Assembly: GCF_016745095.1 (NCBI RefSeq)
Contig: NZ_CP067087.1
Location: 1,244,501-1,308,500 of the forward strand
Length of the DNA stretch: 64,000 nucleotides
Direction: 5' to 3'
From: Croceicoccus sp. YJ47
GTDB lineage: Bacteria; Pseudomonadota; Alphaproteobacteria; Sphingomonadales; Sphingomonadaceae
Made by a program: the position numbers and the translations under genes. Within the stretch, counting starts at the first letter, position 1. Each line of letters begins with the position of its first letter. The notes beneath the pieces were generated by a model. It searched no databases, was not told where the DNA came from, and saw only the letters and a list, made by a program, of their open reading frames with translations. Below are positions 1 through 64,000 of the stretch, one piece after another.

Positions 1-542
1 TGCATGATCGTTTCGCGGAGGTTGGAAGGGCGCGCCTCCCTTCGCGCGGTGTCGATTCCTGGCGTTTCCATTGAGGTGCTTTGCCGCAACGTCGGGCGCC
101 TCTGCCCACGCGGGCGAAGCCGATGGCCTGCAAAAACCCGATCCGCCACCCCGCCAAAGAAATCCCACCCATGACGTTTTCAGTCAGCAATTCGGAACGA
201 TCGCACGCCGATGCGCGCAGTACCCGCCCGAATCGCGCGGACAACAAACGAGACCGCTCGCTTTTGCCGGCATCCGGTTTGCCGCGGTAGTCTGGCGCGT
301 CATTTCGGCGCCACGGTTGCCACGCCGGGCGTCGAGCAAAAGGTATAGTCGCCACCGCGCAGTCCGGCTTGGCGAATTTCCTTTCACTCCGGCCTGATTC
401 CCGATCGCGGCTTGCGAATGTCGGTCGCCGAAAGCCGGACAAAGGAGCAGAGCACGCCGCGAGTGAGACCCAAACCCAGATCTCAGGGACGCCAAGTCGC
501 GTGACCCCGCGAACCGCAGGAGTTCAGCATGTCTTGAAAGGA
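1..542. other. Window edge with no recognisable gene
   Basis: No frame in this stretch gives a protein I recognise. The open frames on both strands are short, Arg/Pro/Ser-rich and overlap one another, as expected from GC-rich non-coding DNA. The region lies downstream of the tRNA-Thr gene, which reads leftwards into it. It may be a 3' flank or part of a gene cut by the window edge. Confidence 0.5.
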
Positions 543-618
543 TGGTGCCGCTTACAGGACTCGAACCTGTGACCCCCGCATTACGAATGCGATGCTCTAC
601 CAACTGAGCTAAAGCGGC
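543..618 (-). tRNA. tRNA-Thr (anticodon CGT)
   Basis: The reverse strand folds into a full cloverleaf of 76 nt including an encoded CCA end. The 7-bp acceptor stem is GCCGCTT with AAGCGGC, the D arm contains AGTTGGTA, and the anticodon loop TTCGTAA gives CGT, reading the Thr codon ACG. The T arm contains GGTTCGAGTCC. It lies 82 nt downstream of tRNA-Cys on the same strand, so the two may be co-transcribed. Confidence 0.96.
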
Positions 619-700
619 GACGCCATGCGCCTTATCGACGCGTGGCAGATCCGGCAATGCGTTTTTGCGCATCGTCGAATCAAATACCAATGTCCGCAAA

Positions 701-774
701 TGGAGGCCCGAGCCGGAATCGAACCGGCGTGCAAGGATTTGCAGTCCTCTGCGTAACCACTCCGCCATCGGGCC
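701..774 (-). tRNA. tRNA-Cys (anticodon GCA)
   Basis: The reverse strand gives a 74-nt cloverleaf with an encoded CCA end. The acceptor stem is GGCCCGA with TCGGGCC, the anticodon loop CTGCAAA carries GCA (Cys), and the T arm contains GGTTCGATTCC. It lies between the aminotransferase gene and tRNA-Thr, all on the minus strand. Confidence 0.96.
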
Positions 775-870
775 TCGATGAGCGAGCAGCGCAGCTAGCG
801 CGCCTTGGCGAGAAATGCAATCCGGCAAAATGCGCGGATGCAATTCCCGCCTCTTATGCGCGCCGCGGAT

Positions 871-2060
871 CTACCCGCCATTGTGCCCCATCGACTGGAA
901 CCAGCGCTTCACGTTGCGCGCCGCCTGGCGCAGGCGCTGTTCGTTTTCCACCATGGCGATGCGGACGAAACCCTCGCCCAGCTCGCCATATCCGACGCCC
1001 GGCGCGACGGCGACCTTGGCCTCCGCCAACATGCGCTTGGAAAATTCGAGGCTGCCCATGTGGCTGAACTGCGGGGGGAGCGGCGCCCAGGCGAACATCG
1101 AGGCGGCGGGCGGCGGAATGTCCCAGCGCGGCCGAACGCCTCCACCATGACGTCGCGGCGTTTCTGATACAGTTCGCGGTTGCGCGCGACGATGTCCTGC
1201 GGCCCGTTCAGCGCAGTGCAGGCGGCTGCCTGAATCGGGGTGAAGGCGCCGTAATCGAGATAGCTTTTCACCCGCGTGAGCGCCGCGATCATCGTCGGGT
1301 TGCCCACCGCGAAACCCATGCGCCATCCGGCCATGGAATAGGTTTTCGACAGCGAGGTGAACTCCACCGCGACATCCTTCGCCCCCGGCACCTCGAGAAT
1401 CGAACGCGTCGGCTTGCCGTCGTAATACAGCTCGGAATAGGCGAGGTCGGACAGGACCCACACCTCGTTCTCCTTCGCCCAGGCCACCACCCGTTCGTAA
1501 AAGGCAAGATCGACCGTTTCCGCCGTCGGGTTCGACGGGTAATTCACGATCAATACGGTCGGGCGCGGCACCGAATGGCGCATTGCGGCGTCGAGCGCGC
1601 GAAAATAATTCTCGTCCGGCGTGGTCGGCACCTCGCGAATCGTGGCGCCGGCGATGATGAAGCCGAAGGTGTGAATGGGGTAGGACGGATTGGGCGCGAG
1701 GATGACGTCGCCCGGCGCGCTGATCGCGGTGGCGATGCTGGCCAGCCCTTCCTTCGATCCCATGGTGACGACAACCTCGCGCTCGGGATCGAGATCGACG
1801 TTGAACCGCCGCCCGTAATAATTCGCCTGCGCGCGCCGCAGACCGGGGATGCCGCGCGATTGCGAATAGCCATGGGCATCGGGCTTGCGAGCGACCTCGC
1901 ACAGCTTGTCGATGACATGGTCGGGGGGCGGCAGATCGGGATTGCCCATGCCGAGGTCGATGATGTCCTCACCGCTGTGGCGCGCCGCCGCTCGCATCGC
2001 GTTGACTTCGGCGATGACATAGGGCGGCAGACGCTTGATGCGGTAGAATTCGTCGTTCAT
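871..2060 (-). pseudogene. alaC: AlaC-like PLP aminotransferase, frameshifted
   Basis: Class I/II fold-type I aminotransferase of the AlaC / LL-diaminopimelate aminotransferase-like group, expected to make alanine from pyruvate and glutamate. The N-terminus (FYRIKRLPPYV, then DLGMGNPD) is typical. The PLP-lysine region is SLSKTYSMAGWRMGF and the substrate-binding VNYPSNPT is present. About 310 residues read cleanly from the ATG at 2060. Near 1120-1132 the frame then breaks, and the expected C-terminus (WDIPPPAASMFAWAPLP to the TAG at 871) continues in the next frame. The span is 1190 nt, one base short of a multiple of three. A single indel, real or a sequencing error, explains this. The C-terminal domain is needed for activity. 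Confidence 0.85.
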
Positions 2061-2206
2061 TTCTCGGCTTTTGGTTGCGGGTTCATGGCCCGTGATTGAA
2101 ACAAAATTGCGCTCGTGTGCGCTTCGCCACGCTTTGCTTACCCTGTGCGGGGAACTCAAGCCAAATTCGCGCGGACATTGCTTATTGCCGTCATGTGCCG
2201 CACAAA

Positions 2207-2216
2207 TGCAATTGCA
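2207..2216. promoter_or_regulatory. TGCA palindrome upstream of phaC
   Basis: TGCAATTGCA is a perfect 10-bp palindrome 25 bp before the phaC start. The same TGCA-N-TGCA theme appears twice around the phasin promoter (4245-4300). Alphaproteobacterial PhaR repressors bind TGC/GCA-rich palindromes upstream of PHA genes, so this is a candidate PhaR operator. phaR itself is not in the window. The link is inference from shared pattern and position. Confidence 0.45.
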
Positions 2217-2241
2217 GTTTGATGGCGAAGGGTGATGCAAG

Positions 2242-4197
2242 ATGGCGCACGGGGCGGACAATTCGGGTAAGGACGCACCGGGGAACGACTGGCTGACAAC
2301 GATGATGGCGGGGCCGTTTGCGCCCGTCATGGCCGGCCCCATGCGCGAAATGGTCGCCATGCAGTCGAAGGCCGCGCAGGCCATGTTCGATGCCTTCCTG
2401 CCCCGCCCCGCCGCCGGAGCCGCAACGTCCGACCCGGCAGAGAGTGACACGCCGCCAGCCGCCGGCGGCGCCCATTGGCAGGAACTGTCCGACAATCTCA
2501 CCGCGATGTGGCAGGGCTATCTCGCCATGAAGCCGGGCGCGGCCAATCCGCTCGCCGACCCTGCGAAATGGATGGAGATGGCGAGCCGCTGGATGAATCA
2601 GTCGCCGCTCACCGAAATGGAAACGCAGCAGCATTTCCTGAAGGAAAGCCTCGCCCTGTGGCAGAACGTGCTCGGCCAGTATGGCATGGCGGAGGGGAGC
2701 GCACCCGCCACGTTGCCGCGGCAGGACCGCCGTTTCGCCGATGAGAAATGGCGCGAGCAGCCGCTCTTCGCGATGCTGCACCAGGCCTATCTCCTGTGTG
2801 CGGAGGAGATGATGGCCGCCGTCGACAAGGCGGACGGCCTGCCCGACGACCGGCGCGAGCAGATGCGCTTTTTTACGCGGCTGATCACCGAATCGCTCAG
2901 CCCCGCGCATTTTCCGCTCACCAATCCGCTGGTCATCGAACGCACGCTCGAAACCGGCGGCGAGAACCTGTTGAAGGGGATGCAGCGGCTCATCAACGAT
3001 CTGCAGGCCGGGCAGATTACCCACACCGATACCAACGCCTTCGAAATCGGCCGCGACATCGCCGCGACGCCGGGCAAGGTCGTGCATGAAACCGAGCTTT
3101 ACCAGCTCATTCAATATAGCCCGACGACGGACGACGTGCTGAAAACCCCGCTGGTCGTCTTTCCGCCATGGATCAACCGGTTCTACATCCTCGATTTGGG
3201 CGAAAAGAAGAGCTTCGTGAAATGGGCGGTCGCGCAGGGGCTGACGCTTTTCATGGTATCGTGGAAATCGGCGGACAGTTCGATGGCCGATGTCACGTGG
3301 AGCGATTACGTCCGCGCGCAGGTCGAGGCGATCGATTTCGCGCGCGAACGGCTGAAGGTGCCGTCGGTGCATACCATCGGCTATTGCGTGGCGGGCACCA
3401 CGCTGGCCGCGACGCTCGCCATGCTGCACCGGCGCGGGGAAGCGGATCGCGTCGCGTCGGCCACGTTTTTCACCGCGCAGGTGGATTTCAGTGAGGCCGG
3501 CGACCTCAAGGCGTTCATCGACGAACAGCAGATGGCCGCGATCGAGGCGACCGCCACCGACGGCTATGTCGACGGGCGCTATCTCGCCACGACATTCAAC
3601 CTGTTGCGCAGCCCCGATCTCATCTGGAGCTATGTGCTCAACAACTATCTGCTGGGCGAGGATTACCGGCCTTTCGACCTCCTCTACTGGAACGGGGACA
3701 CGACCAATCTTCCCGCACGCTGGCACCGGGAATATCTGCGCGACCTCTATCATCACAACCGGCTGGTCGAGCCGGACGCAATGGCCGTCGACGACACGCC
3801 GGTCGACCTGCGCAAGGTGACGACGCCGGTCTATATCCAGGCGGGCAAGGAGGATCATATCGCCCCCCTGCCCAGCGTGTGGAAGCTGACGCGCCATTTT
3901 TCCGGACCGATGCAGTTCACCCTTGCCGGGTCGGGCCATATCGCGGGCGTGGTGAACCCGCCCGCCGGTGGGAAGTATCAGTACTGGACTCTGCCCGATG
4001 GCGTGGCGCTTCCCGAAACGCTCGACGAATTTAGGGAAAAGGCAGTCGAAACGCCGGGCAGCTGGTGGCCGGACTGGATCGAATGGCTGCGCTCCATCGA
4101 CGACGCCACTGTCAAGGCAAAGGGCAAGCGCAAGCCCGGCGGGAAGGGCGACACGGTGATCGAGGACGCGCCCGGACGCTATGTGAAAACGCGTTAG
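2242..4197 (+). CDS. phaC: Class I poly(3-hydroxyalkanoate) synthase
   Basis: Polymerises 3-hydroxyacyl-CoA into polyhydroxyalkanoate on the surface of storage granules. The protein has 651 residues, within the class I range. An Ala/Pro-rich N-terminal region of about 100 residues precedes the PhaC N domain and an alpha/beta-hydrolase core. The catalytic triad is visible: nucleophile Cys382 in the lipase-like box GYCVAG, Asp538 in GKEDHIAP and His566 in GSGHIAG. The box has Ala where many synthases have Gly (GYCVGG). The segment VFPPWINRFYILDL is characteristic of the family. The gene is followed after 193 nt by the phasin gene on the same strand. The divergent neighbour is the broken aminotransferase. 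Confidence 0.96.
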   Translation: MAHGADNSGKDAPGNDWLTTMMAGPFAPVMAGPMREMVAMQSKAAQAMFDAFLPRPAAGAATSDPAESDTPPAAGGAHWQELSDNLTAMWQGYLAMKPGAANPLADPAKWMEMASRWMNQSPLTEMETQQHFLKESLALWQNVLGQYGMAEGSAPATLPRQDRRFADEKWREQPLFAMLHQAYLLCAEEMMAAVDKADGLPDDRREQMRFFTRLITESLSPAHFPLTNPLVIERTLETGGENLLKGMQRLINDLQAGQITHTDTNAFEIGRDIAATPGKVVHETELYQLIQYSPTTDDVLKTPLVVFPPWINRFYILDLGEKKSFVKWAVAQGLTLFMVSWKSADSSMADVTWSDYVRAQVEAIDFARERLKVPSVHTIGYCVAGTTLAATLAMLHRRGEADRVASATFFTAQVDFSEAGDLKAFIDEQQMAAIEATATDGYVDGRYLATTFNLLRSPDLIWSYVLNNYLLGEDYRPFDLLYWNGDTTNLPARWHREYLRDLYHHNRLVEPDAMAVDDTPVDLRKVTTPVYIQAGKEDHIAPLPSVWKLTRHFSGPMQFTLAGSGHIAGVVNPPAGGKYQYWTLPDGVALPETLDEFREKAVETPGSWWPDWIEWLRSIDDATVKAKGKRKPGGKGDTVIEDAPGRYVKTR

Positions 4198-4244
4198 GCT
4201 TCAGCCCTTTAGGCCGAAATGCTGCACCGTTGCGACGATTATGG

Positions 4245-4300
4245 TGCAGTGCAACAAAACATTTGACTTTCCAGCCGCGACCCCCTATTGTTGCATTGCA
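4245..4300 (+). promoter_or_regulatory. Phasin promoter flanked by an inverted operator pair
   Basis: A sigma-70-like promoter is visible: TTGACT (4263-4268), a 17-nt spacer, then TATTGT (4286-4291). It is framed by TGCAGTGCAACAA at 4245-4257 and TTGTTGCATTGCA at 4288-4300, which are inverted copies matching at 12 of 13 positions; the second overlaps the -10 box. This is a suitable layout for repression by a PhaR-type regulator released when PHA granules form. The repeats and boxes are seen directly; the regulator is inferred. Confidence 0.65.
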
Positions 4301-4390
4301 GCATGAGGCGACGTCCTATTGTTCGTATCATGCCCCCGTGACCGGCGTTCGGTCGGATCACGGGCTGAAAACGAAGAGTGAGGTCGCCTG

Positions 4391-5308
4391 ATGGCTGACA
4401 ACAAGAGCAACGATGCACCGATTCCCAAGCCCGAAGAGGCGAAGGCGAGCATCCCTGTCGAACAGGATGCGCCCGTGACCGCGCCCGCCACCCCGCCGGC
4501 CGCCGCCGAGACGAAGCCGGCGCCAAGCAAGGCGGACGAGGCCAAGGCGGGCGAGGCCAAGGCGGGCGAGGCGAAGACCCCGTCCGATGCGGAGCTTTCC
4601 AAATCCGCCCTGAAGGCCGCGTCGGCATCCGCCGCACCGGTCAAGCAGGCCATCGCGAAGGACCGCGCCAAGCCGCAGCGGTCCAAGGCGAAAAAATCCG
4701 TGACCCAGACGAAGTCCGCGTCCTCCGCCAAGAAGGCGAAGGCCACCGTGCGGTCCGAACTCCCGGTTGCGCGAAAGTCCGCACCGCAAAAGGCTGCGGC
4801 GACAAAGAAGGCGGCGCCGTCCCGTCCGGCACCCGCAACCGGCAAGACAGATCGAAAAACGGAGAAGAAATTCATGGCAATCAATACCGAAGAAATGACC
4901 AAGACCGTCGAAAACACCATGGGCGAAATGTCGGCGCGCACGAAGAGCGCGTTCGAGAAGGGTTCGGCCATGTTTCAGCAGGCCGGCGATTTCGCCAAGG
5001 GCAATGTCGAGGCGATCGTCGAATCGAACAAGATCCTCGCCGCCGGGCTTCAGGAACTGAGCCGTGACGCTCTCGCCGAGAGCAAGGCCGAGTTCGAGGC
5101 GATGACCGCCGAGATGAAGGAAATGGCAGCGGTGAAGTCGCCGACCGACTTCTTCCAGATGCAGAGCACCTTCATGCGCAAGCAGTTCGACAAGGCCGTC
5201 GCGCTGAGCTCGAAGAACACCGAAGCCATGCTGAAGCTCGCAAACGAAGCGAGCCAGCCGCTCTCCAACCGGATGAGCGTGGCGATGGAAAAGGCGAAGG
5301 CCGCCTGA
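4391..5308 (+). CDS. phaP: Phasin with long Ala/Lys/Glu-rich N-terminal extension
   Basis: Granule-coating protein that stabilises PHA inclusions. The C-terminal part (about residues 162-305) is an ordinary phasin_2 domain: amphipathic helices containing MFQQAGDFAKGNVEAIVES and a PTDFFQMQSTFMRKQFD segment. Residues 1-161 are low-complexity, rich in Ala, Lys, Pro and Glu, with AKAGE repeats around residues 50-62, resembling histone-like or PhaI-like tails. A GAGG ribosome site precedes the ATG. Ordinary phasins of this family have about 140-150 residues, so the extension doubles the size. An internal in-frame ATG at 4874 could give the short form. A strong terminator follows. Confidence 0.9.
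   Translation: MADNKSNDAPIPKPEEAKASIPVEQDAPVTAPATPPAAAETKPAPSKADEAKAGEAKAGEAKTPSDAELSKSALKAASASAAPVKQAIAKDRAKPQRSKAKKSVTQTKSASSAKKAKATVRSELPVARKSAPQKAAATKKAAPSRPAPATGKTDRKTEKKFMAINTEEMTKTVENTMGEMSARTKSAFEKGSAMFQQAGDFAKGNVEAIVESNKILAAGLQELSRDALAESKAEFEAMTAEMKEMAAVKSPTDFFQMQSTFMRKQFDKAVALSSKNTEAMLKLANEASQPLSNRMSVAMEKAKAA
4861..4876 (+). promoter_or_regulatory. Internal ribosome site and alternative phasin start
   Basis: GGAGA at 4861-4865 lies 8 nt before an in-frame ATG (4874-4876, Met162), exactly where the conserved phasin domain begins (MAINTEE). Translation from here would give a 144-residue phasin of standard length. This is a visible Shine-Dalgarno sequence; its use is inferred. The same bases code for a Glu/Lys stretch of the long form, so chance is possible. 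Confidence 0.45.
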
Positions 5309-5351
5309 ATAATGGCGTGACGGGTGCATCGCACCCGTCGCCAGACTGACG

Positions 5352-5388
5352 AAGGCCGGATGCGGACACCCCCGCATCCGGCCTTTTT
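5352..5388 (+). terminator. Rho-independent terminator after phaP
   Basis: A perfect 14-bp stem (AAGGCCGGATGCGG paired with its complement at 5372-5385) encloses a 6-nt loop and runs into a T tract. It lies 43 nt after the phasin stop codon. Confidence 0.92.
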
Positions 5389-5506
5389 CAATGCGCGCCG
5401 ACCGCATTCGGCGCCGCTCATCCCGCCGGCGTGAGGGTCGAATCGCGAAAACTTGTCGCATCGCCCCTTGTTCCCCGGCCCTTCGATACGATATTCGAAA
5501 GCGGTC

Positions 5507-5941
5507 ATGACTTACCACGATCTTCCCGCCTGCCTTCGTGGCATGGATACCGGCGCGCTTGTCGCCCGGCACGATCCGTTCGCCGTTCGTAGTGCGCAGG
5601 ATGACGACAACGGCGGCGACGACCGCGACGGTCACAACGATGGCAAGGGACAGGTCGGCATCGCCACCCGCACCCGTGCCAAGCCGAAGAAACCCAGCCA
5701 GTTCAAGGTCCTGTTGCTGAACGACGATTACACGCCGATGGAATTCGTCGTGCTCGTCCTCAAGCGATTCTTCCGCATGGACATGGAGCAGGCGACGCAG
5801 GTCATGCTCCACGTGCATCAGCGCGGCGTGGGCGTATGCGGCATCTACCCCTATGAAATCGCCGAGACGAAGGTGAACCAGGTCATGGATTTCGCACGGG
5901 AAAATCAACATCCGCTGCAATGCACGCTCGAAAAGGCGTAA
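5507..5941 (+). CDS. clpS: ClpS adaptor for ClpAP
   Basis: Adaptor that delivers N-degron substrates to the ClpAP protease. Residues from about 62 on form the ClpS core with [16 protein letters not shown], a hallmark of the substrate pocket, followed by [22 protein letters not shown]. The N-terminal 60 residues include an acidic Asp/Gly-rich linker ([15 protein letters not shown]), longer than in most ClpS proteins. The start at 5507 (MTYHDLP) is chosen for length; ATG 5543 is equally possible because neither has a good ribosome site. clpA, the usual partner, does not follow. Confidence 0.9.
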
Positions 5942-6064
5942 CCCGCCACGCGGACAGGTGACCGGCCGGGCGATTGTCTGTATGGGCCTGCCGGGACACC
6001 CAGGTCGGGCCGTGCCACCGGCCCCGCCGCCCTCCGACCCGCCCGTGACCGAGGCCCGTTTTCG

Positions 6065-7318
6065 TTGAGCCGATTCTTCACCGCCACAGACCGCTATGTC
6101 TTCCGGCTCGTGCTGGTGCCGATGATCGGCACGCTGGTGCTGGCGGCATCGCTGCTGATCCTCGACAAGATGCTCCGCCTGTTCGAGGTGGTGGCGAGCG
6201 AAGGCGGCCCGATCGGCGTCGTGTTCCGGATGCTGGCCAACCTGCTGCCCGAATATATGAGCCTTGCGATCCCGCTTGGCCTGATGCTCGGCATCTTGTT
6301 CGCCTTTCGCAAACTCGCGATCAGCTCCGAACTCGACGTGATGCGCGCGGTGGGGTTGAGCTATACGCGGTTGTTGCGCGTGCCTTATGCGATCACCATC
6401 GTGCTCGCCGCGGTGAACTTTGCCGTGGTCGGCTATCTGCAACCGCTGTCGCGGTACGATTACGAACGGCTCGAATTCGAACTGACCTCAGGTGCGCTGG
6501 GCGCGTCGATCAAGGTGGGCGAATTCACCACGCTACAGGACCGCACCGCCCTGCGCGTGGAAAAAAGCACGGACAATGGCCGCCAGCTGGAGGGGATCTT
6601 TGCCCGCGTCACCGAACCGGGCGGTGACATGCTGTCGATTTCGGCGCGCGAGGGGCAGTTCCTCGCCAATCGCAACGATCCCAACGCCATCGTGCTCCGC
6701 CTCGTCGACGGTACCATCATTCAGGATCAGGCCTCGATTGCCGTGCCGCGCGTGCTCACCTTCTCGCGCTATGATCTGCCGATCGACCTGCCCGCGCTGG
6801 AACGGTTCCGCACCCGCGGCGGGGAGGAGCGCGAATATCTGCTCCCCGAACTGCTGCAACTCGGCTGGGCCAAGGATGTCGACAGCGATGTCCGCAACGT
6901 CACCCGCGCCAGCCTGAATTACCGGCTGGTGGAGGTGGTGATGATGCTGCTTTTGCCGCTGCTGGCGCTGGCGCTGGCGATCCCGCCCAAACGCTCGACT
7001 TCCGCGCTCGGCGTGTTCGTGTCGATCGTGATGGTGGTCGCCTATCACAAGATCAATCAATACGGGCAGGACGTCGCCGCGCTCGGCCTCATCAGCCCGC
7101 TCGTATCGCTCTGGGTGCCGTTCCTGGTCTTTGCCGCGCTGATCGTGTGGATGTACTGGCGCGTGGCCTATGTTCCGGGTGGGCAAGCGATCGGCTGGCT
7201 CGAGGCGATCGCCAGCTTCGTGATCAAGCGGATCAAGCGGATCGTCGCGAAATTCCGCCGCGATCCGGGCGATGCCCGCCGCGCGCCGGATGCAGAGGAG
7301 CCCGGCCATGCGGCTTGA
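6065..7318 (+). CDS. lptF: LPS export permease LptF
   Basis: Inner-membrane permease of the LptB2FG transporter that extracts lipopolysaccharide or an equivalent glycolipid and passes it to the periplasmic bridge. The 417-residue protein has the YjgP/YjgQ layout: membrane helices near residues 13-35 and 55-80 and around 100, a periplasmic beta-jellyroll, then three helices near the C-terminus (MMLLLPLLALALAIPPK and following). The most plausible start is TTG at 6065. Its end overlaps lptG by 11 nt, implying an operon. Confidence 0.93.
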   Translation: MSRFFTATDRYVFRLVLVPMIGTLVLAASLLILDKMLRLFEVVASEGGPIGVVFRMLANLLPEYMSLAIPLGLMLGILFAFRKLAISSELDVMRAVGLSYTRLLRVPYAITIVLAAVNFAVVGYLQPLSRYDYERLEFELTSGALGASIKVGEFTTLQDRTALRVEKSTDNGRQLEGIFARVTEPGGDMLSISAREGQFLANRNDPNAIVLRLVDGTIIQDQASIAVPRVLTFSRYDLPIDLPALERFRTRGGEEREYLLPELLQLGWAKDVDSDVRNVTRASLNYRLVEVVMMLLLPLLALALAIPPKRSTSALGVFVSIVMVVAYHKINQYGQDVAALGLISPLVSLWVPFLVFAALIVWMYWRVAYVPGGQAIGWLEAIASFVIKRIKRIVAKFRRDPGDARRAPDAEEPGHAA

Positions 7319-8405
7319 TTTCTTCCCCTCGCGGCGGCTGACGCTCTATCTCGGCACGACTTTCGTGGTGCGGATCCTTGCCGTGCTGGCGATGCTGGTG
7401 ATGATCCTGCAGGTGCTCGACCTTCTGGGTGAGAGCGGGAAGATCCTTGCGGCGGATGGCAATGGGCAGGCGCAATTGCTGACCTATGCCTCGCTCCGCA
7501 TACCGCAGCTCGTTGCACGCTTCCTCCCCTATTCCGTGCTGCTCGCCACGATCATCACCCTGTCCACGCTCAACCAGAACAGCGAGGTGATCGCGATGAA
7601 GGCGTCGGGCCTGTCCGCGCATCAGATTCTCGCGCCGCTGGTGCTGACCGCGCTGCTGATCGCGGGGGCGAGCTTTGCCTTCAACGAGCGTGTCGTCACC
7701 CGCGCCACCGCCACATTGAGCGCGTGGCAGAAGGCGGATTACGGCCCCGTGCCCGAAACCGACGGGGCGCTGGCCAATATTTACATGGTCGAGGGCAACG
7801 ATATTCTGAGCGCGCGTCTCGCCACAGGATCCGGCGATGCGATGCAGCTTTCGGGCGTCGTGTGGTATCGCCGCGATCCGACGCTGATGCTGGCCGAACA
7901 ATGGCGGGCGGACACGGCGCGCTGGACCGGCCAAGGCTGGCTCCTGTCCCGGCCCAGCCGGTTCCGCGTCGCCAGCGCGAGCGAGGAGCAGATGGCCGAT
8001 ACCACCGTCGCGCCTGGCATTTCCCCGGTAGAGATCGAGATCAGCAACGTCAACGCCGATGCGCAGAACCTTGGCCAGCTGTCGCAATCGATCGAGGCAC
8101 TCGAACGCGCAGGGCGCCGCACCGACGAGTTGAAGGCGAAATGGTGGCACAAGATTTCGGGGCCGCTGTCGGCGGCGCTGATGCCGCTGCTCGGTGCGGT
8201 GGCGGGGTTCGGGCTGGCGCGGTCGGGGCAATTGTTCGTGCGCGCGATCATCGGCATGGCGCTGGGCTTTGCGTTTTTCGTCGTGGACAATGCCGCGCTG
8301 GCCATCGGCAATTTTGGCGGCTATCCGCCTTTTCTCGCCGCGTGGGCGCCATTCCTGCTGTTCCTGCTGATCGGCGAGATGGTGCTCATCCGCACAGAGG
8401 AATGA
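7308..8405 (+). CDS. lptG: LPS export permease LptG
   Basis: Second transmembrane subunit of LptB2FG, partner of LptF. From the ATG at 7308, inside the end of lptF, it encodes 365 residues with the paired pattern of N-terminal helices (RILAVLAMLVMILQVLDLL), a periplasmic domain, and C-terminal helices (LSAALMPLLGAVAGFGLA). The 11-nt overlap with lptF points to translational coupling. lptB, lptC and lptA are not in the window. Confidence 0.93.
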   Translation: MRLDFFPSRRLTLYLGTTFVVRILAVLAMLVMILQVLDLLGESGKILAADGNGQAQLLTYASLRIPQLVARFLPYSVLLATIITLSTLNQNSEVIAMKASGLSAHQILAPLVLTALLIAGASFAFNERVVTRATATLSAWQKADYGPVPETDGALANIYMVEGNDILSARLATGSGDAMQLSGVVWYRRDPTLMLAEQWRADTARWTGQGWLLSRPSRFRVASASEEQMADTTVAPGISPVEIEISNVNADAQNLGQLSQSIEALERAGRRTDELKAKWWHKISGPLSAALMPLLGAVAGFGLARSGQLFVRAIIGMALGFAFFVVDNAALAIGNFGGYPPFLAAWAPFLLFLLIGEMVLIRTEE

Positions 8406-8449
8406 CCCACCGCGTTCGCGTGCCCCGGCACGTTTGAAGGATGCCACGA

Positions 8450-9616
8450 ATGAACGATAGCGCCGCGATCACGATCACACCCGTCTCCACCGACAAGGCG
8501 CGCAAGGCGTTTCTCGACGTGGCCTATCACCTCAATGCGGGCGATCCGAACTGGGTTCCGCCGCTCCGCGTTGAGGCGGCGGAGGTGATCGATCGCGACC
8601 GGAACCCGTTTTTCGATCATGCCGAGGTGCAGCTTTTCCTCGCCTTTCGCGCGGGCACGGCAAGACCTGTCGGCCGTATCTCCGCCCATTTCGACCGGCT
8701 CGCGCTGTCCATGCCGCCGAAGCAGGGGATGGGGCCCGGCACCGGCAACTGGGGCCTGCTCGAAGCGGAGGACGAAGAGGTCGCCGCCGCGCTCATCGCA
8801 AAGGCCGAGGACTGGCTCCGTTCGCGGGGGATGGACCGGGTGCTGGCGCCGATTTCGCTGTCGATCTGGGAAGAGCCGGGCCTGCTGACCACCGGGCACG
8901 ACCATCCGCCGACGGTGATGATGGGCCATCACGATGCGCGCTACCAACCCTGGGTCGAGGCGCAGGGCTACGCGCCCGCCAAATTGCTCCGCACGTTCGA
9001 GATCGACATTCGCGTGCCCTTCCCCAGGCTGATCCAGAGGATCATCGCATCGGGCGAAAAGAACGCGAAGATCAACGTCCGCAAGGTCCGCAAGGCCGAT
9101 TTCGATAGCGAGGCGGCGATCATCCTCGACATATTGAACGATGCGTGGAGCGGGAACTGGGGCTTTGTCCCCATCACCGACCGCGAAGTGGCGCATACGG
9201 GCAAGAAGCTGCGCCCGCTGGTGCGCGAGGATCTCATCATGATCGCCGAATACGAAGGCGAACCGGTCGCGTTCATGATGACGCTCCCCGACGTGAACAA
9301 GGTCATTCACGAGATCGACGGAAAGCTGTTCCCCTTCGGCTGGGCGAAATTGCTGCGCTGGCTGCGCAAGCCGACCAATGCGGACATGCGCGTGCCGTTG
9401 ATGGGCGTGCGCAAGAATTTGCAGAACACCCGCCTCGCCAGCCAGCTCGCCTTCATGATGATCGAATATATCCGCCGTGCCGCGGTCGAGGAATATGGCG
9501 GCACCCGCGGCGAGATCGGATGGATCCTGGAGGACAACCAAGGCATGAACGCCATCGCCGAGGCCATCGAGGCCCATGTGAACCGCGAATACACGATCTA
9601 CGAAAAGGCGCTCTGA
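8450..9616 (+). CDS. YghO-like putative N-acetyltransferase
   Basis: A 388-residue soluble protein resembling E. coli YghO and related GNAT-like proteins. The N-terminus (YHLNAGDPNWVPPLR, then NPFFDHAEVQLFLA) and GRISAHFD are typical, as is the C-terminal segment RGEIGWILEDNQGMNAI. The substrate is unknown for the family. The ATG at 8450 is preferred over 8441 because GAAGG lies 9 nt upstream. It follows lptG after 44 nt and may share its transcript. Confidence 0.75.
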   Translation: MNDSAAITITPVSTDKARKAFLDVAYHLNAGDPNWVPPLRVEAAEVIDRDRNPFFDHAEVQLFLAFRAGTARPVGRISAHFDRLALSMPPKQGMGPGTGNWGLLEAEDEEVAAALIAKAEDWLRSRGMDRVLAPISLSIWEEPGLLTTGHDHPPTVMMGHHDARYQPWVEAQGYAPAKLLRTFEIDIRVPFPRLIQRIIASGEKNAKINVRKVRKADFDSEAAIILDILNDAWSGNWGFVPITDREVAHTGKKLRPLVREDLIMIAEYEGEPVAFMMTLPDVNKVIHEIDGKLFPFGWAKLLRWLRKPTNADMRVPLMGVRKNLQNTRLASQLAFMMIEYIRRAAVEEYGGTRGEIGWILEDNQGMNAIAEAIEAHVNREYTIYEKAL

Positions 9617-9658
9617 CGCGGCTCTGCCGGGTGTGACCATCATTTGTTTGGTGCATCG

Positions 9659-9684
9659 GGAACATAGAGCGACCATGCGGGGTT
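9659..9684 (+). promoter_or_regulatory. Possible EcfG-type promoter before the response regulator
   Basis: GGAAC (9659-9663), 17 nt, then GGTT (9681-9684). EcfG promoters in Sphingomonadales read GGAAC, 16-17 nt, CGTT, so the -10 has one mismatch. It lies 113 bp upstream of the response regulator start. The match is weaker than at the two sites flanking the GSR genes. Confidence 0.35.
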
Positions 9685-9796
9685 TTCATCCTGACGCAGC
9701 CAGACCCGCCGCGCGGCACAAGCGCCCGGCAGCAACGGCACAGGTGCGCCAAGGCACCCACCCCGACCGCGCATTGCAGCAAGGACCGCAAGGACG

Positions 9797-10234
9797 ATGA
9801 CCACCCGCCAGACACCGCCGAACCCGGATCACCGGATCGGTCATGCACTGGTGGTGGAGGACGATCCCATCCTCGCCATGTCGATCGAGGATATTCTGCG
9901 CAACGGCGGCGCGCCGCAGGTGACCGTCGCGTCGAGCACGCGGACCGCGCTCGACGCGCTCGAGGATACGCGTTTCGACGTGGTCGTGCTCGACGTGCAT
10001 CTGGTGGATCGCGACGATGGCTGGGCCGTGGCCGAGCTTGTCATGCAACTGGGCCCGCAACGCCCGCGGATCATATTCTCGACCGGCAATCCCGAGGCGA
10101 TCCCCGACACGATCAAGGAACTGGGCACGGTTCTTACCAAGCCCTACGCGCCCGAAGCCTTGCTCAACGCCGCGCGCGACAGCCGCCGCACCGGCCTGTT
10201 CGCAAAGCTGCGCGGGGCGATCTCCAGCGACTGA
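9797..10234 (+). CDS. Single-domain response regulator
   Basis: A 145-residue protein that is only a CheY-like receiver: acidic pair in VVEDDP (residues 19-24), phospho-acceptor Asp66 in VVLDVHL, and Lys115 in LTKPY. There is no output domain, so it acts by protein contact or as a phosphate relay. The segment before alpha-4 reads RIIFSTGNPE, close to the FATG signature of stand-alone regulators such as SdrG that feed the sphingomonad general stress response. A near-consensus EcfG promoter upstream and the GSR locus 1.3 kb away fit such a role, but this is inference. Confidence 0.85.
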   Translation: MTTRQTPPNPDHRIGHALVVEDDPILAMSIEDILRNGGAPQVTVASSTRTALDALEDTRFDVVVLDVHLVDRDDGWAVAELVMQLGPQRPRIIFSTGNPEAIPDTIKELGTVLTKPYAPEALLNAARDSRRTGLFAKLRGAISSD

Positions 10235-10382
10235 CGCACGAGGATTGCGGCACGCGGATCGCAGAACGACGGCGCAGGACAGATGGCGCAGGCTCCACCG
10301 GGCCGGCGCCATTTTCGCATGGATGACGCGCGATGTCCGCAACCGTAACGCACCGGCGATCCATGCCCGGAAAACTTAAAAA

Positions 10383-10420
10383 AAAGGCCTTCGCTCTCCT
10401 GTTAAAGAGCGAAGGCCTTT
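10383..10420. terminator. Bidirectional terminator between convergent genes
   Basis: A perfect 14-bp stem (AAAGGCCTTCGCTC with its complement at 10407-10420) and a 10-nt loop. On the minus strand it is followed by an 8-T run, so it best serves the Crp/Fnr gene; the plus-strand tail is short. The remaining bases of this 350-nt gap (10235-10585) hold no gene I can support. Confidence 0.88.
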
Positions 10421-10585
10421 CGGGATCGTATCACCGGCCGCTTGGACGGGAGGGGGTCTCGGCGGTGATATAGCCATAATGACCGGGCCGGAATTGGGTT
10501 CCGGCCGCCCCGCAATTTTTTCGAATTTTTTAAAGGCCACGGGCGCCGCCGGCATCACAGCTGCGGATGTCCGCCGTTTTGGGCC

Positions 10586-11359
10586 CTAGATATAGGGGCG
10601 CGGCGCATCGCTTCGGCCATCGAATTGCGCGAAGTCGCAGGCGGCCGCCATGTCGGGCACGTAAATCTCGTTGAGTGTCCAGTGCACCAGGTTCTCTTTT
10701 CGCAAGGCCTGTATCGAGCGATGCGTATGGACGAGCGAGAGGCCGAGCATGTCGGCGATCTGCGTCTGCGTAACGACCAGCGGCAGGCGATTGCCGTCGG
10801 CCACGCAACTCGCCTGCGCCCGCCGGAGCAGGAAAATCGCGAGATTGGCGATCCGTTCGAGCGCGTTGCGCCGCCCCAGCGAGAGCAAATGATCCTCGAG
10901 CGCGGCCTCCTCGCGTGCCGCGATCCAGACCGTGTCGAAACCGAGCTGCGGATGGGCGCCGATGAAATCCCGAAACCCCGACCGCGGAAACGAACAGAGC
11001 GTCACGTCGCTCAACGCCTCGACCCCGTGCGACATCGGCTCGTCGAGCGCGGATTGCAGTCCGACGAGGTCGCCGGGAAACATGAAATTGACGATCTGCC
11101 GCCGCCCGTCGGGCAGGGCGCGATACCGGATGAGCACGCCGCGAAGCACCGTGTGCAATTGCGTGGCCGGGGCGCCTTGGATGAAGACGGCGGTCCCGCG
11201 CTTCAACGTGATCTCGCCCATCTTGTAGCGTTCGATACCCGCACGGTCCTCCCGCGACGGCGGCTCCAGCCCTTCGCATCCCATCAACGGGCATTGCTCG
11301 CACGATGTCGGCGGCGCGTCCCCGCCGTGTCTCATGTCCCGCCCCGTATCGTCCTGCAC
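10586..11359 (-). CDS. Crp/Fnr family transcriptional regulator
   Basis: A 257-residue regulator with an N-terminal Cys cluster (C20-x2-C23-x4-C28), a cyclic-nucleotide-binding-type beta-roll (about residues 45-150, with FPGDLVG) and a C-terminal winged helix (TQTQIADMLGLSLVHTHRSI, about residues 195-215). A further cysteine falls at 122. Cys20, 23 and 122 match the numbering of the Fe-S ligands of E. coli FNR, but the third N-terminal Cys is one residue early, and the recognition helix lacks the usual FNR E-x2-S-R pattern. It may be redox-responsive or simply an uncharacterised Crp-like protein. It is transcribed divergently from phyR. Confidence 0.85.
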   Translation of the reverse strand: MQDDTGRDMRHGGDAPPTSCEQCPLMGCEGLEPPSREDRAGIERYKMGEITLKRGTAVFIQGAPATQLHTVLRGVLIRYRALPDGRRQIVNFMFPGDLVGLQSALDEPMSHGVEALSDVTLCSFPRSGFRDFIGAHPQLGFDTVWIAAREEAALEDHLLSLGRRNALERIANLAIFLLRRAQASCVADGNRLPLVVTQTQIADMLGLSLVHTHRSIQALRKENLVHWTLNEIYVPDMAAACDFAQFDGRSDAPRPYI

Positions 11360-11507
11360 GCAGCCCCCTTGCCGGTTTCATGATTGCCGTATGACACGCG
11401 ATAGAAGAAATAACGCAGGTTTTGTCAAATGCCGGTGCGGGGCGGCGGCGCCATGGGTGGCGCCCTGCCGAATTGCTTGCGCCGTCCGTTCATTCGTGGC
11501 TATGGCG

Positions 11508-11532
11508 GGAACAAGTCGGGCGCCGCTGCGTT
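11508..11532 (+). promoter_or_regulatory. EcfG-dependent promoter of phyR
   Basis: GGAAC (11508-11512), 16 nt, CGTT (11529-11532) matches the Sphingomonadales EcfG consensus exactly and lies 33 bp before the phyR start. It implies positive feedback of the stress response on its own anti-anti-sigma factor. Confidence 0.8.
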
Positions 11533-11565
11533 ATGTTGCGCGTCTCATAATACGGAAGGGTTTGA

Positions 11566-12369
11566 ATGTCTCTCGGGGCTAAAGTTGCCGCCAATCTTCC
11601 ATATCTGCGCCGCTACGCGCGCGCACTTTCAGGATCACAAAGCACCGGCGATGCCTTCGTGCGCGCCACTCTCGAGGCTGTTCTCGCCGATCCGGAGCTG
11701 AAGGAAAGCCTCGGCGAAGGCGGGCGCGTGCCGCTCTACCGCGCTTTCAACAAGCTCTGGGCTAGCGCCTACATGCAGGTCGACGGCGAAGGGTCGGGCG
11801 ACATGCTGGGCGACCACGAAAGCGCGGCGCAGGAACGGCTTTCCAATATCACCCCGCTCAACCGGCAGGCGCTGCTCCTGACCACGCTCGAGGATTTCTC
11901 GATCAAGCAGGCAGCAGAGGTCATGGACCTCGAACCGGGCGAGGTCGAAAACCTCGTGCAGGAAGCCGTGTCCGAAATCGACCGCGAGGCCGCGACGAGC
12001 GTGCTCATCATCGAGGACGAGCCGCTCATCTCGATGCAGCTGGAAGATCTGGTCCAGTCGCTGGGCCATGAAATCTGCGGCACCGCGGCCACCCGGACGC
12101 AGGCGCAGGACGTCATCAAGCAGCAGATGCCGGGCCTCGTGCTCGCCGATATTCAGCTTGCCGACGGCAGCTCCGGCCTCGACGCGGTGGACGATATTCT
12201 CGCCATCGATTCGGTGCCGGTGATCTTCATCACCGCCTATCCCGAACGTCTGCTGACGGGTGACCGGCCCGAGCCGACCTATCTCGTGACGAAGCCGTTT
12301 CAGGAATCGACGGTGCGCGCCGCAATCAGCCAGGCGCTGTTCTTCGGATCGAGCCGCCCGCTTCCCTGA
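11566..12369 (+). CDS. phyR: General stress response anti-anti-sigma factor PhyR
   Basis: PhyR, when phosphorylated, binds NepR through its sigma-like domain and frees the sigma factor EcfG. The 267-residue protein shows both parts: an N-terminal sigma-like domain (about residues 1-140, NLPYLRRYARALSGSQ to the region-4-like part) and a C-terminal receiver (about 145-262) with IIEDEP, phospho-acceptor Asp195 in VLADIQL and Lys243 in VTKPF. GGAAGGG precedes the ATG. It has an exact EcfG promoter upstream and a terminator downstream. The kinase, nepR and ecfG follow at once, so the locus is complete. Confidence 0.97.
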   Translation: MSLGAKVAANLPYLRRYARALSGSQSTGDAFVRATLEAVLADPELKESLGEGGRVPLYRAFNKLWASAYMQVDGEGSGDMLGDHESAAQERLSNITPLNRQALLLTTLEDFSIKQAAEVMDLEPGEVENLVQEAVSEIDREAATSVLIIEDEPLISMQLEDLVQSLGHEICGTAATRTQAQDVIKQQMPGLVLADIQLADGSSGLDAVDDILAIDSVPVIFITAYPERLLTGDRPEPTYLVTKPFQESTVRAAISQALFFGSSRPLP

Positions 12370-12403
12370 TCGCGGGGGTTCCTTCTACAGCATTGAGAAA
12401 AAG

Positions 12404-12436
12404 GCCGGCCCGCCATCGCGGTGCCGGCACTTTTTT
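12404..12436. terminator. Terminator between phyR and the histidine kinase
   Basis: A 10-bp GC stem (GCCGGCCCGC with GCGG-T-GCCGGC, one bulged T, CATC loop) followed by a 6-T run at 12431-12436. An A run on the left side gives T residues on the minus strand too, so it can end transcription from both convergent genes. Confidence 0.82.
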
Positions 12437-12474
12437 ATGCGCCTTTCGGATGGGTCGCCCCGCCCTCGCCCGCT

Positions 12475-14190
12475 CTACCGCCGGGCGCGCATTGCGAATT
12501 CGGTGGGCAGACGGACCGGGATCAACATGGTGCAGCGCACGCCGCTCGGCTCGAACACGAGGTCGACGGGGTTGCGCAATTCGTGGGCGACGATCTTTTC
12601 GATGAGATCGGTGCCGAAACCGCGCGACCGCTCCTGCGACACCGGCGGGCCGCCCTCCTCGCGCCAGCGCACGCGGACCAGCTTGTCCGACACCAGGTCC
12701 CATTCGACATGGACCATCCCGTCCGCCACGCTCAGCGATCCGTATTTGGCCGCATTCGTCGCCAGCTCGTGCACGGCAAGACCCAGCGACAGGGCGTCGT
12801 TCGGGGCGAGATCGACCTCCGGCCCCGCCATTTCGACATGGCGGTTCCCTTCCTGCGCATAGGGCGCCATTTCCACCTCGATCACCGCGCGCACGGGGGT
12901 GGTGCCCCACTCCGACTGCGTGAGGAGATCGTGCGTCGCCGACAGCGCCCGGATCCGCCCGTCGAGCGAATTGGCATATTCATCGAGGCTTTTCGCGCGC
13001 CGGCGGGTGAGCGACATGATCGACAGCACGTTGGCGAGCGTGTTCTTCACCCGGTGGTTGAGTTCGCGCGTGAGCGAGTTGCGGATCGCGGCCTGCTCCT
13101 CGAGCCAGGCGATGGTGCGGCGCGCCTCGACCGCCTGCCGCGTGAGCAGCCAGGCAATCGCGAGCGCGAGGCTCGCCACGATCAGCCCGCCGAACAGCAC
13201 GATCACCGAAAGCTGGCTGAGCGCAGCCGGCGACAGCGCCTGCAGCTCGATGATCCATTCGCGATTGGCAATATTGACGGTTTTCGTGACGCTCTGCCCG
13301 CCGGTTTCGATAGTCATCGTCTCGGCCATCAGCCGGTCGGGCGCGATCCTGCCGTCATAGACACGCAGCGCGGCGCGTTCGGGCAATTCCCCCTCCAGCG
13401 CGGATTCGATGAAATCGTCGGCATTGAACGGGCTGTAGACATAGCCCTTGAGCCGCGTGGTCGTCCCGGTGCCGCTCGCATCGAACACCGGCATGTAGAT
13501 GAGAAAGCCGGGATCGGCATCGCCGTCCTCTTCCTGCACCAGCACGACCCGGCCCGAGGCGGTGGGCCGCGCGGTGCGTTCCGCCTCCAGCATGGCGCTG
13601 CGCCGGACCTGCTCCGAAAAGAGATTGAAGCCGATGGCCCGGCGGTTCCGGTCGGTCAGCGGCTGAAGATTGACGACGGGAACGGCATAGGCCTGGTCGG
13701 ACGAGGGCAGCGGGTGGATCTTGTACCCCGCCCATCCGGCATCGCGCATGGTGCGTTCGAATGCGGCGATATCCCGCGTATCGACCCGCTCGCCCCAGCC
13801 GATCCCCTCGGCCCCGCGAAAATTCGCATCGAGCCGCAATTGCCCGATGAACGTCTGGAACAAAGCGGCCGGCACCTCGTCCTGCGTCGCGAACAGCGCG
13901 GCCCCCGACCGCAGATAGGCGGCATTGGCATTGGCCCTGCGTTCCAGCGCGGAGGCGATGGAGGTCGCCTGCTGTTCAAGTTCGCCGCGGCGGGTTTCGG
14001 TGTCCGCGCGTTCGACGGCCCACACGCAGATCGCGGTGATGGTCATCACGGCGAGGAAGATCGCCACCGGCAACGCCCGCGGATAATGCGCGAACCATCG
14101 CAGCACGCCGCCCATGCGCGGTTCGTCCCTGAATGCGTCGGGGACACTGCCCAATGGGCGCTCTGCCATGATCGCGCTCTGTTTCTTCAT
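12475..14190 (-). CDS. CHASE-domain HWE/HisKA_2 sensor histidine kinase (PhyK-like)
   Basis: Membrane sensor kinase, probably the phosphate donor of PhyR. From ATG 14190 it has 571 residues: a membrane helix at about 40-60, a periplasmic CHASE domain (about 70-310), a second helix near 345-365, then a HisKA_2/HWE-type dimerisation helix with His379 in RELNHRVKN and an ATPase domain with HELATNAAKYGS and GFGTDLI. GGGGA lies 6 nt before ATG 14190, which is why it is preferred to ATG 14256. The position between phyR and nepR-ecfG is the usual place for PhyR-directed kinases in alphaproteobacteria. Confidence 0.9.
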   Translation of the reverse strand: MKKQSAIMAERPLGSVPDAFRDEPRMGGVLRWFAHYPRALPVAIFLAVMTITAICVWAVERADTETRRGELEQQATSIASALERRANANAAYLRSGAALFATQDEVPAALFQTFIGQLRLDANFRGAEGIGWGERVDTRDIAAFERTMRDAGWAGYKIHPLPSSDQAYAVPVVNLQPLTDRNRRAIGFNLFSEQVRRSAMLEAERTARPTASGRVVLVQEEDGDADPGFLIYMPVFDASGTGTTTRLKGYVYSPFNADDFIESALEGELPERAALRVYDGRIAPDRLMAETMTIETGGQSVTKTVNIANREWIIELQALSPAALSQLSVIVLFGGLIVASLALAIAWLLTRQAVEARRTIAWLEEQAAIRNSLTRELNHRVKNTLANVLSIMSLTRRRAKSLDEYANSLDGRIRALSATHDLLTQSEWGTTPVRAVIEVEMAPYAQEGNRHVEMAGPEVDLAPNDALSLGLAVHELATNAAKYGSLSVADGMVHVEWDLVSDKLVRVRWREEGGPPVSQERSRGFGTDLIEKIVAHELRNPVDLVFEPSGVRCTMLIPVRLPTEFAMRARR

Positions 14191-14329
14191 AATTCCCCGG
14201 GCCAGATACGAGCCGGTATGCGACGATGCGGGCATTGAACCTGCGAACCGCATCATACCCTTCGATGGCCTGCACTGACCGGAGGATGTGCCGTGTTGTC
14301 AAGGGTCGGCATATACCCTATCGGATGGG

Positions 14330-14356
14330 GGAACCATCGCGGCGGACAAACGTTCC
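14330..14356. promoter_or_regulatory. EcfG promoter of nepR-ecfG, also a near-match in reverse
   Basis: On the plus strand GGAAC (14330-14334), 16 nt, CGTT (14351-14354) is an exact EcfG promoter, 122 bp before nepR. On the minus strand the same bases read GGAAC (14356-14352), 16 nt, GGTT (14335-14332), one mismatch from consensus and pointing at the kinase gene. One 27-bp element could therefore serve both divergent transcripts. Confidence 0.72.
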
Positions 14357-14475
14357 GCGCATATGACGAGGGTCGAATTAATTTTTGTAATGTCCGCCTT
14401 TCGGGACCGAGCACGGATGCCGCACTTGCGGAATGGGTCCATCCACGGTTCTTCCGGGCTTTGCTGCGAGGCGGA

Positions 14476-14649
14476 ATGACAGGTAATAAAGACGTGAAAA
14501 AAACGCCGAACGACAGCGACAAGCGATCGCCAGAGGGCAAGCGCCCCGACTGGGCGACCGGCTTGCGCCAACTTTACGACTCGGTGGTCGAAGAGCCTTT
14601 GCCGGACAGCTTCGCGGATCTTTTGTCGAAGTTCGATTCGGAGGATTGA
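14476..14649 (+). CDS. nepR: Anti-sigma factor NepR
   Basis: Small anti-sigma factor that sequesters EcfG until PhyR-P binds it. It has 57 residues with a charged, probably flexible N-terminus and the conserved helix region WATGLRQLYDSVVEEPLPD followed by SFADLLSKFD, which is diagnostic for NepR. The ATG at 14476 is chosen because it has a GAGGCGG ribosome site and yields the usual size. Its TGA overlaps the ecfG ATG (TGATG), so translation is coupled. Confidence 0.95.
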   Translation: MTGNKDVKKTPNDSDKRSPEGKRPDWATGLRQLYDSVVEEPLPDSFADLLSKFDSED

Positions 14650-15290
14650 TGTCAGCACATGACAAGCCTGCACCAAGCAGGAAGGCGCCGGGTCAGGATG
14701 GCACGTTGCGTCAAAGGGAATTCAAACACGAGCTGACACAGGTGATCCCGCATCTGCGTGCCTTTGCGCGCGGGCTTTGCGGTCGTCCCGACATGGCCGA
14801 CGATCTCGTGCAGGAAGCCTTGATGAAGGCATGGGCCGCACAGGAACGGTTCGAGCCGGGCACCTCGATGCGCGCCTGGACCTTCGTGATCCTGCGCAAT
14901 GCCTATCTCACCGATATGCGCCGCAACCGGTTTCGCGCCGATTACGACGAAACGGTGGCCGAACGCATCCTGACCGCGCCTGCGGGACAGGAAGGGCCGC
15001 TGCATTTGTCCGACATGCACCGGGCGCTGCTCACGCTTCCGCCCGAGCGGCGCGAGGCGCTGCTGCTCGTCGGGGCCGGCGGGTTCAGCTACGAAGAGGC
15101 GGCGGAAATCTGCGAATGCGCCGTCGGCACGATCAAGAGCCGGGTCGGACGCGCGCGAGCCGCGCTGAACTCGATGCTCGACGAAGGCTCGATCCCGCAG
15201 CGTTCGGTCAAGGACAGGGTCGCCCATGCGGCGATCATGGGCGAACTCGATGACATGGCATCGCCGCAGGTGAACGCCGGACGCGATTGA
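14649..15290 (+). CDS. ecfG: General stress sigma factor EcfG (ECF15)
   Basis: Extracytoplasmic-function sigma factor of the general stress regulon. The 213-residue protein shows region 2 (about residues 35-95: MADDLVQEALMKAW, then SMRAWTFVILRNAYLTDMRR) and region 4 (about 120-180: LPPERREALLLVGAGGFSYE and GTIKSRVGRARAAL). It overlaps nepR by one base at TGATG. EcfG promoter matches precede both phyR and nepR, so the regulon is autoregulated. Confidence 0.96.
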   Translation: MSAHDKPAPSRKAPGQDGTLRQREFKHELTQVIPHLRAFARGLCGRPDMADDLVQEALMKAWAAQERFEPGTSMRAWTFVILRNAYLTDMRRNRFRADYDETVAERILTAPAGQEGPLHLSDMHRALLTLPPERREALLLVGAGGFSYEEAAEICECAVGTIKSRVGRARAALNSMLDEGSIPQRSVKDRVAHAAIMGELDDMASPQVNAGRD

Positions 15291-15364
15291 AACGGGCCGC
15301 GCCGCGCAGGATCGCGGCGGGCAATCCGGCCGAAAGGCACCCGGCACGGTTGGGGCATGATGGA

Positions 15365-16597
15365 ATGGCCGATCGCGGAAATGATGGAGACAGTACGGCG
15401 GGCAACACTGTGCCCGTCGGCGTCGAGCGCGGCGCCGACACGCGCGTAACGTCGGACGCGGACGCCGATACCGCGGCGCCCCCACCGCCCGACGATTACA
15501 ACCGGCTTCTGTCCGCATTGCTGTTGATGGGCGGGCTGGGCATATTCCTGGCCCTGCCCTTCGTCCTGTCCATCGGGGCGGTGGTGTTCCTCCCGCTCGT
15601 GACCGCGATCATCCTCACCATCATCCTGTCGCCGCTGGCCGACTGGCTCGCGCGGTGGGGCACTCCCAACGTGCTGGCCTCGTTTCTGTCGATGGTGATC
15701 TTCATCGCGATCGTCGTCGTCGCATTGGCCACGGTGTTGCAGCCCGCGATCGTCCTGCTCGACGATGTGCCGCGCATGATCGAATCCATCGCTGAAAGTT
15801 TCTCCACCTTTCGCGGACAGATCGAATGGGTGAACGAACTCAACCAGCAACTGGGTGAGCTTGGCGGCGGGAGCGGCGAGCGCGGCAATACGGTCGTGGT
15901 CGCGACCCCTTCGATCGTCGAGCGGCTGGCCTATGCGACGCCGACGTTGATCGTGGAAACGCTGCTGACGCTGCTCATGGCGTTCTTCATGATCGAGGCG
16001 CGGGTGCGGATGCGGCGGCGGCTGCTGCTCGACCGCAGCGAGTTCGGCGCCTCACTCCGGGCCGCGCGCGTCATGCGCGAGGTGCAGGACCGCGTTGCCA
16101 GCTATATCTTTACCGTGGGCATGATCAACGCATCCGTCGGCGTGGTGGTGGCGCTCGGCGCGTGGGCGCTGGGCATGAATGCGCCGATCATGTGGGGCGG
16201 GCTGGCCGCATTGCTCAATTTCCTGCCCTATCTCGGGCCGCTGGCGATGACGGGGCTGCTGTTGCTGTTCGGGTTGGGCGGTGCGGACACGATTCTCGGC
16301 GGCCTGATCCCCGCCGCGGCCTATCTCGCCCTGCACGGGGTCGAGGCGAATGCCATCACGCCCGCGATCCTGGGCAAGCGGTTTACCGTCAATCCCGTGC
16401 TGATCCTGCTCGCGATCAGCTATTTCACATGGGTCTGGGGTGCGTTGGGGGCGCTGCTTTCGGTGCCGATCCTGATCACGCTGATCGCGCTGTTTCAGCA
16501 TCTGGGCCATCCCAATATTATCGGTTTCCTGTTCGGCGAACCGCTGTTCCTCCCGCGCGAGGAGCAGGACGAACCCCCGCTTCCGCCCGTGGCATAG
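15365..16597 (+). CDS. AI-2E family transporter (PerM-like)
   Basis: Polytopic membrane protein of about 410 residues with roughly eight hydrophobic segments, including LLMGGLGIFLALPFVLSIG near residue 55 and a paired stretch ending ISYFTWVWGALGALLSVPIL, the family signature. Members are called autoinducer-2 exporters, but most have unknown substrates. ATG 15365 is a choice; a TTG at 15287, touching the ecfG stop, would add 26 residues. The gene directly follows ecfG, so stress-dependent read-through is likely. A terminator lies 14 nt after its stop. Confidence 0.85.
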   Translation: MADRGNDGDSTAGNTVPVGVERGADTRVTSDADADTAAPPPPDDYNRLLSALLLMGGLGIFLALPFVLSIGAVVFLPLVTAIILTIILSPLADWLARWGTPNVLASFLSMVIFIAIVVVALATVLQPAIVLLDDVPRMIESIAESFSTFRGQIEWVNELNQQLGELGGGSGERGNTVVVATPSIVERLAYATPTLIVETLLTLLMAFFMIEARVRMRRRLLLDRSEFGASLRAARVMREVQDRVASYIFTVGMINASVGVVVALGAWALGMNAPIMWGGLAALLNFLPYLGPLAMTGLLLLFGLGGADTILGGLIPAAAYLALHGVEANAITPAILGKRFTVNPVLILLAISYFTWVWGALGALLSVPILITLIALFQHLGHPNIIGFLFGEPLFLPREEQDEPPLPPVA

Positions 16598-16611
16598 CGG
16601 GGCGACATATA

Positions 16612-16642
16612 AAAAAGGCCGGGCGCAATGCCCGGCCTTTTT
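16612..16642. terminator. Bidirectional terminator between the AI-2E gene and sodB
   Basis: A 13-bp perfect stem AAAAAGGCCGGGC / GCCCGGCCTTTTT with the 5-nt loop GCAAT. The A and T runs make it usable in both directions between the convergent genes. Confidence 0.93.
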
Positions 16643-16664
16643 CCCTCGGTCGAAATCTACCCGA

Positions 16665-17282
16665 TCAGGACGGATAGCTCCAGATCGAGCCGCGCTCGTA
16701 ATTTTCCGCGGCGAAGTCCCAGTTGATGTGATCGGTCGCGACCGCCTTCAGATAGTCGGGGCGCACGTTCTTGTGATCGAGGTAATAGGCGTGTTCCCAC
16801 ACGTCGAGCGTGAGGAGCGGGTTCTTGTCGCCGATGGCGAGCGTACCGGCATCGTGCGTTTCCTCGATCGTGAGCTTGCCGTCATTATCCGCGGCGAGCC
16901 AGACCCAGCCCGATGCGAAGTGACCGGCACCGGCCTTCTGAATCTGGTCGAGAAAGGCGTCGAGCGAGCCGAACGCGCTGTCGATGGCACGGGCCAGGTC
17001 GCCCGACGGTGCCTTCTTGTCCGGGCTCATCGAGTTCCAGTAGAAGCCGTGGTTCCACGCCTGCGCCGAATTGTTGAACAGGCCCTGGTCGCCCTTGCTG
17101 TCCGCCTCGGCGATGATCTTCTCGAGCGAGGCGCCGGCAAGGTCGCTGCCTTCGATGGCGGCGTTCGTCTTGTCGACATAGGCCTTGTGATGCTTGCCGT
17201 GGTGGGTGTTCAGCGTGTCGGCGGAAAGCGCCGGGCTGAGCGCGTCTGCGGCATAGGGAAGATCGGGAAAGGTGATCGACAT
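16665..17282 (-). CDS. sodB: Fe/Mn superoxide dismutase
   Basis: Cytoplasmic dismutase converting superoxide to oxygen and hydrogen peroxide. It has 205 residues. Metal ligands are His27 (NTHHGKHH), His78 (AWNHGFYW), Asp160 and His164 (DVWEHAYYLD). The HFASGWVWLA segment and overall sequence favour the Fe or cambialistic type. The ATG at 17282 gives MSITFPDLPYA, a standard SodB start. It is convergent with the AI-2E gene across a shared terminator. Confidence 0.96.
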   Translation of the reverse strand: MSITFPDLPYAADALSPALSADTLNTHHGKHHKAYVDKTNAAIEGSDLAGASLEKIIAEADSKGDQGLFNNSAQAWNHGFYWNSMSPDKKAPSGDLARAIDSAFGSLDAFLDQIQKAGAGHFASGWVWLAADNDGKLTIEETHDAGTLAIGDKNPLLTLDVWEHAYYLDHKNVRPDYLKAVATDHINWDFAAENYERGSIWSYPS

Positions 17283-17433
17283 GTGTGTCTCCTGATTGAA
17301 TTGAGTACGACCCCGTGGCCCCGATATGGGCCGGGTATTTAAATTACCAACGGGTGAACGGCGATGAAGTTGCATCGAAAGCCGGATTTTTGCCGCAGCC
17401 GGTCTGCGCGCCCGGTCAATGTGCCTCGTGCCG

Positions 17434-18747
17434 TCACGCCTCCGCCAGGCGTGAACGCCGCCCCACGGTGGCCGCGACCGCCACATCCATCGTCACGTTT
17501 GCCAGCGTGCGCATCAGATCCGGCACCACCTCCACCGCCACGAGAAGCGCCAGCGGCTCGATCGGAACCCCCATGGTCAGCGCAATCGGCCCGATGGAGG
17601 CGACGAAGCTGATGGCGCCGGGCAGCGACACCGAGCCCAGCGTCGTCAGCATGGACACCGCCAGCCCGGCCGCGATGACCGGCGGCGACAAGGGCACGTC
17701 GAACAACGCCGCAACATAGATCGCGACGGCAAGGTTCATCGCCGGGCTGGTCGCACGAAAAATCGCCACCGCCATCGGCAGGACGAAATCGCTCGCCTCC
17801 TCCCGCACGCCGAGCTGCCGCGTCGCCGCCAGCATTGCCGGCAGGCTGGCGAGCGAGCTCTGTGTCGACAGGGCGACGGCTTGGGCGGGGAGGATCGCGC
17901 GGGCAAACGCGGGCAGAGATACCCGCGCGCCGACCACCGCCACGGCATAGGCGGCGAGGAAAATCGCTCCGCCCACCGCCACCACCAGCGCCACGTAATG
18001 CGCGAGCAGGCCGATCGCGTCCGCCCCGCTGGTCGCGCCGAGCGCGGTGCCGAGCGCGAACACCCCCACCGGCGCGAGTTTCAGCACCCAGCCGATCATC
18101 ACCAGCATCGCATTGCCCAGCGCGGCAAAGAACCCGGCGATGATGTCCTGCTGCGCCGCGGCCAGCCGGGTCAACGCCATGGCGAACACGGCAAAAAACA
18201 CGACCAGCGGCAGCATCGCCGTCTCCGCCGCCGCCGCGACGATATTGACGGGCACGAGGCTCCCGATGAGATCGCCGAGCGAGGGCACCGGCCCCGGCTC
18301 CGCCCCCGCCATCTGCCGGGCGAGCGCCTGCGCAGCCTCGCCCGGGACCGGGAAGGCGGACAGGAGCGCGGGCATCGCGACCGCCGACAAAACCGCGCCT
18401 GCAAACAGCACGAGCGCGAATGTCCCCAGCGTCAGCACCGCCATCCGGCCCGCGCCCGCCGCCTTCACCATTTGCAGGATGCCATTGACGAGCAGGGCCG
18501 CCACCAGAGGCACGATCGTCACCTGCAACGCTCGCAGCCACAATGTCCCCACCGGGCCGAGTACGGCCAGCACCGCATCGCCCCCGCCCCGTTCGGCCAG
18601 CACGAACCCCAGCGTCAGCCCCGCGACGAGCGCCGCCAGCGTCCAGGCCGCCGGCATGCGGATTTCCGGCGGCGCGAGCCCGCCCGCCGACGCGGGTTCG
18701 GACCCGACCGCGTCGTGATATTCGCCGTTTGCGCCGCCCGTTGCCAA
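17434..18747 (-). CDS. Dicarboxylate/amino acid:cation symporter (DAACS)
   Basis: A 437-residue secondary transporter of the GltP/DctA family, which imports C4-dicarboxylates or acidic amino acids with protons or sodium. Eight membrane segments and two re-entrant loops are expected. The serine-rich hairpin [15 protein letters not shown] (about residue 290), the unwound segment [16 protein letters not shown] and the second hairpin ([15 protein letters not shown]) are visible. The substrate cannot be fixed: the usual NMDGT motif reads NLAVA here, an unusual variant. The gene lies between sodB and glmM with no obvious partner. Confidence 0.85.
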
Positions 18748-18844
18748 GATGCTTGCCCCTTTTCATGCCCGGCGCACCGTGACATGGAACGCGTTTGAGC
18801 CGCCTGATGCACGCACGCATTGCTTCAGCAAGGGACGAAAACTT

Positions 18845-20185
18845 TTGGGACGCAAATATTTCGGCACCGACGGCATTCGCGGCCGCACCAATGAAGGCGT
18901 GATGACCGCCGCCATGGCGATGAAGGTGGGTCAGGCCGCGGGCACCTATTTCCTGCGCGGGGCGCACAAGCACCGCGTCGTCATCGGGAAAGATACGCGG
19001 CTGTCGGGCTATATGATGGAAAGCGCGCTGGTCGCGGGCTTTACCAGCGTCGGGATGGACGTGGTGCTGCTCGGCCCGATGCCGACGCCGGCCGTCGCGA
19101 TGATGGCGCGTTCGATGCGCGCGGATCTCGGCGTGATGATCTCGGCCAGCCACAATCCGTTCGAGGACAATGGCATCAAGCTGTTCGGCCCCGATGGCTT
19201 CAAGCTTTCGGACGAGGACGAGATGGCGATCGAGATGATGCTCGATCAGGAGCAGCTGCTTGTCCCGGCAAAGGATATCGGGCGGGCGCGCCGCATCGAC
19301 GATGCCAAGGGACGCTATATCCACGCGGTGAAGAATTCGCTGTCGGACAGGGTGCGGCTGGACGGGGTGAAGATCGTCGTCGATTGCGCACACGGTGCCG
19401 CCTATGACGTGACGCCGTCGGTGCTTTGGGAGCTGGGCGCGGACATCGTGCAGATGGGCGTCTCGCCCAACGGGCTCAACATCAATCAGGACGTCGGCTC
19501 CACCGCGCTCGACGCGATCAAGGCCCGCGTGGTCGAGGAAGGCGCCGACATCGGCATCGCGCTCGACGGGGATGCGGACCGGCTGATCGTGGTGGACGAA
19601 ACGGGCCGCACGGTCGATGGCGACCAGATCATGGCGCTGATCGGGCGGGACATGCACCGGCAGGGGCGGCTCACCGGCGGAGGCGTGGTCGCGACGGTGA
19701 TGAGCAATCTCGGCCTTGAACGTTTTCTGGAGAGCGAGGGGCTGTCGCTGGTGCGCACGGCGGTGGGCGACCGCTACGTGCTGGAGGCGATGAAATCGGG
19801 CGGTTTCAACGTGGGCGGCGAACAGTCGGGGCACATGATCCTGCTCGATCATGCGACGACGGGCGACGGGACGGTCGCCGCGCTACAGGTATTGTCGGCG
19901 CTGGTGCAATCGAGCGGCAGGGCGAGCGAGCTGCTCCATCTGTTCGACCCGGTGCCGCAATTGCTTAAAAACGTGCGCTATACAGGTGGGCAACCGCTCG
20001 ACACCGAAAGCGTGAAGACCGCCATCGCCCATGGCAAGGGCGTGCTGGCCGGGACGGGCCGCGTCGTGATCCGCAAATCGGGGACCGAGCCCGTGATCCG
20101 CGTCATGGCCGAGGGCGACGATGCGGGCACGGTGGAACAGGTCGTCGACGCGATCTGCGACGCGGTGCGGGACGCGGGCGCGTGA
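18845..20185 (+). CDS. glmM: Phosphoglucosamine mutase
   Basis: Converts glucosamine-6-phosphate to glucosamine-1-phosphate for UDP-GlcNAc and cell-wall synthesis. From a TTG start at 18845 (AGGGA upstream), the 446-residue protein begins [12 protein letters not shown], as GlmM does. Ser102 in [12 protein letters not shown] is the phosphoserine, the metal loop is DGDADR (about residue 243) and the C-terminal phosphate loop is [12 protein letters not shown]. Its stop overlaps the thiD GTG start (GTGA). Confidence 0.97.
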
Positions 20186-20978
20186 CCATTGCGCGCATAT
20201 TGGTGATCGCCGGTTCGGATTCGTCGGGCGGCGCGGGGATACAGGCCGATATTCGCACCATCACCATGCTTGGCGCGCATCCGATGACCGCGATCACCGC
20301 CGTCACCGCTCAGAATACGCAAGGGGTGCAGGGCGTTCACATGCTGCCTGCCGATTTCGTCGTGACGCAGGCACAAAGCTGCATCGCGGATATTGGCGTC
20401 GACGCTGTGAAGATCGGCATGCTCGGCGCGCCCGACATTGCCCATGCGGTCGCCGACCTGCTCGAAACGCTGCGCGTGCCGATCGTGTTCGACCCGGTCA
20501 TGGTCGCGACGAGCGGGGCGGTGCTCGCCGATGCGGAGACGATTGCCGGGTTTGAACGGTTGATGGCTCTCGCCGCGCTGACCACCCCGAACCTGCCCGA
20601 GCTGGAGGCTCTGGGCGGGGAGGCCGTGCTGCGCGAAAAGACCCGCGCGCTGCTGATCAAGGGGGGCATGCGGCCGGGCCTAAAATCGAAAACCGGCTGG
20701 TCGAGAGCGGCTGCGAAACCGTGTTCGTGTCGCCCCGCATCGACACGCGCCACACCCACGGCACCGGCTGTACGCTGGCGAGCGGGATTGCCGCGGGGCT
20801 GGGCGCGGGGATGGACCTGCGCGCCGCGACGGGGCGGGCGATCCGCTTTGTCGAGCAGGCGATCGCGCATGTGCCGGGCCTTGGCCACGGGGGCGGGCCG
20901 TTGGGCCATGCGATGGGGGGCGTGCCGTTCGACGCCACACGCCCCATCGGGGATCAGGGTTTGGCCTACGGCAGCTGA
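20182..20978 (+). pseudogene. thiD: ThiD HMP kinase/HMP-P kinase, frameshifted
   Basis: Expected to phosphorylate hydroxymethylpyrimidine and its monophosphate for thiamine synthesis. The first 160 residues are normal (AGSDSSGGAGIQADIRT, then FDPVMVATSG and LTTPNLPE). At a run of six G (20661-20666) the frame slips. The rest, HAAGPKIENRLVESG and the nucleotide-binding TRHTHGTGCTLASGIA, continues in the next frame to a stop at 20978. One missing G restores a full protein of about 265 residues. The homopolymer makes a base-calling error a strong possibility; otherwise the gene is inactive or phase-variable. It overlaps glmM by 4 nt and the convergent LOG gene by 13 nt. Confidence 0.88.
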
Positions 20979-21895
20979 TAGAAGCGGGTGACGCGGTCCC
21001 ACGCCTCATCCGCGGTTTCGACGATGCGGAACAGCTTCAGATCCTTGGCCGAGATCACGCCTTCCTCGGCCAGCGCCTCGAAATTGACGACGCGGGTCCA
21101 GAAATCCTTGCCGAAGAGCAGGATCGGGATCGGCTTCATCTTGCCGGTCTGAATGAGGGTCAGCAATTCGAAGAATTCGTCGAACGTGCCGAACCCGCCG
21201 GGGAACACCGCCACCGCCCGCGCACGCAGCAGGAAATGCATCTTGCGCAGCGCGAAATAGTGAAATTGAAACGAGAGGCGCGGCGTCACATATTCGTTGG
21301 GCGCCTGTTCGTGCGGCAGGACGATATTGAGGCCGATCGATTCCGCGCCCGCATCCTGCGCCCCGCGATTGGCGGCCTCCATGATCGACGGGCCGCCGCC
21401 CGATGTCACGACGAACTGACGCTTGCCATCCTCGATCACCGCGGCGGAACTCGCGAGGAAGGCGAGCTTGCGCGCCTCGGTATAGAATTTCGCCTTCTCG
21501 ATCAGCTTCTCGACCGTCTTGGCCTGGCGGTCGTCCGTTTCGGTCGCATCCTTCAGCAGATCGGCCTCTTCGGGCGAGGGAATGCGCGCCGAACCGTAGA
21601 TGACGAGCGTAGAGCCGACGCCCGCTTCCTCGAGCATGGTTTCCGCCTTCAGCAGCTCCAGCTGAAACCGGACGGGGCGCAGATCCTCGCGCAGGAGGAA
21701 ATCGGTATCGCGGAACGCCAGCTTGTACGCCGGATGCCGCGTTTGGGGCGTATGCTGCGGCGAGGCGTCCGAAAAGGCCGCCTCCTGTTCCGCCTTGTAG
21801 AATTTGCGCGGGGTGAGCGAGCGGTCGGGATTGGACGGCTCGCCATGCGGGCCGGGAACGCCCGGTTCGGTGGGCGGATCTTTGCGTTCGGTCAT
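20966..21895 (-). CDS. LOG family nucleotide 5'-monophosphate phosphoribohydrolase
   Basis: TIGR00730/LOG-type enzyme, the family that splits cytokinin-type or other nucleoside monophosphates into base and ribose 5-phosphate. It has 309 residues, longer than the common 190 because of an N-terminal extension of about 90 residues. The diagnostic motifs are VTSGGGPSIMEAANRGA and FPGGFGTFDEFFE. ATG 21895 (MTERKDPP) is chosen over the more upstream frame start, which has no conserved sequence. Confidence 0.85.
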   Translation of the reverse strand: MTERKDPPTEPGVPGPHGEPSNPDRSLTPRKFYKAEQEAAFSDASPQHTPQTRHPAYKLAFRDTDFLLREDLRPVRFQLELLKAETMLEEAGVGSTLVIYGSARIPSPEEADLLKDATETDDRQAKTVEKLIEKAKFYTEARKLAFLASSAAVIEDGKRQFVVTSGGGPSIMEAANRGAQDAGAESIGLNIVLPHEQAPNEYVTPRLSFQFHYFALRKMHFLLRARAVAVFPGGFGTFDEFFELLTLIQTGKMKPIPILLFGKDFWTRVVNFEALAEEGVISAKDLKLFRIVETADEAWDRVTRFYQLP

Positions 21896-22030
21896 TCTCG
21901 GTTCCCTCTCCTGCGCCGGGCGCATCCCGTATGGAATAGCCAGCCCAGATAGGGGCCGGGGCGCCAGACGCAAGCCGGAGCGGGCGGGATTGTGCTCCGC
22001 CGCCGGGAGAAACCGCCCCGCCGCGCCGGC

Positions 22031-23782
22031 CTATGCCGCGAAACGCATCGTTCCGGGCGTGAGAGCGTGCGCCCGCCGCGGCGTACGCTCCATCTTGAAC
22101 TTGCCGATTTCTTCTGCAAGCGAGCTGGCTTCGCTGGTGAGCTGGCGGGCGGCGGCGGTCGCCTGCTCGACCATGGCGGCGTTCTGCTGCGTCACGCCGT
22201 CCATTTCGGTCACCGCACTGCTGATCTGGGACAGGCCATCGGACTGCATGTTGGCGGCACCCGCGATATCCTCGATCAGCGTGCTGATCTGCGCGATGCG
22301 GTCGATGATGCGTTTGAGCGATTGCCCGGTTTCGCCGACGAGGGTGACGCTTTCCTGCACCTGCCCGGCGGTCGCGTTGATGCGGGATTTGACGTCCTGC
22401 GCCGCCTCTGCGGAGCGTTGCGCCAGGGCACGAACCTCGGATGCGACGACCGCGAAACCGCGCCCCGCATCGCCGGCACGCGCCGCCTCGACCCCGGCGT
22501 TGAGCGCCAGAAGGTTTGTCTGAAACGCGATGCCGTCGATGACAGAGATGATGGCCGAAATCTCGACCGACGTGGTTTCCAGCCGCTCCATCGCCGCGAC
22601 GGTGCGTGTCACGACGGTGCCGCCGCGCCCTGCGTCGTCCTTGGCATCGGCGACCGCGGTGCTTGCCTTTTCGGCATCTTCGGCGGTCTTGCGCACGGTT
22701 TCGGTCAGCTGGCGCAACGCGGCCGATGTTTCCTCCAGGCTGGCCGCCTGGCGTTCGGTACGCTGCGCAAGGTCGTCGGATGCCTGCGACACTTCGCCTG
22801 CACCGACCCTGAATTCGGAAACGCTGTCGCTGACCGAACCGATGGTCGCGGCAAGTTCCGTGACGGCGGCGTTGAAATCGTGCCTGATCTGGGCATAGGC
22901 TTCGGGAAGCTCGCGATCGATGGTGCAGGTGAGGTCGCCGGCGGCGAGGCTGGACAGATGTTCGGCCAGCACTTCGGTCGCATCGGCGGAGGCGCGCGCC
23001 TTTTCCCGTTCCGCATCGACGACGGCCTCGCGGAAACTATCGACCGCGCGGGCGATATCGCCGATCTCGTCACGCTGATCGAGATGCGGCACTTCCGCTT
23101 CGCCCTTCGATGCGGCGAGCCCGCGAATGGTAAGGGCGAGCCGCTGTATCGGGCCGACTACCTGGGTGCGAACCGTGGCGATCGCGGCAAGGCCGATGGC
23201 GCCGGCAACAACGACCAGTGCGATCATCAGGTTGCGCATGAAATAGGCATGCTCGATTTCCTGCGCGCCGGTGGATTCCGCAACGTCGATCTGCAATTCG
23301 ACGAGGGCGCTGATATGTTCGGACACGGGGTCGATGGCGGGATAGAGATCTTCCCGGGCAAATTGCCGCAGCGCATCGGCATCACCGCGTTGCAGAATCG
23401 ATTGCAGCGTGTCGAGCCGCGCATCGGCCGCGGTCATGCGGACCTGCGTCTGCTCGACCATGTCGGCTTCGGTCTCGGTCAGGCGGGTCGAGCGGTAATT
23501 GGTCCAGCGCTCGCCGATTTCGGCACGGCCGGACGCGATTTGCCGGCCCGCCTCGGCATAGGTGAGGCTGCCGCTGCGCGCCTTGTGCGTGGCATCGACG
23601 ATGTCCACCGCGTATTTGTCCGCCACGACCTTGAGATCGCCGACCGCCGCCACGCGGTCCGTGACGATCGTTTCGAACGCGGCGGTCGTATTCGCCATGG
23701 TCAACAGGGACAGCGTCGCCATCGCCGCAATGATGAGGATGAGGCCAGCGAGGCACGCGGTAAGTTTTCTGCGAATTGTCAT
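22031..23782 (-). CDS. Methyl-accepting chemotaxis protein
   Basis: A chemoreceptor of 583 residues: membrane helix at about 8-30, a periplasmic four-helix-bundle sensor (about 35-185), second helix (about 190-210), HAMP, then the cytoplasmic signalling hairpin with the core ISVIDGIAFQTNLLALNAG, which contacts CheA and CheW. No che or flagellar gene is in the window, so it is an orphan. Ligand unknown. ATG 23782 (MTIRRKL) is chosen because the membrane anchor starts right after it; 23803 is possible. Confidence 0.92.
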   Translation of the reverse strand: MTIRRKLTACLAGLILIIAAMATLSLLTMANTTAAFETIVTDRVAAVGDLKVVADKYAVDIVDATHKARSGSLTYAEAGRQIASGRAEIGERWTNYRSTRLTETEADMVEQTQVRMTAADARLDTLQSILQRGDADALRQFAREDLYPAIDPVSEHISALVELQIDVAESTGAQEIEHAYFMRNLMIALVVVAGAIGLAAIATVRTQVVGPIQRLALTIRGLAASKGEAEVPHLDQRDEIGDIARAVDSFREAVVDAEREKARASADATEVLAEHLSSLAAGDLTCTIDRELPEAYAQIRHDFNAAVTELAATIGSVSDSVSEFRVGAGEVSQASDDLAQRTERQAASLEETSAALRQLTETVRKTAEDAEKASTAVADAKDDAGRGGTVVTRTVAAMERLETTSVEISAIISVIDGIAFQTNLLALNAGVEAARAGDAGRGFAVVASEVRALAQRSAEAAQDVKSRINATAGQVQESVTLVGETGQSLKRIIDRIAQISTLIEDIAGAANMQSDGLSQISSAVTEMDGVTQQNAAMVEQATAAARQLTSEASSLAEEIGKFKMERTPRRAHALTPGTMRFAA

Positions 23783-23974
23783 GGGCGGCGTTGTGATGCG
23801 CAATCATGTAAAAACGAAGCAGGCGCGATTACGCAGACATACGTGTGGGACGCGCGATTTTGGTTAGCCATCGCGGCGCGGCGGGCATGGCCCGATCGCA
23901 GGCCCTATGTCGCGATGCACCATATCTTAAAGCGTTGTGGCCGATGACCGCATGCACGTCGGACGTGGGCATTC

Positions 23975-26398
23975 ATGGAAATGCACGGGTCCATGCCGCG
24001 CCCCGCAAAACGGGGGCCGTTCGCAAGGTTCTCCTCCATGGTGTTCAATGATGGTCGGCAATGGGTTCGGGCCCTGAAGAAACGGATCGGGCGCGTCTCG
24101 CTACCGTCCGCATTCGATTCCCGGCTCGCACTCCGTTTCGTGACCTTCGTCGTCGCGCCCTCGGTGGTCTTTGCGCTCATCGTCCTGCTTTTTTCGGCGT
24201 GGAGCTTGCAGACCACCGTCCGGCAAAGCGATCAGGCCATGCGCGACCGGCAGGTTCGCGAAGTGCGCGCGACGATCGCCGGCGTGCTCGACGAACTTGC
24301 GCAGACGCAGGGCGGCGTTGCGATCTGGGATCCGGCCTGGGAAGAGGCGCGCAAGCCCGACCCCGATCTCGACTGGATCGAGGATAATGTCGGAATATGG
24401 CTGCACCATACCTTCGGCCACGATTCGATCTACATCCTCAATGCCCGGAACGAACCGCTCTTTGCCATGGTCGATGGCAAGCGTTCGGATGCGGACAGCT
24501 ACCGCAAGGTCGCCGCCGATCTTGCCCCGCTCGTGGATTCGGCGCGCGGGATCGGGCCGCGCCCGCCATCCGTGCATGACCGGCTCGACGGGCACGCGCT
24601 TCATCCCGACAGCACGGTCCGTACGTCCGAATATGCGATCCACGCCACCGATCTTGCAAAGATCGACGGGCGCGCGGCGGCGGTGAGCGTCATGCGCATG
24701 TTCCCCAGCTCCTACTGGAACGAGGCCGATGCCGGAACCGAGCCCCTGCTTGTCAGCGTGCGCTTTCTCAATTCCGGTCTGCGCAAGAGCCTCGCCGATT
24801 TCGGCATGATCGAGGGGGCACGCGTGACCCCTCGCCCGGATCTGCCCGGTTCCGGAACGCTCAGCCTGCGGCTTAAATCCTCCACCGGAGAGCCGATCGG
24901 CTATTTTACGTGGCGGCCGCAGATGCCGGGGCGCGCCATCCTCAAATCGATTCGCGGGCGCGTCATCGCCGCGCTGGCCGCGATGGCCGTGCTGCTGACT
25001 CTGCTGCTGGCCGGGATCGGGCGGTTGATGGCGCGGGACGCGAAACTGATCGGCGAAATCTCCGCCGCGCATACCGAATTGCAGGCGAAGGAGGCGCAGG
25101 CGAATTACCTCGCGCTTCACGATTCGCTCACCGGACTGCCCAATCGTACCGCCTTCATGGATTTCGTCGACCGGGCGTTGTCGGCGCATCACGGCGGCGA
25201 AGGACCGGCGGTCATGCTGGTCGATCTCGACAGGTTCAAGCAGGTCAACGACACGCTGGGTCACCTCGCCGGCGACCGGTTGATCGAACAGGTCGGGGAG
25301 CGGCTGTTCGCCGTAACCCCTTCGAACGGCATGGTGGCGCGGCTGGGCGGGGACGAGTTCGCGATCTGCCTGCCTGCGGGACCGGGCGGACCGGAGGCGG
25401 TGGCCATTGCCGAGGCCGCGCTCGAACAGCTGCGCGAGCCGTTTTCGATCATCGGCTCGACCGTGCATATCGGCGGGAGCATCGGCATCGCGCTCGCGCC
25501 GAGGCAGGCGGTGGCGCGCACCGAATTGCTGCGCCGTGCCGACATCGCGATGTATCGTGCCAAGGAGCAGGGCCGCGACGGTTGCCGGGTGTTCAGTGCG
25601 GACATGGACCGGACGATGTTGCGCCGCCTCCGGATCGAGGAGGACCTGCGCAAGGTGCTCACCGGCGACGAGGGCCTCTATGTCCAGTTTCAGCCGCAAT
25701 ATACCGCCGAGGCCGGACGCCTTGCCGGGTTCGAGGCGCTGGTGCGCTGGACCCATCCGACGCTCGGTGAACTCGCGCCGGACGCGTTCATCCCCGTGGC
25801 GGAGGATTGCGGGCTCATTCTCCCGCTCGGCATGTGGGTTCTGAAGGAAACCTGCCGGGTGGCGCGCGCATGGCCGCGGCTCGGCTTTGCCGTCAACGTC
25901 TCCCCCGTGCAATTGCGGGCGCCGGGCTTCGCAAGCCAGGTCACCGCCGCCGTTTGCGAGGCGGGCGTCTCCCCGGCGCAGATCGAACTGGAAATCACCG
26001 AGACGATGTTCCTCGACACCGACGAATCGATCAGGAGCACGCTGGCCGCATTGCGCAAGGCTGGATTCCGCCTCGCCATCGACGATTTCGGGACCGGTTT
26101 TTCGAGCCTCAACTATCTCAGCCGGTTCCATGTCGATCGCATCAAGATCGACCGCAGCTTCGTCGCCCGGCTGGGACAGGATGTACAGGCCGGTGCCATC
26201 ATCGAAACGGTCATCTCGCTTGGACAGGCGCTGGACGTGTCGGTGATCGCCGAAGGGGTGGAAACGTCGGAGCAGAGGGCTTTCCTGCAACTGGCCGGGT
26301 GCAACACGTTGCAGGGGTTCCTGTTTTCGGCCGCGGTGGACGAGCGGGACCTGCCCGCGCTGCTCGAATCGCGGCGGCCTGCCCTGTCCGGGCTTTGA
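23975..26398 (+). CDS. CHASE4-GGDEF-EAL cyclic-di-GMP protein
   Basis: An 807-residue membrane regulator of cyclic-di-GMP. A membrane helix (about residues 55-78) precedes a periplasmic CHASE4-type sensor (IWDPAWEEA, then DSIYILNARNEPLF), a second helix near 325-350, a GGDEF domain with intact GGDEF at 458-462 and an EAL domain with Glu587 in FEALVRW, EITETMFLD, IDDFGTGFSSLNYL and EGVET. All catalytic motifs look intact, so it may both make and degrade the messenger. The exact start is uncertain; several ATGs lie between 23975 and 24040. Confidence 0.92.
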   Translation: MEMHGSMPRPAKRGPFARFSSMVFNDGRQWVRALKKRIGRVSLPSAFDSRLALRFVTFVVAPSVVFALIVLLFSAWSLQTTVRQSDQAMRDRQVREVRATIAGVLDELAQTQGGVAIWDPAWEEARKPDPDLDWIEDNVGIWLHHTFGHDSIYILNARNEPLFAMVDGKRSDADSYRKVAADLAPLVDSARGIGPRPPSVHDRLDGHALHPDSTVRTSEYAIHATDLAKIDGRAAAVSVMRMFPSSYWNEADAGTEPLLVSVRFLNSGLRKSLADFGMIEGARVTPRPDLPGSGTLSLRLKSSTGEPIGYFTWRPQMPGRAILKSIRGRVIAALAAMAVLLTLLLAGIGRLMARDAKLIGEISAAHTELQAKEAQANYLALHDSLTGLPNRTAFMDFVDRALSAHHGGEGPAVMLVDLDRFKQVNDTLGHLAGDRLIEQVGERLFAVTPSNGMVARLGGDEFAICLPAGPGGPEAVAIAEAALEQLREPFSIIGSTVHIGGSIGIALAPRQAVARTELLRRADIAMYRAKEQGRDGCRVFSADMDRTMLRRLRIEEDLRKVLTGDEGLYVQFQPQYTAEAGRLAGFEALVRWTHPTLGELAPDAFIPVAEDCGLILPLGMWVLKETCRVARAWPRLGFAVNVSPVQLRAPGFASQVTAAVCEAGVSPAQIELEITETMFLDTDESIRSTLAALRKAGFRLAIDDFGTGFSSLNYLSRFHVDRIKIDRSFVARLGQDVQAGAIIETVISLGQALDVSVIAEGVETSEQRAFLQLAGCNTLQGFLFSAAVDERDLPALLESRRPALSGL

Positions 26399-26947
26399 CC
26401 GGGCACGGCGGAACGCCGGGCCTCGCGCGCCGCATTTCCGCATGGCGGGACGGCGATGCCGCATTGGGTCCGATCATCGTGACCCCGGACGCAATTCCCG
26501 ACCCATGGAGGCTGCGCCGCTTGCTCCCCGTCAAAAATCAGGAAAAGCAGCGCTCCGGTATCAGCCGCACGCTGCTTAAAATCGAGCGGCAGATCGCCAA
26601 TATCGGCCTTGGCATCATGCCGGAACGGCGCGGCAGTATCGCGAACACAACACATGATGGCGCGGGCTCAGCCCTGCCCCCCTCGAGAACAAGTATGGCC
26701 AGTCGATGCGATCGAGAGACGGCAAGGACGGCGGGGATGAGCCGCCGGTATTGTGGATAGCAGGTAATCGGGCACAATGTCCGTTGCATCAGCCCAAATC
26801 GCATCGCCCTATAAAACAGACCGCGCCGCTAGCCTCCTCCATGAAGGGCATGTGAGGCTACGCCACCGATCCCCCTTATCAAAGCGCGCAATGCACCGCG
26901 CGATCACGGTGATGGCGTGCTGTTTGCAATTGCCGTTCGTTCTCACC
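26399..26947. other. 549-nt gap without a recognisable gene
   Basis: It lies between two convergent genes (the GGDEF-EAL gene and etfA). No open frame here shows conserved features. A 7-bp inverted repeat (TAGCCTC at 26830-26836 and GAGGCTA at 26854-26860, 17-nt loop) lies about 90 nt past the etfA stop without a T run, so it is a weak terminator candidate at best. Confidence 0.55.
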
Positions 26948-27877
26948 TCACAGCTTCCCGGTCAACTCGGGCACCGCATTATACAGATCGGCGACGAGAC
27001 CGATGTCGGCGACTTGAAAGATGGGCGCGTCCTCGTCCTTGTTGATGGCGATGATGGTCTTTGAATCCTTCATGCCGGCAAGGTGCTGAATCGCGCCCGA
27101 TATGCCGATGGCGAAATAGATTTCGGGCGCGACGATCTTGCCGGTCTGCCCGACCTGATAATCATTGGGGACGTAGCCTGCGTCGACCGCGGCCCGGCTT
27201 GCGCCCACGCCCGCGCCCAGCTTGTCGGCAAGCGGCATGATGATGCTCTCGAACGTCTCGCCGTCCTTGAGTGCGCGGCCGCCCGAGACGATAATCTTCG
27301 CACTGGTCAGTTCGGGCCGTTCGCTCTCGGCCAGTTCGGCGGATACGAAGCGCGATTTGCCCGTGTCGCCAGTGCTGGCCACCGCTTCTATTTCGGCATT
27401 TCCGCCCGTCGCTTCCGCCTTGTCGAAAGCGGTGCCGCGCACGGTGATCACCAGCCTGGTATCGGTACTCTCGACCGTGGCGATGGCGTTGCCGGCATAG
27501 ATCGGGCGGGTGAAGATTTTCTCGCCTTCCACCGACAATATGTCGCTGATCTGCATCACGTCGAGCATCGCCGCAACGCGCGGCGCGATATTCTTCCCGG
27601 TCGTCGTGGCGGGGAACAGCACGGCGTCGTGGTGATCCATCAGGGCCGCAATCAACGGCGCGACATTCTCGGCCAGCTGATGTTCGTAGGCGGCATCGTC
27701 CGCGAGATGAACCCTGGCCACACCCGCGATCGTGCTCGCGGTGTCGGCGACGGCGCCGCAACCCGCCCCGGCGACGAGCAGGTGGACCTCGCCCAGCTTC
27801 GATGCCGCGGTGACCGTGGCGAGCGTCGCATCGCCCAGATGCGCATTGTCGTGATCGACATAAACAAGGGTCTTCAT
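26948..27877 (-). CDS. etfA: Electron transfer flavoprotein alpha subunit
   Basis: FAD-binding subunit of ETF, which takes electrons from acyl-CoA dehydrogenases and passes them to ETF:quinone oxidoreductase. It has 309 residues, standard for EtfA. The C-terminal FAD domain is clear: IIVSGGRALKDGETFE, KLGAGVGASRAAVDAGY, QVGQTGKIVAPEIYFAIG and SGAIQHLAGM. It follows etfB after 24 nt. It lies at the edge of a catabolic region with two acyl-CoA dehydrogenases, its likely partners. Confidence 0.97.
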   Translation of the reverse strand: MKTLVYVDHDNAHLGDATLATVTAASKLGEVHLLVAGAGCGAVADTASTIAGVARVHLADDAAYEHQLAENVAPLIAALMDHHDAVLFPATTTGKNIAPRVAAMLDVMQISDILSVEGEKIFTRPIYAGNAIATVESTDTRLVITVRGTAFDKAEATGGNAEIEAVASTGDTGKSRFVSAELAESERPELTSAKIIVSGGRALKDGETFESIIMPLADKLGAGVGASRAAVDAGYVPNDYQVGQTGKIVAPEIYFAIGISGAIQHLAGMKDSKTIIAINKDEDAPIFQVADIGLVADLYNAVPELTGKL

Positions 27878-27901
27878 GATTTCTTTCCTTCCCGGGATCG
27901 C

Positions 27902-28648
27902 TTACGCGGCGCCCATGGCCTTCAGCCTGGCGACCAGCTCATCGACATCGGCGACCTTGACGCCGGCCTGTCGCACCGGCGGTTCGGACACGTTCAGCGT
28001 CTTCAGCCGGGGCGCGATGTCGATGCCGTAATCGACCGGTGCCTTCGTCTCGAGCGGCTTCTTCTTGGCCTTCATGATGTTCGGGAGCGATGCATAGCGC
28101 GGCTCGTTCAGGCGCAAATCCGTCGTGACGATCGCGGGGGTCGACAGGCGCACCGTTTCCAGCCCGCCATCCACCTCGCGCGTCACCTTCACGTGGTCGC
28201 CGTCCATCTCGACCTTGCTGGCGAAGGTGCCCTGCGGCCATTCCAGCAGCGCGGCGAGCATCTGACCCGTCTGGTTGCTGTCGTCGTCGATCGCCTGCTT
28301 GCCCAGGATGACGAGGCCGGGTTCGACGTCCGCCGCCACAGCTTTGAGGATCTTGGCCACGGCAAGCGGTTCGACTTCCTCGTCGGTCTCGATCAGGATC
28401 GCGCTGTCCGCGCCCATCGCCAGCGCCGTGCGCAGCGTTTCCTGCGCCTTGGCCGGGCCGATGCTCACCGCCACGATCTCGCTGACGGCGCCTGCTTCCC
28501 TCAACCGGATCGCTTCTTCCACCGCGATCTCGTCGAACGGGTTCATGCTCATCTTCACATTCGCAAGATCAACACCCGAGCCATCCGCCTTCACGCGCGG
28601 CTTCACATTGTAATCGATCACCCGCTTTACCGGGACCAGTGCTTTCAT
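27902..28648 (-). CDS. etfB: Electron transfer flavoprotein beta subunit
   Basis: AMP-binding subunit of ETF, 248 residues. [19 protein letters not shown] at the start, [16 protein letters not shown], and [21 protein letters not shown] are diagnostic. GGAGAG lies 6 nt before the ATG at 28648; an ATG 6 nt further upstream directly abuts that site and is less likely. The divergent gene is the beta-keto acid cleavage enzyme, across a 165-bp gap containing ATCGTA/TTCGCA motifs. Confidence 0.97.
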
Positions 28649-28813
28649 GGACATCTCTCCGCGACAATATGCTCACGCGTATCGTAATGATGCGTACTGC
28701 TTTTGCAATCCAAGTTTTGCTGGCTTCGCGGGGCTTGCCTAAAGACGTTCGCATGCTAACTATACGCAAACGGTTGGACACACCCGTCATCATGAACGGG
28801 AGCGAGGAGAGAT

Positions 28814-29743
28814 ATGGCCAAGGGCAAAGTTATCATCAGCTGCGCGGTCACGGGCGCAATCCACACGCCCAGCATGTCGCCCCATCTTCCGATTTCGGCA
28901 GAGGAAATCGCGGAATCGGCGATCGGCGCCGCAGAGGCCGGCGCCGCGATCATTCATCTGCACGCCCGCAATCCCGAGGATGGGCGACCGGATCAGAACC
29001 CTGATCTATTCGAACCTTTCCTGAAGGTCATCCATCAGCGCAGCGATGCCGTGCTCAATCTCACGACGGGCGGCCACCCGTCGATGACGGTACAGGAACG
29101 CATACGGCCCGCCGATCGGTTCGCGCCGGAAGTCGCCTCGCTCAACATGGGGACCATGGGTTTTGGCCTGTTCCCGATGCTGGAGAGATACAAGGACTGG
29201 AAATACGAGTGGGAGCCGGCTGCGCTCGACGCGTCGCGCGACCTGGTGTTCAAGAATACCTATGCGGATATCGAGCATCTGCTCGCCACGCTTTCCCCCA
29301 AGGGAACGCGTTTCGAGTTCGAATGCTACGACACCAGCCATTTGTACAATCTCAAATATTTCCTGGATCGCGGCCTGGTGAAGGCACCTCTCTTCATTCA
29401 GACCTGCTTCGGGATTCTCGGTGGAATCGGCAGCCATCCCGACGATGTGATGCATATGAAACGCACGGCCGACCGGCTCTTCGGCGACCAATATGAATGG
29501 TCGGTACTGGGTGCCGGTGCACGGCAGATGGCCATTGCATCGATGGCGGCGTCGATGGGCGGCAATGTTCGCGTGGGGCTTGAAGATTCGCTCTGGGCCG
29601 GGCCCGGCACGCTGGCCGAAACCAATGCACAGCAGGTCCGGCTCGTCCGCCAGATTATCGAGGGCATGGGCCTGTCCATTGCAACGCCCGACGAGGCGCG
29701 CGCCATCCTTGACCTCAAGGGTGCGGACCGGACCGAGATCTGA
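28814..29743 (+). CDS. Beta-keto acid cleavage enzyme (BKACE, DUF849)
   Basis: A 309-residue TIM-barrel enzyme of the Kce/BKACE family. These use zinc to condense a beta-keto acid with acetyl-CoA, releasing acetoacetate and a new acyl-CoA. The zinc histidines lie in IIHLHARNPEDG (His48, His50). A conserved Glu is found in RVGLEDSLW (Glu257). GSHPDD and the C-terminal QVRLVRQIIEGMG also fit. The natural beta-keto acid differs between family members and cannot be read from sequence. A GAGGAGAG ribosome site is present. It heads a four-gene operon with a CoA ligase, a MaoC hydratase and a CitE-like lyase. Confidence 0.9.
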   Translation: MAKGKVIISCAVTGAIHTPSMSPHLPISAEEIAESAIGAAEAGAAIIHLHARNPEDGRPDQNPDLFEPFLKVIHQRSDAVLNLTTGGHPSMTVQERIRPADRFAPEVASLNMGTMGFGLFPMLERYKDWKYEWEPAALDASRDLVFKNTYADIEHLLATLSPKGTRFEFECYDTSHLYNLKYFLDRGLVKAPLFIQTCFGILGGIGSHPDDVMHMKRTADRLFGDQYEWSVLGAGARQMAIASMAASMGGNVRVGLEDSLWAGPGTLAETNAQQVRLVRQIIEGMGLSIATPDEARAILDLKGADRTEI

Positions 29744-29751
29744 CGGCGATC

Positions 29752-31269
29752 ATGGGAGACGCCCTGTCCCGCGCCGCCGAGAGCCACGGCCAGAAGACCG
29801 CGCTTGTCATGGCAGACGGGCGCAAGCGCCTGACCTTTGCCGAACTGGACGCGCATGCCGATGCCGTCGCCGCAACGCTTCGGCAGCAGGATATCGCGGA
29901 AGGCGAAACGATCGCGTTGCTGTTCGACAATGATCTGTCCGTCGTCGAATGGTGGTGGGGCGCGCGGCGCGCAGGCGTCTGGTACGTTCCGGTCGGCACG
30001 CGCCTTCTGCCGACAGAAATACAATACATCCTCGACGACAGCGCGGCGAGCCTGCTCGTCGCGAGCCCCGACATGGAGGATCTTGCCGCCAGCGCCGCGG
30101 GCGGGCATGTGCCCGTCTTCCGCGCACGCGACCTGGATCCGGAGCTGATATTCGACAGCACCGCAGCGACGCTGTGTGGCCGCGAGATGATCTACTCATC
30201 GGGCACGACAGGGCGGCCAAAAGGCATTCGCAGGCCGCTGACCGGAGCGGATGACACCAGCTTGCCGCCGCTCGAACATCGCATGCGGGCCATTTTCGGC
30301 TATGACGAGAATACCGTTTATCTGTCCGCGAGCCCGCTTTATCACGCAACCGGACGCTTCCTGAACCGCGTGCTCGAAGCGGGCGGAACGGTTGTGGTGA
30401 TGCCCCGCTTCGATCCGGAGGAGGCGCTGGCAGCCATCGAGCGATATAAGGTGACCCACAGCCAGTGGGTCCCGACCATGTTCCGGCGAATGCTGTCCCT
30501 GCCCGAGGATGTCCGCGACCGATACGACACGTCGTCGATGCAAGCGGCGCTGCATGCCGCGGCCCCGTGCCCCCTGACGGTCAAGCGGGCGATGATCGAT
30601 TGGTGGGGACCGATCGTGCACGAATATTACGGCGGCACCGAAAATGCCGGGGTGACTTATATTTCGGTAGAAGAATGGCTTGAACGGCCCGGCTCGGTCG
30701 GTCGCTCCATTGCGGGCGCAATCCATATTCTCGACCCCGACGATCTCTCGCGAACACGTCCGCCGGGCGAAATGGGAGCCATCCACTTCGAGGGGGGCGT
30801 CCCGTTTCGCTACACGCTGCCCGATGGGGGCCATGCCGACAATGCCACGCCGCAAGGCTACACCGGATATGGCGACATCGGGCATGTCGATGAGGATGGC
30901 TATCTCTACATCAGCGATCGCCGGGACGATCTCATCCTGTCGGGCGGGGTCAATGTCTATCCCAGGGAAGTCGAGGCTGCGCTCGAACTCCATCCCGGTG
31001 TCAGCGAAGTGGCGGTTATCGGCATTCCCGATGCGGATCTCGGCCAGATCGTGTGCGCCATCGTCGTGCCTCACCGGCCAGACGAGAGCGCTCTTGTCGA
31101 TACGCTCGGCGCGTTCGCGCGCGAGCGATTGTCGTCGATCAAGATTCCCCGGCGCATCGTCCTGACGCACGAGATGCCTCGGAACGAAACGGGCAAGCTG
31201 CTGAAACGGGTCCTGCGCGAACGCTACGGGCAAGCGGCCCTTTCCGACCGGAAGCAGGACGTGCGCTGA
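29752..31269 (+). CDS. Acyl-CoA synthetase (AMP-forming)
   Basis: A 505-residue adenylate-forming ligase that activates a carboxylic acid to its CoA thioester through an acyl-AMP. The AMP-binding loop is MIYSSGTTGRPKG (residues 146-158). YYGGTENAG is the A5-like motif and GYLYISDRRDDLILSGGVNVYP the hinge region. The C-terminal lysine is in RNETGKLLKR. It starts 8 nt after the BKACE gene and is about 45% shared in motif layout with the other ligase at 56.6 kb by eye only. Substrate unknown; a ring or branched acid is plausible. Confidence 0.92.
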   Translation: MGDALSRAAESHGQKTALVMADGRKRLTFAELDAHADAVAATLRQQDIAEGETIALLFDNDLSVVEWWWGARRAGVWYVPVGTRLLPTEIQYILDDSAASLLVASPDMEDLAASAAGGHVPVFRARDLDPELIFDSTAATLCGREMIYSSGTTGRPKGIRRPLTGADDTSLPPLEHRMRAIFGYDENTVYLSASPLYHATGRFLNRVLEAGGTVVVMPRFDPEEALAAIERYKVTHSQWVPTMFRRMLSLPEDVRDRYDTSSMQAALHAAAPCPLTVKRAMIDWWGPIVHEYYGGTENAGVTYISVEEWLERPGSVGRSIAGAIHILDPDDLSRTRPPGEMGAIHFEGGVPFRYTLPDGGHADNATPQGYTGYGDIGHVDEDGYLYISDRRDDLILSGGVNVYPREVEAALELHPGVSEVAVIGIPDADLGQIVCAIVVPHRPDESALVDTLGAFARERLSSIKIPRRIVLTHEMPRNETGKLLKRVLRERYGQAALSDRKQDVR

Positions 31270-31316
31270 TACGACCATGAATCAATCTACCGAGTAATTC
31301 GAAAGGATGGCCGACA

Positions 31317-31775
31317 ATGGCTGGCAAATGGTTTGACGAACTCGAAATCGGCATGATGTTCGAACATCCGATCCGCCGCACGATCACCGAAACCGACAAT
31401 GTGCTCTTCACGGCGATGACGCATAATCCCGCCCTTCTTCACCTTGACGAGGAATATATGAAGGGCACGGCCTTCGGACAGCGGGTCGTGAACTCCGCTT
31501 TCACACTCGGTCTGATGGTCGGCATATCGGTCGGTGACACGACGCTGGGTACCGCGGTCGCCAACCTCGGTTGGGATGAGGTGCGGTTTCCCAATCCGCT
31601 GTTTCACGGCGACACGATCCACGTGACGACCGAAATAATCGAATTGCGCGAATCACAGTCGCGCCCGAATGCCGGCATCGTGACGTTCCTCCACCGCGCT
31701 TTCAATCAGAAGGACGAGTTGGTCGCGTCCTGCAAACGTTCGGGGTTGCAGCTCAAAAATCCGGAGGCTGCATGA
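31317..31775 (+). CDS. MaoC-family hydratase
   Basis: A 152-residue hot-dog fold hydratase, the size of single-domain (R)-specific enoyl-CoA or mesaconyl-CoA hydratases. The active-site loop THNPALLHLDEEYMK (residues 36-49) supplies Asn37 and His42 in place of the more common Asp/His pair, as in mesaconyl-CoA-hydratase-like proteins. The WDEVRFPNPLFHGDTI segment is typical. It overlaps the CitE-like lyase gene by 4 nt. This pairing suggests hydration of an unsaturated CoA ester followed by aldol-type cleavage. Confidence 0.88.
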   Translation: MAGKWFDELEIGMMFEHPIRRTITETDNVLFTAMTHNPALLHLDEEYMKGTAFGQRVVNSAFTLGLMVGISVGDTTLGTAVANLGWDEVRFPNPLFHGDTIHVTTEIIELRESQSRPNAGIVTFLHRAFNQKDELVASCKRSGLQLKNPEAA

Positions 31776-32662
31776 CGGTCCCCCTTCGATCCTTCCTTTT
31801 CATTCCCGGGGACAGCGAGAAGAAGATCGCCAGGATCGACAGCACCGCCGCCGACGCGTTTATCCTCGATCTTGAGGATTCGGTCGCTCCGGCGCGCAAG
31901 GAGGCGGCCCGCGAAATGGTGCCCGCGTTTATCGCAGGGCGTCCAATCGGCCAGCGCCGGGCGCAATACTGGGTGCGCGTCAATCCGCTCGACAGCGATG
32001 CGGCATTGGCCGATCTGAGCGCGGTCGTCGCGGCACACCCGGACGGGATCATGCTGCCCAAGGTCGATGGTCCCGACGATGTCGCGAGGGCCGGCCATTA
32101 TCTCGACGCCTTCGAGGCGGCCGCGGGGCTGACGCCGGGTTCGATCCGCATCCTGCCGGTCGCGACCGAAACACCTGCTGCGCCGTTTACGCTCGGCATG
32201 TATGCAAAGGCCCGCCTGCCCCGCCTTTACGGACTGACCTGGGGGGCCGAAGACCTCAGCGCGGCGATGGGGGCAAGCGGCAACACCGATGCAAGCGGGC
32301 GTTGGACCAACACCTATCGCATGGTGCGATCGCTATGCCTGTTGGGCGCGCATGCCGCCGGCGTCGAGGCTGTCGACACGCTCCATGTCGATTTCCGCGA
32401 TACAGACGGCCTGCGGCGATCGTGCGAAGCGGCACGCGGCGAAGGGTTTTCCGGCCGCATCGCGATACATCCTGCCCAGGTCGATATCATCAACGCGGCT
32501 TTCGTCCCCACCGAAGCCGAAATCGAATTCGCCCGACGGGTGGTGTCGGCGTTCGACGCCGAACCCGACGCCGGTACGTTGAGTATCGATGGCAAAATGC
32601 TGGACATCCCGCATCTGAAGCAGGCGCGGCGAACCATCGCCCTGTACGAGGCGCGCTGCTGA
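31772..32662 (+). CDS. CitE-like CoA ester lyase (HpcH/HpaI aldolase)
   Basis: A 296-residue TIM-barrel lyase of the malyl-CoA / citramalyl-CoA lyase type, cleaving a beta-hydroxyacyl-CoA, often to a 2-oxoacid or glyoxylate plus an acyl-CoA. It begins RSFLFIPGDSEKKIARI and has the Mg-binding FILDLEDSVAP, the catalytic VRVNPLDS, and AIHPAQVDIINAAF near the end. Overlap with the MaoC gene (ATGA) indicates coupled translation. Together they could convert an enoyl-CoA into two smaller units. Confidence 0.9.
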   Translation: MTVPLRSFLFIPGDSEKKIARIDSTAADAFILDLEDSVAPARKEAAREMVPAFIAGRPIGQRRAQYWVRVNPLDSDAALADLSAVVAAHPDGIMLPKVDGPDDVARAGHYLDAFEAAAGLTPGSIRILPVATETPAAPFTLGMYAKARLPRLYGLTWGAEDLSAAMGASGNTDASGRWTNTYRMVRSLCLLGAHAAGVEAVDTLHVDFRDTDGLRRSCEAARGEGFSGRIAIHPAQVDIINAAFVPTEAEIEFARRVVSAFDAEPDAGTLSIDGKMLDIPHLKQARRTIALYEARC

Positions 32663-32701
32663 CCCCTCTCTCCCTCCCCCCCGAGGGATTCCGGTCACGC
32701 G

Positions 32702-33868
32702 TCAATAGGACTTGGGCAAGCCCAGCTTCCGTTCGGCGATGAAGCTGAGGATGAGCTGTTCGGTGATCGGCGCGATACGAAGCAGGATCGATTCCCGGAA
32801 CAGCCGTTCGACCTGGTACTCGGTGGAATAGCCCATGCCCCCATGCGTCATCACCGCCCGCGTGCATGCGTCGAACGCAGCACGGGCCCCCAGAAACTTG
32901 CCTGCATTGGCCTCGGCCCCGCAGGACTGGCCACTATCGTAGAGATTGGCGGCCCGCATGATCATCCAGAAGGCGCTTTCCAGATAAGCCCAGTTCTCGG
33001 CGAGGGGATGCTGAATGCCTTGATTCTGGCCGATGTAGCGCCCGAATACCTTGCGCTCCGCAGCATAGGCGGCCGCCCGCTCCAGCGCGCCGAAACCCAG
33101 CCCCACCGCTTCCACACCCACCAGAATGCGTTCGGGGTTCAGACTGTTCAGGATATATTTGAACCCCTCCCCTTCCTCGCCGATCCGGTCGGCTTCGGGG
33201 ATGAAGTAATCGTCGATGAAGGTGGCGTTGGAATCCACCGCGTTGCGGCCCATCTTGGGAATGCGCCTGACCTCGATCTGTTCGTGGTCGAGATCGGCAT
33301 AGAAAAGCGTCATGCCGTCTGTAGGACGCTTGCATTCTTCCTTGGGAGTCGTGCGGGTCAGCAACAGGATCTTGTTCGCGACCTGGCCCGACGAGGTCCA
33401 GATCTTGCGCCCGGTTACGCGATATCCACCGTCTACCTTCGTGGCGAACGTCTTGATGCTGGTGGTATCCAGCCCGGCATCCGGCTCCGTTACCCCGAAA
33501 CAGGCCTTGTCCTCACCCGCGATCAGCGGCTTCAGCATCCGCTCCTGCTGCTCGGGCGTGCCATGGACAACGACGGCATGGGGGCCGAAAAGATTGAGGT
33601 GCAACGTGCTCGCAGCCGAGTAGCCCCCTTTGCCCTTCGTGACTTCATGCATCATGAGCGCCGCCTCGGTCACGCCGAGGCCTGCACCGCCGAGCCGTTC
33701 GGGCATCGTAATTCCCAGCCAGCCGGCATCGGCCATCGCCTTGTGGAATTCGAACGGGAATTCCTTGTCCTGCTCCTTTTGGGACCAGTACTCGTCATCA
33801 AAGCCGTCCACCACACGGCGAACTCCTTCGCGGATCGCCTCCTGATCTTCTGAAAGCCGGATATCCAT
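32702..33868 (-). CDS. Acyl-CoA dehydrogenase
   Basis: FAD-dependent dehydrogenase of 388 residues in the three-domain ACAD fold: N-terminal helices, the middle beta domain with ACFGVTEPDAGLDTTSIKT and KIWTSSGQ, and a C-terminal helical domain with RILVGVEAVG and MTHGGMGYSTEYQVERLFRE. In the latter, the Glu before YQVE is at the usual catalytic-base position. The chosen ATG 33868 gives MDIRLSEDQE and has AGAGG upstream. It would donate electrons to EtfAB. The orientation is opposite to the operon it faces, leaving a 39-nt convergent gap. Confidence 0.94.
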   Translation of the reverse strand: MDIRLSEDQEAIREGVRRVVDGFDDEYWSQKEQDKEFPFEFHKAMADAGWLGITMPERLGGAGLGVTEAALMMHEVTKGKGGYSAASTLHLNLFGPHAVVVHGTPEQQERMLKPLIAGEDKACFGVTEPDAGLDTTSIKTFATKVDGGYRVTGRKIWTSSGQVANKILLLTRTTPKEECKRPTDGMTLFYADLDHEQIEVRRIPKMGRNAVDSNATFIDDYFIPEADRIGEEGEGFKYILNSLNPERILVGVEAVGLGFGALERAAAYAAERKVFGRYIGQNQGIQHPLAENWAYLESAFWMIMRAANLYDSGQSCGAEANAGKFLGARAAFDACTRAVMTHGGMGYSTEYQVERLFRESILLRIAPITEQLILSFIAERKLGLPKSY

Positions 33869-34098
33869 GCAAGCACCTCTGCTCATCTCTTATGTCTTCT
33901 CGTCTGGTTGAACGACCGGCTCGGGCCTCGTCAAGATTTTTCGTTCGCAAGCGTACTTATTTTCTAAAAAGCTGCCGCCGCCTGCGCCATATGGGATTTT
34001 CGGGCATGATGGCCTTGCATGGCGCATAATTGTAATCTAGCGTATCAATAAGGGATGATCCGCGTGATCAGGGGCACTGCAACGGGGCGCAAAACTCG

Positions 34099-34881
34099 AT
34101 GTCGCAATCCACATCCGGTCGCCTTGTCGCGATCGACGGCGCACATAATTTCCGCGACATCGGCGGGTACCGAAATCGCGACGGCAAAATGACGGCGTGG
34201 GGGCGCGTCTTCCGTTCCGGCACGCTTGCCGATATCGTGCCCGATGGCCTTTCGATCATGCAATCCCTCGGGCTAGCGACCGTCTGCGACCTTCGCTCGA
34301 CTGGGGAGCGGGAAGCCGCGCCAAGCCGTTTTCCGGAAAACCACGGTTACAACGTGCTGGCGCGCGATCATCTGGAGAGCAGCGTCAATCTGAAGACCAT
34401 GCTGGTCGAGCCGGACTTGACGGCTCCCGAAACGCGCGAAATCGTTGCGGAATTCTACCGGAAACTGCCCGAAGAGCAGGGCGATTCTTACCGGGTGCTT
34501 TTCAAAGCGCTGGCGCAAGGGGAATGGCCGCTTCTGTTCCATTGCGCTGCGGGCAAGGACCGGACCGGCGTCGCCGCCGCGCTGCTGCTGGATGTGCTGG
34601 GGATCGACCGGCAAACGGTCATCGAAGATTACGTCCTGACCGATCTATTCCTTGACGATGCCTGGCGGATTTTTCGATCTAGGCGATCGGACCACCCATT
34701 CTCTGGGCTCGACGATGACGTCTTCGCGCAAATGCTGCGGGCGGATCCGTATTATTTGATCGCGATGTTCGGCGCGCTGGAAAAGCAATATGGTTCGGCA
34801 AGCGGTTACGTGATCGACTATCTCGGATTATCGGCTGAGCAGCTGGGCGCGATCCGCGACCATCTGCTGGTGGAGGGATAA
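34099..34881 (+). CDS. Tyrosine/serine-type phosphatase (Y_phosphatase3)
   Basis: A 260-residue dual-specificity-like phosphatase. The P-loop HCAAGKDRTG has the nucleophile Cys149 and Arg155 (CX5R). NFRDIGGYRNRDGK, GRVFRSGTLA and DLRSTGERE near the N-terminus are typical of this bacterial family (IphP/MptpB-like). The target may be a protein, a phosphoinositide or a small molecule. Its location inside a catabolic cluster with APH-fold phosphotransferases is suggestive but not proof of a metabolite phosphatase role. It probably shares a transcript with the DUF2889 gene. Confidence 0.88.
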   Translation: MSQSTSGRLVAIDGAHNFRDIGGYRNRDGKMTAWGRVFRSGTLADIVPDGLSIMQSLGLATVCDLRSTGEREAAPSRFPENHGYNVLARDHLESSVNLKTMLVEPDLTAPETREIVAEFYRKLPEEQGDSYRVLFKALAQGEWPLLFHCAAGKDRTGVAAALLLDVLGIDRQTVIEDYVLTDLFLDDAWRIFRSRRSDHPFSGLDDDVFAQMLRADPYYLIAMFGALEKQYGSASGYVIDYLGLSAEQLGAIRDHLLVEG

Positions 34882-34967
34882 TTGCGCAACAGCTGCCCCA
34901 ACCACGGACCTGTCCGCCCGTGTCGATCAGGCCGTCTTTCGGCATTGCGCGGGCACGGCATCGCTCC

Positions 34968-35990
34968 ATGACCAATCCGCCTCCGACCATGTCCCTGTCC
35001 GGCCATCCGCTACCGGAGTACGACGAGCCGATCCGCGATCCCGTCGGCACCACGCCAGAGCGGCGCGCCGGTTCGATCAGGCGGACGACATCCATGGACG
35101 TGGTCTGGCCCGAGGGGCGCGATGGCGGTTCGCTGGTCATCGGGAAAGGTCGCGACGCACTGACCCTGGCCGATTTCTCGCTCGTCCCACTCGGCAATGC
35201 GGCCATGCGCAGCATTCTCGATGGAAGGACAGTCACGGAAATAAGCCTGTCGGACTGCGCGCTCGACACCGCGCAGCTCGCCGGGATCGATGCGGGTGGC
35301 GGGTTGCGCAAGGCGTTCGATCAGCTCTTTCCCGACGAACGACGGCGCGGATCGCTTTGCCATCTTCTGGTCGATGATCTGGCGGGGACTTCACTGGTCA
35401 GCAAATGGACGCCGAATTACTGGAAAAGCCTGGCCGATCCGTCGTCCATCCCGGATGGTCCGGGGCGCAAGATGGAAGGTGTGTGCATCGGATTTCGCCC
35501 GGGTTCCGCTGCCTTGCTGCCCGGCGGCGCGCGTCGCCAATCTCCCAATGTGGTGCGGCTCCCCCCGCTGATCCATGCCGATGACCGGGCCGGCTGGCAC
35601 GAACTGCCCATGGCGACGGGCATGCATTTTCGCCGCGTGCGCCGCGTCGACATCTGGCGCGATGGTGACGCGTTCATCGTCGACTGCCATTTCCAGGACA
35701 GTTCGAGCGCGCCTGATGCGGGAAAAAGGATGGGCATCCACGAATATGGCACGAGAGTTGTCGCCGAAGCCGACGGCATTATCCGCTCGATTGCGGTAAC
35801 GCCGGGCACCTTGCCTTATGCGGCATGCCGCGCCGCGCCGGTGAACATGGATATCTTGCTGGGCACGCAGCTCGCCAGGCTGCGTACATCCGTCATGACC
35901 CATTTGAAGGGCACGGCGGGCTGTACGCATCTGAACGACGTCATGCGGTCACTGGCGGACGTCCCGGCCTTGGCGCGCCGCCTGCCTTGA
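34968..35990 (+). CDS. DUF2889 domain protein
   Basis: A 340-residue protein ending in the DUF2889 signature GCTHLNDVMRSL; an SIRRTTSMDVVWPEG segment near the N-terminus is also typical. No catalytic residues can be named. The family has no known function but recurs in proteobacterial clusters for CoA-linked degradation of aromatic or alicyclic compounds (my recollection, not checked). The ATG at 34968 is a choice; the frame is open from 34920. It follows the phosphatase after 86 nt. Confidence 0.75.
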   Translation: MTNPPPTMSLSGHPLPEYDEPIRDPVGTTPERRAGSIRRTTSMDVVWPEGRDGGSLVIGKGRDALTLADFSLVPLGNAAMRSILDGRTVTEISLSDCALDTAQLAGIDAGGGLRKAFDQLFPDERRRGSLCHLLVDDLAGTSLVSKWTPNYWKSLADPSSIPDGPGRKMEGVCIGFRPGSAALLPGGARRQSPNVVRLPPLIHADDRAGWHELPMATGMHFRRVRRVDIWRDGDAFIVDCHFQDSSSAPDAGKRMGIHEYGTRVVAEADGIIRSIAVTPGTLPYAACRAAPVNMDILLGTQLARLRTSVMTHLKGTAGCTHLNDVMRSLADVPALARRLP

Positions 35991-36013
35991 TCATTTGCAG
36001 CGGCCGGTTCATG

Positions 36014-37420
36014 TCATGACGCGGGCACGTAAAGAAGCCGGCGCTGCGTATATTCTTCCAGCCCCGCCTGGCCCAGCTCCGTCCCCATTCCGGACTGCTT
36101 TGCGCCGCCCATGGATACGAACGGGTTCACATTCATGTGCGTGTTGATCCATACCATGCCCGTTTCGAGCCGTTCTGCCACCGCCTTGGCCCGTGTGACA
36201 TCCCGAGCCCAGACGGTGCCGCCCAGCCCCTGATCGGAGCGGTTGGCGCGTTCGATGGCGTCGTCGAGATCGGAATAGCGTAGCACCGGCAGAACCGGTC
36301 CGAACTGCTCTTCGCGGACCAGCCGGGCATCGTCGTCAATATCGCGGACGATGGCCGGACGCATAAAATAGCCGGGACCATCCTTCAGCTCGCCACCCGA
36401 AATCTTCGCGCCGCGTTCCACCGCATCGGCCACCATGTCCCGGACCTTGTCGAGTTGCATGCGATTCTGCAGCGGCCCGAATTGCGTGCCCTGTTTCATG
36501 CCATCGTCGACGACCGCCTGCGCCGCCAACAGCTCGAGCTCCGTGCAGATATCGTCGTAAAGAACATCGGGGACATAGGCACGCTTGATCGCGAGGCAGA
36601 TCTGACCCGAATTCGCCATCGCCCCTTCGAACAGGGATGCGGTAGTCGTCTTGGGATCGACATCGTCCAGCACGATGGCAGCATCGTTGCCGCCAAGTTC
36701 CAGCGTGATGCGCTTCAACAGGCTCGACGCACCTTCCATGACCTTCTTGCCCGTCGCGGTCGAACCGGTGAACGACACCTTCGCAATGTCGGGATGAGCG
36801 GTGAGATCCCCGCCGAGATCGTTCTGATCGACGATGATATTGAACACGCCGGGGGGCAGATGGCGGTTCAGGATCTCGCCCGCCATGAGCGAGGACAGCG
36901 GCGTCGTCGGCGCCGGTTTCGCGACCACGGTGTTGCCCGCCAGCATGGCCGGCACCACCTTGAGCATCATCAGCGCCACCGGAACATTCCACGGTGTAAT
37001 GATCGCCACCGCACCGAGGGGATAGTGCTGCTCCACGAACTGGCCGCCTTCATCCTCTCCCACCGTCCTGTCGTCGAGGCTCAGGGAGGAGAGCGCCTGC
37101 CCGATCATGGCCGCCCCCATGACCTCTTCCTGCGCAACGGCAAGAGGCTTGCCCTGCTCTGATGTGAGCACGCGGGCAATATCGCCTGCCTGCTCCAGCA
37201 TCGCCTGGCACGCCTTGGCCAGCATGGCGCGCCTTTCGGCAAGCGGGGTCGCCTTCCACGCCGGAAACGCCCCCACTGCCGCTGCCACCGCATCGTCCAG
37301 TTGCGCCTTGTCGGCACGCGGACAGGCGGCAACGACCTGCTCCGTCGCGGGGTTGATCACATCGATCGTCGATACGCCGTCCACGAGTGATCCGCCGATA
37401 ATCTGTTTGAAGGACCGCAT
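36014..37420 (-). CDS. NAD(P)-dependent aldehyde dehydrogenase
   Basis: A 468-residue ALDH oxidising an aldehyde to the acid. Catalytic Cys275 lies in NSGQICLAIKR and the general base Glu241 in LELGGNDAAIVL; the cofactor motif is ITPWNVPVA and the end is GTELGQAGLEEYTQRR. AGGAG lies 5 nt before the ATG at 37420. The gene begins 10 nt after the TonB receptor stop on the same strand, so uptake and aldehyde oxidation seem to be co-expressed. It may act after the alcohol dehydrogenase encoded divergently. Confidence 0.94.
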   Translation of the reverse strand: MRSFKQIIGGSLVDGVSTIDVINPATEQVVAACPRADKAQLDDAVAAAVGAFPAWKATPLAERRAMLAKACQAMLEQAGDIARVLTSEQGKPLAVAQEEVMGAAMIGQALSSLSLDDRTVGEDEGGQFVEQHYPLGAVAIITPWNVPVALMMLKVVPAMLAGNTVVAKPAPTTPLSSLMAGEILNRHLPPGVFNIIVDQNDLGGDLTAHPDIAKVSFTGSTATGKKVMEGASSLLKRITLELGGNDAAIVLDDVDPKTTTASLFEGAMANSGQICLAIKRAYVPDVLYDDICTELELLAAQAVVDDGMKQGTQFGPLQNRMQLDKVRDMVADAVERGAKISGGELKDGPGYFMRPAIVRDIDDDARLVREEQFGPVLPVLRYSDLDDAIERANRSDQGLGGTVWARDVTRAKAVAERLETGMVWINTHMNVNPFVSMGGAKQSGMGTELGQAGLEEYTQRRLLYVPAS

Positions 37421-37430
37421 GGAATTCTCC

Positions 37431-39712
37431 TTAAAGGTCAAAGCCAATCGTTCCGCCAAAGGTCAGCGGAGGGGCCGGAGCCATGATGTCGCCAGACCCG
37501 TTTTGATTGAATGTGACGGCGTATTTTTCATCGAGGAGGTTCTTGCCCCAGATCCGGACCCAGAAATGGTCATCGGGGGCCGTCCACTGAATCTGCCCGT
37601 TCACCATGTTGACCGCGTCCTGCTTCACGCGATTATCGACCGCCCAGTAGAACGAGCCGTTATAGGCGTAGGCGATGCTGGAATTCACACGTCCGCCGCT
37701 CCCCAGACCGAACTCGTGCAAGAGGGCGAGATTGGCGCTGAAATCCGGCGTATTCACGAGCTTGTTGCCCGTTGCCGAACAATAGAATTGCCCGGAATCG
37801 GCGGGATTGGAACAGTCGGGATAGACGTAATTGCCCAGCCCCGGAACATAGCCCGGGTAATCGGGCGCGCCGTCCGGTTTTTGCAGGAAGCTGATCGTGG
37901 CGATCGGAAAGTCGCCATATTCGTGATCGAGATAGGTGGCGCCGCCCGTCATCGAAAAGCCCGCCCCCAGATCGGCGCGGAAATCACCTTCGATGCCATA
38001 AATCTGGGCGGAAGCGGCGTTGGTGAGCGTGGTGTTTGCACCGTTGACCTGGAACGCCTGAATATTCTCGTACTTGTAGTAGAACCCCGCAAGGTTGAAC
38101 GTCACGCCCAGCGCCGGCGATGTCTTGATCCCCAGCTCATAGGCATCGAGCGTTTCGGGAAGTGCGGATCGGCCGGCGACGTGAGATTGAATACGCCGCT
38201 CTTGAAGCCGCGGCTATAGCTGGCATAGCCCATGAAATCGGGCGTAAACTGGTGGTCCAGCGCGATGCGCCAGCTGGGTTTCTTGAACTTTTCTTCCTGC
38301 GCAACCGAACCCAGTGGGAACAGGGTTCCGTTCGGCATCAGACGATCGCCGTATGGTGTGGGCACCTGCCCGCCGATGTCGAAGAACTGGTCTGCGTCGA
38401 GCGTGCGCTCATCCACCGTGTATCGCGCGCCAAGCGTGAGATTCGTATCGCTAAGGAATTCCCAGGTGGCCTGCCCGAAAATCGCATAGGACTGGGTTTT
38501 CTGCGCCGAGTTGATCACGAGGCGATTGGCAAGACCGCCCGTCTGCCCCTCGATCGCGAGTCCCGCGATCTGGAACGGGTTATACTGGCTCTTCCCGTCG
38601 AGGTAGTAGAGACCGACGATCGCATCGAGGCCGTCCCTGGCATAGGAAAGCTGCAGTTCGTTGGTGAACTGGTCTTCCTGATTGAACAACGGGGCGTCGA
38701 CGATCTTGAGCGGAGTCCCATCGACCTCGACTCTCTGATACCCATCGCTGCCGCGATAGGCCGCGAGGTTCGAGATCGTGAAGTCGCCGATGTCCTGATC
38801 GATACGGAAGTAGGCGCCGTATGATTCGGTCTTGAAAAAGGGTTCGAATTCGCTGATCGAATCGTAATAACCGTTCCCGGCTGCCAGATATTCGGCATAC
38901 CCTGTGCCGTTCAGCAATTGCGACGTCGGAGCCGGGCGGTACGCAAGCGCCAGCGAACCATCCGCCCGCGCCCAGTCCGCAGCGATGGTGATCTTGGTCG
39001 CGCTGCTCGGAAGGAAGATCAGCTTGCTGCGCACGATCAGGTCGTTGCTGGCGTTGACATCGCGATTGATGATGCGGTTCTCGCCGAAACCCTCGCCCTG
39101 ATCCCGCAGATAGGCTGCAAGATCGATCGCTATCGTGTCGGTAATGCCGCCGGAGACATAGAGCGATCCCTCCATCGTCTTGTAGTTTCCATAACCGACC
39201 GATGCCCGCAGAAGGGGATCGAAGCTCGGCTCCTTCGTCACGACATTCACCGCGCCGCCCGTGGCATTGCGGCCGTATAGCGTACCTTGCGGACCTTTCA
39301 GAACCTCGACCCGCTCGATATTGGCCAGCGCGAAATTCGATCCCGCCATGGACGGCAGGTAGACACCGTCGATGAAGGTCGCGATGGCGCTGTCCTGCCC
39401 GGTCGACCCGCCCTGCGTCCCGATGCCGCGCAATGTGAAGTTCACCGCCTCTGTCGTGCGCGTGACATTCAGGCCGGAAACCGCAACCACGAGGTCGTTC
39501 GTGGACTGAATCCCTGTCTGACCCAGCGATTCGGACGTGATCGCACTGATCGCGATCGGCACATCCTGAATGCTTTGTGCGCGCTTTTGCGCGGTCACGA
39601 TGATCTCTTGCCCTCGCGCTTCGTCTTCGACGACGGAATCCTGGGCCAGTGCGGGATTTGCCCCCGCCAAAAGCGCCATCATCATAGCACCCGTGCTTAC
39701 AGTGGTCCTCAC
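37431..39712 (-). pseudogene. TonB-dependent outer-membrane receptor, frameshifted
   Basis: A ligand-gated outer-membrane channel, the likely entry route for the substrate. The GTG at 39712 has GGAGAG upstream and opens a signal peptide ending ALA-QDS. The plug domain follows (EIIVTAQKRAQSIQDVPIAI, NFTLRGIGTQGG, LKGPQGTLYGRNATGGAVNV), then the barrel. The frame breaks near 38165 after GVFNLTSPADP; the continuation LPETLDAYELGIKTSP runs in the next frame to the usual aromatic end (FGGTIGFDL). The span of 2282 nt is one base short of a multiple of three, so one lost base explains it. With the base restored it is a full receptor of about 760 residues. Confidence 0.9.
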
Positions 39713-39994
39713 GATCTCTCCTCTCCCATTTTTCAGGCCTGCTTTGCGCCGGCCTATTCGTCTTGAAATCTAATGAAGATGGGTTATTGTCAACTAAAGA
39801 ATAGTACACCACAGCATTAATTTGGGCGCTGTCGTGGGAAAGTCGGGAGAGAGAAACTGAAACCGGATCGCAAGGCGTGGCCAGCGGGCCGTTTCCATTG
39901 GCCCGATCCCGAAGCGACTGGCGATGCCAACTCGAGGCCGGCTGCTGACCCTGTGTTCGATTCTCGGTTCTTTTCAGTCTAAGGAAATATCCAA

Positions 39995-41095
39995 ATGAAG
40001 ATACAGGCAGCAGTCGCACGCGACATCGACGGCATCTTTTCGGTCGAGAATGTCGATCTTGCCGATCCCCAGCCCGGCGAAGTGCTGGTGAGGCTGGTGG
40101 CCACCGGCCTTTGCCATACCGATTATGCGATCATCGAACAGATCATGCCGATACCCTTGCCCATGGTGCTCGGCCACGAGGGGGCGGGGATCGTCGAAAG
40201 GATCGGCGCAGGGGTCGAGGGATTGTCGCCGGGCGATCATGTCGTGATGACATTCGACACCTGCGGTCATTGCGACGAATGCTCTCACGGTCATCCGTCG
40301 TATTGCGCCGAATACATGGCGCGCAATTTCGCGACCCGCCGCCCCGACGGATCGCCCACGATCCACGACGCCGACGGGGAGGCGCTGGGCGCGGTATTCT
40401 TCGCGCAATCCTCGCTGGCGACCTATTGCATTGCGCGGGCCAGCAACACGATCAAGGTGCGCGAGGATGCCCCGCTCGAATTGCTGGGCCCTCTGGGTTG
40501 CGGCCTGTCGACGGGAGCGGGTACCGTGATGAACGTGCTGCGCCCCGACAAATCGCATACGATTGCCGTGTTCGGGACAGGCGCCGTCGGCATGGGCGCA
40601 CTTATGGCTGCGAAGGCGCTCGGTGCGGGGCGAATCGTCGCCATCGACCGTGTCGCTTCGCGTCTGGAACTCGCGCGCGAACTGGGTGCGACCGATACGA
40701 TCGATACGTCCGGGGTCGATCTTGGCGAAGCGCTGGAGTCACTGGGCGGGATCGACTTTGGCGTTGACACCTCCGGGGTTCCTGCCCTGATCGCGGCGGC
40801 AACCGATGCCCTGCGGCAGCGCGGCACGCTGGTTCTTCTCGGTGCCAGCAAGCATCAGCAGGTGACCCTCAACGTGCTGCCGTTGATCAGCGGCAAGGTG
40901 ATCCGCGGCGTAACGAATGGCGACATCGTGCCATCCCAATTCATCCCCAGGCTCGTCGACATGTACATGGACGGACAGTTCCCGCTCGACCGCATCTCCT
41001 CTTTCTATCCGCTCGAACAGGTCAATACCGCTCTCGAAGATTCGCTGTCGGGCAAGACCATAAAGCCGATCATCCGGATGAAACCCCCGCTGTGA
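39995..41095 (+). CDS. Zinc-dependent alcohol dehydrogenase (MDR family)
   Basis: A 366-residue medium-chain NAD-linked dehydrogenase. Catalytic zinc ligands are Cys40 (GLCHTDY), His61 (GHEGAG) and Cys169 (LGCGLSTG); structural zinc Cys90, 93, 96 and 104 (CGHCDECSHGHPSYC). The nucleotide fold is VFGTGAVGMG. The pattern resembles aryl-alcohol / class-III-like dehydrogenases. It is transcribed divergently from the TonB receptor and its stop overlaps the next gene (GTGA). It may make the aldehyde used by the ALDH encoded across the divergent promoter. Confidence 0.93.
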   Translation: MKIQAAVARDIDGIFSVENVDLADPQPGEVLVRLVATGLCHTDYAIIEQIMPIPLPMVLGHEGAGIVERIGAGVEGLSPGDHVVMTFDTCGHCDECSHGHPSYCAEYMARNFATRRPDGSPTIHDADGEALGAVFFAQSSLATYCIARASNTIKVREDAPLELLGPLGCGLSTGAGTVMNVLRPDKSHTIAVFGTGAVGMGALMAAKALGAGRIVAIDRVASRLELARELGATDTIDTSGVDLGEALESLGGIDFGVDTSGVPALIAAATDALRQRGTLVLLGASKHQQVTLNVLPLISGKVIRGVTNGDIVPSQFIPRLVDMYMDGQFPLDRISSFYPLEQVNTALEDSLSGKTIKPIIRMKPPL

Positions 41096-41886
41096 GCAGC
41101 GAGAACGCAAGGCGGATTCTCGTCACCGGTGCGGGCCGAGGTATCGGCCGGGAAATTGCGCTGGGATTTGCGGCGGAAGGCGCGGAGATCATCCTCGCCG
41201 CACGCTCGTCGGATGAGCTTGAGACAACCTGCGCCGATGTCGTGCGAAGGGGCGGATCGGGCCATGTCGTCCCGACCGATCTGAACGATCCCCAAGACAT
41301 CGAGGCGCTGGCGGAAAAGGCGCTCGCACGCGGCAATATCGACGTGCTGGTCTGCAACGCAGCCTTTTCGCCCGTGCCGCAATCGCTGCTCGACGCCCGT
41401 CCGGACGACTGGTTGAAAACCATGACGGTCAATGTCGCGGCAACGCTGAGACTGGTGCAGCGGCTTGCGCCCGGCATGACAGGCCGGGACGGGGCCAATA
41501 TCATCGTCGTTTCCTCCATCCGCGGTCTTGGAGGGACGCCGTCCGGCGGCCTCTACGGCTCGTCCAAGGCAGCGCTCAATCATATGATCAAGACGCTTGC
41601 CTGCGAACTCGGGCCTCAGGGCATCAGGGTCAATGGCATACTGCCCGGCCCGGTGTTGACGCGCATGACCACCGATTTTCTTCCGGACAATGAGGCGCTC
41701 TTCGAATTCTATGGCGATATCGCGCCGATCAAGGGATGGACCATGCCGGACGACATGGTCGCACCGGCGCTTTTCCTGGCGTCTGCCGGCGCGCGCAAGG
41801 TAAGCGGTCACCTGCTGGTGGTCGATGGGGGGCTGTCGGCGATCAACGCGGATGCGATTGCGCCGCCCGCCGCTCTCCTGGGCTGA
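41092..41886 (+). CDS. Short-chain dehydrogenase/reductase
   Basis: A classical SDR of 264 residues: cofactor loop TGAGRGIG, NAA motif in VLVCNAAFS, Ser142 in VVSSIRG, Tyr155 and Lys159 in GLYGSSKAAL. The start is GTG, overlapping the alcohol dehydrogenase stop by 4 nt. It probably oxidises a hydroxyl group on a CoA ester or ring intermediate; the substrate is not predictable. Confidence 0.92.
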   Translation: MSSENARRILVTGAGRGIGREIALGFAAEGAEIILAARSSDELETTCADVVRRGGSGHVVPTDLNDPQDIEALAEKALARGNIDVLVCNAAFSPVPQSLLDARPDDWLKTMTVNVAATLRLVQRLAPGMTGRDGANIIVVSSIRGLGGTPSGGLYGSSKAALNHMIKTLACELGPQGIRVNGILPGPVLTRMTTDFLPDNEALFEFYGDIAPIKGWTMPDDMVAPALFLASAGARKVSGHLLVVDGGLSAINADAIAPPAALLG

Positions 41887-41916
41887 TGCAGCAGTGCCCT
41901 GCGCGTCAATCGGACA

Positions 41917-43002
41917 TCAATCCGATACGTAGTTCGGCCATCCGGTTGCCAGATAACGCCGAAACTCCGCGCCCACGCTTTGTTCAGCGAGATAGGCGCG
42001 GGTTACGGGGAATTTGGAGGCGACGAAGTCCGGCTCTGCCAGGACACGGGCGGCAAGATCCTGGTGCAGGATAGCGCCGCGCCCGAAAAACACGAAATCC
42101 GCACCGGCGTTCAGGCAGTCGGCGGCATCTGCGGTCGAGAAGATATGCCCGGCCACGCCGACCCGCGTACCGCTCGACCGGTCGAGCGCCCCGAAAACAT
42201 CCACCAGCCGTTTGGGATGATAGGCCTCCTCGTCCGGCAATTTGAAACTGTCCCACAAGGACAGGTCCAGAAAGTCCAGCTTGCCCCCGTCGACAAGCTC
42301 CTGCGCAAAGCGGAATGCCTCGGCGGTTGAATAATCGTATTTTTCCGGTGAAATGCGACAGCCGAGCTGAAAATCCGGCCTTGTCGCGGATCGGATCCCA
42401 TCGATAATCTCGTGATAGATGCGGGTCCGGTTTTCATAGCTGCCGCCGTACTGGTCATCCCGCAGGTTCCTGGAATGGCTGAGAAACTGGCAGAGCACGT
42501 AGCCGTGCGCCCCGTGCAGCGACACGCCGTCCATCCCCGCCTTATCGCAACGCACCGCGGCGGCAATGAAGGCATCGACCATTTCCCTGACCTCGTCGGT
42601 GGTCAGGGCGCGGACGTTATATTTCTCGTTCGCGAAGGGCGCCACCGCCTGCTCGCCGGAAATCTCGGGATTGGCGCGCGATCCGGCGTGATGAATCTGT
42701 ACGCAGGACGCAGCGCCCCGCTCTCGCAGACCATCGGCGAGCCGCCGGAGCCCGGGAATATGGTCGTCGGCATAGACGGCAAGCTGCCCCGGAAAGGCCA
42801 CGCCGTTCTTCATCGGAGAGGCCCCGCAGGTCATGACCATTCCAAAGCCGCCCTCGGCCCGGCTGGTGAGGAAGCGATATTCGTCCTCGCCCAGCGTGCC
42901 GTCGGCATGGCTTTGCCAATTGGTCAGCGGCGCGAGCGCGATACGGTTTTTCCAGTTCGGCCCGCGCGGCAAGCGAAGCGGTTCGGAAAGATTGGCTGTC
43001 AC
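41917..43002 (-). CDS. NADH:flavin oxidoreductase (Old Yellow Enzyme family)
   Basis: A 361-residue FMN TIM barrel. It shows RIALAPLTNWQSHADG, a substrate loop IHHAGSRANPE, GVSLHGAHGYVLCQFLS and the C-terminal phosphate-binding ADFVFFGRGAI. These enzymes reduce activated C=C bonds, for example enones or enoyl-CoA in ring degradation. The GTG at 43002 (VTANLSEPL) is chosen because GGAG lies 6-8 nt upstream and the more N-terminal frame is low-complexity. It follows the crotonase gene at 43059-43838 on the same strand after 56 nt. Confidence 0.88.
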   Translation of the reverse strand: MTANLSEPLRLPRGPNWKNRIALAPLTNWQSHADGTLGEDEYRFLTSRAEGGFGMVMTCGASPMKNGVAFPGQLAVYADDHIPGLRRLADGLRERGAASCVQIHHAGSRANPEISGEQAVAPFANEKYNVRALTTDEVREMVDAFIAAAVRCDKAGMDGVSLHGAHGYVLCQFLSHSRNLRDDQYGGSYENRTRIYHEIIDGIRSATRPDFQLGCRISPEKYDYSTAEAFRFAQELVDGGKLDFLDLSLWDSFKLPDEEAYHPKRLVDVFGALDRSSGTRVGVAGHIFSTADAADCLNAGADFVFFGRGAILHQDLAARVLAEPDFVASKFPVTRAYLAEQSVGAEFRRYLATGWPNYVSD

Positions 43003-43058
43003 ATGATTCTCCGACAAGCTGGAAATGGGGGCGGCAGACGATCTGGCACCACCGGAAT

Positions 43059-43838
43059 CTAGCGCCCTTTCCATACGGGCGCGCGTTTTTCGGCAAAGGC
43101 CAGGGGGCCTTCCTTGATATCCTCGCTCGCACGCCAGGCGCGGAATTCGGGATAATCCGGCTGCGCTATCAACGCAGCCTCTATGTCCGGTTCGGCCAGT
43201 CCTCGCGCAATCAGCGCCTTCGACGTGCGCACCGCCACGGGCGACGCTTTTAGTATGTCGTCGCACCAGCGCTTCACCGCTTCGTCCAAGGCGTCGAGCG
43301 CAACCACCTCATTGACAAGCCCCATGCGCGACGCCTCGGCAGCTGTCAGCCGGCGACTGGCGAGAATGGTGCCCATCGCCAGCTTCAACGGCATCTGCCG
43401 GGCGAGCCGGTGCAGGCCCCCGCCCAATGCGACCGCGCCGACCAGCGGCTCGGGAAGCCCGAACGACGCGTGGTCGGCCGCAACGACCAAATCGCATGCA
43501 AGCGCGATCTCGAAACCGCCTCCCAGCGCGATCCCATTGACCGCCGCAATGAATGGTTTCGGACAATCGAAACGCTGGATCAGACCGGCATAACCATGTT
43601 CGGGATAAGATGGCGGCAGGCCGTCGCGTGAGGCCGCCTTCAGGTCCGAACCCGCACAGAATGCCGTGTCGCCCTTCCCCCTCACGACGCAGATCCACTG
43701 GCTGTCATCATCGGCGAATTGAGTGAACGCGCGTTCCAGTTCCTGATGCATGGCAGGGTTGATCGCATTCATCACATCGGGACGGCTCAAAGTGACGAAA
43801 GTCACCGGCCCGTCGCGCCGAACCTCCACGAACTCCAT
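43059..43838 (-). CDS. Enoyl-CoA hydratase/isomerase (crotonase)
   Basis: A 259-residue crotonase. The oxyanion-hole segments are AFCAGSDLKAA and NGIALGGGFEIALACD. A Glu in FGLPEPLVGAVALGGG lies at the position of the first catalytic glutamate, so a hydratase is possible. It would add water to an enoyl-CoA in beta-oxidation of the substrate. It shares a likely transcript with the OYE-type reductase. Confidence 0.92.
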   Translation of the reverse strand: MEFVEVRRDGPVTFVTLSRPDVMNAINPAMHQELERAFTQFADDDSQWICVVRGKGDTAFCAGSDLKAASRDGLPPSYPEHGYAGLIQRFDCPKPFIAAVNGIALGGGFEIALACDLVVAADHASFGLPEPLVGAVALGGGLHRLARQMPLKLAMGTILASRRLTAAEASRMGLVNEVVALDALDEAVKRWCDDILKASPVAVRTSKALIARGLAEPDIEAALIAQPDYPEFRAWRASEDIKEGPLAFAEKRAPVWKGR

Positions 43839-44059
43839 ACACTTATCCCCTTCCCGCGCCGAATGGCCTAGCCGTACGCATGATTATCATATATCTGCAT
43901 ACCTAAAGCAGGAGCAGGAGCAAGGCAAATGTCCGAAACGCGACCCGGCGGATGCGATCATGATGGGCCGCAATGGCGTCGGTCCCGTTGCACGAGGTCG
44001 ATATTCTGCGCGCGACCAGGCATTGCCGCATTGCGATGCACGGCCTCCTGCGCGTGAAC

Positions 44060-45346
44060 ATGGCCGACACACCGGCGTCCGATTCGGCCTCTCCGCCACC
44101 CGGCGCGAGAACGATGCTCACGCTTCTCACCCTATCCTATGCGCTGGCCTATCTGGATCGCCTGATGATGGCGGTCGTGGCAGAACCCGTGAAGGCCGAG
44201 TTCGGCCTGTCGGACGCCCAGTTGTTTTTCCTGACCGGTGCAGCATTCGTGCTGATCTATGGCGTGTGCGGCATTGGTTCGGGCTGGCTTCTCGACCGAT
44301 TCAGCCGCCGCAAGATCATCGCCGTCATGCTGGCGGCATGGAGCGGATGCACCGCGCTATGCGGCCTTGCGGGTAGTTTCACCACTCTGGCCCTGTCGCG
44401 GGCGGGTGTGGGCATCGGTGAATCCGCAATCGTTCCGGCAGGCATGGCCACGATCAGTGACAGCTATCGCCCCGGGCGCCGACCGCTGGCGATGGGAATA
44501 TTCTATTCCGGCGGCATGGTAAGCATGTTGATCGCATGGACGCTGGGCGGTTGGGTGGCGGATACCTTGGGCTGGCGATATACGTTTTTCCTCGCGGGGC
44601 CGCCGGGCATCCTTCTTGCGATCGCAATCTGGTTGAAAGGGTGGGACCCGCCCCGCGAAAAGGCACGCCTCCGGGCCACGCCGCACGAAACATCCGCATT
44701 TTCCGATGTCTGGCACAATCGCCCGCTGGTCTGGATCCTGGCGGCAGGCTCTGTCATCACCTTCGTCAATGTGGGCCTCGTCACCCAGCTTGGCAGCTTC
44801 TTCATTCGAAGCCACGGCATGACGCTGACCGAAGTGGGTTTGATCTTCGGACCCGTGCTTGCCGGCGGCATGGCAATTGGACTGGTCGGGGGTGGCTGGA
44901 TCGGTAACAGGCTGGCCGAGCACGGGACCGACGCCCTGCTGCGCTTCACGACCGTCATCGTTTTTGCCATGTTCCCGATTTACATGGCGATGTTCCTGGC
45001 CGAAACGCTTGGGCTTGCCTTGTTCGCGATGTTCCTCGGCACGTTGACGAGCGTCATCTATTCGCCCGCCTTTTCCGCCGCCTATCAGGCGGTCAGCGCA
45101 CCGCATACGCGGGCAACGTCGGCCGGCATATCGAGTTTTCTCAATGCGCTTGTCGGCGGGGCCATGACGCCCCTGATGGTCGGGGCGCTCAGCGATTACT
45201 GGTCGACAGATTTCGGAACGGACAGCCTGCGCTTTGCCATGATGATCGGCATGGGCAGTTGCTTCGTGTCGGGCGTCATGTTCACCCACGCGCGCCGACT
45301 GGTGCGGCAGTCAGGTTCAGAAGCGGCGGCCGCGCCCCCGGCCTAA
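44060..45346 (+). CDS. Major facilitator superfamily transporter
   Basis: A 428-residue, 12-helix permease. The signature loop between helices 2 and 3 is GSGWLLDRFSRRKI, and VADTLGWRYTFFLAGPPG follows helix 5. It resembles the spinster / aromatic-acid symporter groups, consistent with uptake of an organic acid across the inner membrane. The ATG at 44060 (MADTPASD) is a choice; the frame is open from 43973 with several weak starts. Its end overlaps the convergent NTF2-like gene by 4 nt. Confidence 0.88.
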   Translation: MADTPASDSASPPPGARTMLTLLTLSYALAYLDRLMMAVVAEPVKAEFGLSDAQLFFLTGAAFVLIYGVCGIGSGWLLDRFSRRKIIAVMLAAWSGCTALCGLAGSFTTLALSRAGVGIGESAIVPAGMATISDSYRPGRRPLAMGIFYSGGMVSMLIAWTLGGWVADTLGWRYTFFLAGPPGILLAIAIWLKGWDPPREKARLRATPHETSAFSDVWHNRPLVWILAAGSVITFVNVGLVTQLGSFFIRSHGMTLTEVGLIFGPVLAGGMAIGLVGGGWIGNRLAEHGTDALLRFTTVIVFAMFPIYMAMFLAETLGLALFAMFLGTLTSVIYSPAFSAAYQAVSAPHTRATSAGISSFLNALVGGAMTPLMVGALSDYWSTDFGTDSLRFAMMIGMGSCFVSGVMFTHARRLVRQSGSEAAAAPPA

Positions 45347-45753
45347 CCGCCGAGCTGCCGCTTTACGCCAGCCGCATCGTAATAATCGACGACCGATCTG
45401 ATCCGCCCGTCCAGCGCGAGCTTCATGACTGCGACGCCGTTGGATCGGAAGGCGGTGCCCGTCGGCGGCTGGCCGTGATAGGATCCGCTCTGCACCCCTG
45501 AAAACCGCCATTCGAGGCAGGCGTTTTCACCGTCGGTGAAGGCGTTCGGAAACTCCATCCTGATGTCCGAGATGGCGTCGACGAAATGCGCATGAAACAG
45601 GCGCAATTCGTCATGTCCGCAACTCAGCCTTTTGACCTGGTCGTCGCGATAGGTCGCATCCGGGGTGAACAGGGCGACGAATGCATCGCTATCGGGGGAC
45701 GCCCATGCAGCACCGTAGGCGCGAGCGAAAGCGACGATGTCGCCGACGCTCAC
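45343..45753 (-). CDS. SnoaL/NTF2-like protein
   Basis: A 136-residue cone-fold (alpha+beta barrel) protein: AWASPDSDAFVALFTPDATY, a HFVDAISDIRMEF helix and GRIRSVVDYYDAAGV near the end are typical of SnoaL-like proteins, which include ketosteroid isomerase, epoxide hydrolases and dehydratases. The starting GTG overlaps the stop of the acyl-CoA dehydrogenase gene (GTGA), so the two are translationally coupled. The reaction cannot be named. Confidence 0.82.
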   Translation of the reverse strand: MSVGDIVAFARAYGAAWASPDSDAFVALFTPDATYRDDQVKRLSCGHDELRLFHAHFVDAISDIRMEFPNAFTDGENACLEWRFSGVQSGSYHGQPPTGTAFRSNGVAVMKLALDGRIRSVVDYYDAAGVKRQLGG

Positions 45754-46886
45754 GCCGCGCTTTCTTCCATCAGACCACGCGCAATGGCCACCTTCTGCAA
45801 TTCGTCCGTACCGGCATAGACCCGTTGAATGCGTGCGGCGGTCCACATCTTGGAAATGGGCGTCTCTTCCATCAGGCCTGCGCCGCCGAACAGCTGCACG
45901 CATTTGTCCAGGACCCGCCCTTCCATCTGCGTGGCCCAAAGTTTGAGAATGGCGCCGTCCTCGAAGGTGAAATCCTTCTGACGCAGCCGCATCAGCGCCA
46001 TATCGACCATGGTTTCGGCAATCTTCACGTCGGACCGGCATTCGGCGAGCATGAACTGCGAGTTCTGAAAATCGATCACACGTTGGCCAAAAACCTTGCG
46101 CTCCTTCACGTAATCCAGCGTCAGCTCCAACGCCTTCGACGCAGCGCCAAGGCAGCGCGCCGCGATCTGGATGCGATCTTCGAGGAACGTGTCCATCATG
46201 ATCGCCATGGCGCCGCCCTCCCGGCCGACGAGATTGGACGCCGGTACGCGTACATCGGTAAAGCTTAACGCGCCGGTATCACCCTGGCGCCAGCCGATCA
46301 TCGGAATCTTCGCCTGCGTCACGCCCGGCGTATCGCTGTCGACGATGATGACACTCATGCCGCGACCGCCCTTGGCGGGATCGGTCTTGGCCACGACGTA
46401 GAGCAGGTCGGCGGTCGATCCGTTCGATATGAAATATTTGTCGCCGTTGATGACATAATCATCGCCGTCGCGAATCGCCGTCGCCTTGATGGCGGTCGGA
46501 TCGCTGCCCGCGCTCGGCTCGGTGAGCGGCATGGCCTGCGTAATCTCTCCGGTCAGGATGCGCGGCAGGTATTTTTCCTTCTGCTCCTCGGTCCCATGAC
46601 CGAGCAGAATATAAGTCGCGACATCTGCCATGAGCGAACTGCCCGTCGATGCCGAGCCCGCGGTACGGCCCAGCTCCTCGGCCATGATGGCGTAATAGGT
46701 GAAATCGCCCTCACCCGTATACGCCAGCCCGAGGATCCCCGCCTCCCCCGCCTTGCGGTAGAACGCTCGGTCCAGCCCTCCGTCGCGCTCGTAACGCGCG
46801 AGATTAGGTTCGTGCTCGCGATCCAGAAACGTGCGCACGGTGCGGCGGAACGCCTCATGTTCTTCGGAATAGCCAAGCCGGCCCAT
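45750..46886 (-). CDS. Acyl-CoA dehydrogenase
   Basis: A 378-residue FAD-linked ACAD: AMPLTEPSAGSDPTAIKA in the middle domain, YFISNGSTADLLYVVAKTD, FQNSQFMLAECRSDVKIAET, and a C-terminal GGAGLMEETPISKMWTAARI followed by YAGTDELQKV. The Glu-Glu at LMEET is near the usual catalytic base. AGAGG lies 8 nt before the ATG. Electrons would go to EtfAB. It is distinct from the other ACAD at 32.7 kb, so two desaturation steps may exist. Confidence 0.94.
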   Translation of the reverse strand: MGRLGYSEEHEAFRRTVRTFLDREHEPNLARYERDGGLDRAFYRKAGEAGILGLAYTGEGDFTYYAIMAEELGRTAGSASTGSSLMADVATYILLGHGTEEQKEKYLPRILTGEITQAMPLTEPSAGSDPTAIKATAIRDGDDYVINGDKYFISNGSTADLLYVVAKTDPAKGGRGMSVIIVDSDTPGVTQAKIPMIGWRQGDTGALSFTDVRVPASNLVGREGGAMAIMMDTFLEDRIQIAARCLGAASKALELTLDYVKERKVFGQRVIDFQNSQFMLAECRSDVKIAETMVDMALMRLRQKDFTFEDGAILKLWATQMEGRVLDKCVQLFGGAGLMEETPISKMWTAARIQRVYAGTDELQKVAIARGLMEESAA

Positions 46887-46904
46887 AGCAAATCCTCTTT
46901 AGTT

Positions 46905-46919
46905 ATCGTACATATCGTA
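46905..46919. promoter_or_regulatory. Direct repeat ATCGTA-CAT-ATCGTA in a divergent promoter region
   Basis: Two perfect ATCGTA hexamers 3 nt apart between the divergent acyl-CoA dehydrogenase and 47035 genes. A close copy, ATCGTA-ATG-ATGCGTA, lies at 28681-28696 between etfB and the BKACE gene. Related TTCGCA/ATCGTA hexamers occur in other divergent gaps of the catabolic region. A regulator operator is a possible reading; no protein can be assigned. Confidence 0.35.
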
Positions 46920-47034
46920 TGCTTGTTTTCTTTATCGTTGTATGTCCATAATCAACGCGCATTGCAAGCATGGGAAATCCATCGCTGCGCGCAAAGCCGG
47001 CCAAAGATCCGCATGCATTTGGGAGAAGACAAGC

Positions 47035-47493
47035 ATGAACAATGCATTATGCGAAATGCCTCGCGTCGAATTCCCCTTCTTCGCATTCCTGCATGACCGG
47101 AGCGTGTTTGGCGCACAAAGCAAGGCGGGCGGATCCGGTGCTTCTGGCGGCGCAGCCACGGCTGCCGGGGCATGGGAGGTCGAGTTCGGCGGGATCGATG
47201 CGCGGATCGGCGCCACGCGCCATGGCGGCGATTTCGCCATTCCGGACAACATGGCAGGGCCCGCCGGAAAGGATGAGACGCGGTCATCGCGGACGGTTCC
47301 CTTCCCCCCCGAATATCGCGCCCTGATCCATCCGCCGCGTGACCGCCGGCGCCTCGGTCCCGGCACGCGCGTCGCTTGCGAACAGCGATCGAGCGCGACG
47401 GTCGTCCGCTATTCTATCGAACATTTCGGCCGCGCTGCGCAGGTCACGACCGTCCGGGCCGGCACGATCGGGGCAATGGAGGCGGCGTCGTGA
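47035..47493 (+). CDS. Hypothetical protein heading the 47-52 kb operon
   Basis: A 152-residue protein I do not recognise. The ATG at 47035 has GGGAG at a good distance. The middle is Gly/Ala-rich (about residues 32-46) and the end (ATVVRYSIEHFGRAAQV) looks beta-rich. No signal peptide or membrane helix is apparent. Its stop overlaps the next gene's GTG by 4 nt, which together with the ribosome site argues that it is real. It could be a small subunit or carrier domain of an enzyme in the operon. Confidence 0.6.
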   Translation: MNNALCEMPRVEFPFFAFLHDRSVFGAQSKAGGSGASGGAATAAGAWEVEFGGIDARIGATRHGGDFAIPDNMAGPAGKDETRSSRTVPFPPEYRALIHPPRDRRRLGPGTRVACEQRSSATVVRYSIEHFGRAAQVTTVRAGTIGAMEAAS

Positions 47494-47969
47494 CGGATTT
47501 CCCGGACCGGATGGCCGCCCCGGCCGCAAACGATCCTGAAATCGCGGTGCTGCGCGAAAAGCTGGAGGAATATCGAACGCAGTACAATCTGAAGGCCGGA
47601 GAGCGGGAACGCACCGATGTCGAGCATCTCTACAAGCGGGATCCGGAATTTACGGCCTATGACGTCGCGCCCCCGCTCGAAGGCTACAAGGGTTGGGACC
47701 GCTATGCGATCGCGTGGTCACAGGTTCTGTCCAAATATTCGGAAATCCGCTTCGAATTCATCGATGAGCCGCGCATTTTCCGCAAGGGTGACGTGGCATG
47801 GATGTCGGTCGCGACAAACTGGTATGGCAAGTCGCGCGCCGGCGACGATTTTGCCAAGCAGTTCCGCCTCACCCTGATCTGGGTCCGCGACGACGATACG
47901 TGGCGGATCACGCATGAGCACGGCTCTGCCACACGTCAGTATCAGCTTTCGGGCGGAGAAACCGTGTGA
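47490..47969 (+). CDS. SnoaL/NTF2-like protein
   Basis: A 159-residue protein with a leading helix (REKLEEYRTQYNLKAGERE) followed by a SnoaL_3/DUF4440-type cone fold: ...WSQVLSKYSEIRFEF, GDVAWMSVATNWYGKS, RLTLIWVRDDDTWRITHEH. Members are lyases, isomerases or ligand-binding proteins. It overlaps both neighbours by 4 nt (GTGA junctions), placing it firmly in the operon. ATG 47511 is a possible alternative start. Confidence 0.8.
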   Translation: MTDFPDRMAAPAANDPEIAVLREKLEEYRTQYNLKAGERERTDVEHLYKRDPEFTAYDVAPPLEGYKGWDRYAIAWSQVLSKYSEIRFEFIDEPRIFRKGDVAWMSVATNWYGKSRAGDDFAKQFRLTLIWVRDDDTWRITHEHGSATRQYQLSGGETV

Positions 47970-48823
47970 GCACGCCTCCCCCTGTCTGGTTCGTGACCGG
48001 AGCATCGGCGGGCCTTGGCCGCGCGCTCGTTTCCGAGATTGCCAGGCGCGGCGACATGGCGATCGCCGCCGCACGCAATACCGATGATGTGGGCGATCTT
48101 GTCGATCTTGCGCCAGAACGGGTCCTGCCGGTCCGCTGCGACGTTACAGACGAGGCAGAGATCGCGCATGCGGTCAGGGATGCGGAAGAGCGGTTCGGTA
48201 GGATCGACGTATTGGTGAACAATGCGGGTTATGGCCTTCTCTCGACCCTGGAGGAAGCGGGCAGCGACCAGATCGAACGGCAGTTCGCGGTCAATCTGTT
48301 CGGGCCCATTCGCCTCATGCGCGCGATATTGCCCGGCATGCGCCGCCGTGGCCGCGGAACGATCGTAAATATCTCGTCGTCGGCAGGCTCGCGGGGCATC
48401 CCCGGATCGGGGTATTATTGCGCCAGCAAGGCCGCGCTCGAAGCACTGGGCGAAGCGCTGGCAGGCGAAACGGAAAATCTTGGCATCCGCAGCATGCTGG
48501 TAACGCCCGGACCGTTGAGAACAGACTTCATGGGCCGTTCGATCGACCAGCCATCGCAGCGTATGGCAGCATATGAACCCATCGCCGAGCAGCGCCGGGC
48601 GCATCTTGCGACCGACAAGATGCAGGCCGGCGATACGGCAAGGGCGGCCGCGCTGATTATCGAAACCGTGCTGTCCCCCGATCCGCCCATGCGCCTGCCG
48701 CTGGGGAGCATGGCCTGCGCCAGTATCTCGAACGCCTATCGTACCAAGCTGGCAGATATCGCGAGGAGCGAAAGCGTTGCCCCCAAGGCTGATTTCGCCG
48801 GCAGGAAGGAGGACGCCGAATGA
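47966..48823 (+). CDS. Short-chain dehydrogenase/reductase
   Basis: A 285-residue SDR with FVTGASAGLG, NNAGYG, ISSSAGSRG and the catalytic GYYCASKAAL. The C-terminal extension (PIAEQRRAHLATDKMQAGD) resembles the retinol-dehydrogenase-like or 'YPxSRxxA' SDRs acting on hydrophobic alcohols. GTG start and 4-nt overlaps with both neighbours show coupled translation. Confidence 0.92.
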   Translation: MSTPPPVWFVTGASAGLGRALVSEIARRGDMAIAAARNTDDVGDLVDLAPERVLPVRCDVTDEAEIAHAVRDAEERFGRIDVLVNNAGYGLLSTLEEAGSDQIERQFAVNLFGPIRLMRAILPGMRRRGRGTIVNISSSAGSRGIPGSGYYCASKAALEALGEALAGETENLGIRSMLVTPGPLRTDFMGRSIDQPSQRMAAYEPIAEQRRAHLATDKMQAGDTARAAALIIETVLSPDPPMRLPLGSMACASISNAYRTKLADIARSESVAPKADFAGRKEDAE

Positions 48824-49785
48824 CCACCCTGCATGACGACCTGCCCCATCCGGTGCCCGGCTATGCGCATCTTCGGTACAAGGAGAACTATTTCTTCATT
48901 CTCATGGCCCCTCGAAGCGACGCGTTTGGCGTGTTTCACCTCAACCATGAACCGGGGCATGACCGGGCGCGGTATACGGGCAATTTCCGCATTGGCGGGC
49001 GCAGCATCGACTATGGCAATCGGACCGGCTTCCCCGCCGATTTCGTCCATGCCCGCCGGATCGGCGACGGTCGCCTGTCGCTGGCCTTCGTGCGGCCGCA
49101 CCAATCGTTCGACCTCACGCTGGAAACCGGCGACATATCGCTCGATCTGCGGTTCGAGGCGCGGTTCGCGACGTTCGATTATGCCGCATGCCAGACCGCG
49201 GGAAACCCGGCGCCTTCGTTTCAGGAAACGATGACCCTGGGTCTCAATCTGCCTTACAATCATCAGCAACAGGCGCTCACGGCCAAGGGCAGCGCCCGCT
49301 TTGCAGATGGCACGACGATCCTGATCGACGGCATGGGTTACCGGGACCATAGCTGGGTCATGCGCGCGGATGTCGCAACGCGGGAACATGACTGGTGCGG
49401 TTTCAATTTTCCCTCTCGCGCATTCGGCATCAAGACCCTCGAAACGATGATGCGCTCCGGCATTCGGGCCAAGGAGGGCTATGTCGCCGATGCCGAAGGA
49501 TTGCGAGCGCTGCGCCGCATCGAGACGACGCGCACCGGCCGCCAGTCTGATGGGCTGTGCGAAACGCTGATCCATGAGGTCGAGGATGTCTTCGGACAGC
49601 GCTATCGCATCGAAAGCGATGTTGCGGGCCGGTTCGCCCATGTTCCGCTCGCTTCGGAGGAGCCTTCCGGCGCGTCCGGCTATCATATCGTCGAGAATTT
49701 CTGCCCCGCGACATGCGCGGGGGAAACGGGCGTCGGACTTGTCGAGATTGGTCGCAATTCCGCCATTGCGGAACCCTTCACGTGA
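48820..49785 (+). CDS. CrtC/lipocalin-like 'RDHSW' protein (DUF7064/7065-like)
   Basis: A 321-residue beta-rich protein carrying GMGYRDHSWVMR (about residues 169-180), the hallmark of a family distantly like carotenoid hydratase CrtC (AttH/CrtC double-calycin fold). No function is established for this branch; binding or hydration of a hydrophobic polyene or terpenoid ligand is a reasonable guess. It overlaps the SDR before it and the phosphotransferase after it by 4 nt each. A second family member lies at 62.1-63.3 kb, again next to phosphotransferases. Confidence 0.7.
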   Translation: MTTLHDDLPHPVPGYAHLRYKENYFFILMAPRSDAFGVFHLNHEPGHDRARYTGNFRIGGRSIDYGNRTGFPADFVHARRIGDGRLSLAFVRPHQSFDLTLETGDISLDLRFEARFATFDYAACQTAGNPAPSFQETMTLGLNLPYNHQQQALTAKGSARFADGTTILIDGMGYRDHSWVMRADVATREHDWCGFNFPSRAFGIKTLETMMRSGIRAKEGYVADAEGLRALRRIETTRTGRQSDGLCETLIHEVEDVFGQRYRIESDVAGRFAHVPLASEEPSGASGYHIVENFCPATCAGETGVGLVEIGRNSAIAEPFT

Positions 49786-50981
49786 GCGCGCTCGCCAATC
49801 AGCTGGCCTTGCTTCGCGACGCGCTGCTCAAGGCCGAGCATTCCGATCCGAGAGACGGCGTCATGTCCGAAGCGCTCTTGACGGAGCTGATCGCCGCCGA
49901 ACGGGTGAAGCCCGCCCCGGACGATGCCGCCGGCGAGATGGACTGGATCGAGCGCTTCGATCGGGAGATGGCGGCAATTCGCGCACCCTGCGAACACACC
50001 GGGACCGCCGAGGCGGATTTCGATATGCCCGCTCTTGCACATTTCCTGTCGGATCATAACGGCGCGCCCGCTACCATAACGCAATCGCGCACAGTGTCTG
50101 CGGGCATGTCCAAGAAGACGGTGCTCATCACGATCGATGGCGCCGCGCGCCTTCCCGCCCGCATGGCGCTGCGCGTGGATCGCGGCGCCAACAATTATCT
50201 CGGCACCACGGTGGTCGAAGAATTCGATCCGCTGCGCTTCATCTGGAAAGGCGGGGCACGCATACCGCGCCCGTGGTTGCTGGAGCCGACAGGAACGGTC
50301 ATCGGCGACCCCTTCATCGTGTCGGACCACGTCGACGGCGCGCCGGTCGGGAGCATTTATTTCCCGCCCGCCGGACCCAATCCCGAATTGCTGCACGATG
50401 TTGCGCAATGCATGGCGGAGCTTCACGGCATCGCCGCGCACGACTGGCCCGATCATCGCCAGCCACGCGGCGATGCGTTTTTCGATGCGCAACTCGATCA
50501 GCACCGCGCAGACTGGACCGCGCTTCCCGCCACGAGCGCGATTATGGACCGGGCATTCGACTGGATCCAGGCGAACCGAACGCTCGCATACGGCCCGCCC
50601 GCGATCGTGCACGACGATTTCGCCTTCAACAACATGCTGGTGAGGGACAACCGGGTCGCGGCGGTGGTCGACTGGGAATTTGCCCATGTTGGAACCGCAG
50701 CCGCCGATATTGCCTATCTGTGGTACGCGGCCGAACACATGGACAGCTTCGCCGGATTTCTCGATGCGTATGCGGCGTCGGGCGGCATGGTTCCCCCCGC
50801 CGAACAGCTCGAATTCTACCGTCTGTGGGGACAGCTTCGCCTTGGAGTGATGGGCTTCAAAGCGGTCCGCAATTTCGAAGAGGGGAAATTCGACCACGTC
50901 CGTTTCGCCATGTGTCTGGTGGCGCGGCGCATGGCGCTTCAACGGATTGGTCGTTTCCTGCAGGAAAAGGATGCCATTTGA
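49782..50981 (+). CDS. APH-fold phosphotransferase with N-terminal helical domain
   Basis: A 399-residue kinase-like protein (aminoglycoside phosphotransferase / ACAD10-11-like). Residues 1-75 are helical and resemble the small protein at 60.5 kb. The kinase fold begins near residue 95. The catalytic loop is VHDDFAFNNML (His277, Asp279, Asn284), a complete HxDxxxxN, and VVDWEFAHVG supplies the metal Asp. In catabolic settings such kinases (for example LvaA of levulinate degradation, and the ACAD10/11 kinase domains) phosphorylate hydroxyacyl-CoA. The GTG start overlaps the preceding stop. Confidence 0.85.
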   Translation: MSALANQLALLRDALLKAEHSDPRDGVMSEALLTELIAAERVKPAPDDAAGEMDWIERFDREMAAIRAPCEHTGTAEADFDMPALAHFLSDHNGAPATITQSRTVSAGMSKKTVLITIDGAARLPARMALRVDRGANNYLGTTVVEEFDPLRFIWKGGARIPRPWLLEPTGTVIGDPFIVSDHVDGAPVGSIYFPPAGPNPELLHDVAQCMAELHGIAAHDWPDHRQPRGDAFFDAQLDQHRADWTALPATSAIMDRAFDWIQANRTLAYGPPAIVHDDFAFNNMLVRDNRVAAVVDWEFAHVGTAAADIAYLWYAAEHMDSFAGFLDAYAASGGMVPPAEQLEFYRLWGQLRLGVMGFKAVRNFEEGKFDHVRFAMCLVARRMALQRIGRFLQEKDAI

Positions 50982-50983
50982 TC

Positions 50984-52114
50984 ATGATCGAACCATTTCG
51001 CTTCGAAGCGCCGCAAGCCGCTCTCGACGACTTGCACGAACGGCTCGACCGCGCGCGCTGGCCGGAAAGGGAAACGGTCGATGACTGGTCTCAGGGCGTT
51101 CCGCTCGACGCGATGAAGGCGCTGGTGGAGCACTGGCGGCACCGCTACGACTGGCGCGCCTGCGAAGCGAAGATCAATGCCCTCCCCAATTTCACGAGCG
51201 AAATCGACGGGCTTCCCATCCATTTCATCCATGTACGATCTGCGCATCAGGACGCCCTGCCTATCATCCTGACCCATGGCTGGCCGGGATCGATACTGGA
51301 ATTTCTGGACGTTATCGATCCGCTGACCAATCCCGAGAAGCACGGCGGCAGCGCGCAGGACGCCTTTCACGTCGTGATCCCGTCGCTTCCCGGCTATGGA
51401 TTTTCGGGCAAGCCTGCCGACACGGGTTGGGGCGTGGAAAGGATCGCCAACGCCTGGGCCATCCTGATGCAGCGGCTCGGCTATGGCCGTTATGTTGCGC
51501 AAGGTGGCGACTGGGGCTCTGCGGTGACGCGGATGATGGCCGCGCAACGACCCGAAGGGCTCGAGGCGATTCACCTCAACATGGTCATCGTGTTTCCCAA
51601 TGCCGGCGAGGACAATTCGGACGCCGAGGCACAAGAGGCAATCGCGGTTGCGAATGCGCACAAGCGGTGGGGCCTCGGCTACTCGACACAGCAGTCAACA
51701 AGGCCGCAGACCCTCGCCTATGCTCTAGCCGACTCGCCGATCGGGCAGGCGGCATGGATTTACGAGAAACTGCAGGCATGGACCGACAACGACGGCAGGG
51801 CGGAAGATGCGCTGCCTGCCGAGGCGATCCTGGATCTCATCACGCTTTATTGGCTTACGAACACGGGCGGCTCTTCGGCGCGCCTCTACTGGGAAAGCTT
51901 CAGCACCGCCTTCGGCGATTCGCCGATCGAACTCCCGGTCGCATGCTCGATCTTTCCTGCAGAGATGCGGCGCCCTCCGCGCCGGTGGGCCGAGCGGGTG
52001 TTTTCAAACATCATCCACTGGAACAGGCTGGAAAAGGGGGGCCATTTCGCCGCGTTCGAACAGCCCTCGCTTTTCGTGAGCGAATTGCGCAACGCGTTTC
52101 GCAAGATCCGGTAA
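50984..52114 (+). CDS. Epoxide hydrolase (EHN-type alpha/beta hydrolase)
   Basis: A 376-residue enzyme that opens an epoxide to a diol. It has an N-terminal EHN domain (FRFEAPQAALDDLHERLDRARWP), the oxyanion motif HGWPGS, the nucleophile Asp176 in GGDWGS and His354 in KGGHFAAFEQP; an acid residue probably lies in SIFPAEMRRPP. Family members resemble microsomal and juvenile-hormone epoxide hydrolases. It follows the phosphotransferase gene after 2 nt as the last gene of the operon. No monooxygenase is encoded here to make the epoxide. Confidence 0.93.
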   Translation: MIEPFRFEAPQAALDDLHERLDRARWPERETVDDWSQGVPLDAMKALVEHWRHRYDWRACEAKINALPNFTSEIDGLPIHFIHVRSAHQDALPIILTHGWPGSILEFLDVIDPLTNPEKHGGSAQDAFHVVIPSLPGYGFSGKPADTGWGVERIANAWAILMQRLGYGRYVAQGGDWGSAVTRMMAAQRPEGLEAIHLNMVIVFPNAGEDNSDAEAQEAIAVANAHKRWGLGYSTQQSTRPQTLAYALADSPIGQAAWIYEKLQAWTDNDGRAEDALPAEAILDLITLYWLTNTGGSSARLYWESFSTAFGDSPIELPVACSIFPAEMRRPPRRWAERVFSNIIHWNRLEKGGHFAAFEQPSLFVSELRNAFRKIR

Positions 52115-52127
52115 TTCGCGCCGGCGA

Positions 52128-52155
52128 GCTCAGATGACGGCGTGCTCAGATGACG
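52128..52155. repeat. Short direct repeat at the caiB-type gene end
   Basis: GCTCAGATGACG occurs at 52128-52139 and 52144-52155. The second copy contains the stop codon of the CoA-transferase gene, so its last codons are duplicated just downstream, between two convergent genes. Probably a small slippage duplication. Confidence 0.6.
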
Positions 52156-53327
52156 CCGCTCTCCTTTGCATCGGCGATTTCCTGGTCCGACATGCCAGCC
52201 TCGCGCAACACATCGAGGTTGTTTTCACCGGGGCGCGGCGGCCCTTTGCGAATGGAACTGGGCGTAGCGCTAAAGCCGATCGGAGATTTCACGTAAGGCG
52301 CCGGTTGCGACAGCCCCACATCGACATCCTGATAGAACACAGCATTGAAATGCGGATCCTCGAGCGCTTCCTGCGGAGTGAGCAACGGGCCCGAAGGGAT
52401 CCGGTTTTCCTCCAGGATCTGCATGATGTCGGCATTCGTATATTGCTTCGACCATGCGGTGACGACCCGGCTCAATTCCGCGCCGTTTTCGGCACGCAGC
52501 TCGTCATTGGCGAAGCGCGGATCGCCGATCAGATCCTCCCGCCCGATCATGGTCATGAAGCGGCGAAACATCGGCTCGCCAAGCGCGACCATGTAGACCC
52601 ACCCGTCCTTCGTCTGGATCAGGTCCGCCGGTCCGCCCGATTGGGCCCGGTTCCCGGTGCCGGCGCGCTCGCTCTTGTTAAGCGCTTGATCGAACAGGAA
52701 ATAATTGCCCACGGTCAGAGCCGTCTGCATCAGGTTCGTTTCGACAAGCTGTCCTTCGCCCGTCAGATCCCGATGGCGCAGGGCGGCCACGATTCCCAGC
52801 GCCATGAGAAAGCCGGTCGACATGTCCACCCATGCCGAATTCTGTTTCATGGGGCGCCCCTCGTCGCCCGAAATGGCGACCAGGCCGCTCATCACCTGCG
52901 CGATCGCGTCAAAGCCGAGCCTGTCGGCATAGGGTCCGGTCGAGCCGAATGTCGTGAGATGGCCGACAATGATGTCCGGCTTCACGCTCCTGAGCCGGTC
53001 GTAGTCGAGGCCAAGCGCTCTGGTCGGCCGGCGCGGCATATTGACGACCACGACATCTGCGGACGCCAGCAGCCGATCGAATATGGCGCGTCCCTGCGGC
53101 TTGGCGAGATCGATGGTCACTCCGCGCTTGTTGCGGGCCAATTGCGTAAAGCCGACTCCGCCGTGAAATCCCTCATCAATCGGCAATGTCGTGCGATCTT
53201 CGGCCCCGCCCGGCTGTTCGACCCGGATGACATCGGCGCCCATGTCGGACAGCAGCGCCGTGGAAATCGGACCCGATACAAAGCGTGTGACGTCGAGGAT
53301 ACGAACACCTTCCAGCGCACCGGTCAT
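52146..53327 (-). CDS. CaiB/BaiF family CoA transferase
   Basis: A 393-residue class III CoA transferase that moves CoA between carboxylic acids. It starts LEGVRILDVTRFVSGPIS and has DMGADVIRVEQPGG, RNKRGVTIDLAKPQGR and VKPDIIVGHLTTFGSTGPY. The catalytic Asp of the family normally lies in a GQxVDxS motif; here it reads GQLVETNL, with Glu instead. It may still work as some homologues do, but this is unusual. ATG 53327 gives the proper N-terminus. It is 1 nt downstream of the crotonase gene, in an operon of three minus-strand genes. Confidence 0.92.
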   Translation of the reverse strand: MTGALEGVRILDVTRFVSGPISTALLSDMGADVIRVEQPGGAEDRTTLPIDEGFHGGVGFTQLARNKRGVTIDLAKPQGRAIFDRLLASADVVVVNMPRRPTRALGLDYDRLRSVKPDIIVGHLTTFGSTGPYADRLGFDAIAQVMSGLVAISGDEGRPMKQNSAWVDMSTGFLMALGIVAALRHRDLTGEGQLVETNLMQTALTVGNYFLFDQALNKSERAGTGNRAQSGGPADLIQTKDGWVYMVALGEPMFRRFMTMIGREDLIGDPRFANDELRAENGAELSRVVTAWSKQYTNADIMQILEENRIPSGPLLTPQEALEDPHFNAVFYQDVDVGLSQPAPYVKSPIGFSATPSSIRKGPPRPGENNLDVLREAGMSDQEIADAKESGVI

Positions 53328-53328
53328 C

Positions 53329-54132
53329 TCAGCGTCCCCCGAACGCTGGCTTGCGCTTTTCGATGAATGATCGGATCCCCTCCTCGAAATCCTGCGTGAC
53401 GGAACACGCCGCGAAGCTTTCCGCCTCAAGCTCCATCTGCGCGGCTTGCGAGCGGGAGAGCGCGCCGTTCAGCAAAAGCTTGGTCGCCCCGATTGCGGCG
53501 GTCGGCCCATTGGCAAGGCGCCTGACGAGCCGTTCGGTCTCGGTATCGACATCCGCTTCGGCGACCACCCGATTGACCAGCCCTGCCGCAAGCGCCTCGC
53601 TGGCCGACATCCGGTCACCAAGAATGCACATTTCCTTGGCCCGGCGCAGACCGACCATGCGCGGCAGATGCCAGGTAACGGCCCCGTCGGGGCTCGTGCC
53701 CAGCGCTATGTGCGCGACGATGAAGATCGAGGTGTCGGCGGCAATCACGAAATCGCTCGCGGCGACCCAGCCGACGCTGGCGCCCGCGACGGCCCCGCGC
53801 ACCTTGGCGACGACGGGTTTGGGCATGCGTTCGAGCAATGTGAAGATCGGCATGGCGCTGCGGGCGCGCCGTTCGAAGTCGGGCGCGCGTTCAACAGGCG
53901 GAGCATCGATCGCACCGGCAAAGCCTTTGACGTCTCCGCCAGCCATGAAGTGATCGCCCGCGCCGGTCATGACGATGCAACGCACATCGTCGCGCCGTTC
54001 GCATTCGGCCAGGAATGACTGAATGCCAACGACCATATCGGGGCTCAACGCATTGCGAACCTCGGGCCGGTTGAAGGTCAGTGTCGCCACGCCATCGGCG
54101 ATGTCTGTGAGCAGTTCTGCGTTGTCGGTCAT
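53329..54132 (-). CDS. Crotonase of the enoyl-CoA isomerase type
   Basis: A 267-residue crotonase. The oxyanion motifs are HFMAGGDVKGF and RGAVAGASVGWVAASD. At the first catalytic position the usual Glu is missing; instead GTSPDGAVTWHLPR carries an Asp, as in PaaG-type delta3-delta2 enoyl-CoA isomerases. It is therefore more likely an isomerase than a hydratase. ATG 54132 (MTDNAELL) is chosen on the conserved N-terminus. The gene lies between a CoA transferase and another crotonase. Confidence 0.9.
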   Translation of the reverse strand: MTDNAELLTDIADGVATLTFNRPEVRNALSPDMVVGIQSFLAECERRDDVRCIVMTGAGDHFMAGGDVKGFAGAIDAPPVERAPDFERRARSAMPIFTLLERMPKPVVAKVRGAVAGASVGWVAASDFVIAADTSIFIVAHIALGTSPDGAVTWHLPRMVGLRRAKEMCILGDRMSASEALAAGLVNRVVAEADVDTETERLVRRLANGPTAAIGATKLLLNGALSRSQAAQMELEAESFAACSVTQDFEEGIRSFIEKRKPAFGGR

Positions 54133-54165
54133 ATCAATTCCAAAAGCTGTCCTTGCCGCGGGCAT

Positions 54166-54957
54166 TCATCTGTTCTTGTAGTTTCCGGCGCGCTTTTCCC
54201 TGATCGCGGCGAGCGCTTCCTTCAGATCCTCGCTGGTCATCGCGTATTGTTCGAGAGCCATCGCGAACTCGAAATTGTCGATCACCGAACGCTGCATCGA
54301 ATGGTTGAGTGCGCGCTTGGTATATTGCACGGCGATGGGCGGCAGGGCCGCAACCTTGGCCGCAAGCGCCATGGCCGCCGGAAGAACGTCGTCCGGCTCC
54401 TCGACGAGATCGCTCACCGCGCCAAGCCGATGCGCCTCGTCCGCCCCTATCGGATCGCCGGTCAGCAGGTGACGCTTCGATTTCAGAAAGCCGAAGGCCG
54501 CGGGCCAGACATGCGTGCCGCCATCACCCGCGACGAGTCCGACCTTCACATGGGGATCGCCGATGCGGACATTGCGCGATGCCACGATCATGTCCGCGCT
54601 AAGCGCGATCGACGTGCCCAGCCCGTAGACATCCCCCTGAAGCGCCGCGATGACCGGCACGGCGATTTCCGCCATGCCCTGAATCGCCCGGCGGCCATTG
54701 TCATAGGCCTCCATGCGCGCATCGTAGTCGTTGATGAGCCGCTCGATCTCGTCGAAATTGCCGCCGGCCTAAAAGCACTTGCCCGTCGACGCAAGGACCA
54801 GAGCGCGGACATTGCCGGGCCTGCGCAGGCTCTCGATGACCGAAACGACCTCTCCGGTCGTTATCTCGTCCATCGAATTCAGGATTTCGGGACGATTGAA
54901 CGTCAGCACCGCAACATGACCATCCGTCGCATAGGTGATGTTCTTGAATTCGGTCAC
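54166..54957 (-). pseudogene. Crotonase interrupted by an in-frame TAG
   Basis: A crotonase reading from GTG 54957 (GAGGGG upstream) to 54166, 264 codons. The frame is intact except for TAG at 54769-54771, just where the oxyanion-hole motif would read GKCF-(S)-AGGNFDE. A single C-to-A change from TCG would create it. The downstream part is well conserved (ALQGDVYGLGTSIALSAD, LVAGDGGTHVWP). Either a sequencing error, a recent nonsense mutation, or (less likely) read-through. Without the stop it would be a standard 263-residue enzyme. Confidence 0.85.
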
Positions 54958-55064
54958 CGTGTTCCCCTCGCCCCGTTCATCTATTTTGATTGCTGGCATA
55001 CGATAATGTTGCGAACATATTTTTCAATCCGTAATGTGCGCCGGCAAAAAGAAAAGGAGAGGTC

Positions 55065-55826
55065 ATGGCGAAGCGTTTCAGCGGGCGGACGGCGCTCATC
55101 GTGGGCGGAAGCAGCGGGATCGGGCTCACAACGGCGAAAAAATTCGCGGACGAAGGCGCGCAGGTGATGATCGCTGCCCGCCGCGAAGAAGAATTGCGCG
55201 AAGCTGTCGAGGATATCAAGGCGGTGGGTGGAATCGCCGACTTTGTCATCACCGATGTCACCGATGCCGCGTCCGTAGAGGCCATGGTCGCCCGCACGGT
55301 CGAACGATTCGGGGCATTGCACGTCGCGTATAACAACGCCGGGATTACCGGCACCGTGAATCTCTCGGTTGAGGATGCGCAGCTGTCCATGTTCGAGCAG
55401 GTGATGGCCATCAACGTCACGGGGACATGGCTCTGCATGAAATATGAAATTCCCGCCATTTCGAAAGCCGGGGGCGGCGCGATCGTGAATTGCGGGTCGG
55501 TCGCCAGCCTTCGTGGCAGCCCTGGATGCAGCGCCTATTACGGATCGAAGCACGCGGTTGCGGGAATGACCAAATGCGTGGCGCTGGAGAATGCGGCACG
55601 AGGCATTCGCGTCAATGCCGTCTGCCCGGGGCTGGTCATGACCGATCTTGTCGAGAAGGGCTTTGCCGACGCACCGGACAAGCTGGAAATGCTGACGGGA
55701 AAGATACCGATGCAACGCCCCGGTCGGCAGGACGAGATCGCCGATGCGGTCTTATGGCTGGCATCCGAAGACAGCAGCTTCGTGAACGGAGCGATGCTTC
55801 CCGTCGATGGCGCGTCGTCGGTCTGA
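55065..55826 (+). CDS. Short-chain dehydrogenase/reductase
   Basis: A 253-residue classical SDR of the cyclohexanol / 3-oxoacyl reductase type: VGGSSGIGLTTA, YNNAGITG, NCGSVASLRG, catalytic SAYYGSKHAV, and the end GAMLPVDGA. GGAGAG precedes the ATG. It is divergent from the interrupted crotonase and 25 nt upstream of the 55852 gene. Confidence 0.93.
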   Translation: MAKRFSGRTALIVGGSSGIGLTTAKKFADEGAQVMIAARREEELREAVEDIKAVGGIADFVITDVTDAASVEAMVARTVERFGALHVAYNNAGITGTVNLSVEDAQLSMFEQVMAINVTGTWLCMKYEIPAISKAGGGAIVNCGSVASLRGSPGCSAYYGSKHAVAGMTKCVALENAARGIRVNAVCPGLVMTDLVEKGFADAPDKLEMLTGKIPMQRPGRQDEIADAVLWLASEDSSFVNGAMLPVDGASSV

Positions 55827-55851
55827 TCAAACCAATATGAAAAGGCAGATT

Positions 55852-56592
55852 ATGGACAAGATCTACGGCTTCATACGCATGGACATCGGCCCCGGCCAGA
55901 CCGCCGCCTTTCTGGAAGGAGCGAAAGCCTGCTACGATGCGGCGACCCCCGATCTGACCGGAACCCGGCTTTACGAATGGACCCTCTCGGAAGACGGACG
56001 GGAATGCTGGGTGATCGAGGTTTACGACGATGCCGAAGCGCTGGCTCACCATGGGCGAATGCTGCAAGGCAAATCGGCATTGCTGCGCGAATATGCGGAA
56101 ATCACCGTCAATTTCGCCGGTTCCATTCCCGCCCCCGTCGTCGAGGCCATGCGGCAGAAGCTGGGCACGGTCAATGTCTTCGGTCCGCGGGCAGCCGGCC
56201 TTTTGACAGAGGCGACACCCCATCGCCAGGTCGATGACAGCGGCGACAGGATCATGGCGCTGGCATGGTTCACGCCGCATCCCGGCAAGGAGCAGCAAAT
56301 GCATGATCTTGCCATGAAAAGCTTCGGGAAGGTCAAGGAGTCCGATCCCGGCACGATGGCCTATGAGTGGTTTTTCGACGAAGCGGGCCGTGCGCTCGCG
56401 CTCGACGTGTATCGCGACCCTGCGGCCATGATCGCGCATATGCAGAACTGCGGACCGATCATGGGCGAGATACTGAAAATCAGCGACTCCAGAACCCATG
56501 TCTTTGGTCGTCTGCCCGACAGCATCGCGCAGAAAATGCGGCCCGAACTGGGCATCACCTATTTCCCGAAAAGACTGTTCGGCGTGTTCTGA
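55852..56592 (+). CDS. Tandem ABM-like dimeric alpha/beta-barrel protein
   Basis: A 246-residue protein with two similar ferredoxin-like halves. Residues 1-100 (KIYGFIRMDIGPGQTAAFLE, then LYEWTLSEDGRECWVIEVYDD) and 125-225 (ALAWFTPHPGKEQQM, then YEWFFDEAGRALALDVYRD) each match the antibiotic-biosynthesis-monooxygenase / stress-responsive barrel pattern. Such proteins include cofactor-free oxygenases and isomerases. The function here is unknown. ATG 55837 is an alternative start. It probably forms a transcript with the SDR before it. Confidence 0.75.
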   Translation: MDKIYGFIRMDIGPGQTAAFLEGAKACYDAATPDLTGTRLYEWTLSEDGRECWVIEVYDDAEALAHHGRMLQGKSALLREYAEITVNFAGSIPAPVVEAMRQKLGTVNVFGPRAAGLLTEATPHRQVDDSGDRIMALAWFTPHPGKEQQMHDLAMKSFGKVKESDPGTMAYEWFFDEAGRALALDVYRDPAAMIAHMQNCGPIMGEILKISDSRTHVFGRLPDSIAQKMRPELGITYFPKRLFGVF

Positions 56593-56597
56593 CGATA

Positions 56598-58130
56598 TTA
56601 CTCCGGGGCGGCGTGCCGGCCTGCACCCGCCCGCTCGACGAGCCATTCGCGCTTCAGGTGCCGGACATAGATCTTGCCGGTATCGTGACGTGGCAGCGTT
56701 TCCCGGAATTCATAGCTGCGTGGAAGTTTGATCGATGCAAGCCTGCTCCTGCACCAGCGTCGCAGATCCGCCTCCAGCTCTTCGCGGTTTGCCGTCTGGT
56801 CGAGCGGCTGGATCGCGGCATGCAACACTTCGCCCATGTCATCATCGGGCACCCCAAACACACAGGCATCGGCCACGCCGTCATGCAGCATCAGCGCATT
56901 CTCCGCCTCTTGCGGATAGACGTTGACGCCGCCGGAAATCACCATGTTCTTCAATCGTCCGGTCAGATAGAGATAGCCATCCTTGTCCAGATAGCCGACA
57001 TCCTCAATCGTGCTGCGACCCGTCGTGTCGAAAGCCTCTCGCGTACGATCCGGCTGCCCATGATATTCGAATTCCGGCCCGCCCGAGAACCATACCGTAC
57101 CAATTTCGCCCGCCGGCAATTCGCGCCCCGCATCGTCCAGAATGTGGATCGATCCCAGAAATGGCCTCCCGACCGAACCGGGGTGGTTCAGCCATTCGTG
57201 CGAGCTGATGAGCGTGAGGCCATTGCCCTCGGTGCCCCCATAGCTTTCCTCGAGGATGGGTCCGAAATACTCGATGGCCTGCCGCTTGATATCCGGGGCG
57301 ATCGGTGCCGCGCCATGCACGATACCGCGCAGGCTGGACAGATCGAAACCATCGCGCACGGCCTTGGGCAGTTTCATGATCCGGACCAGCATCGTCGGCA
57401 CCCAATGCGCCCAGTTGATCCGCTCTTTCTCGACCAGGCGAAGCGCCTCGACCGCATCGAATTTTTCCATAATGACGATACGCGCGCCAATATGCTGCAT
57501 CGCCATCGTGAAGCGCATCGGCCCTGAATGATAGATGGGGCATGGCATGAGATAGACGGTTTCTTCGTTCCAGTCATAACGATCGGCATAGACCGCAAAC
57601 ATTTTCGACAGGCCGTCGATCGAACTATCCGGCAGGATTTGCTTTATACCCTTGGGCATGCCGGTGGAGCCGGATGAGTAAAGCATGTCCGACCCCCGGC
57701 TTTCATCGCCGATCGGATTTGCCGGGAGGTCATCGCAATAGGTCTGGTCGGTGACATCGACAAAACGGATGGCAAGTCGGCCCTTTATCTGCGCGACGAT
57801 TTCGCGTTGCTGTGCCGTGTAAAAAAGGATCCGCGCGCCGCTGTTCTTCAAGATGTGGATGATCTCATCGCTACGAAAGCGCCAGGAGATCGCCGTGTAA
57901 TACAGGCCCGCATTATGTGCCGCCCAACAGATTTCATGAAAAACCGGCGTGTTTTCGATCAGCAACGCGATATTGTCGCCCCGCTCCAGCCCCTGGGCAC
58001 GCATGAAATGGGCCGCCTTATTGGCGCGCTCGTCCAAGGTGCGATAGCTGATATTGACGTCCAGCGAAGGATAGGAGATCGCAATGCGATCCGGTTGTTC
58101 CAACGCCCAGCGTCGTGGATGTTGCTGCAT
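56598..58130 (-). CDS. Acyl-CoA synthetase (AMP-forming)
   Basis: A 510-residue adenylate-forming ligase: MLYSSGSTGMPKGI loop, ESYGGTEGNGL, GYLYLTGRLKNMVISGGVNVYP hinge, and C-terminal HDTGKIYVRHLK with the catalytic lysine. ATG 58130 (MQQHPRRW) is preferred since AGAGG is 8 nt upstream; ATG 58136 is too close to it. It is the second CoA ligase in the region and may activate a later intermediate or an alternative acid. It is divergent from the Rieske ferredoxin gene. Confidence 0.93.
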   Translation of the reverse strand: MQQHPRRWALEQPDRIAISYPSLDVNISYRTLDERANKAAHFMRAQGLERGDNIALLIENTPVFHEICWAAHNAGLYYTAISWRFRSDEIIHILKNSGARILFYTAQQREIVAQIKGRLAIRFVDVTDQTYCDDLPANPIGDESRGSDMLYSSGSTGMPKGIKQILPDSSIDGLSKMFAVYADRYDWNEETVYLMPCPIYHSGPMRFTMAMQHIGARIVIMEKFDAVEALRLVEKERINWAHWVPTMLVRIMKLPKAVRDGFDLSSLRGIVHGAAPIAPDIKRQAIEYFGPILEESYGGTEGNGLTLISSHEWLNHPGSVGRPFLGSIHILDDAGRELPAGEIGTVWFSGGPEFEYHGQPDRTREAFDTTGRSTIEDVGYLDKDGYLYLTGRLKNMVISGGVNVYPQEAENALMLHDGVADACVFGVPDDDMGEVLHAAIQPLDQTANREELEADLRRWCRSRLASIKLPRSYEFRETLPRHDTGKIYVRHLKREWLVERAGAGRHAAPE

Positions 58131-58205
58131 GGACATCACCTCTGGATTGTGGCAGTTGCATCGATTACCGTACGGATGCTTATTAGGTGCAAAGGAAATG
58201 ATTTG

Positions 58206-58520
58206 ATGGGTTTCGTCAAGGCCTGCAATCTGGACGATCTGGAAGAAGACGAGATTTTGCTCGTTGAGATCGAAGGCCATGAGAAGATGGCATTTTACAT
58301 TGTCGACGGAGAGGTGTTCGCAACATCGGATACGTGCACCCATGGTGAGGCGAGCCTGTCCGAGGACGGTTATATCGACGAAGGTGTCGTCGTATGCAGC
58401 TGGCACGACGGGGCGTTCGACATACGTTCGGGCGAAGCCTGCCGGCATCCCTGCTTCGAGCCTATCAAGACCTACAAGACCGAGATACGCGGTGACGAGG
58501 TTTTCGTCGAAGTCGAATGA
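58206..58520 (+). CDS. Rieske-type [2Fe-2S] ferredoxin
   Basis: A 104-residue soluble ferredoxin. Cluster ligands are Cys44 and His46 (CTHGEASL) and Cys64 and His67 (CSWHDGAFD), the standard CxH...CxxH set. It resembles ferredoxin components (BphF / CarAc type) of Rieske ring-hydroxylating oxygenases. No terminal oxygenase or ferredoxin reductase is in the window, so the partner must be elsewhere. AAGGAA lies about 10 nt before the ATG. Confidence 0.93.
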   Translation: MGFVKACNLDDLEEDEILLVEIEGHEKMAFYIVDGEVFATSDTCTHGEASLSEDGYIDEGVVVCSWHDGAFDIRSGEACRHPCFEPIKTYKTEIRGDEVFVEVE

Positions 58521-58553
58521 CGCGCCCCACCCGGATCCGCGGTTTCTGGCGCC

Positions 58554-59333
58554 TTAGCCCTTGCGGGTCATGAAGGCGGTCACGCGCTCTGCATAGTCCG
58601 GGTGGGAAACCACCGCGCCGATATCGATGGTTTCCTGCGCAAGGTGGTCCTGCACCGAAATGCGATGGGCGATATTCATGGCCCGCTTGGTCCTGCCGAG
58701 CGCTTCCTGAGGTGTCGCGGCCAGTCGCTGCACGATCTCCTCGGTCACCTGATCAAGCTCTTCCTCGGGCACGACGCGGTTGATCAGGCCGATGTCTCTG
58801 GCCGTGGCGGCATCGAAGATATCGCCGAGATAGCAGATTTCCTTGGCGCGCTTGGGGCCGACATTGCGCACGAGATTATAGCTGAGCGCCGAGTCGGGAA
58901 TGACGCCGATGCGGATCTGTGCCGCAAGGAAGCGCGCATTGTCGGCCGCGATGGCAAGGTCGCTGGCCGACACGATCGCAAGACCGCCGCCTGCCGCCAT
59001 ACCGCGCACCCTGGCGACCACCGGCTGCGGAATACGCTCCATGATGGCGAACATCTGATTGCCCTTGTCCCCGCTGGTCATCCAGTGGTTCGCGCGCTCG
59101 ACGTCGTCCATGCCCAGCGTCTGCGAAAACTCCTTCACATCTCCGCCAGCGCAGAAATTGTCGCCCGCACCGCTAATCTGAACCACCCGGACGGTACGGT
59201 CGAATTCGATGCTGCGCAGCATATCGCCGATGCTTTCCCACATGCCATTCTTCATCGCATTCATCGCATGGGGACGATTGATGGTGATGCGAACGACCGG
59301 CCCGTCTTTTTCGAAAATCAGCGCATCGCTCAT
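58554..59333 (-). CDS. Crotonase of the enoyl-CoA isomerase type
   Basis: A 259-residue crotonase with NFCAGGDVKEF and RGMAAGGGLAIVSASD. At the catalytic positions it has RIGVIPDSALSYNLVR, with Asp rather than Glu, resembling PaaG-like isomerases and the 53.3-kb paralogue, plus RAKEICYLGD. It overlaps the phosphotransferase gene upstream by 4 nt and is the last gene of the 58.6-63.3 kb operon. Confidence 0.9.
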   Translation of the reverse strand: MSDALIFEKDGPVVRITINRPHAMNAMKNGMWESIGDMLRSIEFDRTVRVVQISGAGDNFCAGGDVKEFSQTLGMDDVERANHWMTSGDKGNQMFAIMERIPQPVVARVRGMAAGGGLAIVSASDLAIAADNARFLAAQIRIGVIPDSALSYNLVRNVGPKRAKEICYLGDIFDAATARDIGLINRVVPEEELDQVTEEIVQRLAATPQEALGRTKRAMNIAHRISVQDHLAQETIDIGAVVSHPDYAERVTAFMTRKG

Positions 59334-60550
59334 TTCGTCATCTCCCTCGCAAGATCACTGGCCAACGCTCGCAATTGTCGCGGCATGGTATTATGGCCGA
59401 TCGCCGCGACCCGCAGATCGCGATCCTTGCCGCGATCGAACGTGCCGCGCGCCATGCCGGTCCAGACAGAAAGCGTCAGCGTCCGCCATACGGTGAAGAA
59501 CGCCATGCGCCGATCCGAAATATGCGGGCCGCCCGCATCGTAATACGCCTGCATGAATTCGTCCCAAGGCAGGATTTTTTCGATGAGAAAACGACAATAG
59601 GCGAGGTCCTCGGCAGGATCGCCGGCATGGACGAATTCCCAGTCGAGCAAAGCGGTCAGACGATCCCCCTCACCCATCGTATTATGCAGCGCGGCATCGC
59701 CGTGGACGAGCTGGCGGTGAATGCCCAGATGAGGCAGCTCCGCGTGTAGCCACGCGAATGCCGCATCGATGAGCGGTGTGGGGACGACGCCGTCGCGATA
59801 TTCCTTTTCGCGCTTGGCCAACAGGCCGGCGACCGGATTTTCGACAGACCCGAATTCGATCTTATCGCAAAGCCCCAACCCATCGATGTCGAAATTGTGC
59901 ATCCGGGCGAGCGTTGCGGCGAAATCCTTGCAGAATTCCGGACTCGCATCGCTGGCGAACAGCGTGCCCATCGCCTTACCGGGAACCCGCTCGAACACGA
60001 TGAACCGGCCGCCGATGACATTGGCGGAGGTTTCGATTGCCAGGGGCCGCGGCACCTTCAGCCCGGCCTTATGAACAGCGGCAATCGCATGATATTCATC
60101 GACGACCGAGGTTCCGGTCACAGCCGAGCTGAAATCAAGCCGAACGACCAGGTCCTGGCCATTGTCGAGATCGAGCAGCAGCGTCCCCTTCGAACGGCCG
60201 CCCGGTACGATGCTCACTTTTGAGACCGTGCCGGAAATTCCATGATCGGCAAGCCAGCGGGTGAAGGTCTCGGGAGGTACCGAAAGTTCCTTGGCCGATC
60301 CCCTCGTTTCCACAGGCGCCGCAAGGACAGCGAGTATCTCGTCCTCGATCGCATTGCGGGTCAGGGCTTCTGCCTCGACATCGCCTTGCACGACAGGATC
60401 GGCATCCGCTTCGACCGACAGGCGGGCCAGCAGCATTTCGATCAGCTCACAGCGCAGCTGCGCGTTGGGGCTGGTCAGTTCCGGCTTGAGATCGGCGCGC
60501 ACCGCATCGAAGATGGATCGCAATTTTGCGCCAAGGAGGGGATCATTCAC
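59330..60550 (-). CDS. APH-fold phosphotransferase with N-terminal helical domain
   Basis: A 406-residue protein. Residues 1-85 are a helical domain (LRSIFDAVRADLKPELTSPN, then ELIEMLLARLS) similar in pattern to the separate 60.5-kb protein. The kinase fold follows with the full catalytic loop VHGDAALHNTM (His283, Asp285, Asn290) and the metal site LLDWEFVHAGDPAED. It is likely an active kinase for a small hydroxylated metabolite, as for LvaA or ACAD10/11-type kinases acting on hydroxyacyl-CoA. It overlaps the genes on both sides by 4 nt. Confidence 0.87.
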   Translation of the reverse strand: MNDPLLGAKLRSIFDAVRADLKPELTSPNAQLRCELIEMLLARLSVEADADPVVQGDVEAEALTRNAIEDEILAVLAAPVETRGSAKELSVPPETFTRWLADHGISGTVSKVSIVPGGRSKGTLLLDLDNGQDLVVRLDFSSAVTGTSVVDEYHAIAAVHKAGLKVPRPLAIETSANVIGGRFIVFERVPGKAMGTLFASDASPEFCKDFAATLARMHNFDIDGLGLCDKIEFGSVENPVAGLLAKREKEYRDGVVPTPLIDAAFAWLHAELPHLGIHRQLVHGDAALHNTMGEGDRLTALLDWEFVHAGDPAEDLAYCRFLIEKILPWDEFMQAYYDAGGPHISDRRMAFFTVWRTLTLSVWTGMARGTFDRGKDRDLRVAAIGHNTMPRQLRALASDLAREMTK

Positions 60551-61020
60551 ACGGGCCTCCCGACGAAGACCGGGAAGAAGAAGGCGCTTTCCCGCTCGGC
60601 GTGACGCCGCAGGTAGGCCTTCAGATCGTTGAGCACCTGCATCAGCCGTTCGTTCCCCTCGGCACCCTGCGCATTTTCCAGAAGCACACCGACCGCTTCC
60701 CGCCCGGTATGGTTGATGGCCTGCAGGCGTTCGACGCTGGCGTAGCCCCGCAGCACGTCGGGCGCGTCCGACAGGAACGTATCCAGCGCCGGGATGGCCG
60801 CCTCCGTTGCGTTTTTCGCGGCCTGAAGAATCGGGAGGAGGTCCGCGCTATCCTCGTGCAGCATCGGGCCTTCGACCGGAACGCGCGCCTGCAGGTGATT
60901 GAGCAAGGCATCCACGCTGCGCAGCGCGCTCGATGCCCATTTATCAGTCAGTTGCGGCTCCACATGCTCCTTTAAGGCGAGCTGCATCGAGGCAATGACC
61001 TCTCGGGTTGTCGGCATCAT
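60547..61020 (-). CDS. Small helical LvaB-like protein
   Basis: A 157-residue, all-helical soluble protein (TREVIASMQLALKEHVEP, then ALRSVDALLNHLQARV; ending ERESAFFFPVFVGRP). It lies between two APH-fold phosphotransferase genes, overlapping one by 4 nt and 14 nt from the other. In the levulinate pathway of Pseudomonas putida a small protein, LvaB, is encoded next to the kinase LvaA and is needed for its activity; this protein has matching size and context. Assignment rests on context and pattern, not a search. Start ATG 61020 or 61017. Confidence 0.65.
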   Translation of the reverse strand: MMPTTREVIASMQLALKEHVEPQLTDKWASSALRSVDALLNHLQARVPVEGPMLHEDSADLLPILQAAKNATEAAIPALDTFLSDAPDVLRGYASVERLQAINHTGREAVGVLLENAQGAEGNERLMQVLNDLKAYLRRHAERESAFFFPVFVGRPV

Positions 61021-61034
61021 GGTGAACACTCCGT

Positions 61035-62093
61035 TCAGTTTGCAGCGCTTTCGGGGCGGTATGGGCTCTTGCGCCATTGCTCGACGATCCGTGCCGCCTC
61101 TTCGATCGGCTTTCCGATCATCATGCCGAGCAATTGTTCGAACAATTTCACCCGGCTAAAGCCAAGCGTGAGGCGTGGCACCCGAGGATTTTCACCTGAC
61201 AAAAAGGGCCGCAAGCCATTGTTCAGCGTGGGCACCGCTTTCCAGACTTCCCACACCCGGTAGAAATCAAGGCTCGACCGGTCGATTTCGAAACCTGCAG
61301 CATCTTCGTAATGACGCAGCGTCGCATCGGCATCGCCGAGCGTCAGCATGCCCTGACTCAGTGCCCAGTCCTGTGCCGGATCGCCGGCAAAGGCGAGCTC
61401 CCAGTCCGAAAGCGCGACGATCCTGTCATCCTTCCAGATCTCCTCGCCCATGCCATTATTGCCTTTGCACAATGACACGCGCGGGGCTTGGGTGGGGAGA
61501 TGCTCCTCCAGCCAGTGCGCCGCCTCCACGAGCAGCGGAAACGGATCGGTGCGCACTTCGCGAAAAATCCGGTTCCAGCGATTGAAGTCGGTACGCGCGC
61601 AGGCGCTTGGCGAAGGCGGCACGTCGACAAAATCGGCAAAGCCGTTCGCCTCGAGGTCCAGCCTGTGCAACGCGGCCAGCTTTTCGGCATGCTCGAATGC
61701 GACACGCTGACGGCGCGCGGCCGCCTTTTCGCCGTCATCATAGAGGCCAGGCAATTCGTTGCTGCCTTCTGTGAGCCGGCGGACCATCACGGGACGTCCC
61801 TGCGTGATGTCTGGTGCGGCATCAAACCACAGCGGTTCGGCCACCGGAACATCCGTACCGAACAGCCCTTTCATGATGCGGTATTCATATTCCAACGGCA
61901 CCGGGCAGATTGGACCGCCAAGTGCGTCGGTACGGAAGACATATCCCCCCTCGCCCCCGCTTTCGCGCGTCCACACGAGGAACGTCTCGCGCGAAATGCC
62001 CGGAAACGTCCGGACGAACCGGTCCACTTCCACGTTGGCGCCGAGATGGGCGGAAAGATAATCCTGTAAGGGGCCCTTTTCGATCACATCCAT
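61035..62093 (-). CDS. APH-fold phosphotransferase-like protein with altered catalytic loop
   Basis: A 352-residue protein of the APH/ACAD10-like fold without the N-terminal helical domain. The nucleotide-binding half (FPGISRETFLVW) and the metal-site ALSDWELAFAGDPAQDW are present, but the catalytic HGDxxxxN reads K210-G-N212-NGMG-E217, so both the catalytic Asp and the following Asn are replaced. It could be a pseudokinase, or a subfamily with a different mechanism. It is encoded directly upstream of the small LvaB-like protein and downstream of the CrtC-like gene. Confidence 0.82.
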   Translation of the reverse strand: MDVIEKGPLQDYLSAHLGANVEVDRFVRTFPGISRETFLVWTRESGGEGGYVFRTDALGGPICPVPLEYEYRIMKGLFGTDVPVAEPLWFDAAPDITQGRPVMVRRLTEGSNELPGLYDDGEKAAARRQRVAFEHAEKLAALHRLDLEANGFADFVDVPPSPSACARTDFNRWNRIFREVRTDPFPLLVEAAHWLEEHLPTQAPRVSLCKGNNGMGEEIWKDDRIVALSDWELAFAGDPAQDWALSQGMLTLGDADATLRHYEDAAGFEIDRSSLDFYRVWEVWKAVPTLNNGLRPFLSGENPRVPRLTLGFSRVKLFEQLLGMMIGKPIEEAARIVEQWRKSPYRPESAAN

Positions 62094-62134
62094 TTCCCTG
62101 TTTTATTGTGTCGCCTGCTGGAGGCCGCCCGATC

Positions 62135-63274
62135 TCAATCGGGTAAGTCGAAGCGGGGCTGCGGGCCGATGACGAACATGGGGATGTACGCCGCGCCCCG
62201 TTGTCCATTGATCGTGCAAATCGCCAGTTGTTCGCGATGCTTGGGTCTGGCTGTCGAGCCATCCGGCATGACGACGGCTTCGGGGTCGGAAATATCGTAT
62301 TCGTCGATTTCGATCGCGAGATCACGCGATCGCCAGACCCCCTGCCCCTGCCCATCGGAAAAGCCGCTGTCGAAACCGCCGCCGCGATAGACCCACGGCC
62401 GGCCCACCGCCTGCGCCTCGAGCACCATGCTGCGTCCGTCGGCCAGCCCAAGGGTCAGCGCGATCGTATCGAAAACGCGCGTCCCCGGCTTGAAGCGTAC
62501 GTCGTGCTCCAGCTCGGTCACCTCGACCGGACCCGCGGTGCCTTCGCGGATTTCACCCTCGGTATAGAGCCTGTGGCCTTCTCCGTCCTCGATCAGCTGG
62601 ATTGCGCCGCCAAGATCTCCGGCCCGGAAACCCGCGTGGACAAGGAACAGGCCCTTGCCCCCGGTGCGCGACGCAGAGGCGACTCCACCCGCGCTTGCCG
62701 TACCTGTCATGGGTTCAAAACCACCCACGCCCGGCCGCACGCCCCAACTATGGTCGCGCCAGCCGAACCAGTCCTCCGCCGTGATCGTCTCACCGGCAAC
62801 GGTCAGCGACCCGTCGATCCGGCCAAGCTGGTTATAGCGCAGATAGTTGGTGTGGAGCCGACCATCGCCGCGCGATACATGCGGATGCTCCAGCCGCGGT
62901 TCGAGGACCGCGGCAAAGCGCATGTCGAAGCAGACAGGATATTCGCCGCTTTCCAGAACCCAGCGCAATTGCTTGAAGGGCTGTTCGACCGCCATCGAAA
63001 GCGGCCCGATCCGCGCATCGCTGTCGGGCATGGGACGCAGCTGGCGGGTGAAGCGGACGTTGTACTGACGCGCGCCGCGGTGCTGCACCATGGCGAAACC
63101 TTCGATCACGTTCATGTTCTTGAAGATCGTGATGCCGCAAAGGAACGCGACCTCGCCATCCTTCCGGAACCCACCGATCAATTGCCTGTCATAAAAGCGA
63201 TGGTCGGTGGAATCGACGGAATCGAACGTCAGTGACGCCTGATGGTGCAGGGTTTCATCCAATGGAGTAAGCAC
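62135..63274 (-). CDS. CrtC/lipocalin-like 'RDHSW' protein (DUF7064/7065-like)
   Basis: A 379-residue beta-rich protein with DWFGWRDHSWGVRPG, the family signature shared with the 48.8-kb protein; the two otherwise differ in length and sequence. The fold is probably two lipocalin-like barrels as in AttH/CrtC. Substrate unknown; a hydrophobic ligand is likely. The start is GTG with GGGAGAG upstream. It is the first gene of a five-gene minus-strand operon with two phosphotransferases, the small helical protein and a crotonase. Confidence 0.72.
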   Translation of the reverse strand: MLTPLDETLHHQASLTFDSVDSTDHRFYDRQLIGGFRKDGEVAFLCGITIFKNMNVIEGFAMVQHRGARQYNVRFTRQLRPMPDSDARIGPLSMAVEQPFKQLRWVLESGEYPVCFDMRFAAVLEPRLEHPHVSRGDGRLHTNYLRYNQLGRIDGSLTVAGETITAEDWFGWRDHSWGVRPGVGGFEPMTGTASAGGVASASRTGGKGLFLVHAGFRAGDLGGAIQLIEDGEGHRLYTEGEIREGTAGPVEVTELEHDVRFKPGTRVFDTIALTLGLADGRSMVLEAQAVGRPWVYRGGGFDSGFSDGQGQGVWRSRDLAIEIDEYDISDPEAVVMPDGSTARPKHREQLAICTINGQRGAAYIPMFVIGPQPRFDLPD

Positions 63275-63291
63275 CTGTTTAAACTCTCCCT

Positions 63292-63315
63292 TGCCTTACC
63301 GACTGCCTTACCGAC
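63292..63315. repeat. Tandem 12-bp repeat upstream of the 62-kb operon
   Basis: TGCCTTACCGAC occurs twice head to tail, in the 200-bp gap between the CrtC-like gene and marR, 18 bp from the first gene's start codon. It could be a regulator site affecting the leader, or a slippage duplication. Confidence 0.6.
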
Positions 63316-63474
63316 GGGCGGCATCTTGCATCGAACCATATGGCTGCAAGTTCGGCAGGTCAATAATGTTCGCATCCTTATGGTTCACAAGCAGATAATC
63401 TAGGAATGGCGTAATACATTGACATGCTGTTCAATAAGGGACGATAAGCAGGATTTCATTTCCATGAGGGTCAA

Positions 63475-63996
63475 ATGCCCGAAGAACATCCGTTCAGACT
63501 TGGTTTCCTGGTGCATGACGTTTCGCGCCTCCGCCGCACGATTATCGACAAGGCACTCAAGCCCATGGGGATCACGCGATCGCAATGGTGGGTTCTGTCC
63601 AATCTTGCGCGGCACCAGAATCTGGAGATGAAGCAGACCGAGCTGGCGAATGTGCTCGATATCGGCAAGGTCGCGCTCGGCGGTCTGCTCGACCGGCTGG
63701 AGGCGGCGGGCCATATCAAGCGGCTGGCGGATCCCGTCGATCGCCGCGCGAAGCGGATCGTGATGACGGCCCAGGGCAAGCGGATCCTGACCAAGATGAC
63801 CTCTCGCGGCAAGAAGCTCAACGATGCGATCTATTGCGATCTCACGAATGAGGAAATCACCTTCGCCGAGGAAATCCTCAGCAAGATGAAACAGCGGCTG
63901 ATTGCGATGGACAATGCCGTAAAAAGCGGAAAGGCGCCCGAAGAGGGTGTGGGTCCGATCGAAAACATTACCGAGACATCGTCCGAAGCCGCCTGA
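63475..63996 (+). CDS. MarR family transcriptional regulator
   Basis: A 173-residue winged-helix regulator: ITRSQWWVLSNLAR, recognition region MKQTELANVLDIGKVALGGLLDRLEAAGHIKRL, wing DPVDRRAKRIVMTAQGK, and helical dimerisation ends. It has a GAGGG ribosome site. MarR proteins often repress neighbouring catabolic genes and are released by the substrate or its CoA ester. It is the only transcription factor in the 28.8-64 kb region and is divergent from the 58.6-63.3 kb operon, so it is the prime candidate for controlling it. Confidence 0.93.
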   Translation: MPEEHPFRLGFLVHDVSRLRRTIIDKALKPMGITRSQWWVLSNLARHQNLEMKQTELANVLDIGKVALGGLLDRLEAAGHIKRLADPVDRRAKRIVMTAQGKRILTKMTSRGKKLNDAIYCDLTNEEITFAEEILSKMKQRLIAMDNAVKSGKAPEEGVGPIENITETSSEAA

Positions 63997-64000
63997 CCTC

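What the first reader, a model, noticed from the sequence alone, without database searches (positions are those of the whole stretch)
47035..63274. Two operons pair CrtC-like 'RDHSW' proteins with APH-fold phosphotransferases: a candidate undescribed catabolic system
48820-49785 and 62135-63274 share the RDHSW motif, and each lies in an operon with one or two phosphotransferases (49782, 59330, 61035), most genes overlapping by 4 nt. The same region encodes CoA ligases, acyl-CoA dehydrogenases and crotonases. In levulinate degradation (LvaA plus an acyl-CoA dehydrogenase), and in the ACAD10/11 proteins, an APH-type kinase phosphorylates a hydroxyacyl-CoA so that phosphate can be eliminated. A similar phosphorylation-elimination route for a hydrophobic substrate, with CrtC-like proteins acting on or binding it, is my inference.
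Basis: partly seen in the sequence, partly recalled or inferred. Interest (0 to 1): 0.78.

Follow-up and report, generated by a model that had tools for sequence, protein, structure and literature searches.

The report
Paired kinase–lyase genes for alcohol dehydration
Two gene groups in this bacterium each pair a kinase with a lyase-like enzyme, and together they probably remove stubborn alcohol groups from oily molecules by first attaching a phosphate, chemistry so far known from anaerobic cholesterol breakdown.

Summary
In detail: two RDHSW proteins (48820-49785 +, 62135-63274 -) sit in operons with APH-fold proteins. They are not just CrtC-like binders. The second is homologous to 25-phosphosteroid lyase (25-PSL) of anaerobic cholesterol degradation (phmmer 2e-20; model TM 0.81-0.86), the first remotely so. 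RDxSW holds the Asp that is Asn in a 25-PSL product complex. Best reading: kinase plus phospho-lyase modules dehydrating hindered, probably tertiary, alcohols of an isoprenoid-like substrate, near a P450 and an epoxide hydrolase. The chemistry is known; this cluster's substrate is not.

Linkage is real: an APH domain lies within 1 kb in 30 of 30 (26 of 30 with the first profile), 23 of 29 and 63 of 80 related loci, against about 1-2% expected. Two features look new: a small third protein by the pair in 55 of 80 loci, in no NCBIfam family, and a kinase variant (61035-62093), one clade, with HGDxxxxN replaced by KGxxGxGEE. Function and substrate are untested.

The parts
47487..47969 (+). SnoaL/NTF2-like protein, first gene of operon 1 (start codon uncertain)
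   Evidence: PF13474 40 bits
47966..48823 (+). short-chain dehydrogenase; overlaps both neighbours by 4 nt
   Evidence: PF00106 164 bits
48820..49785 (+). LYASE1: DUF7064 (PF23212) RDHSW protein, remote homologue of 25-phosphosteroid lyase
   Evidence: PF23212 6.7e-9; its ten-sequence profile hits 9fzn at 2.6e-9; hhalign 99% to the LYASE2 family. P0001 alone found no significant PDB match
49782..50981 (+). kinase 1: APH fold with intact HDDxxxxN and DWE motifs; best PDB sequence match Rv3168 (3ats)
50984..52114 (+). epoxide hydrolase (EHN plus alpha/beta hydrolase), 57% and 53% identical to genes next to or near such kinases on Sphingobium and Mycobacterium branderi plasmids
   Evidence: PF06441 141 bits
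52146..53429 (-). class III CoA-transferase (start uncertain)
   Evidence: PF02515 349 bits
53329..54165 (-). crotonase
   Evidence: PF00378 183 bits
54166..54981 (-). crotonase reading frame interrupted by one in-frame stop
55065..55826 (+). short-chain dehydrogenase, syntenic in relatives
   Evidence: 66-77% identity in L108 and L110-L114
55852..56592 (+). ABM-domain protein, syntenic in relatives
   Evidence: PF03992
56598..58106 (-). acyl-CoA ligase (nearest NCBIfam FadD4, below cut-off)
58209..58520 (+). Rieske ferredoxin (start approximate)
   Evidence: PF00355 62 bits
58554..59333 (-). crotonase, last gene of operon 2
   Evidence: PF00378 163 bits
59330..60550 (-). kinase 2: APH fold with intact HGDxxxxN and DWE motifs
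60547..61020 (-). P6: small third component, no NCBIfam family and no Pfam family over cut-off; homologues lie between or beside kinase and lyase
61035..62093 (-). KG kinase: APH fold with the catalytic loop replaced by CKGNNGMGEEIW; DWE kept
62135..63274 (-). LYASE2: Rv3169-family RDHSWG protein, homologue of 25-phosphosteroid lyase
   Evidence: NF053593 262 bits, cut-off 150; phmmer 2.2e-20 to 9fzn; model TM 0.82/0.86 to 9g4c
63475..63996 (+). divergent MarR regulator, conserved beside LYASE2
   Evidence: PF12802; 63-69% identical in L108-L114
45750..46886 (-). acyl-CoA dehydrogenase of the surrounding catabolic region
   Evidence: PF00441 119 bits
39995..41095 (+). zinc alcohol dehydrogenase; homologues lie within the Granulicoccus and Arthrobacter clusters

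Best explanation
Operon 1 (lyase1, kinase 1, epoxide hydrolase) and operon 2 (lyase2, KG kinase, P6, kinase 2, crotonase) are ATP-dependent dehydration modules inside one catabolic cluster. An oxygenase (a P450 gene lies about 2 kb right of the window) and/or the epoxide hydrolase makes a hindered, probably tertiary, alcohol on a hydrophobic isoprenoid-like substrate. The canonical kinase phosphorylates this OH. The RDHSW protein, a two-lobed lipocalin-like lyase, then eliminates phosphate to give an alkene, which dehydrogenases, CoA ligase, acyl-CoA dehydrogenases and crotonases degrade. Shown here: homology and fold to the 25-HSK/25-PSL pair, the conserved Asp, recurrent linkage, correlated divergence of the pairs. 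Inferred: the reaction, the tertiary alcohol, the isoprenoid substrate. Unknown: the exact substrate and the roles of P6 and the KG kinase.
For: Lyase2 to 25-PSL 2.2e-20; its AlphaFold model (pLDDT 89) has 25-PSL as all five top hits, TM 0.81-0.86, rmsd 3.5-3.9. 9g4c, titled as the complex with phosphate and the alkene product, differs from 9fzn by D to N in this very motif. Lyase1 family profile to 9fzn 2.6e-9. P0005 model (pLDDT 94) finds 3dxp first, then 25-HSK with its substrate (ranks 2, 3, 5) and Rv3168 (rank 4). Linkage 63 of 80, 30 of 30 with a profile that had been extended with kinases of these loci and 26 of 30 with the first profile, 23 of 29 with either. Lyase and kinase distances correlate, r 0.94 for 63 pairs and 0.82 for 25 dereplicated pairs, above all 999 shuffles each (the species tree is not controlled for). 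In Granulicoccus, P450, lyase2, kinase, epoxide hydrolase, alcohol dehydrogenase, lyase1, kinase and a Rieske oxygenase lie in one run, with homologues in the same order in Arthrobacter. P450 by the window. PMC8449060 (abstract and passages) shows the 25-OH phosphorylation.
Against: No activity is shown for any of these proteins. Lyase2 is only about 23% identical to 25-PSL in the structural alignment, and lyase1 is linked to it only by profile (P0001 alone: no significant PDB hit). Members of this fold also do other chemistry (kievitone hydratase, Fsa2, Phm7). 17 of 80 loci have no APH within 1 kb, among them a group titled Cellvibrionales, Deltaproteobacteria and others (L173-L179, L182, L185), and the own genome's other Rv3169-family copy at 1333784 has none in 18 kb. 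The kinase next to lyase2 is the KG variant without the canonical catalytic Asp, so in operon 2 kinase 2 must do the work or the variant works differently. In the lyase1 alignment 4 of 10 proteins depart from RDxSW after the Asp (two RDHSR, one RDHSY, one RDAGW), though all 10 keep RD. The CoA ligase and acyl-CoA dehydrogenases also fit a CoA-thioester substrate.
Confidence: 0.68

Rival explanations
1. LvaA/ACAD10/ACAD11-type route: the kinases phosphorylate a 4-hydroxyacyl-CoA and an acyl-CoA dehydrogenase eliminates phosphate; the RDHSW proteins are accessory.
For: CoA ligase, acyl-CoA dehydrogenases and crotonases surround the operons. ACAD11 (8v3v) is among the PDB hits of all three kinases. 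The ACAD10/11 and Lva mechanism is published (PMC11342911, passages seen).
Against: In operons 1 and 2 the kinases abut RDHSW proteins, P6 or a crotonase, not acyl-CoA dehydrogenases. In the same genome two other kinases (L002, L003) do sit beside acyl-CoA dehydrogenases and carry DWELSTLGHP as 3dxp does. The RDHSW proteins are homologous to a phosphate-eliminating lyase.
Confidence: 0.14
2. The RDHSW proteins are hydratases, isomerases or lipid carriers of the wider CrtC/AttH fold, and the kinases serve a separate step such as trapping the alcohol as a phosphate.
For: AttH, kievitone hydratase and [4+2] cyclases share the fold. Lyase1 is remote from 25-PSL.
Against: 25-PSL is far closer to lyase2 (E 3e-27 to 2e-25 against 1.6e-10 for the next fold hit). 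Same-strand linkage to kinases and the conserved Asp argue for a joint reaction.
Confidence: 0.12
3. The APH proteins are antibiotic-resistance kinases that lie here by chance.
For: APH fold; weak hits to aminoglycoside and macrolide kinases.
Against: The NCBIfam resistance models listed score far below cut-off (for example 38.8 against 205 bits for APH(3')); recurrent linkage to the lyase family in 63 of 80 loci.
Confidence: 0.02

Closest known systems
25-hydroxysteroid kinase (25-HSK) and 25-phosphosteroid lyase (25-PSL) of Sterolibacterium denitrificans
   Same: Same two protein types, same folds, same RDxSWG motif in lyase2; two-step ATP-dependent dehydration (PMC8449060 and PMC7411048, passages seen; PDB titles).
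   Different: There no lyase candidate lay near the kinase gene (PMC8449060 passage); here kinase and lyase are adjacent. Lyase2 is RDHSWG, 25-PSL RDRSWG. P6 and the KG kinase are not mentioned in the passages seen. A P450 lies nearby, so the route may be aerobic (inference).
Rv3168-Rv3169 operon of Mycobacterium tuberculosis
   Same: Rv3168 (3ats) is the best PDB sequence match of kinase 1; lyase2 scores 262 bits on the Rv3169 family model; described as an adjacent operon (PMC5340868 passages).
   Different: No reaction is given in the passages seen; the sequences of that pair were not fetched.
LvaA/LvaC and ACAD10/ACAD11
   Same: APH-type kinase followed by phosphate elimination (PMC11342911 passages).
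   Different: CoA-thioester substrate and an acyl-CoA dehydrogenase as the eliminating enzyme.
CrtC / AttH / kievitone hydratase fold
   Same: AttH and kievitone hydratase share the two-lobed fold; hydration of prenyl groups by this superfamily is recalled.
   Different: No Pfam CrtC hit at E 0.01; no kinase partner known (recalled).

Membership tests
25-HSK/25-PSL ATP-dependent dehydration pair | lyase homologous to 25-PSL | tested here: met
   Lyase2: sequence over residues 3-195, fold over the whole length. Lyase1: by profile only.
25-HSK/25-PSL ATP-dependent dehydration pair | Asp of RDxSW conserved | tested here: met
   Present in P0001 and P0002; 40 of 40 in A2, but the scan partly selected for RDHSWGV; the 30 profile-found loci L009-L038 all show RDRSWG; 10 of 10 keep RD in the lyase1 alignment. 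That this Asp is catalytic is inferred from the D-to-N difference between 9fzn and 9g4c.
25-HSK/25-PSL ATP-dependent dehydration pair | partner kinase of the APH fold with catalytic HxDxxxxN and DWE | tested here: met
   P0003 and P0004 intact. P0005 does not meet it.
25-HSK/25-PSL ATP-dependent dehydration pair | phosphorylates a 25-hydroxysteroid and forms the delta-24 alkene | not testable with these tools
   Needs enzymology.
canonical APH kinases | catalytic Asp and Mg-binding Asn of HGDxxxxN in P0005 (roles recalled) | tested here: not met
   CKGNNGMGEE, aligned to vhgdyrldn of 3dxp.
LvaA/LvaC, ACAD10/11 | kinase beside or fused to the eliminating acyl-CoA dehydrogenase | tested here: not met
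   No window kinase of the two operons abuts one; L002 and L003 of the same genome do.
Rv3169 family (NF053593) | score over curated cut-off | tested here: met
   Lyase2 261.7 against 150 bits; lyase1 only 25.3, not met.
antibiotic phosphotransferases | score over an NCBIfam resistance cut-off | tested here: not met
   All listed hits of P0003-P0005 are far below cut-off.
CrtC (hydroxyneurosporene synthase) | match to the Pfam family of CrtC | tested here: not met
   No such hit for P0001 or P0002 at E 0.01; resemblance is of fold only.

The most novel reading that the evidence does not exclude
The unit is a widespread three-protein dehydration machine, kinase plus P6 plus RDxSW lyase, used by bacteria of several phyla on many terpenoid or steroid alcohols. 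Within it a single clade of kinases has remade its active site (HGDxxxxN to KGxxGxGEE, with the likely ATP-site Arg and Glu and the DWE kept) and does something other than ordinary phosphoryl transfer by a catalytic Asp: for example holding the phosphoester, using Lys/Glu catalysis, or activating the neighbouring lyase or kinase.
Probability: 0.3. Interest if true: 0.8.

Novelty: new variant of a known kind. Interest (0 to 1): 0.62.

Why it matters
If right, ATP-dependent dehydration of hindered alcohols is not a curiosity of one cholesterol-degrading denitrifier but a common catabolic module, recognisable by gene pairs annotated today as 'phosphotransferase family protein' and 'hypothetical protein'. 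It gives a testable function to DUF7064 and the Rv3169 family, including a mycobacterial operon, names a candidate third component (P6) and exposes an APH-fold clade with a rebuilt active site.

Tried and rejected
Antibiotic resistance was rejected on curated cut-offs. A Mo-dependent steroid C25 hydroxylase in this genome was looked for only through PF00384: three matches, none near the cluster; this neither proves nor excludes one. Steroid-ring degradation genes were not searched for. The substrate could not be read from neighbours: ligase, acyl-CoA dehydrogenases and thiolase all score below NCBIfam cut-offs. P6 as a hemerythrin was rejected: 2 of 19 members hit at E 0.05 or better, P0006 itself below cut-off (21.0 against 25.3 bits), with scattered single weak hits to five other families; its PDB-profile hits are mostly designed or coiled-coil helical proteins. 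Papers: nine searches. None listed a paper that reports the gene of 25-PSL; DUF7064/DUF7065 and phrases for an APH-fold pseudokinase or the letters KGNNG gave none. The library lacks most subscription journals and preprints, so this is weak evidence of absence. P6 cannot be searched for by name.

Limits of counts. The 30 loci are the best 30 of 47 places listed. One search used an APH profile extended with kinases from these same loci and gave 30 of 30; the first profile, built from own-genome kinases only, gave 26 of 30. The raw counts for the class searches, 24 of 30 and 6 of 7, include the window's own two loci; without them 23 of 29 and 5 of 6, the same with the first profile. The 63 of 80 come from loci whose kinases were not in the profile. 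The rows of alignment A3 were picked by the pattern KG[NQT]xGxGEE, so the invariance of those letters there is by choice; the tree of 99 kinases, also when the motif columns and three more on each side are left out, puts the 20 bearers and nothing else on one side of a branch, which is not. P6 was found with an iterated profile at low identity. Of the 18 KG loci, ten hold a canonical kinase too (L108-L114, L116, L118, L125) and eight do not (L121-L124, L126-L129), some of these on short contigs.
Full report
What is there. Operon 1 on the + strand runs SnoaL-like protein, short-chain dehydrogenase, lyase1 (48820-49785), kinase 1 (49782-50981) and an epoxide hydrolase. Operon 2 on the - strand runs lyase2 (63274-62135), a second APH-fold protein (62093-61035), a small protein P6 (61020-60547), a third APH-fold protein (60550-59330) and a crotonase (59333-58554), with a divergent MarR gene upstream. 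The surroundings are catabolic: CoA-transferase, crotonases, CoA ligase, Rieske ferredoxin, acyl-CoA dehydrogenase. Right of the window, in the same genome, follow an acyl-CoA dehydrogenase, a P450 (G000:C1 about 1310554-1312098), a tandem CoA-transferase, two more acyl-CoA dehydrogenases, a thiolase and a TonB receptor.

The RDHSW proteins are lyase homologues. Lyase2 matches 25-phosphosteroid lyase (9fzn, 9g2i, 9g4c) at 2.2e-20 over residues 3-195, and its AlphaFold model (40-sequence alignment, pLDDT 89) has 25-PSL as the five best PDB matches, TM 0.81-0.86, E 3e-27 to 2e-25; the next fold, AttH, is at 1.6e-10. In the printed alignments 9g4c, titled as the complex with phosphate and the alkene product, has Asn where 9fzn has Asp in RDRSWG. 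I infer that this Asp was mutated to trap the complex, hence catalytic. Lyase1 hits Pfam DUF7064. Alone it finds nothing significant in the PDB; its ten-sequence profile reaches 9fzn at 2.6e-9 and aligns to the lyase2 family with hhalign probability 99%. In that lyase1 alignment all ten keep RD, but four depart from SW after it. 'CrtC-like' is right at the level of fold only.

The kinases. P0003 and P0004 keep the APH motifs; P0005 does not. The model of P0005 (pLDDT 94) finds 3dxp, then 25-HSK with its substrate (9fsg), then Rv3168. In P0005 and 19 relatives the loop HGDxxxxN reads KG[NQT]xGxGEE. These 20 were picked by that pattern, so its constancy among them proves nothing by itself. However, in a quick tree of 99 kinases they, and no others, form one side of a branch (SH-aLRT 99), also when the motif columns are left out. 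D230, W231, E232, R54 and E70 (the last two probably the ATP-site pair, by recall) are invariant in the 20 without having been selected for. In 337 alphaproteobacterial genomes the variant (E up to 1e-60) occurs in three, the window's own among them, the same three that hold lyase2 relatives of 44% identity or more. One clade with one rebuilt loop across distant hosts argues against simple decay; the activity is unknown.

Linkage. Using a lyase profile and an APH profile built from session sequences, an APH domain lies within 1 kb of the lyase domain in 63 of 80 named loci, 61 on the same strand; within these loci 64 of 82 APH domains fall in the first kilobase and no later kilobase bin holds more than 6. 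The 80 were chosen by lyase sequence alone, and their kinases were not in the profile. In the best 30 loci of the order search the count is 30 of 30 with a profile extended by kinases of these loci and 26 of 30 with the first profile. In the class search with lyase2 it is 23 of 29 without the window's own locus, and with lyase1 5 of 6. 17 of 80 lack a near APH; L120 and L142 are among those cut by contig ends, others (L173-L179, L182, L185) look like a real group without one. Lyase and kinase distance matrices agree (r 0.94, n 63; 0.82, n 25 dereplicated; above all 999 shuffles), though the species tree is not controlled for.

A third component. In 55 of 80 loci a homologue of P6 lies within 300 nt of the pair, in the order kinase-P6-lyase in 38, lyase-kinase-P6 in 16 and lyase-P6-kinase in 1; in many loci it fills a gap of roughly 390-515 nt between kinase and lyase. 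All 20 KG loci examined, including L089 and L090 (L090 the same genome as L122), hold one. P0006 matches no Pfam family over cut-off, and none of 19 members matches an NCBIfam family at E 0.05. Eight of the 63 linked loci show no P6 by this test (L115-L117, L119, L130, L131, L180, L184; L116 holds one elsewhere in the locus), and in a Tsukamurella plasmid kinase and lyase overlap directly.

Both lyase types in one pathway. In Granulicoccus phenolivorans (L117) one run on one strand encodes aldehyde dehydrogenase, short-chain dehydrogenase, P450, lyase2 homologue, kinase, epoxide hydrolase, zinc alcohol dehydrogenase, a DUF7064 lyase1 homologue, kinase, Rieske oxygenase and CoA-transferase. Arthrobacter hankyongi (L119) holds homologues in this order. 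Sphingobium sp. 15-1 (L115) holds lyase2, kinase, an alcohol dehydrogenase homologue and lyase1 within 5 kb. On a Sphingobium plasmid a kinase is followed by an epoxide hydrolase 57% identical to the window's, some 5 kb from a lyase1 homologue; a Mycobacterium branderi plasmid has kinase and lyase overlapping by 4 nt near a 53% identical epoxide hydrolase, an NTF2-like protein and a P450. An epoxide hydrolase acting on a trisubstituted epoxide yields a tertiary alcohol (established chemistry, recalled), which would suit such a pair.

How it works, and what is known. In S. denitrificans 25-HSK phosphorylates the tertiary C25 alcohol and a lyase eliminates phosphate to the alkene; the 2021 paper states that the lyase gene was unknown and no candidate lay near the kinase gene (PMC8449060, abstract and passages); the 2020 paper gives the chemistry (PMC7411048, passages); a 2024 paper still calls the lyase putative (PMC11061730, passages). 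PDB titles released January 2026 name both enzymes; I saw no paper on those entries. The window's modules most likely use the same chemistry on another isoprenoid-like alcohol. The LvaA/ACAD10/11 route (PMC11342911, passages) is the main rival; in this genome that type of kinase exists separately, beside acyl-CoA dehydrogenases (L002, L003). The Rv3168-Rv3169 operon (PMC5340868, passages) falls in the same kind by the family names of its parts, a prediction only.

Verdict. Observation confirmed; interpretation partly supported and sharpened: the RDHSW protein is the predicted phosphate-eliminating enzyme. The kind is known, the variant looks new: adjacent genes, two lyase types in one cluster, a third small protein and a rebuilt kinase loop.

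Noticed in passing
54166-54981 (-): Crotonase frame interrupted by one in-frame stop; uninterrupted homologues at 81-83% identity exist in L108 and L111.
   Followed up: partly
L189:6303-7592 (G000:C1 about 1333703-1334992): Another Rv3169-family copy in the same genome, RDRSWG, with no APH in its 18 kb locus, near acyl-CoA dehydrogenase, MaoC and MFS genes.
   Followed up: partly
L173-L179, L182, L185: MAG loci with RDHSWG lyase homologues but no APH kinase within 1 kb (none at all in the locus except distant weak ones in L178 and L179); the kinase may be elsewhere or the protein may act differently.
   Followed up: no
L093:1159-13358: One locus of the same family of bacteria with three DUF7064 proteins and four APH kinases within about 12 kb, apparently an expanded array.
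   Followed up: no
L132: A lyase2 homologue without a near kinase in a MAG titled Hopanoidivorans, which might hint at hopanoid substrates.
   Followed up: no
window 38102-39712 (-): TonB-dependent receptor next to the catabolic region, possibly for substrate uptake.
   Followed up: no
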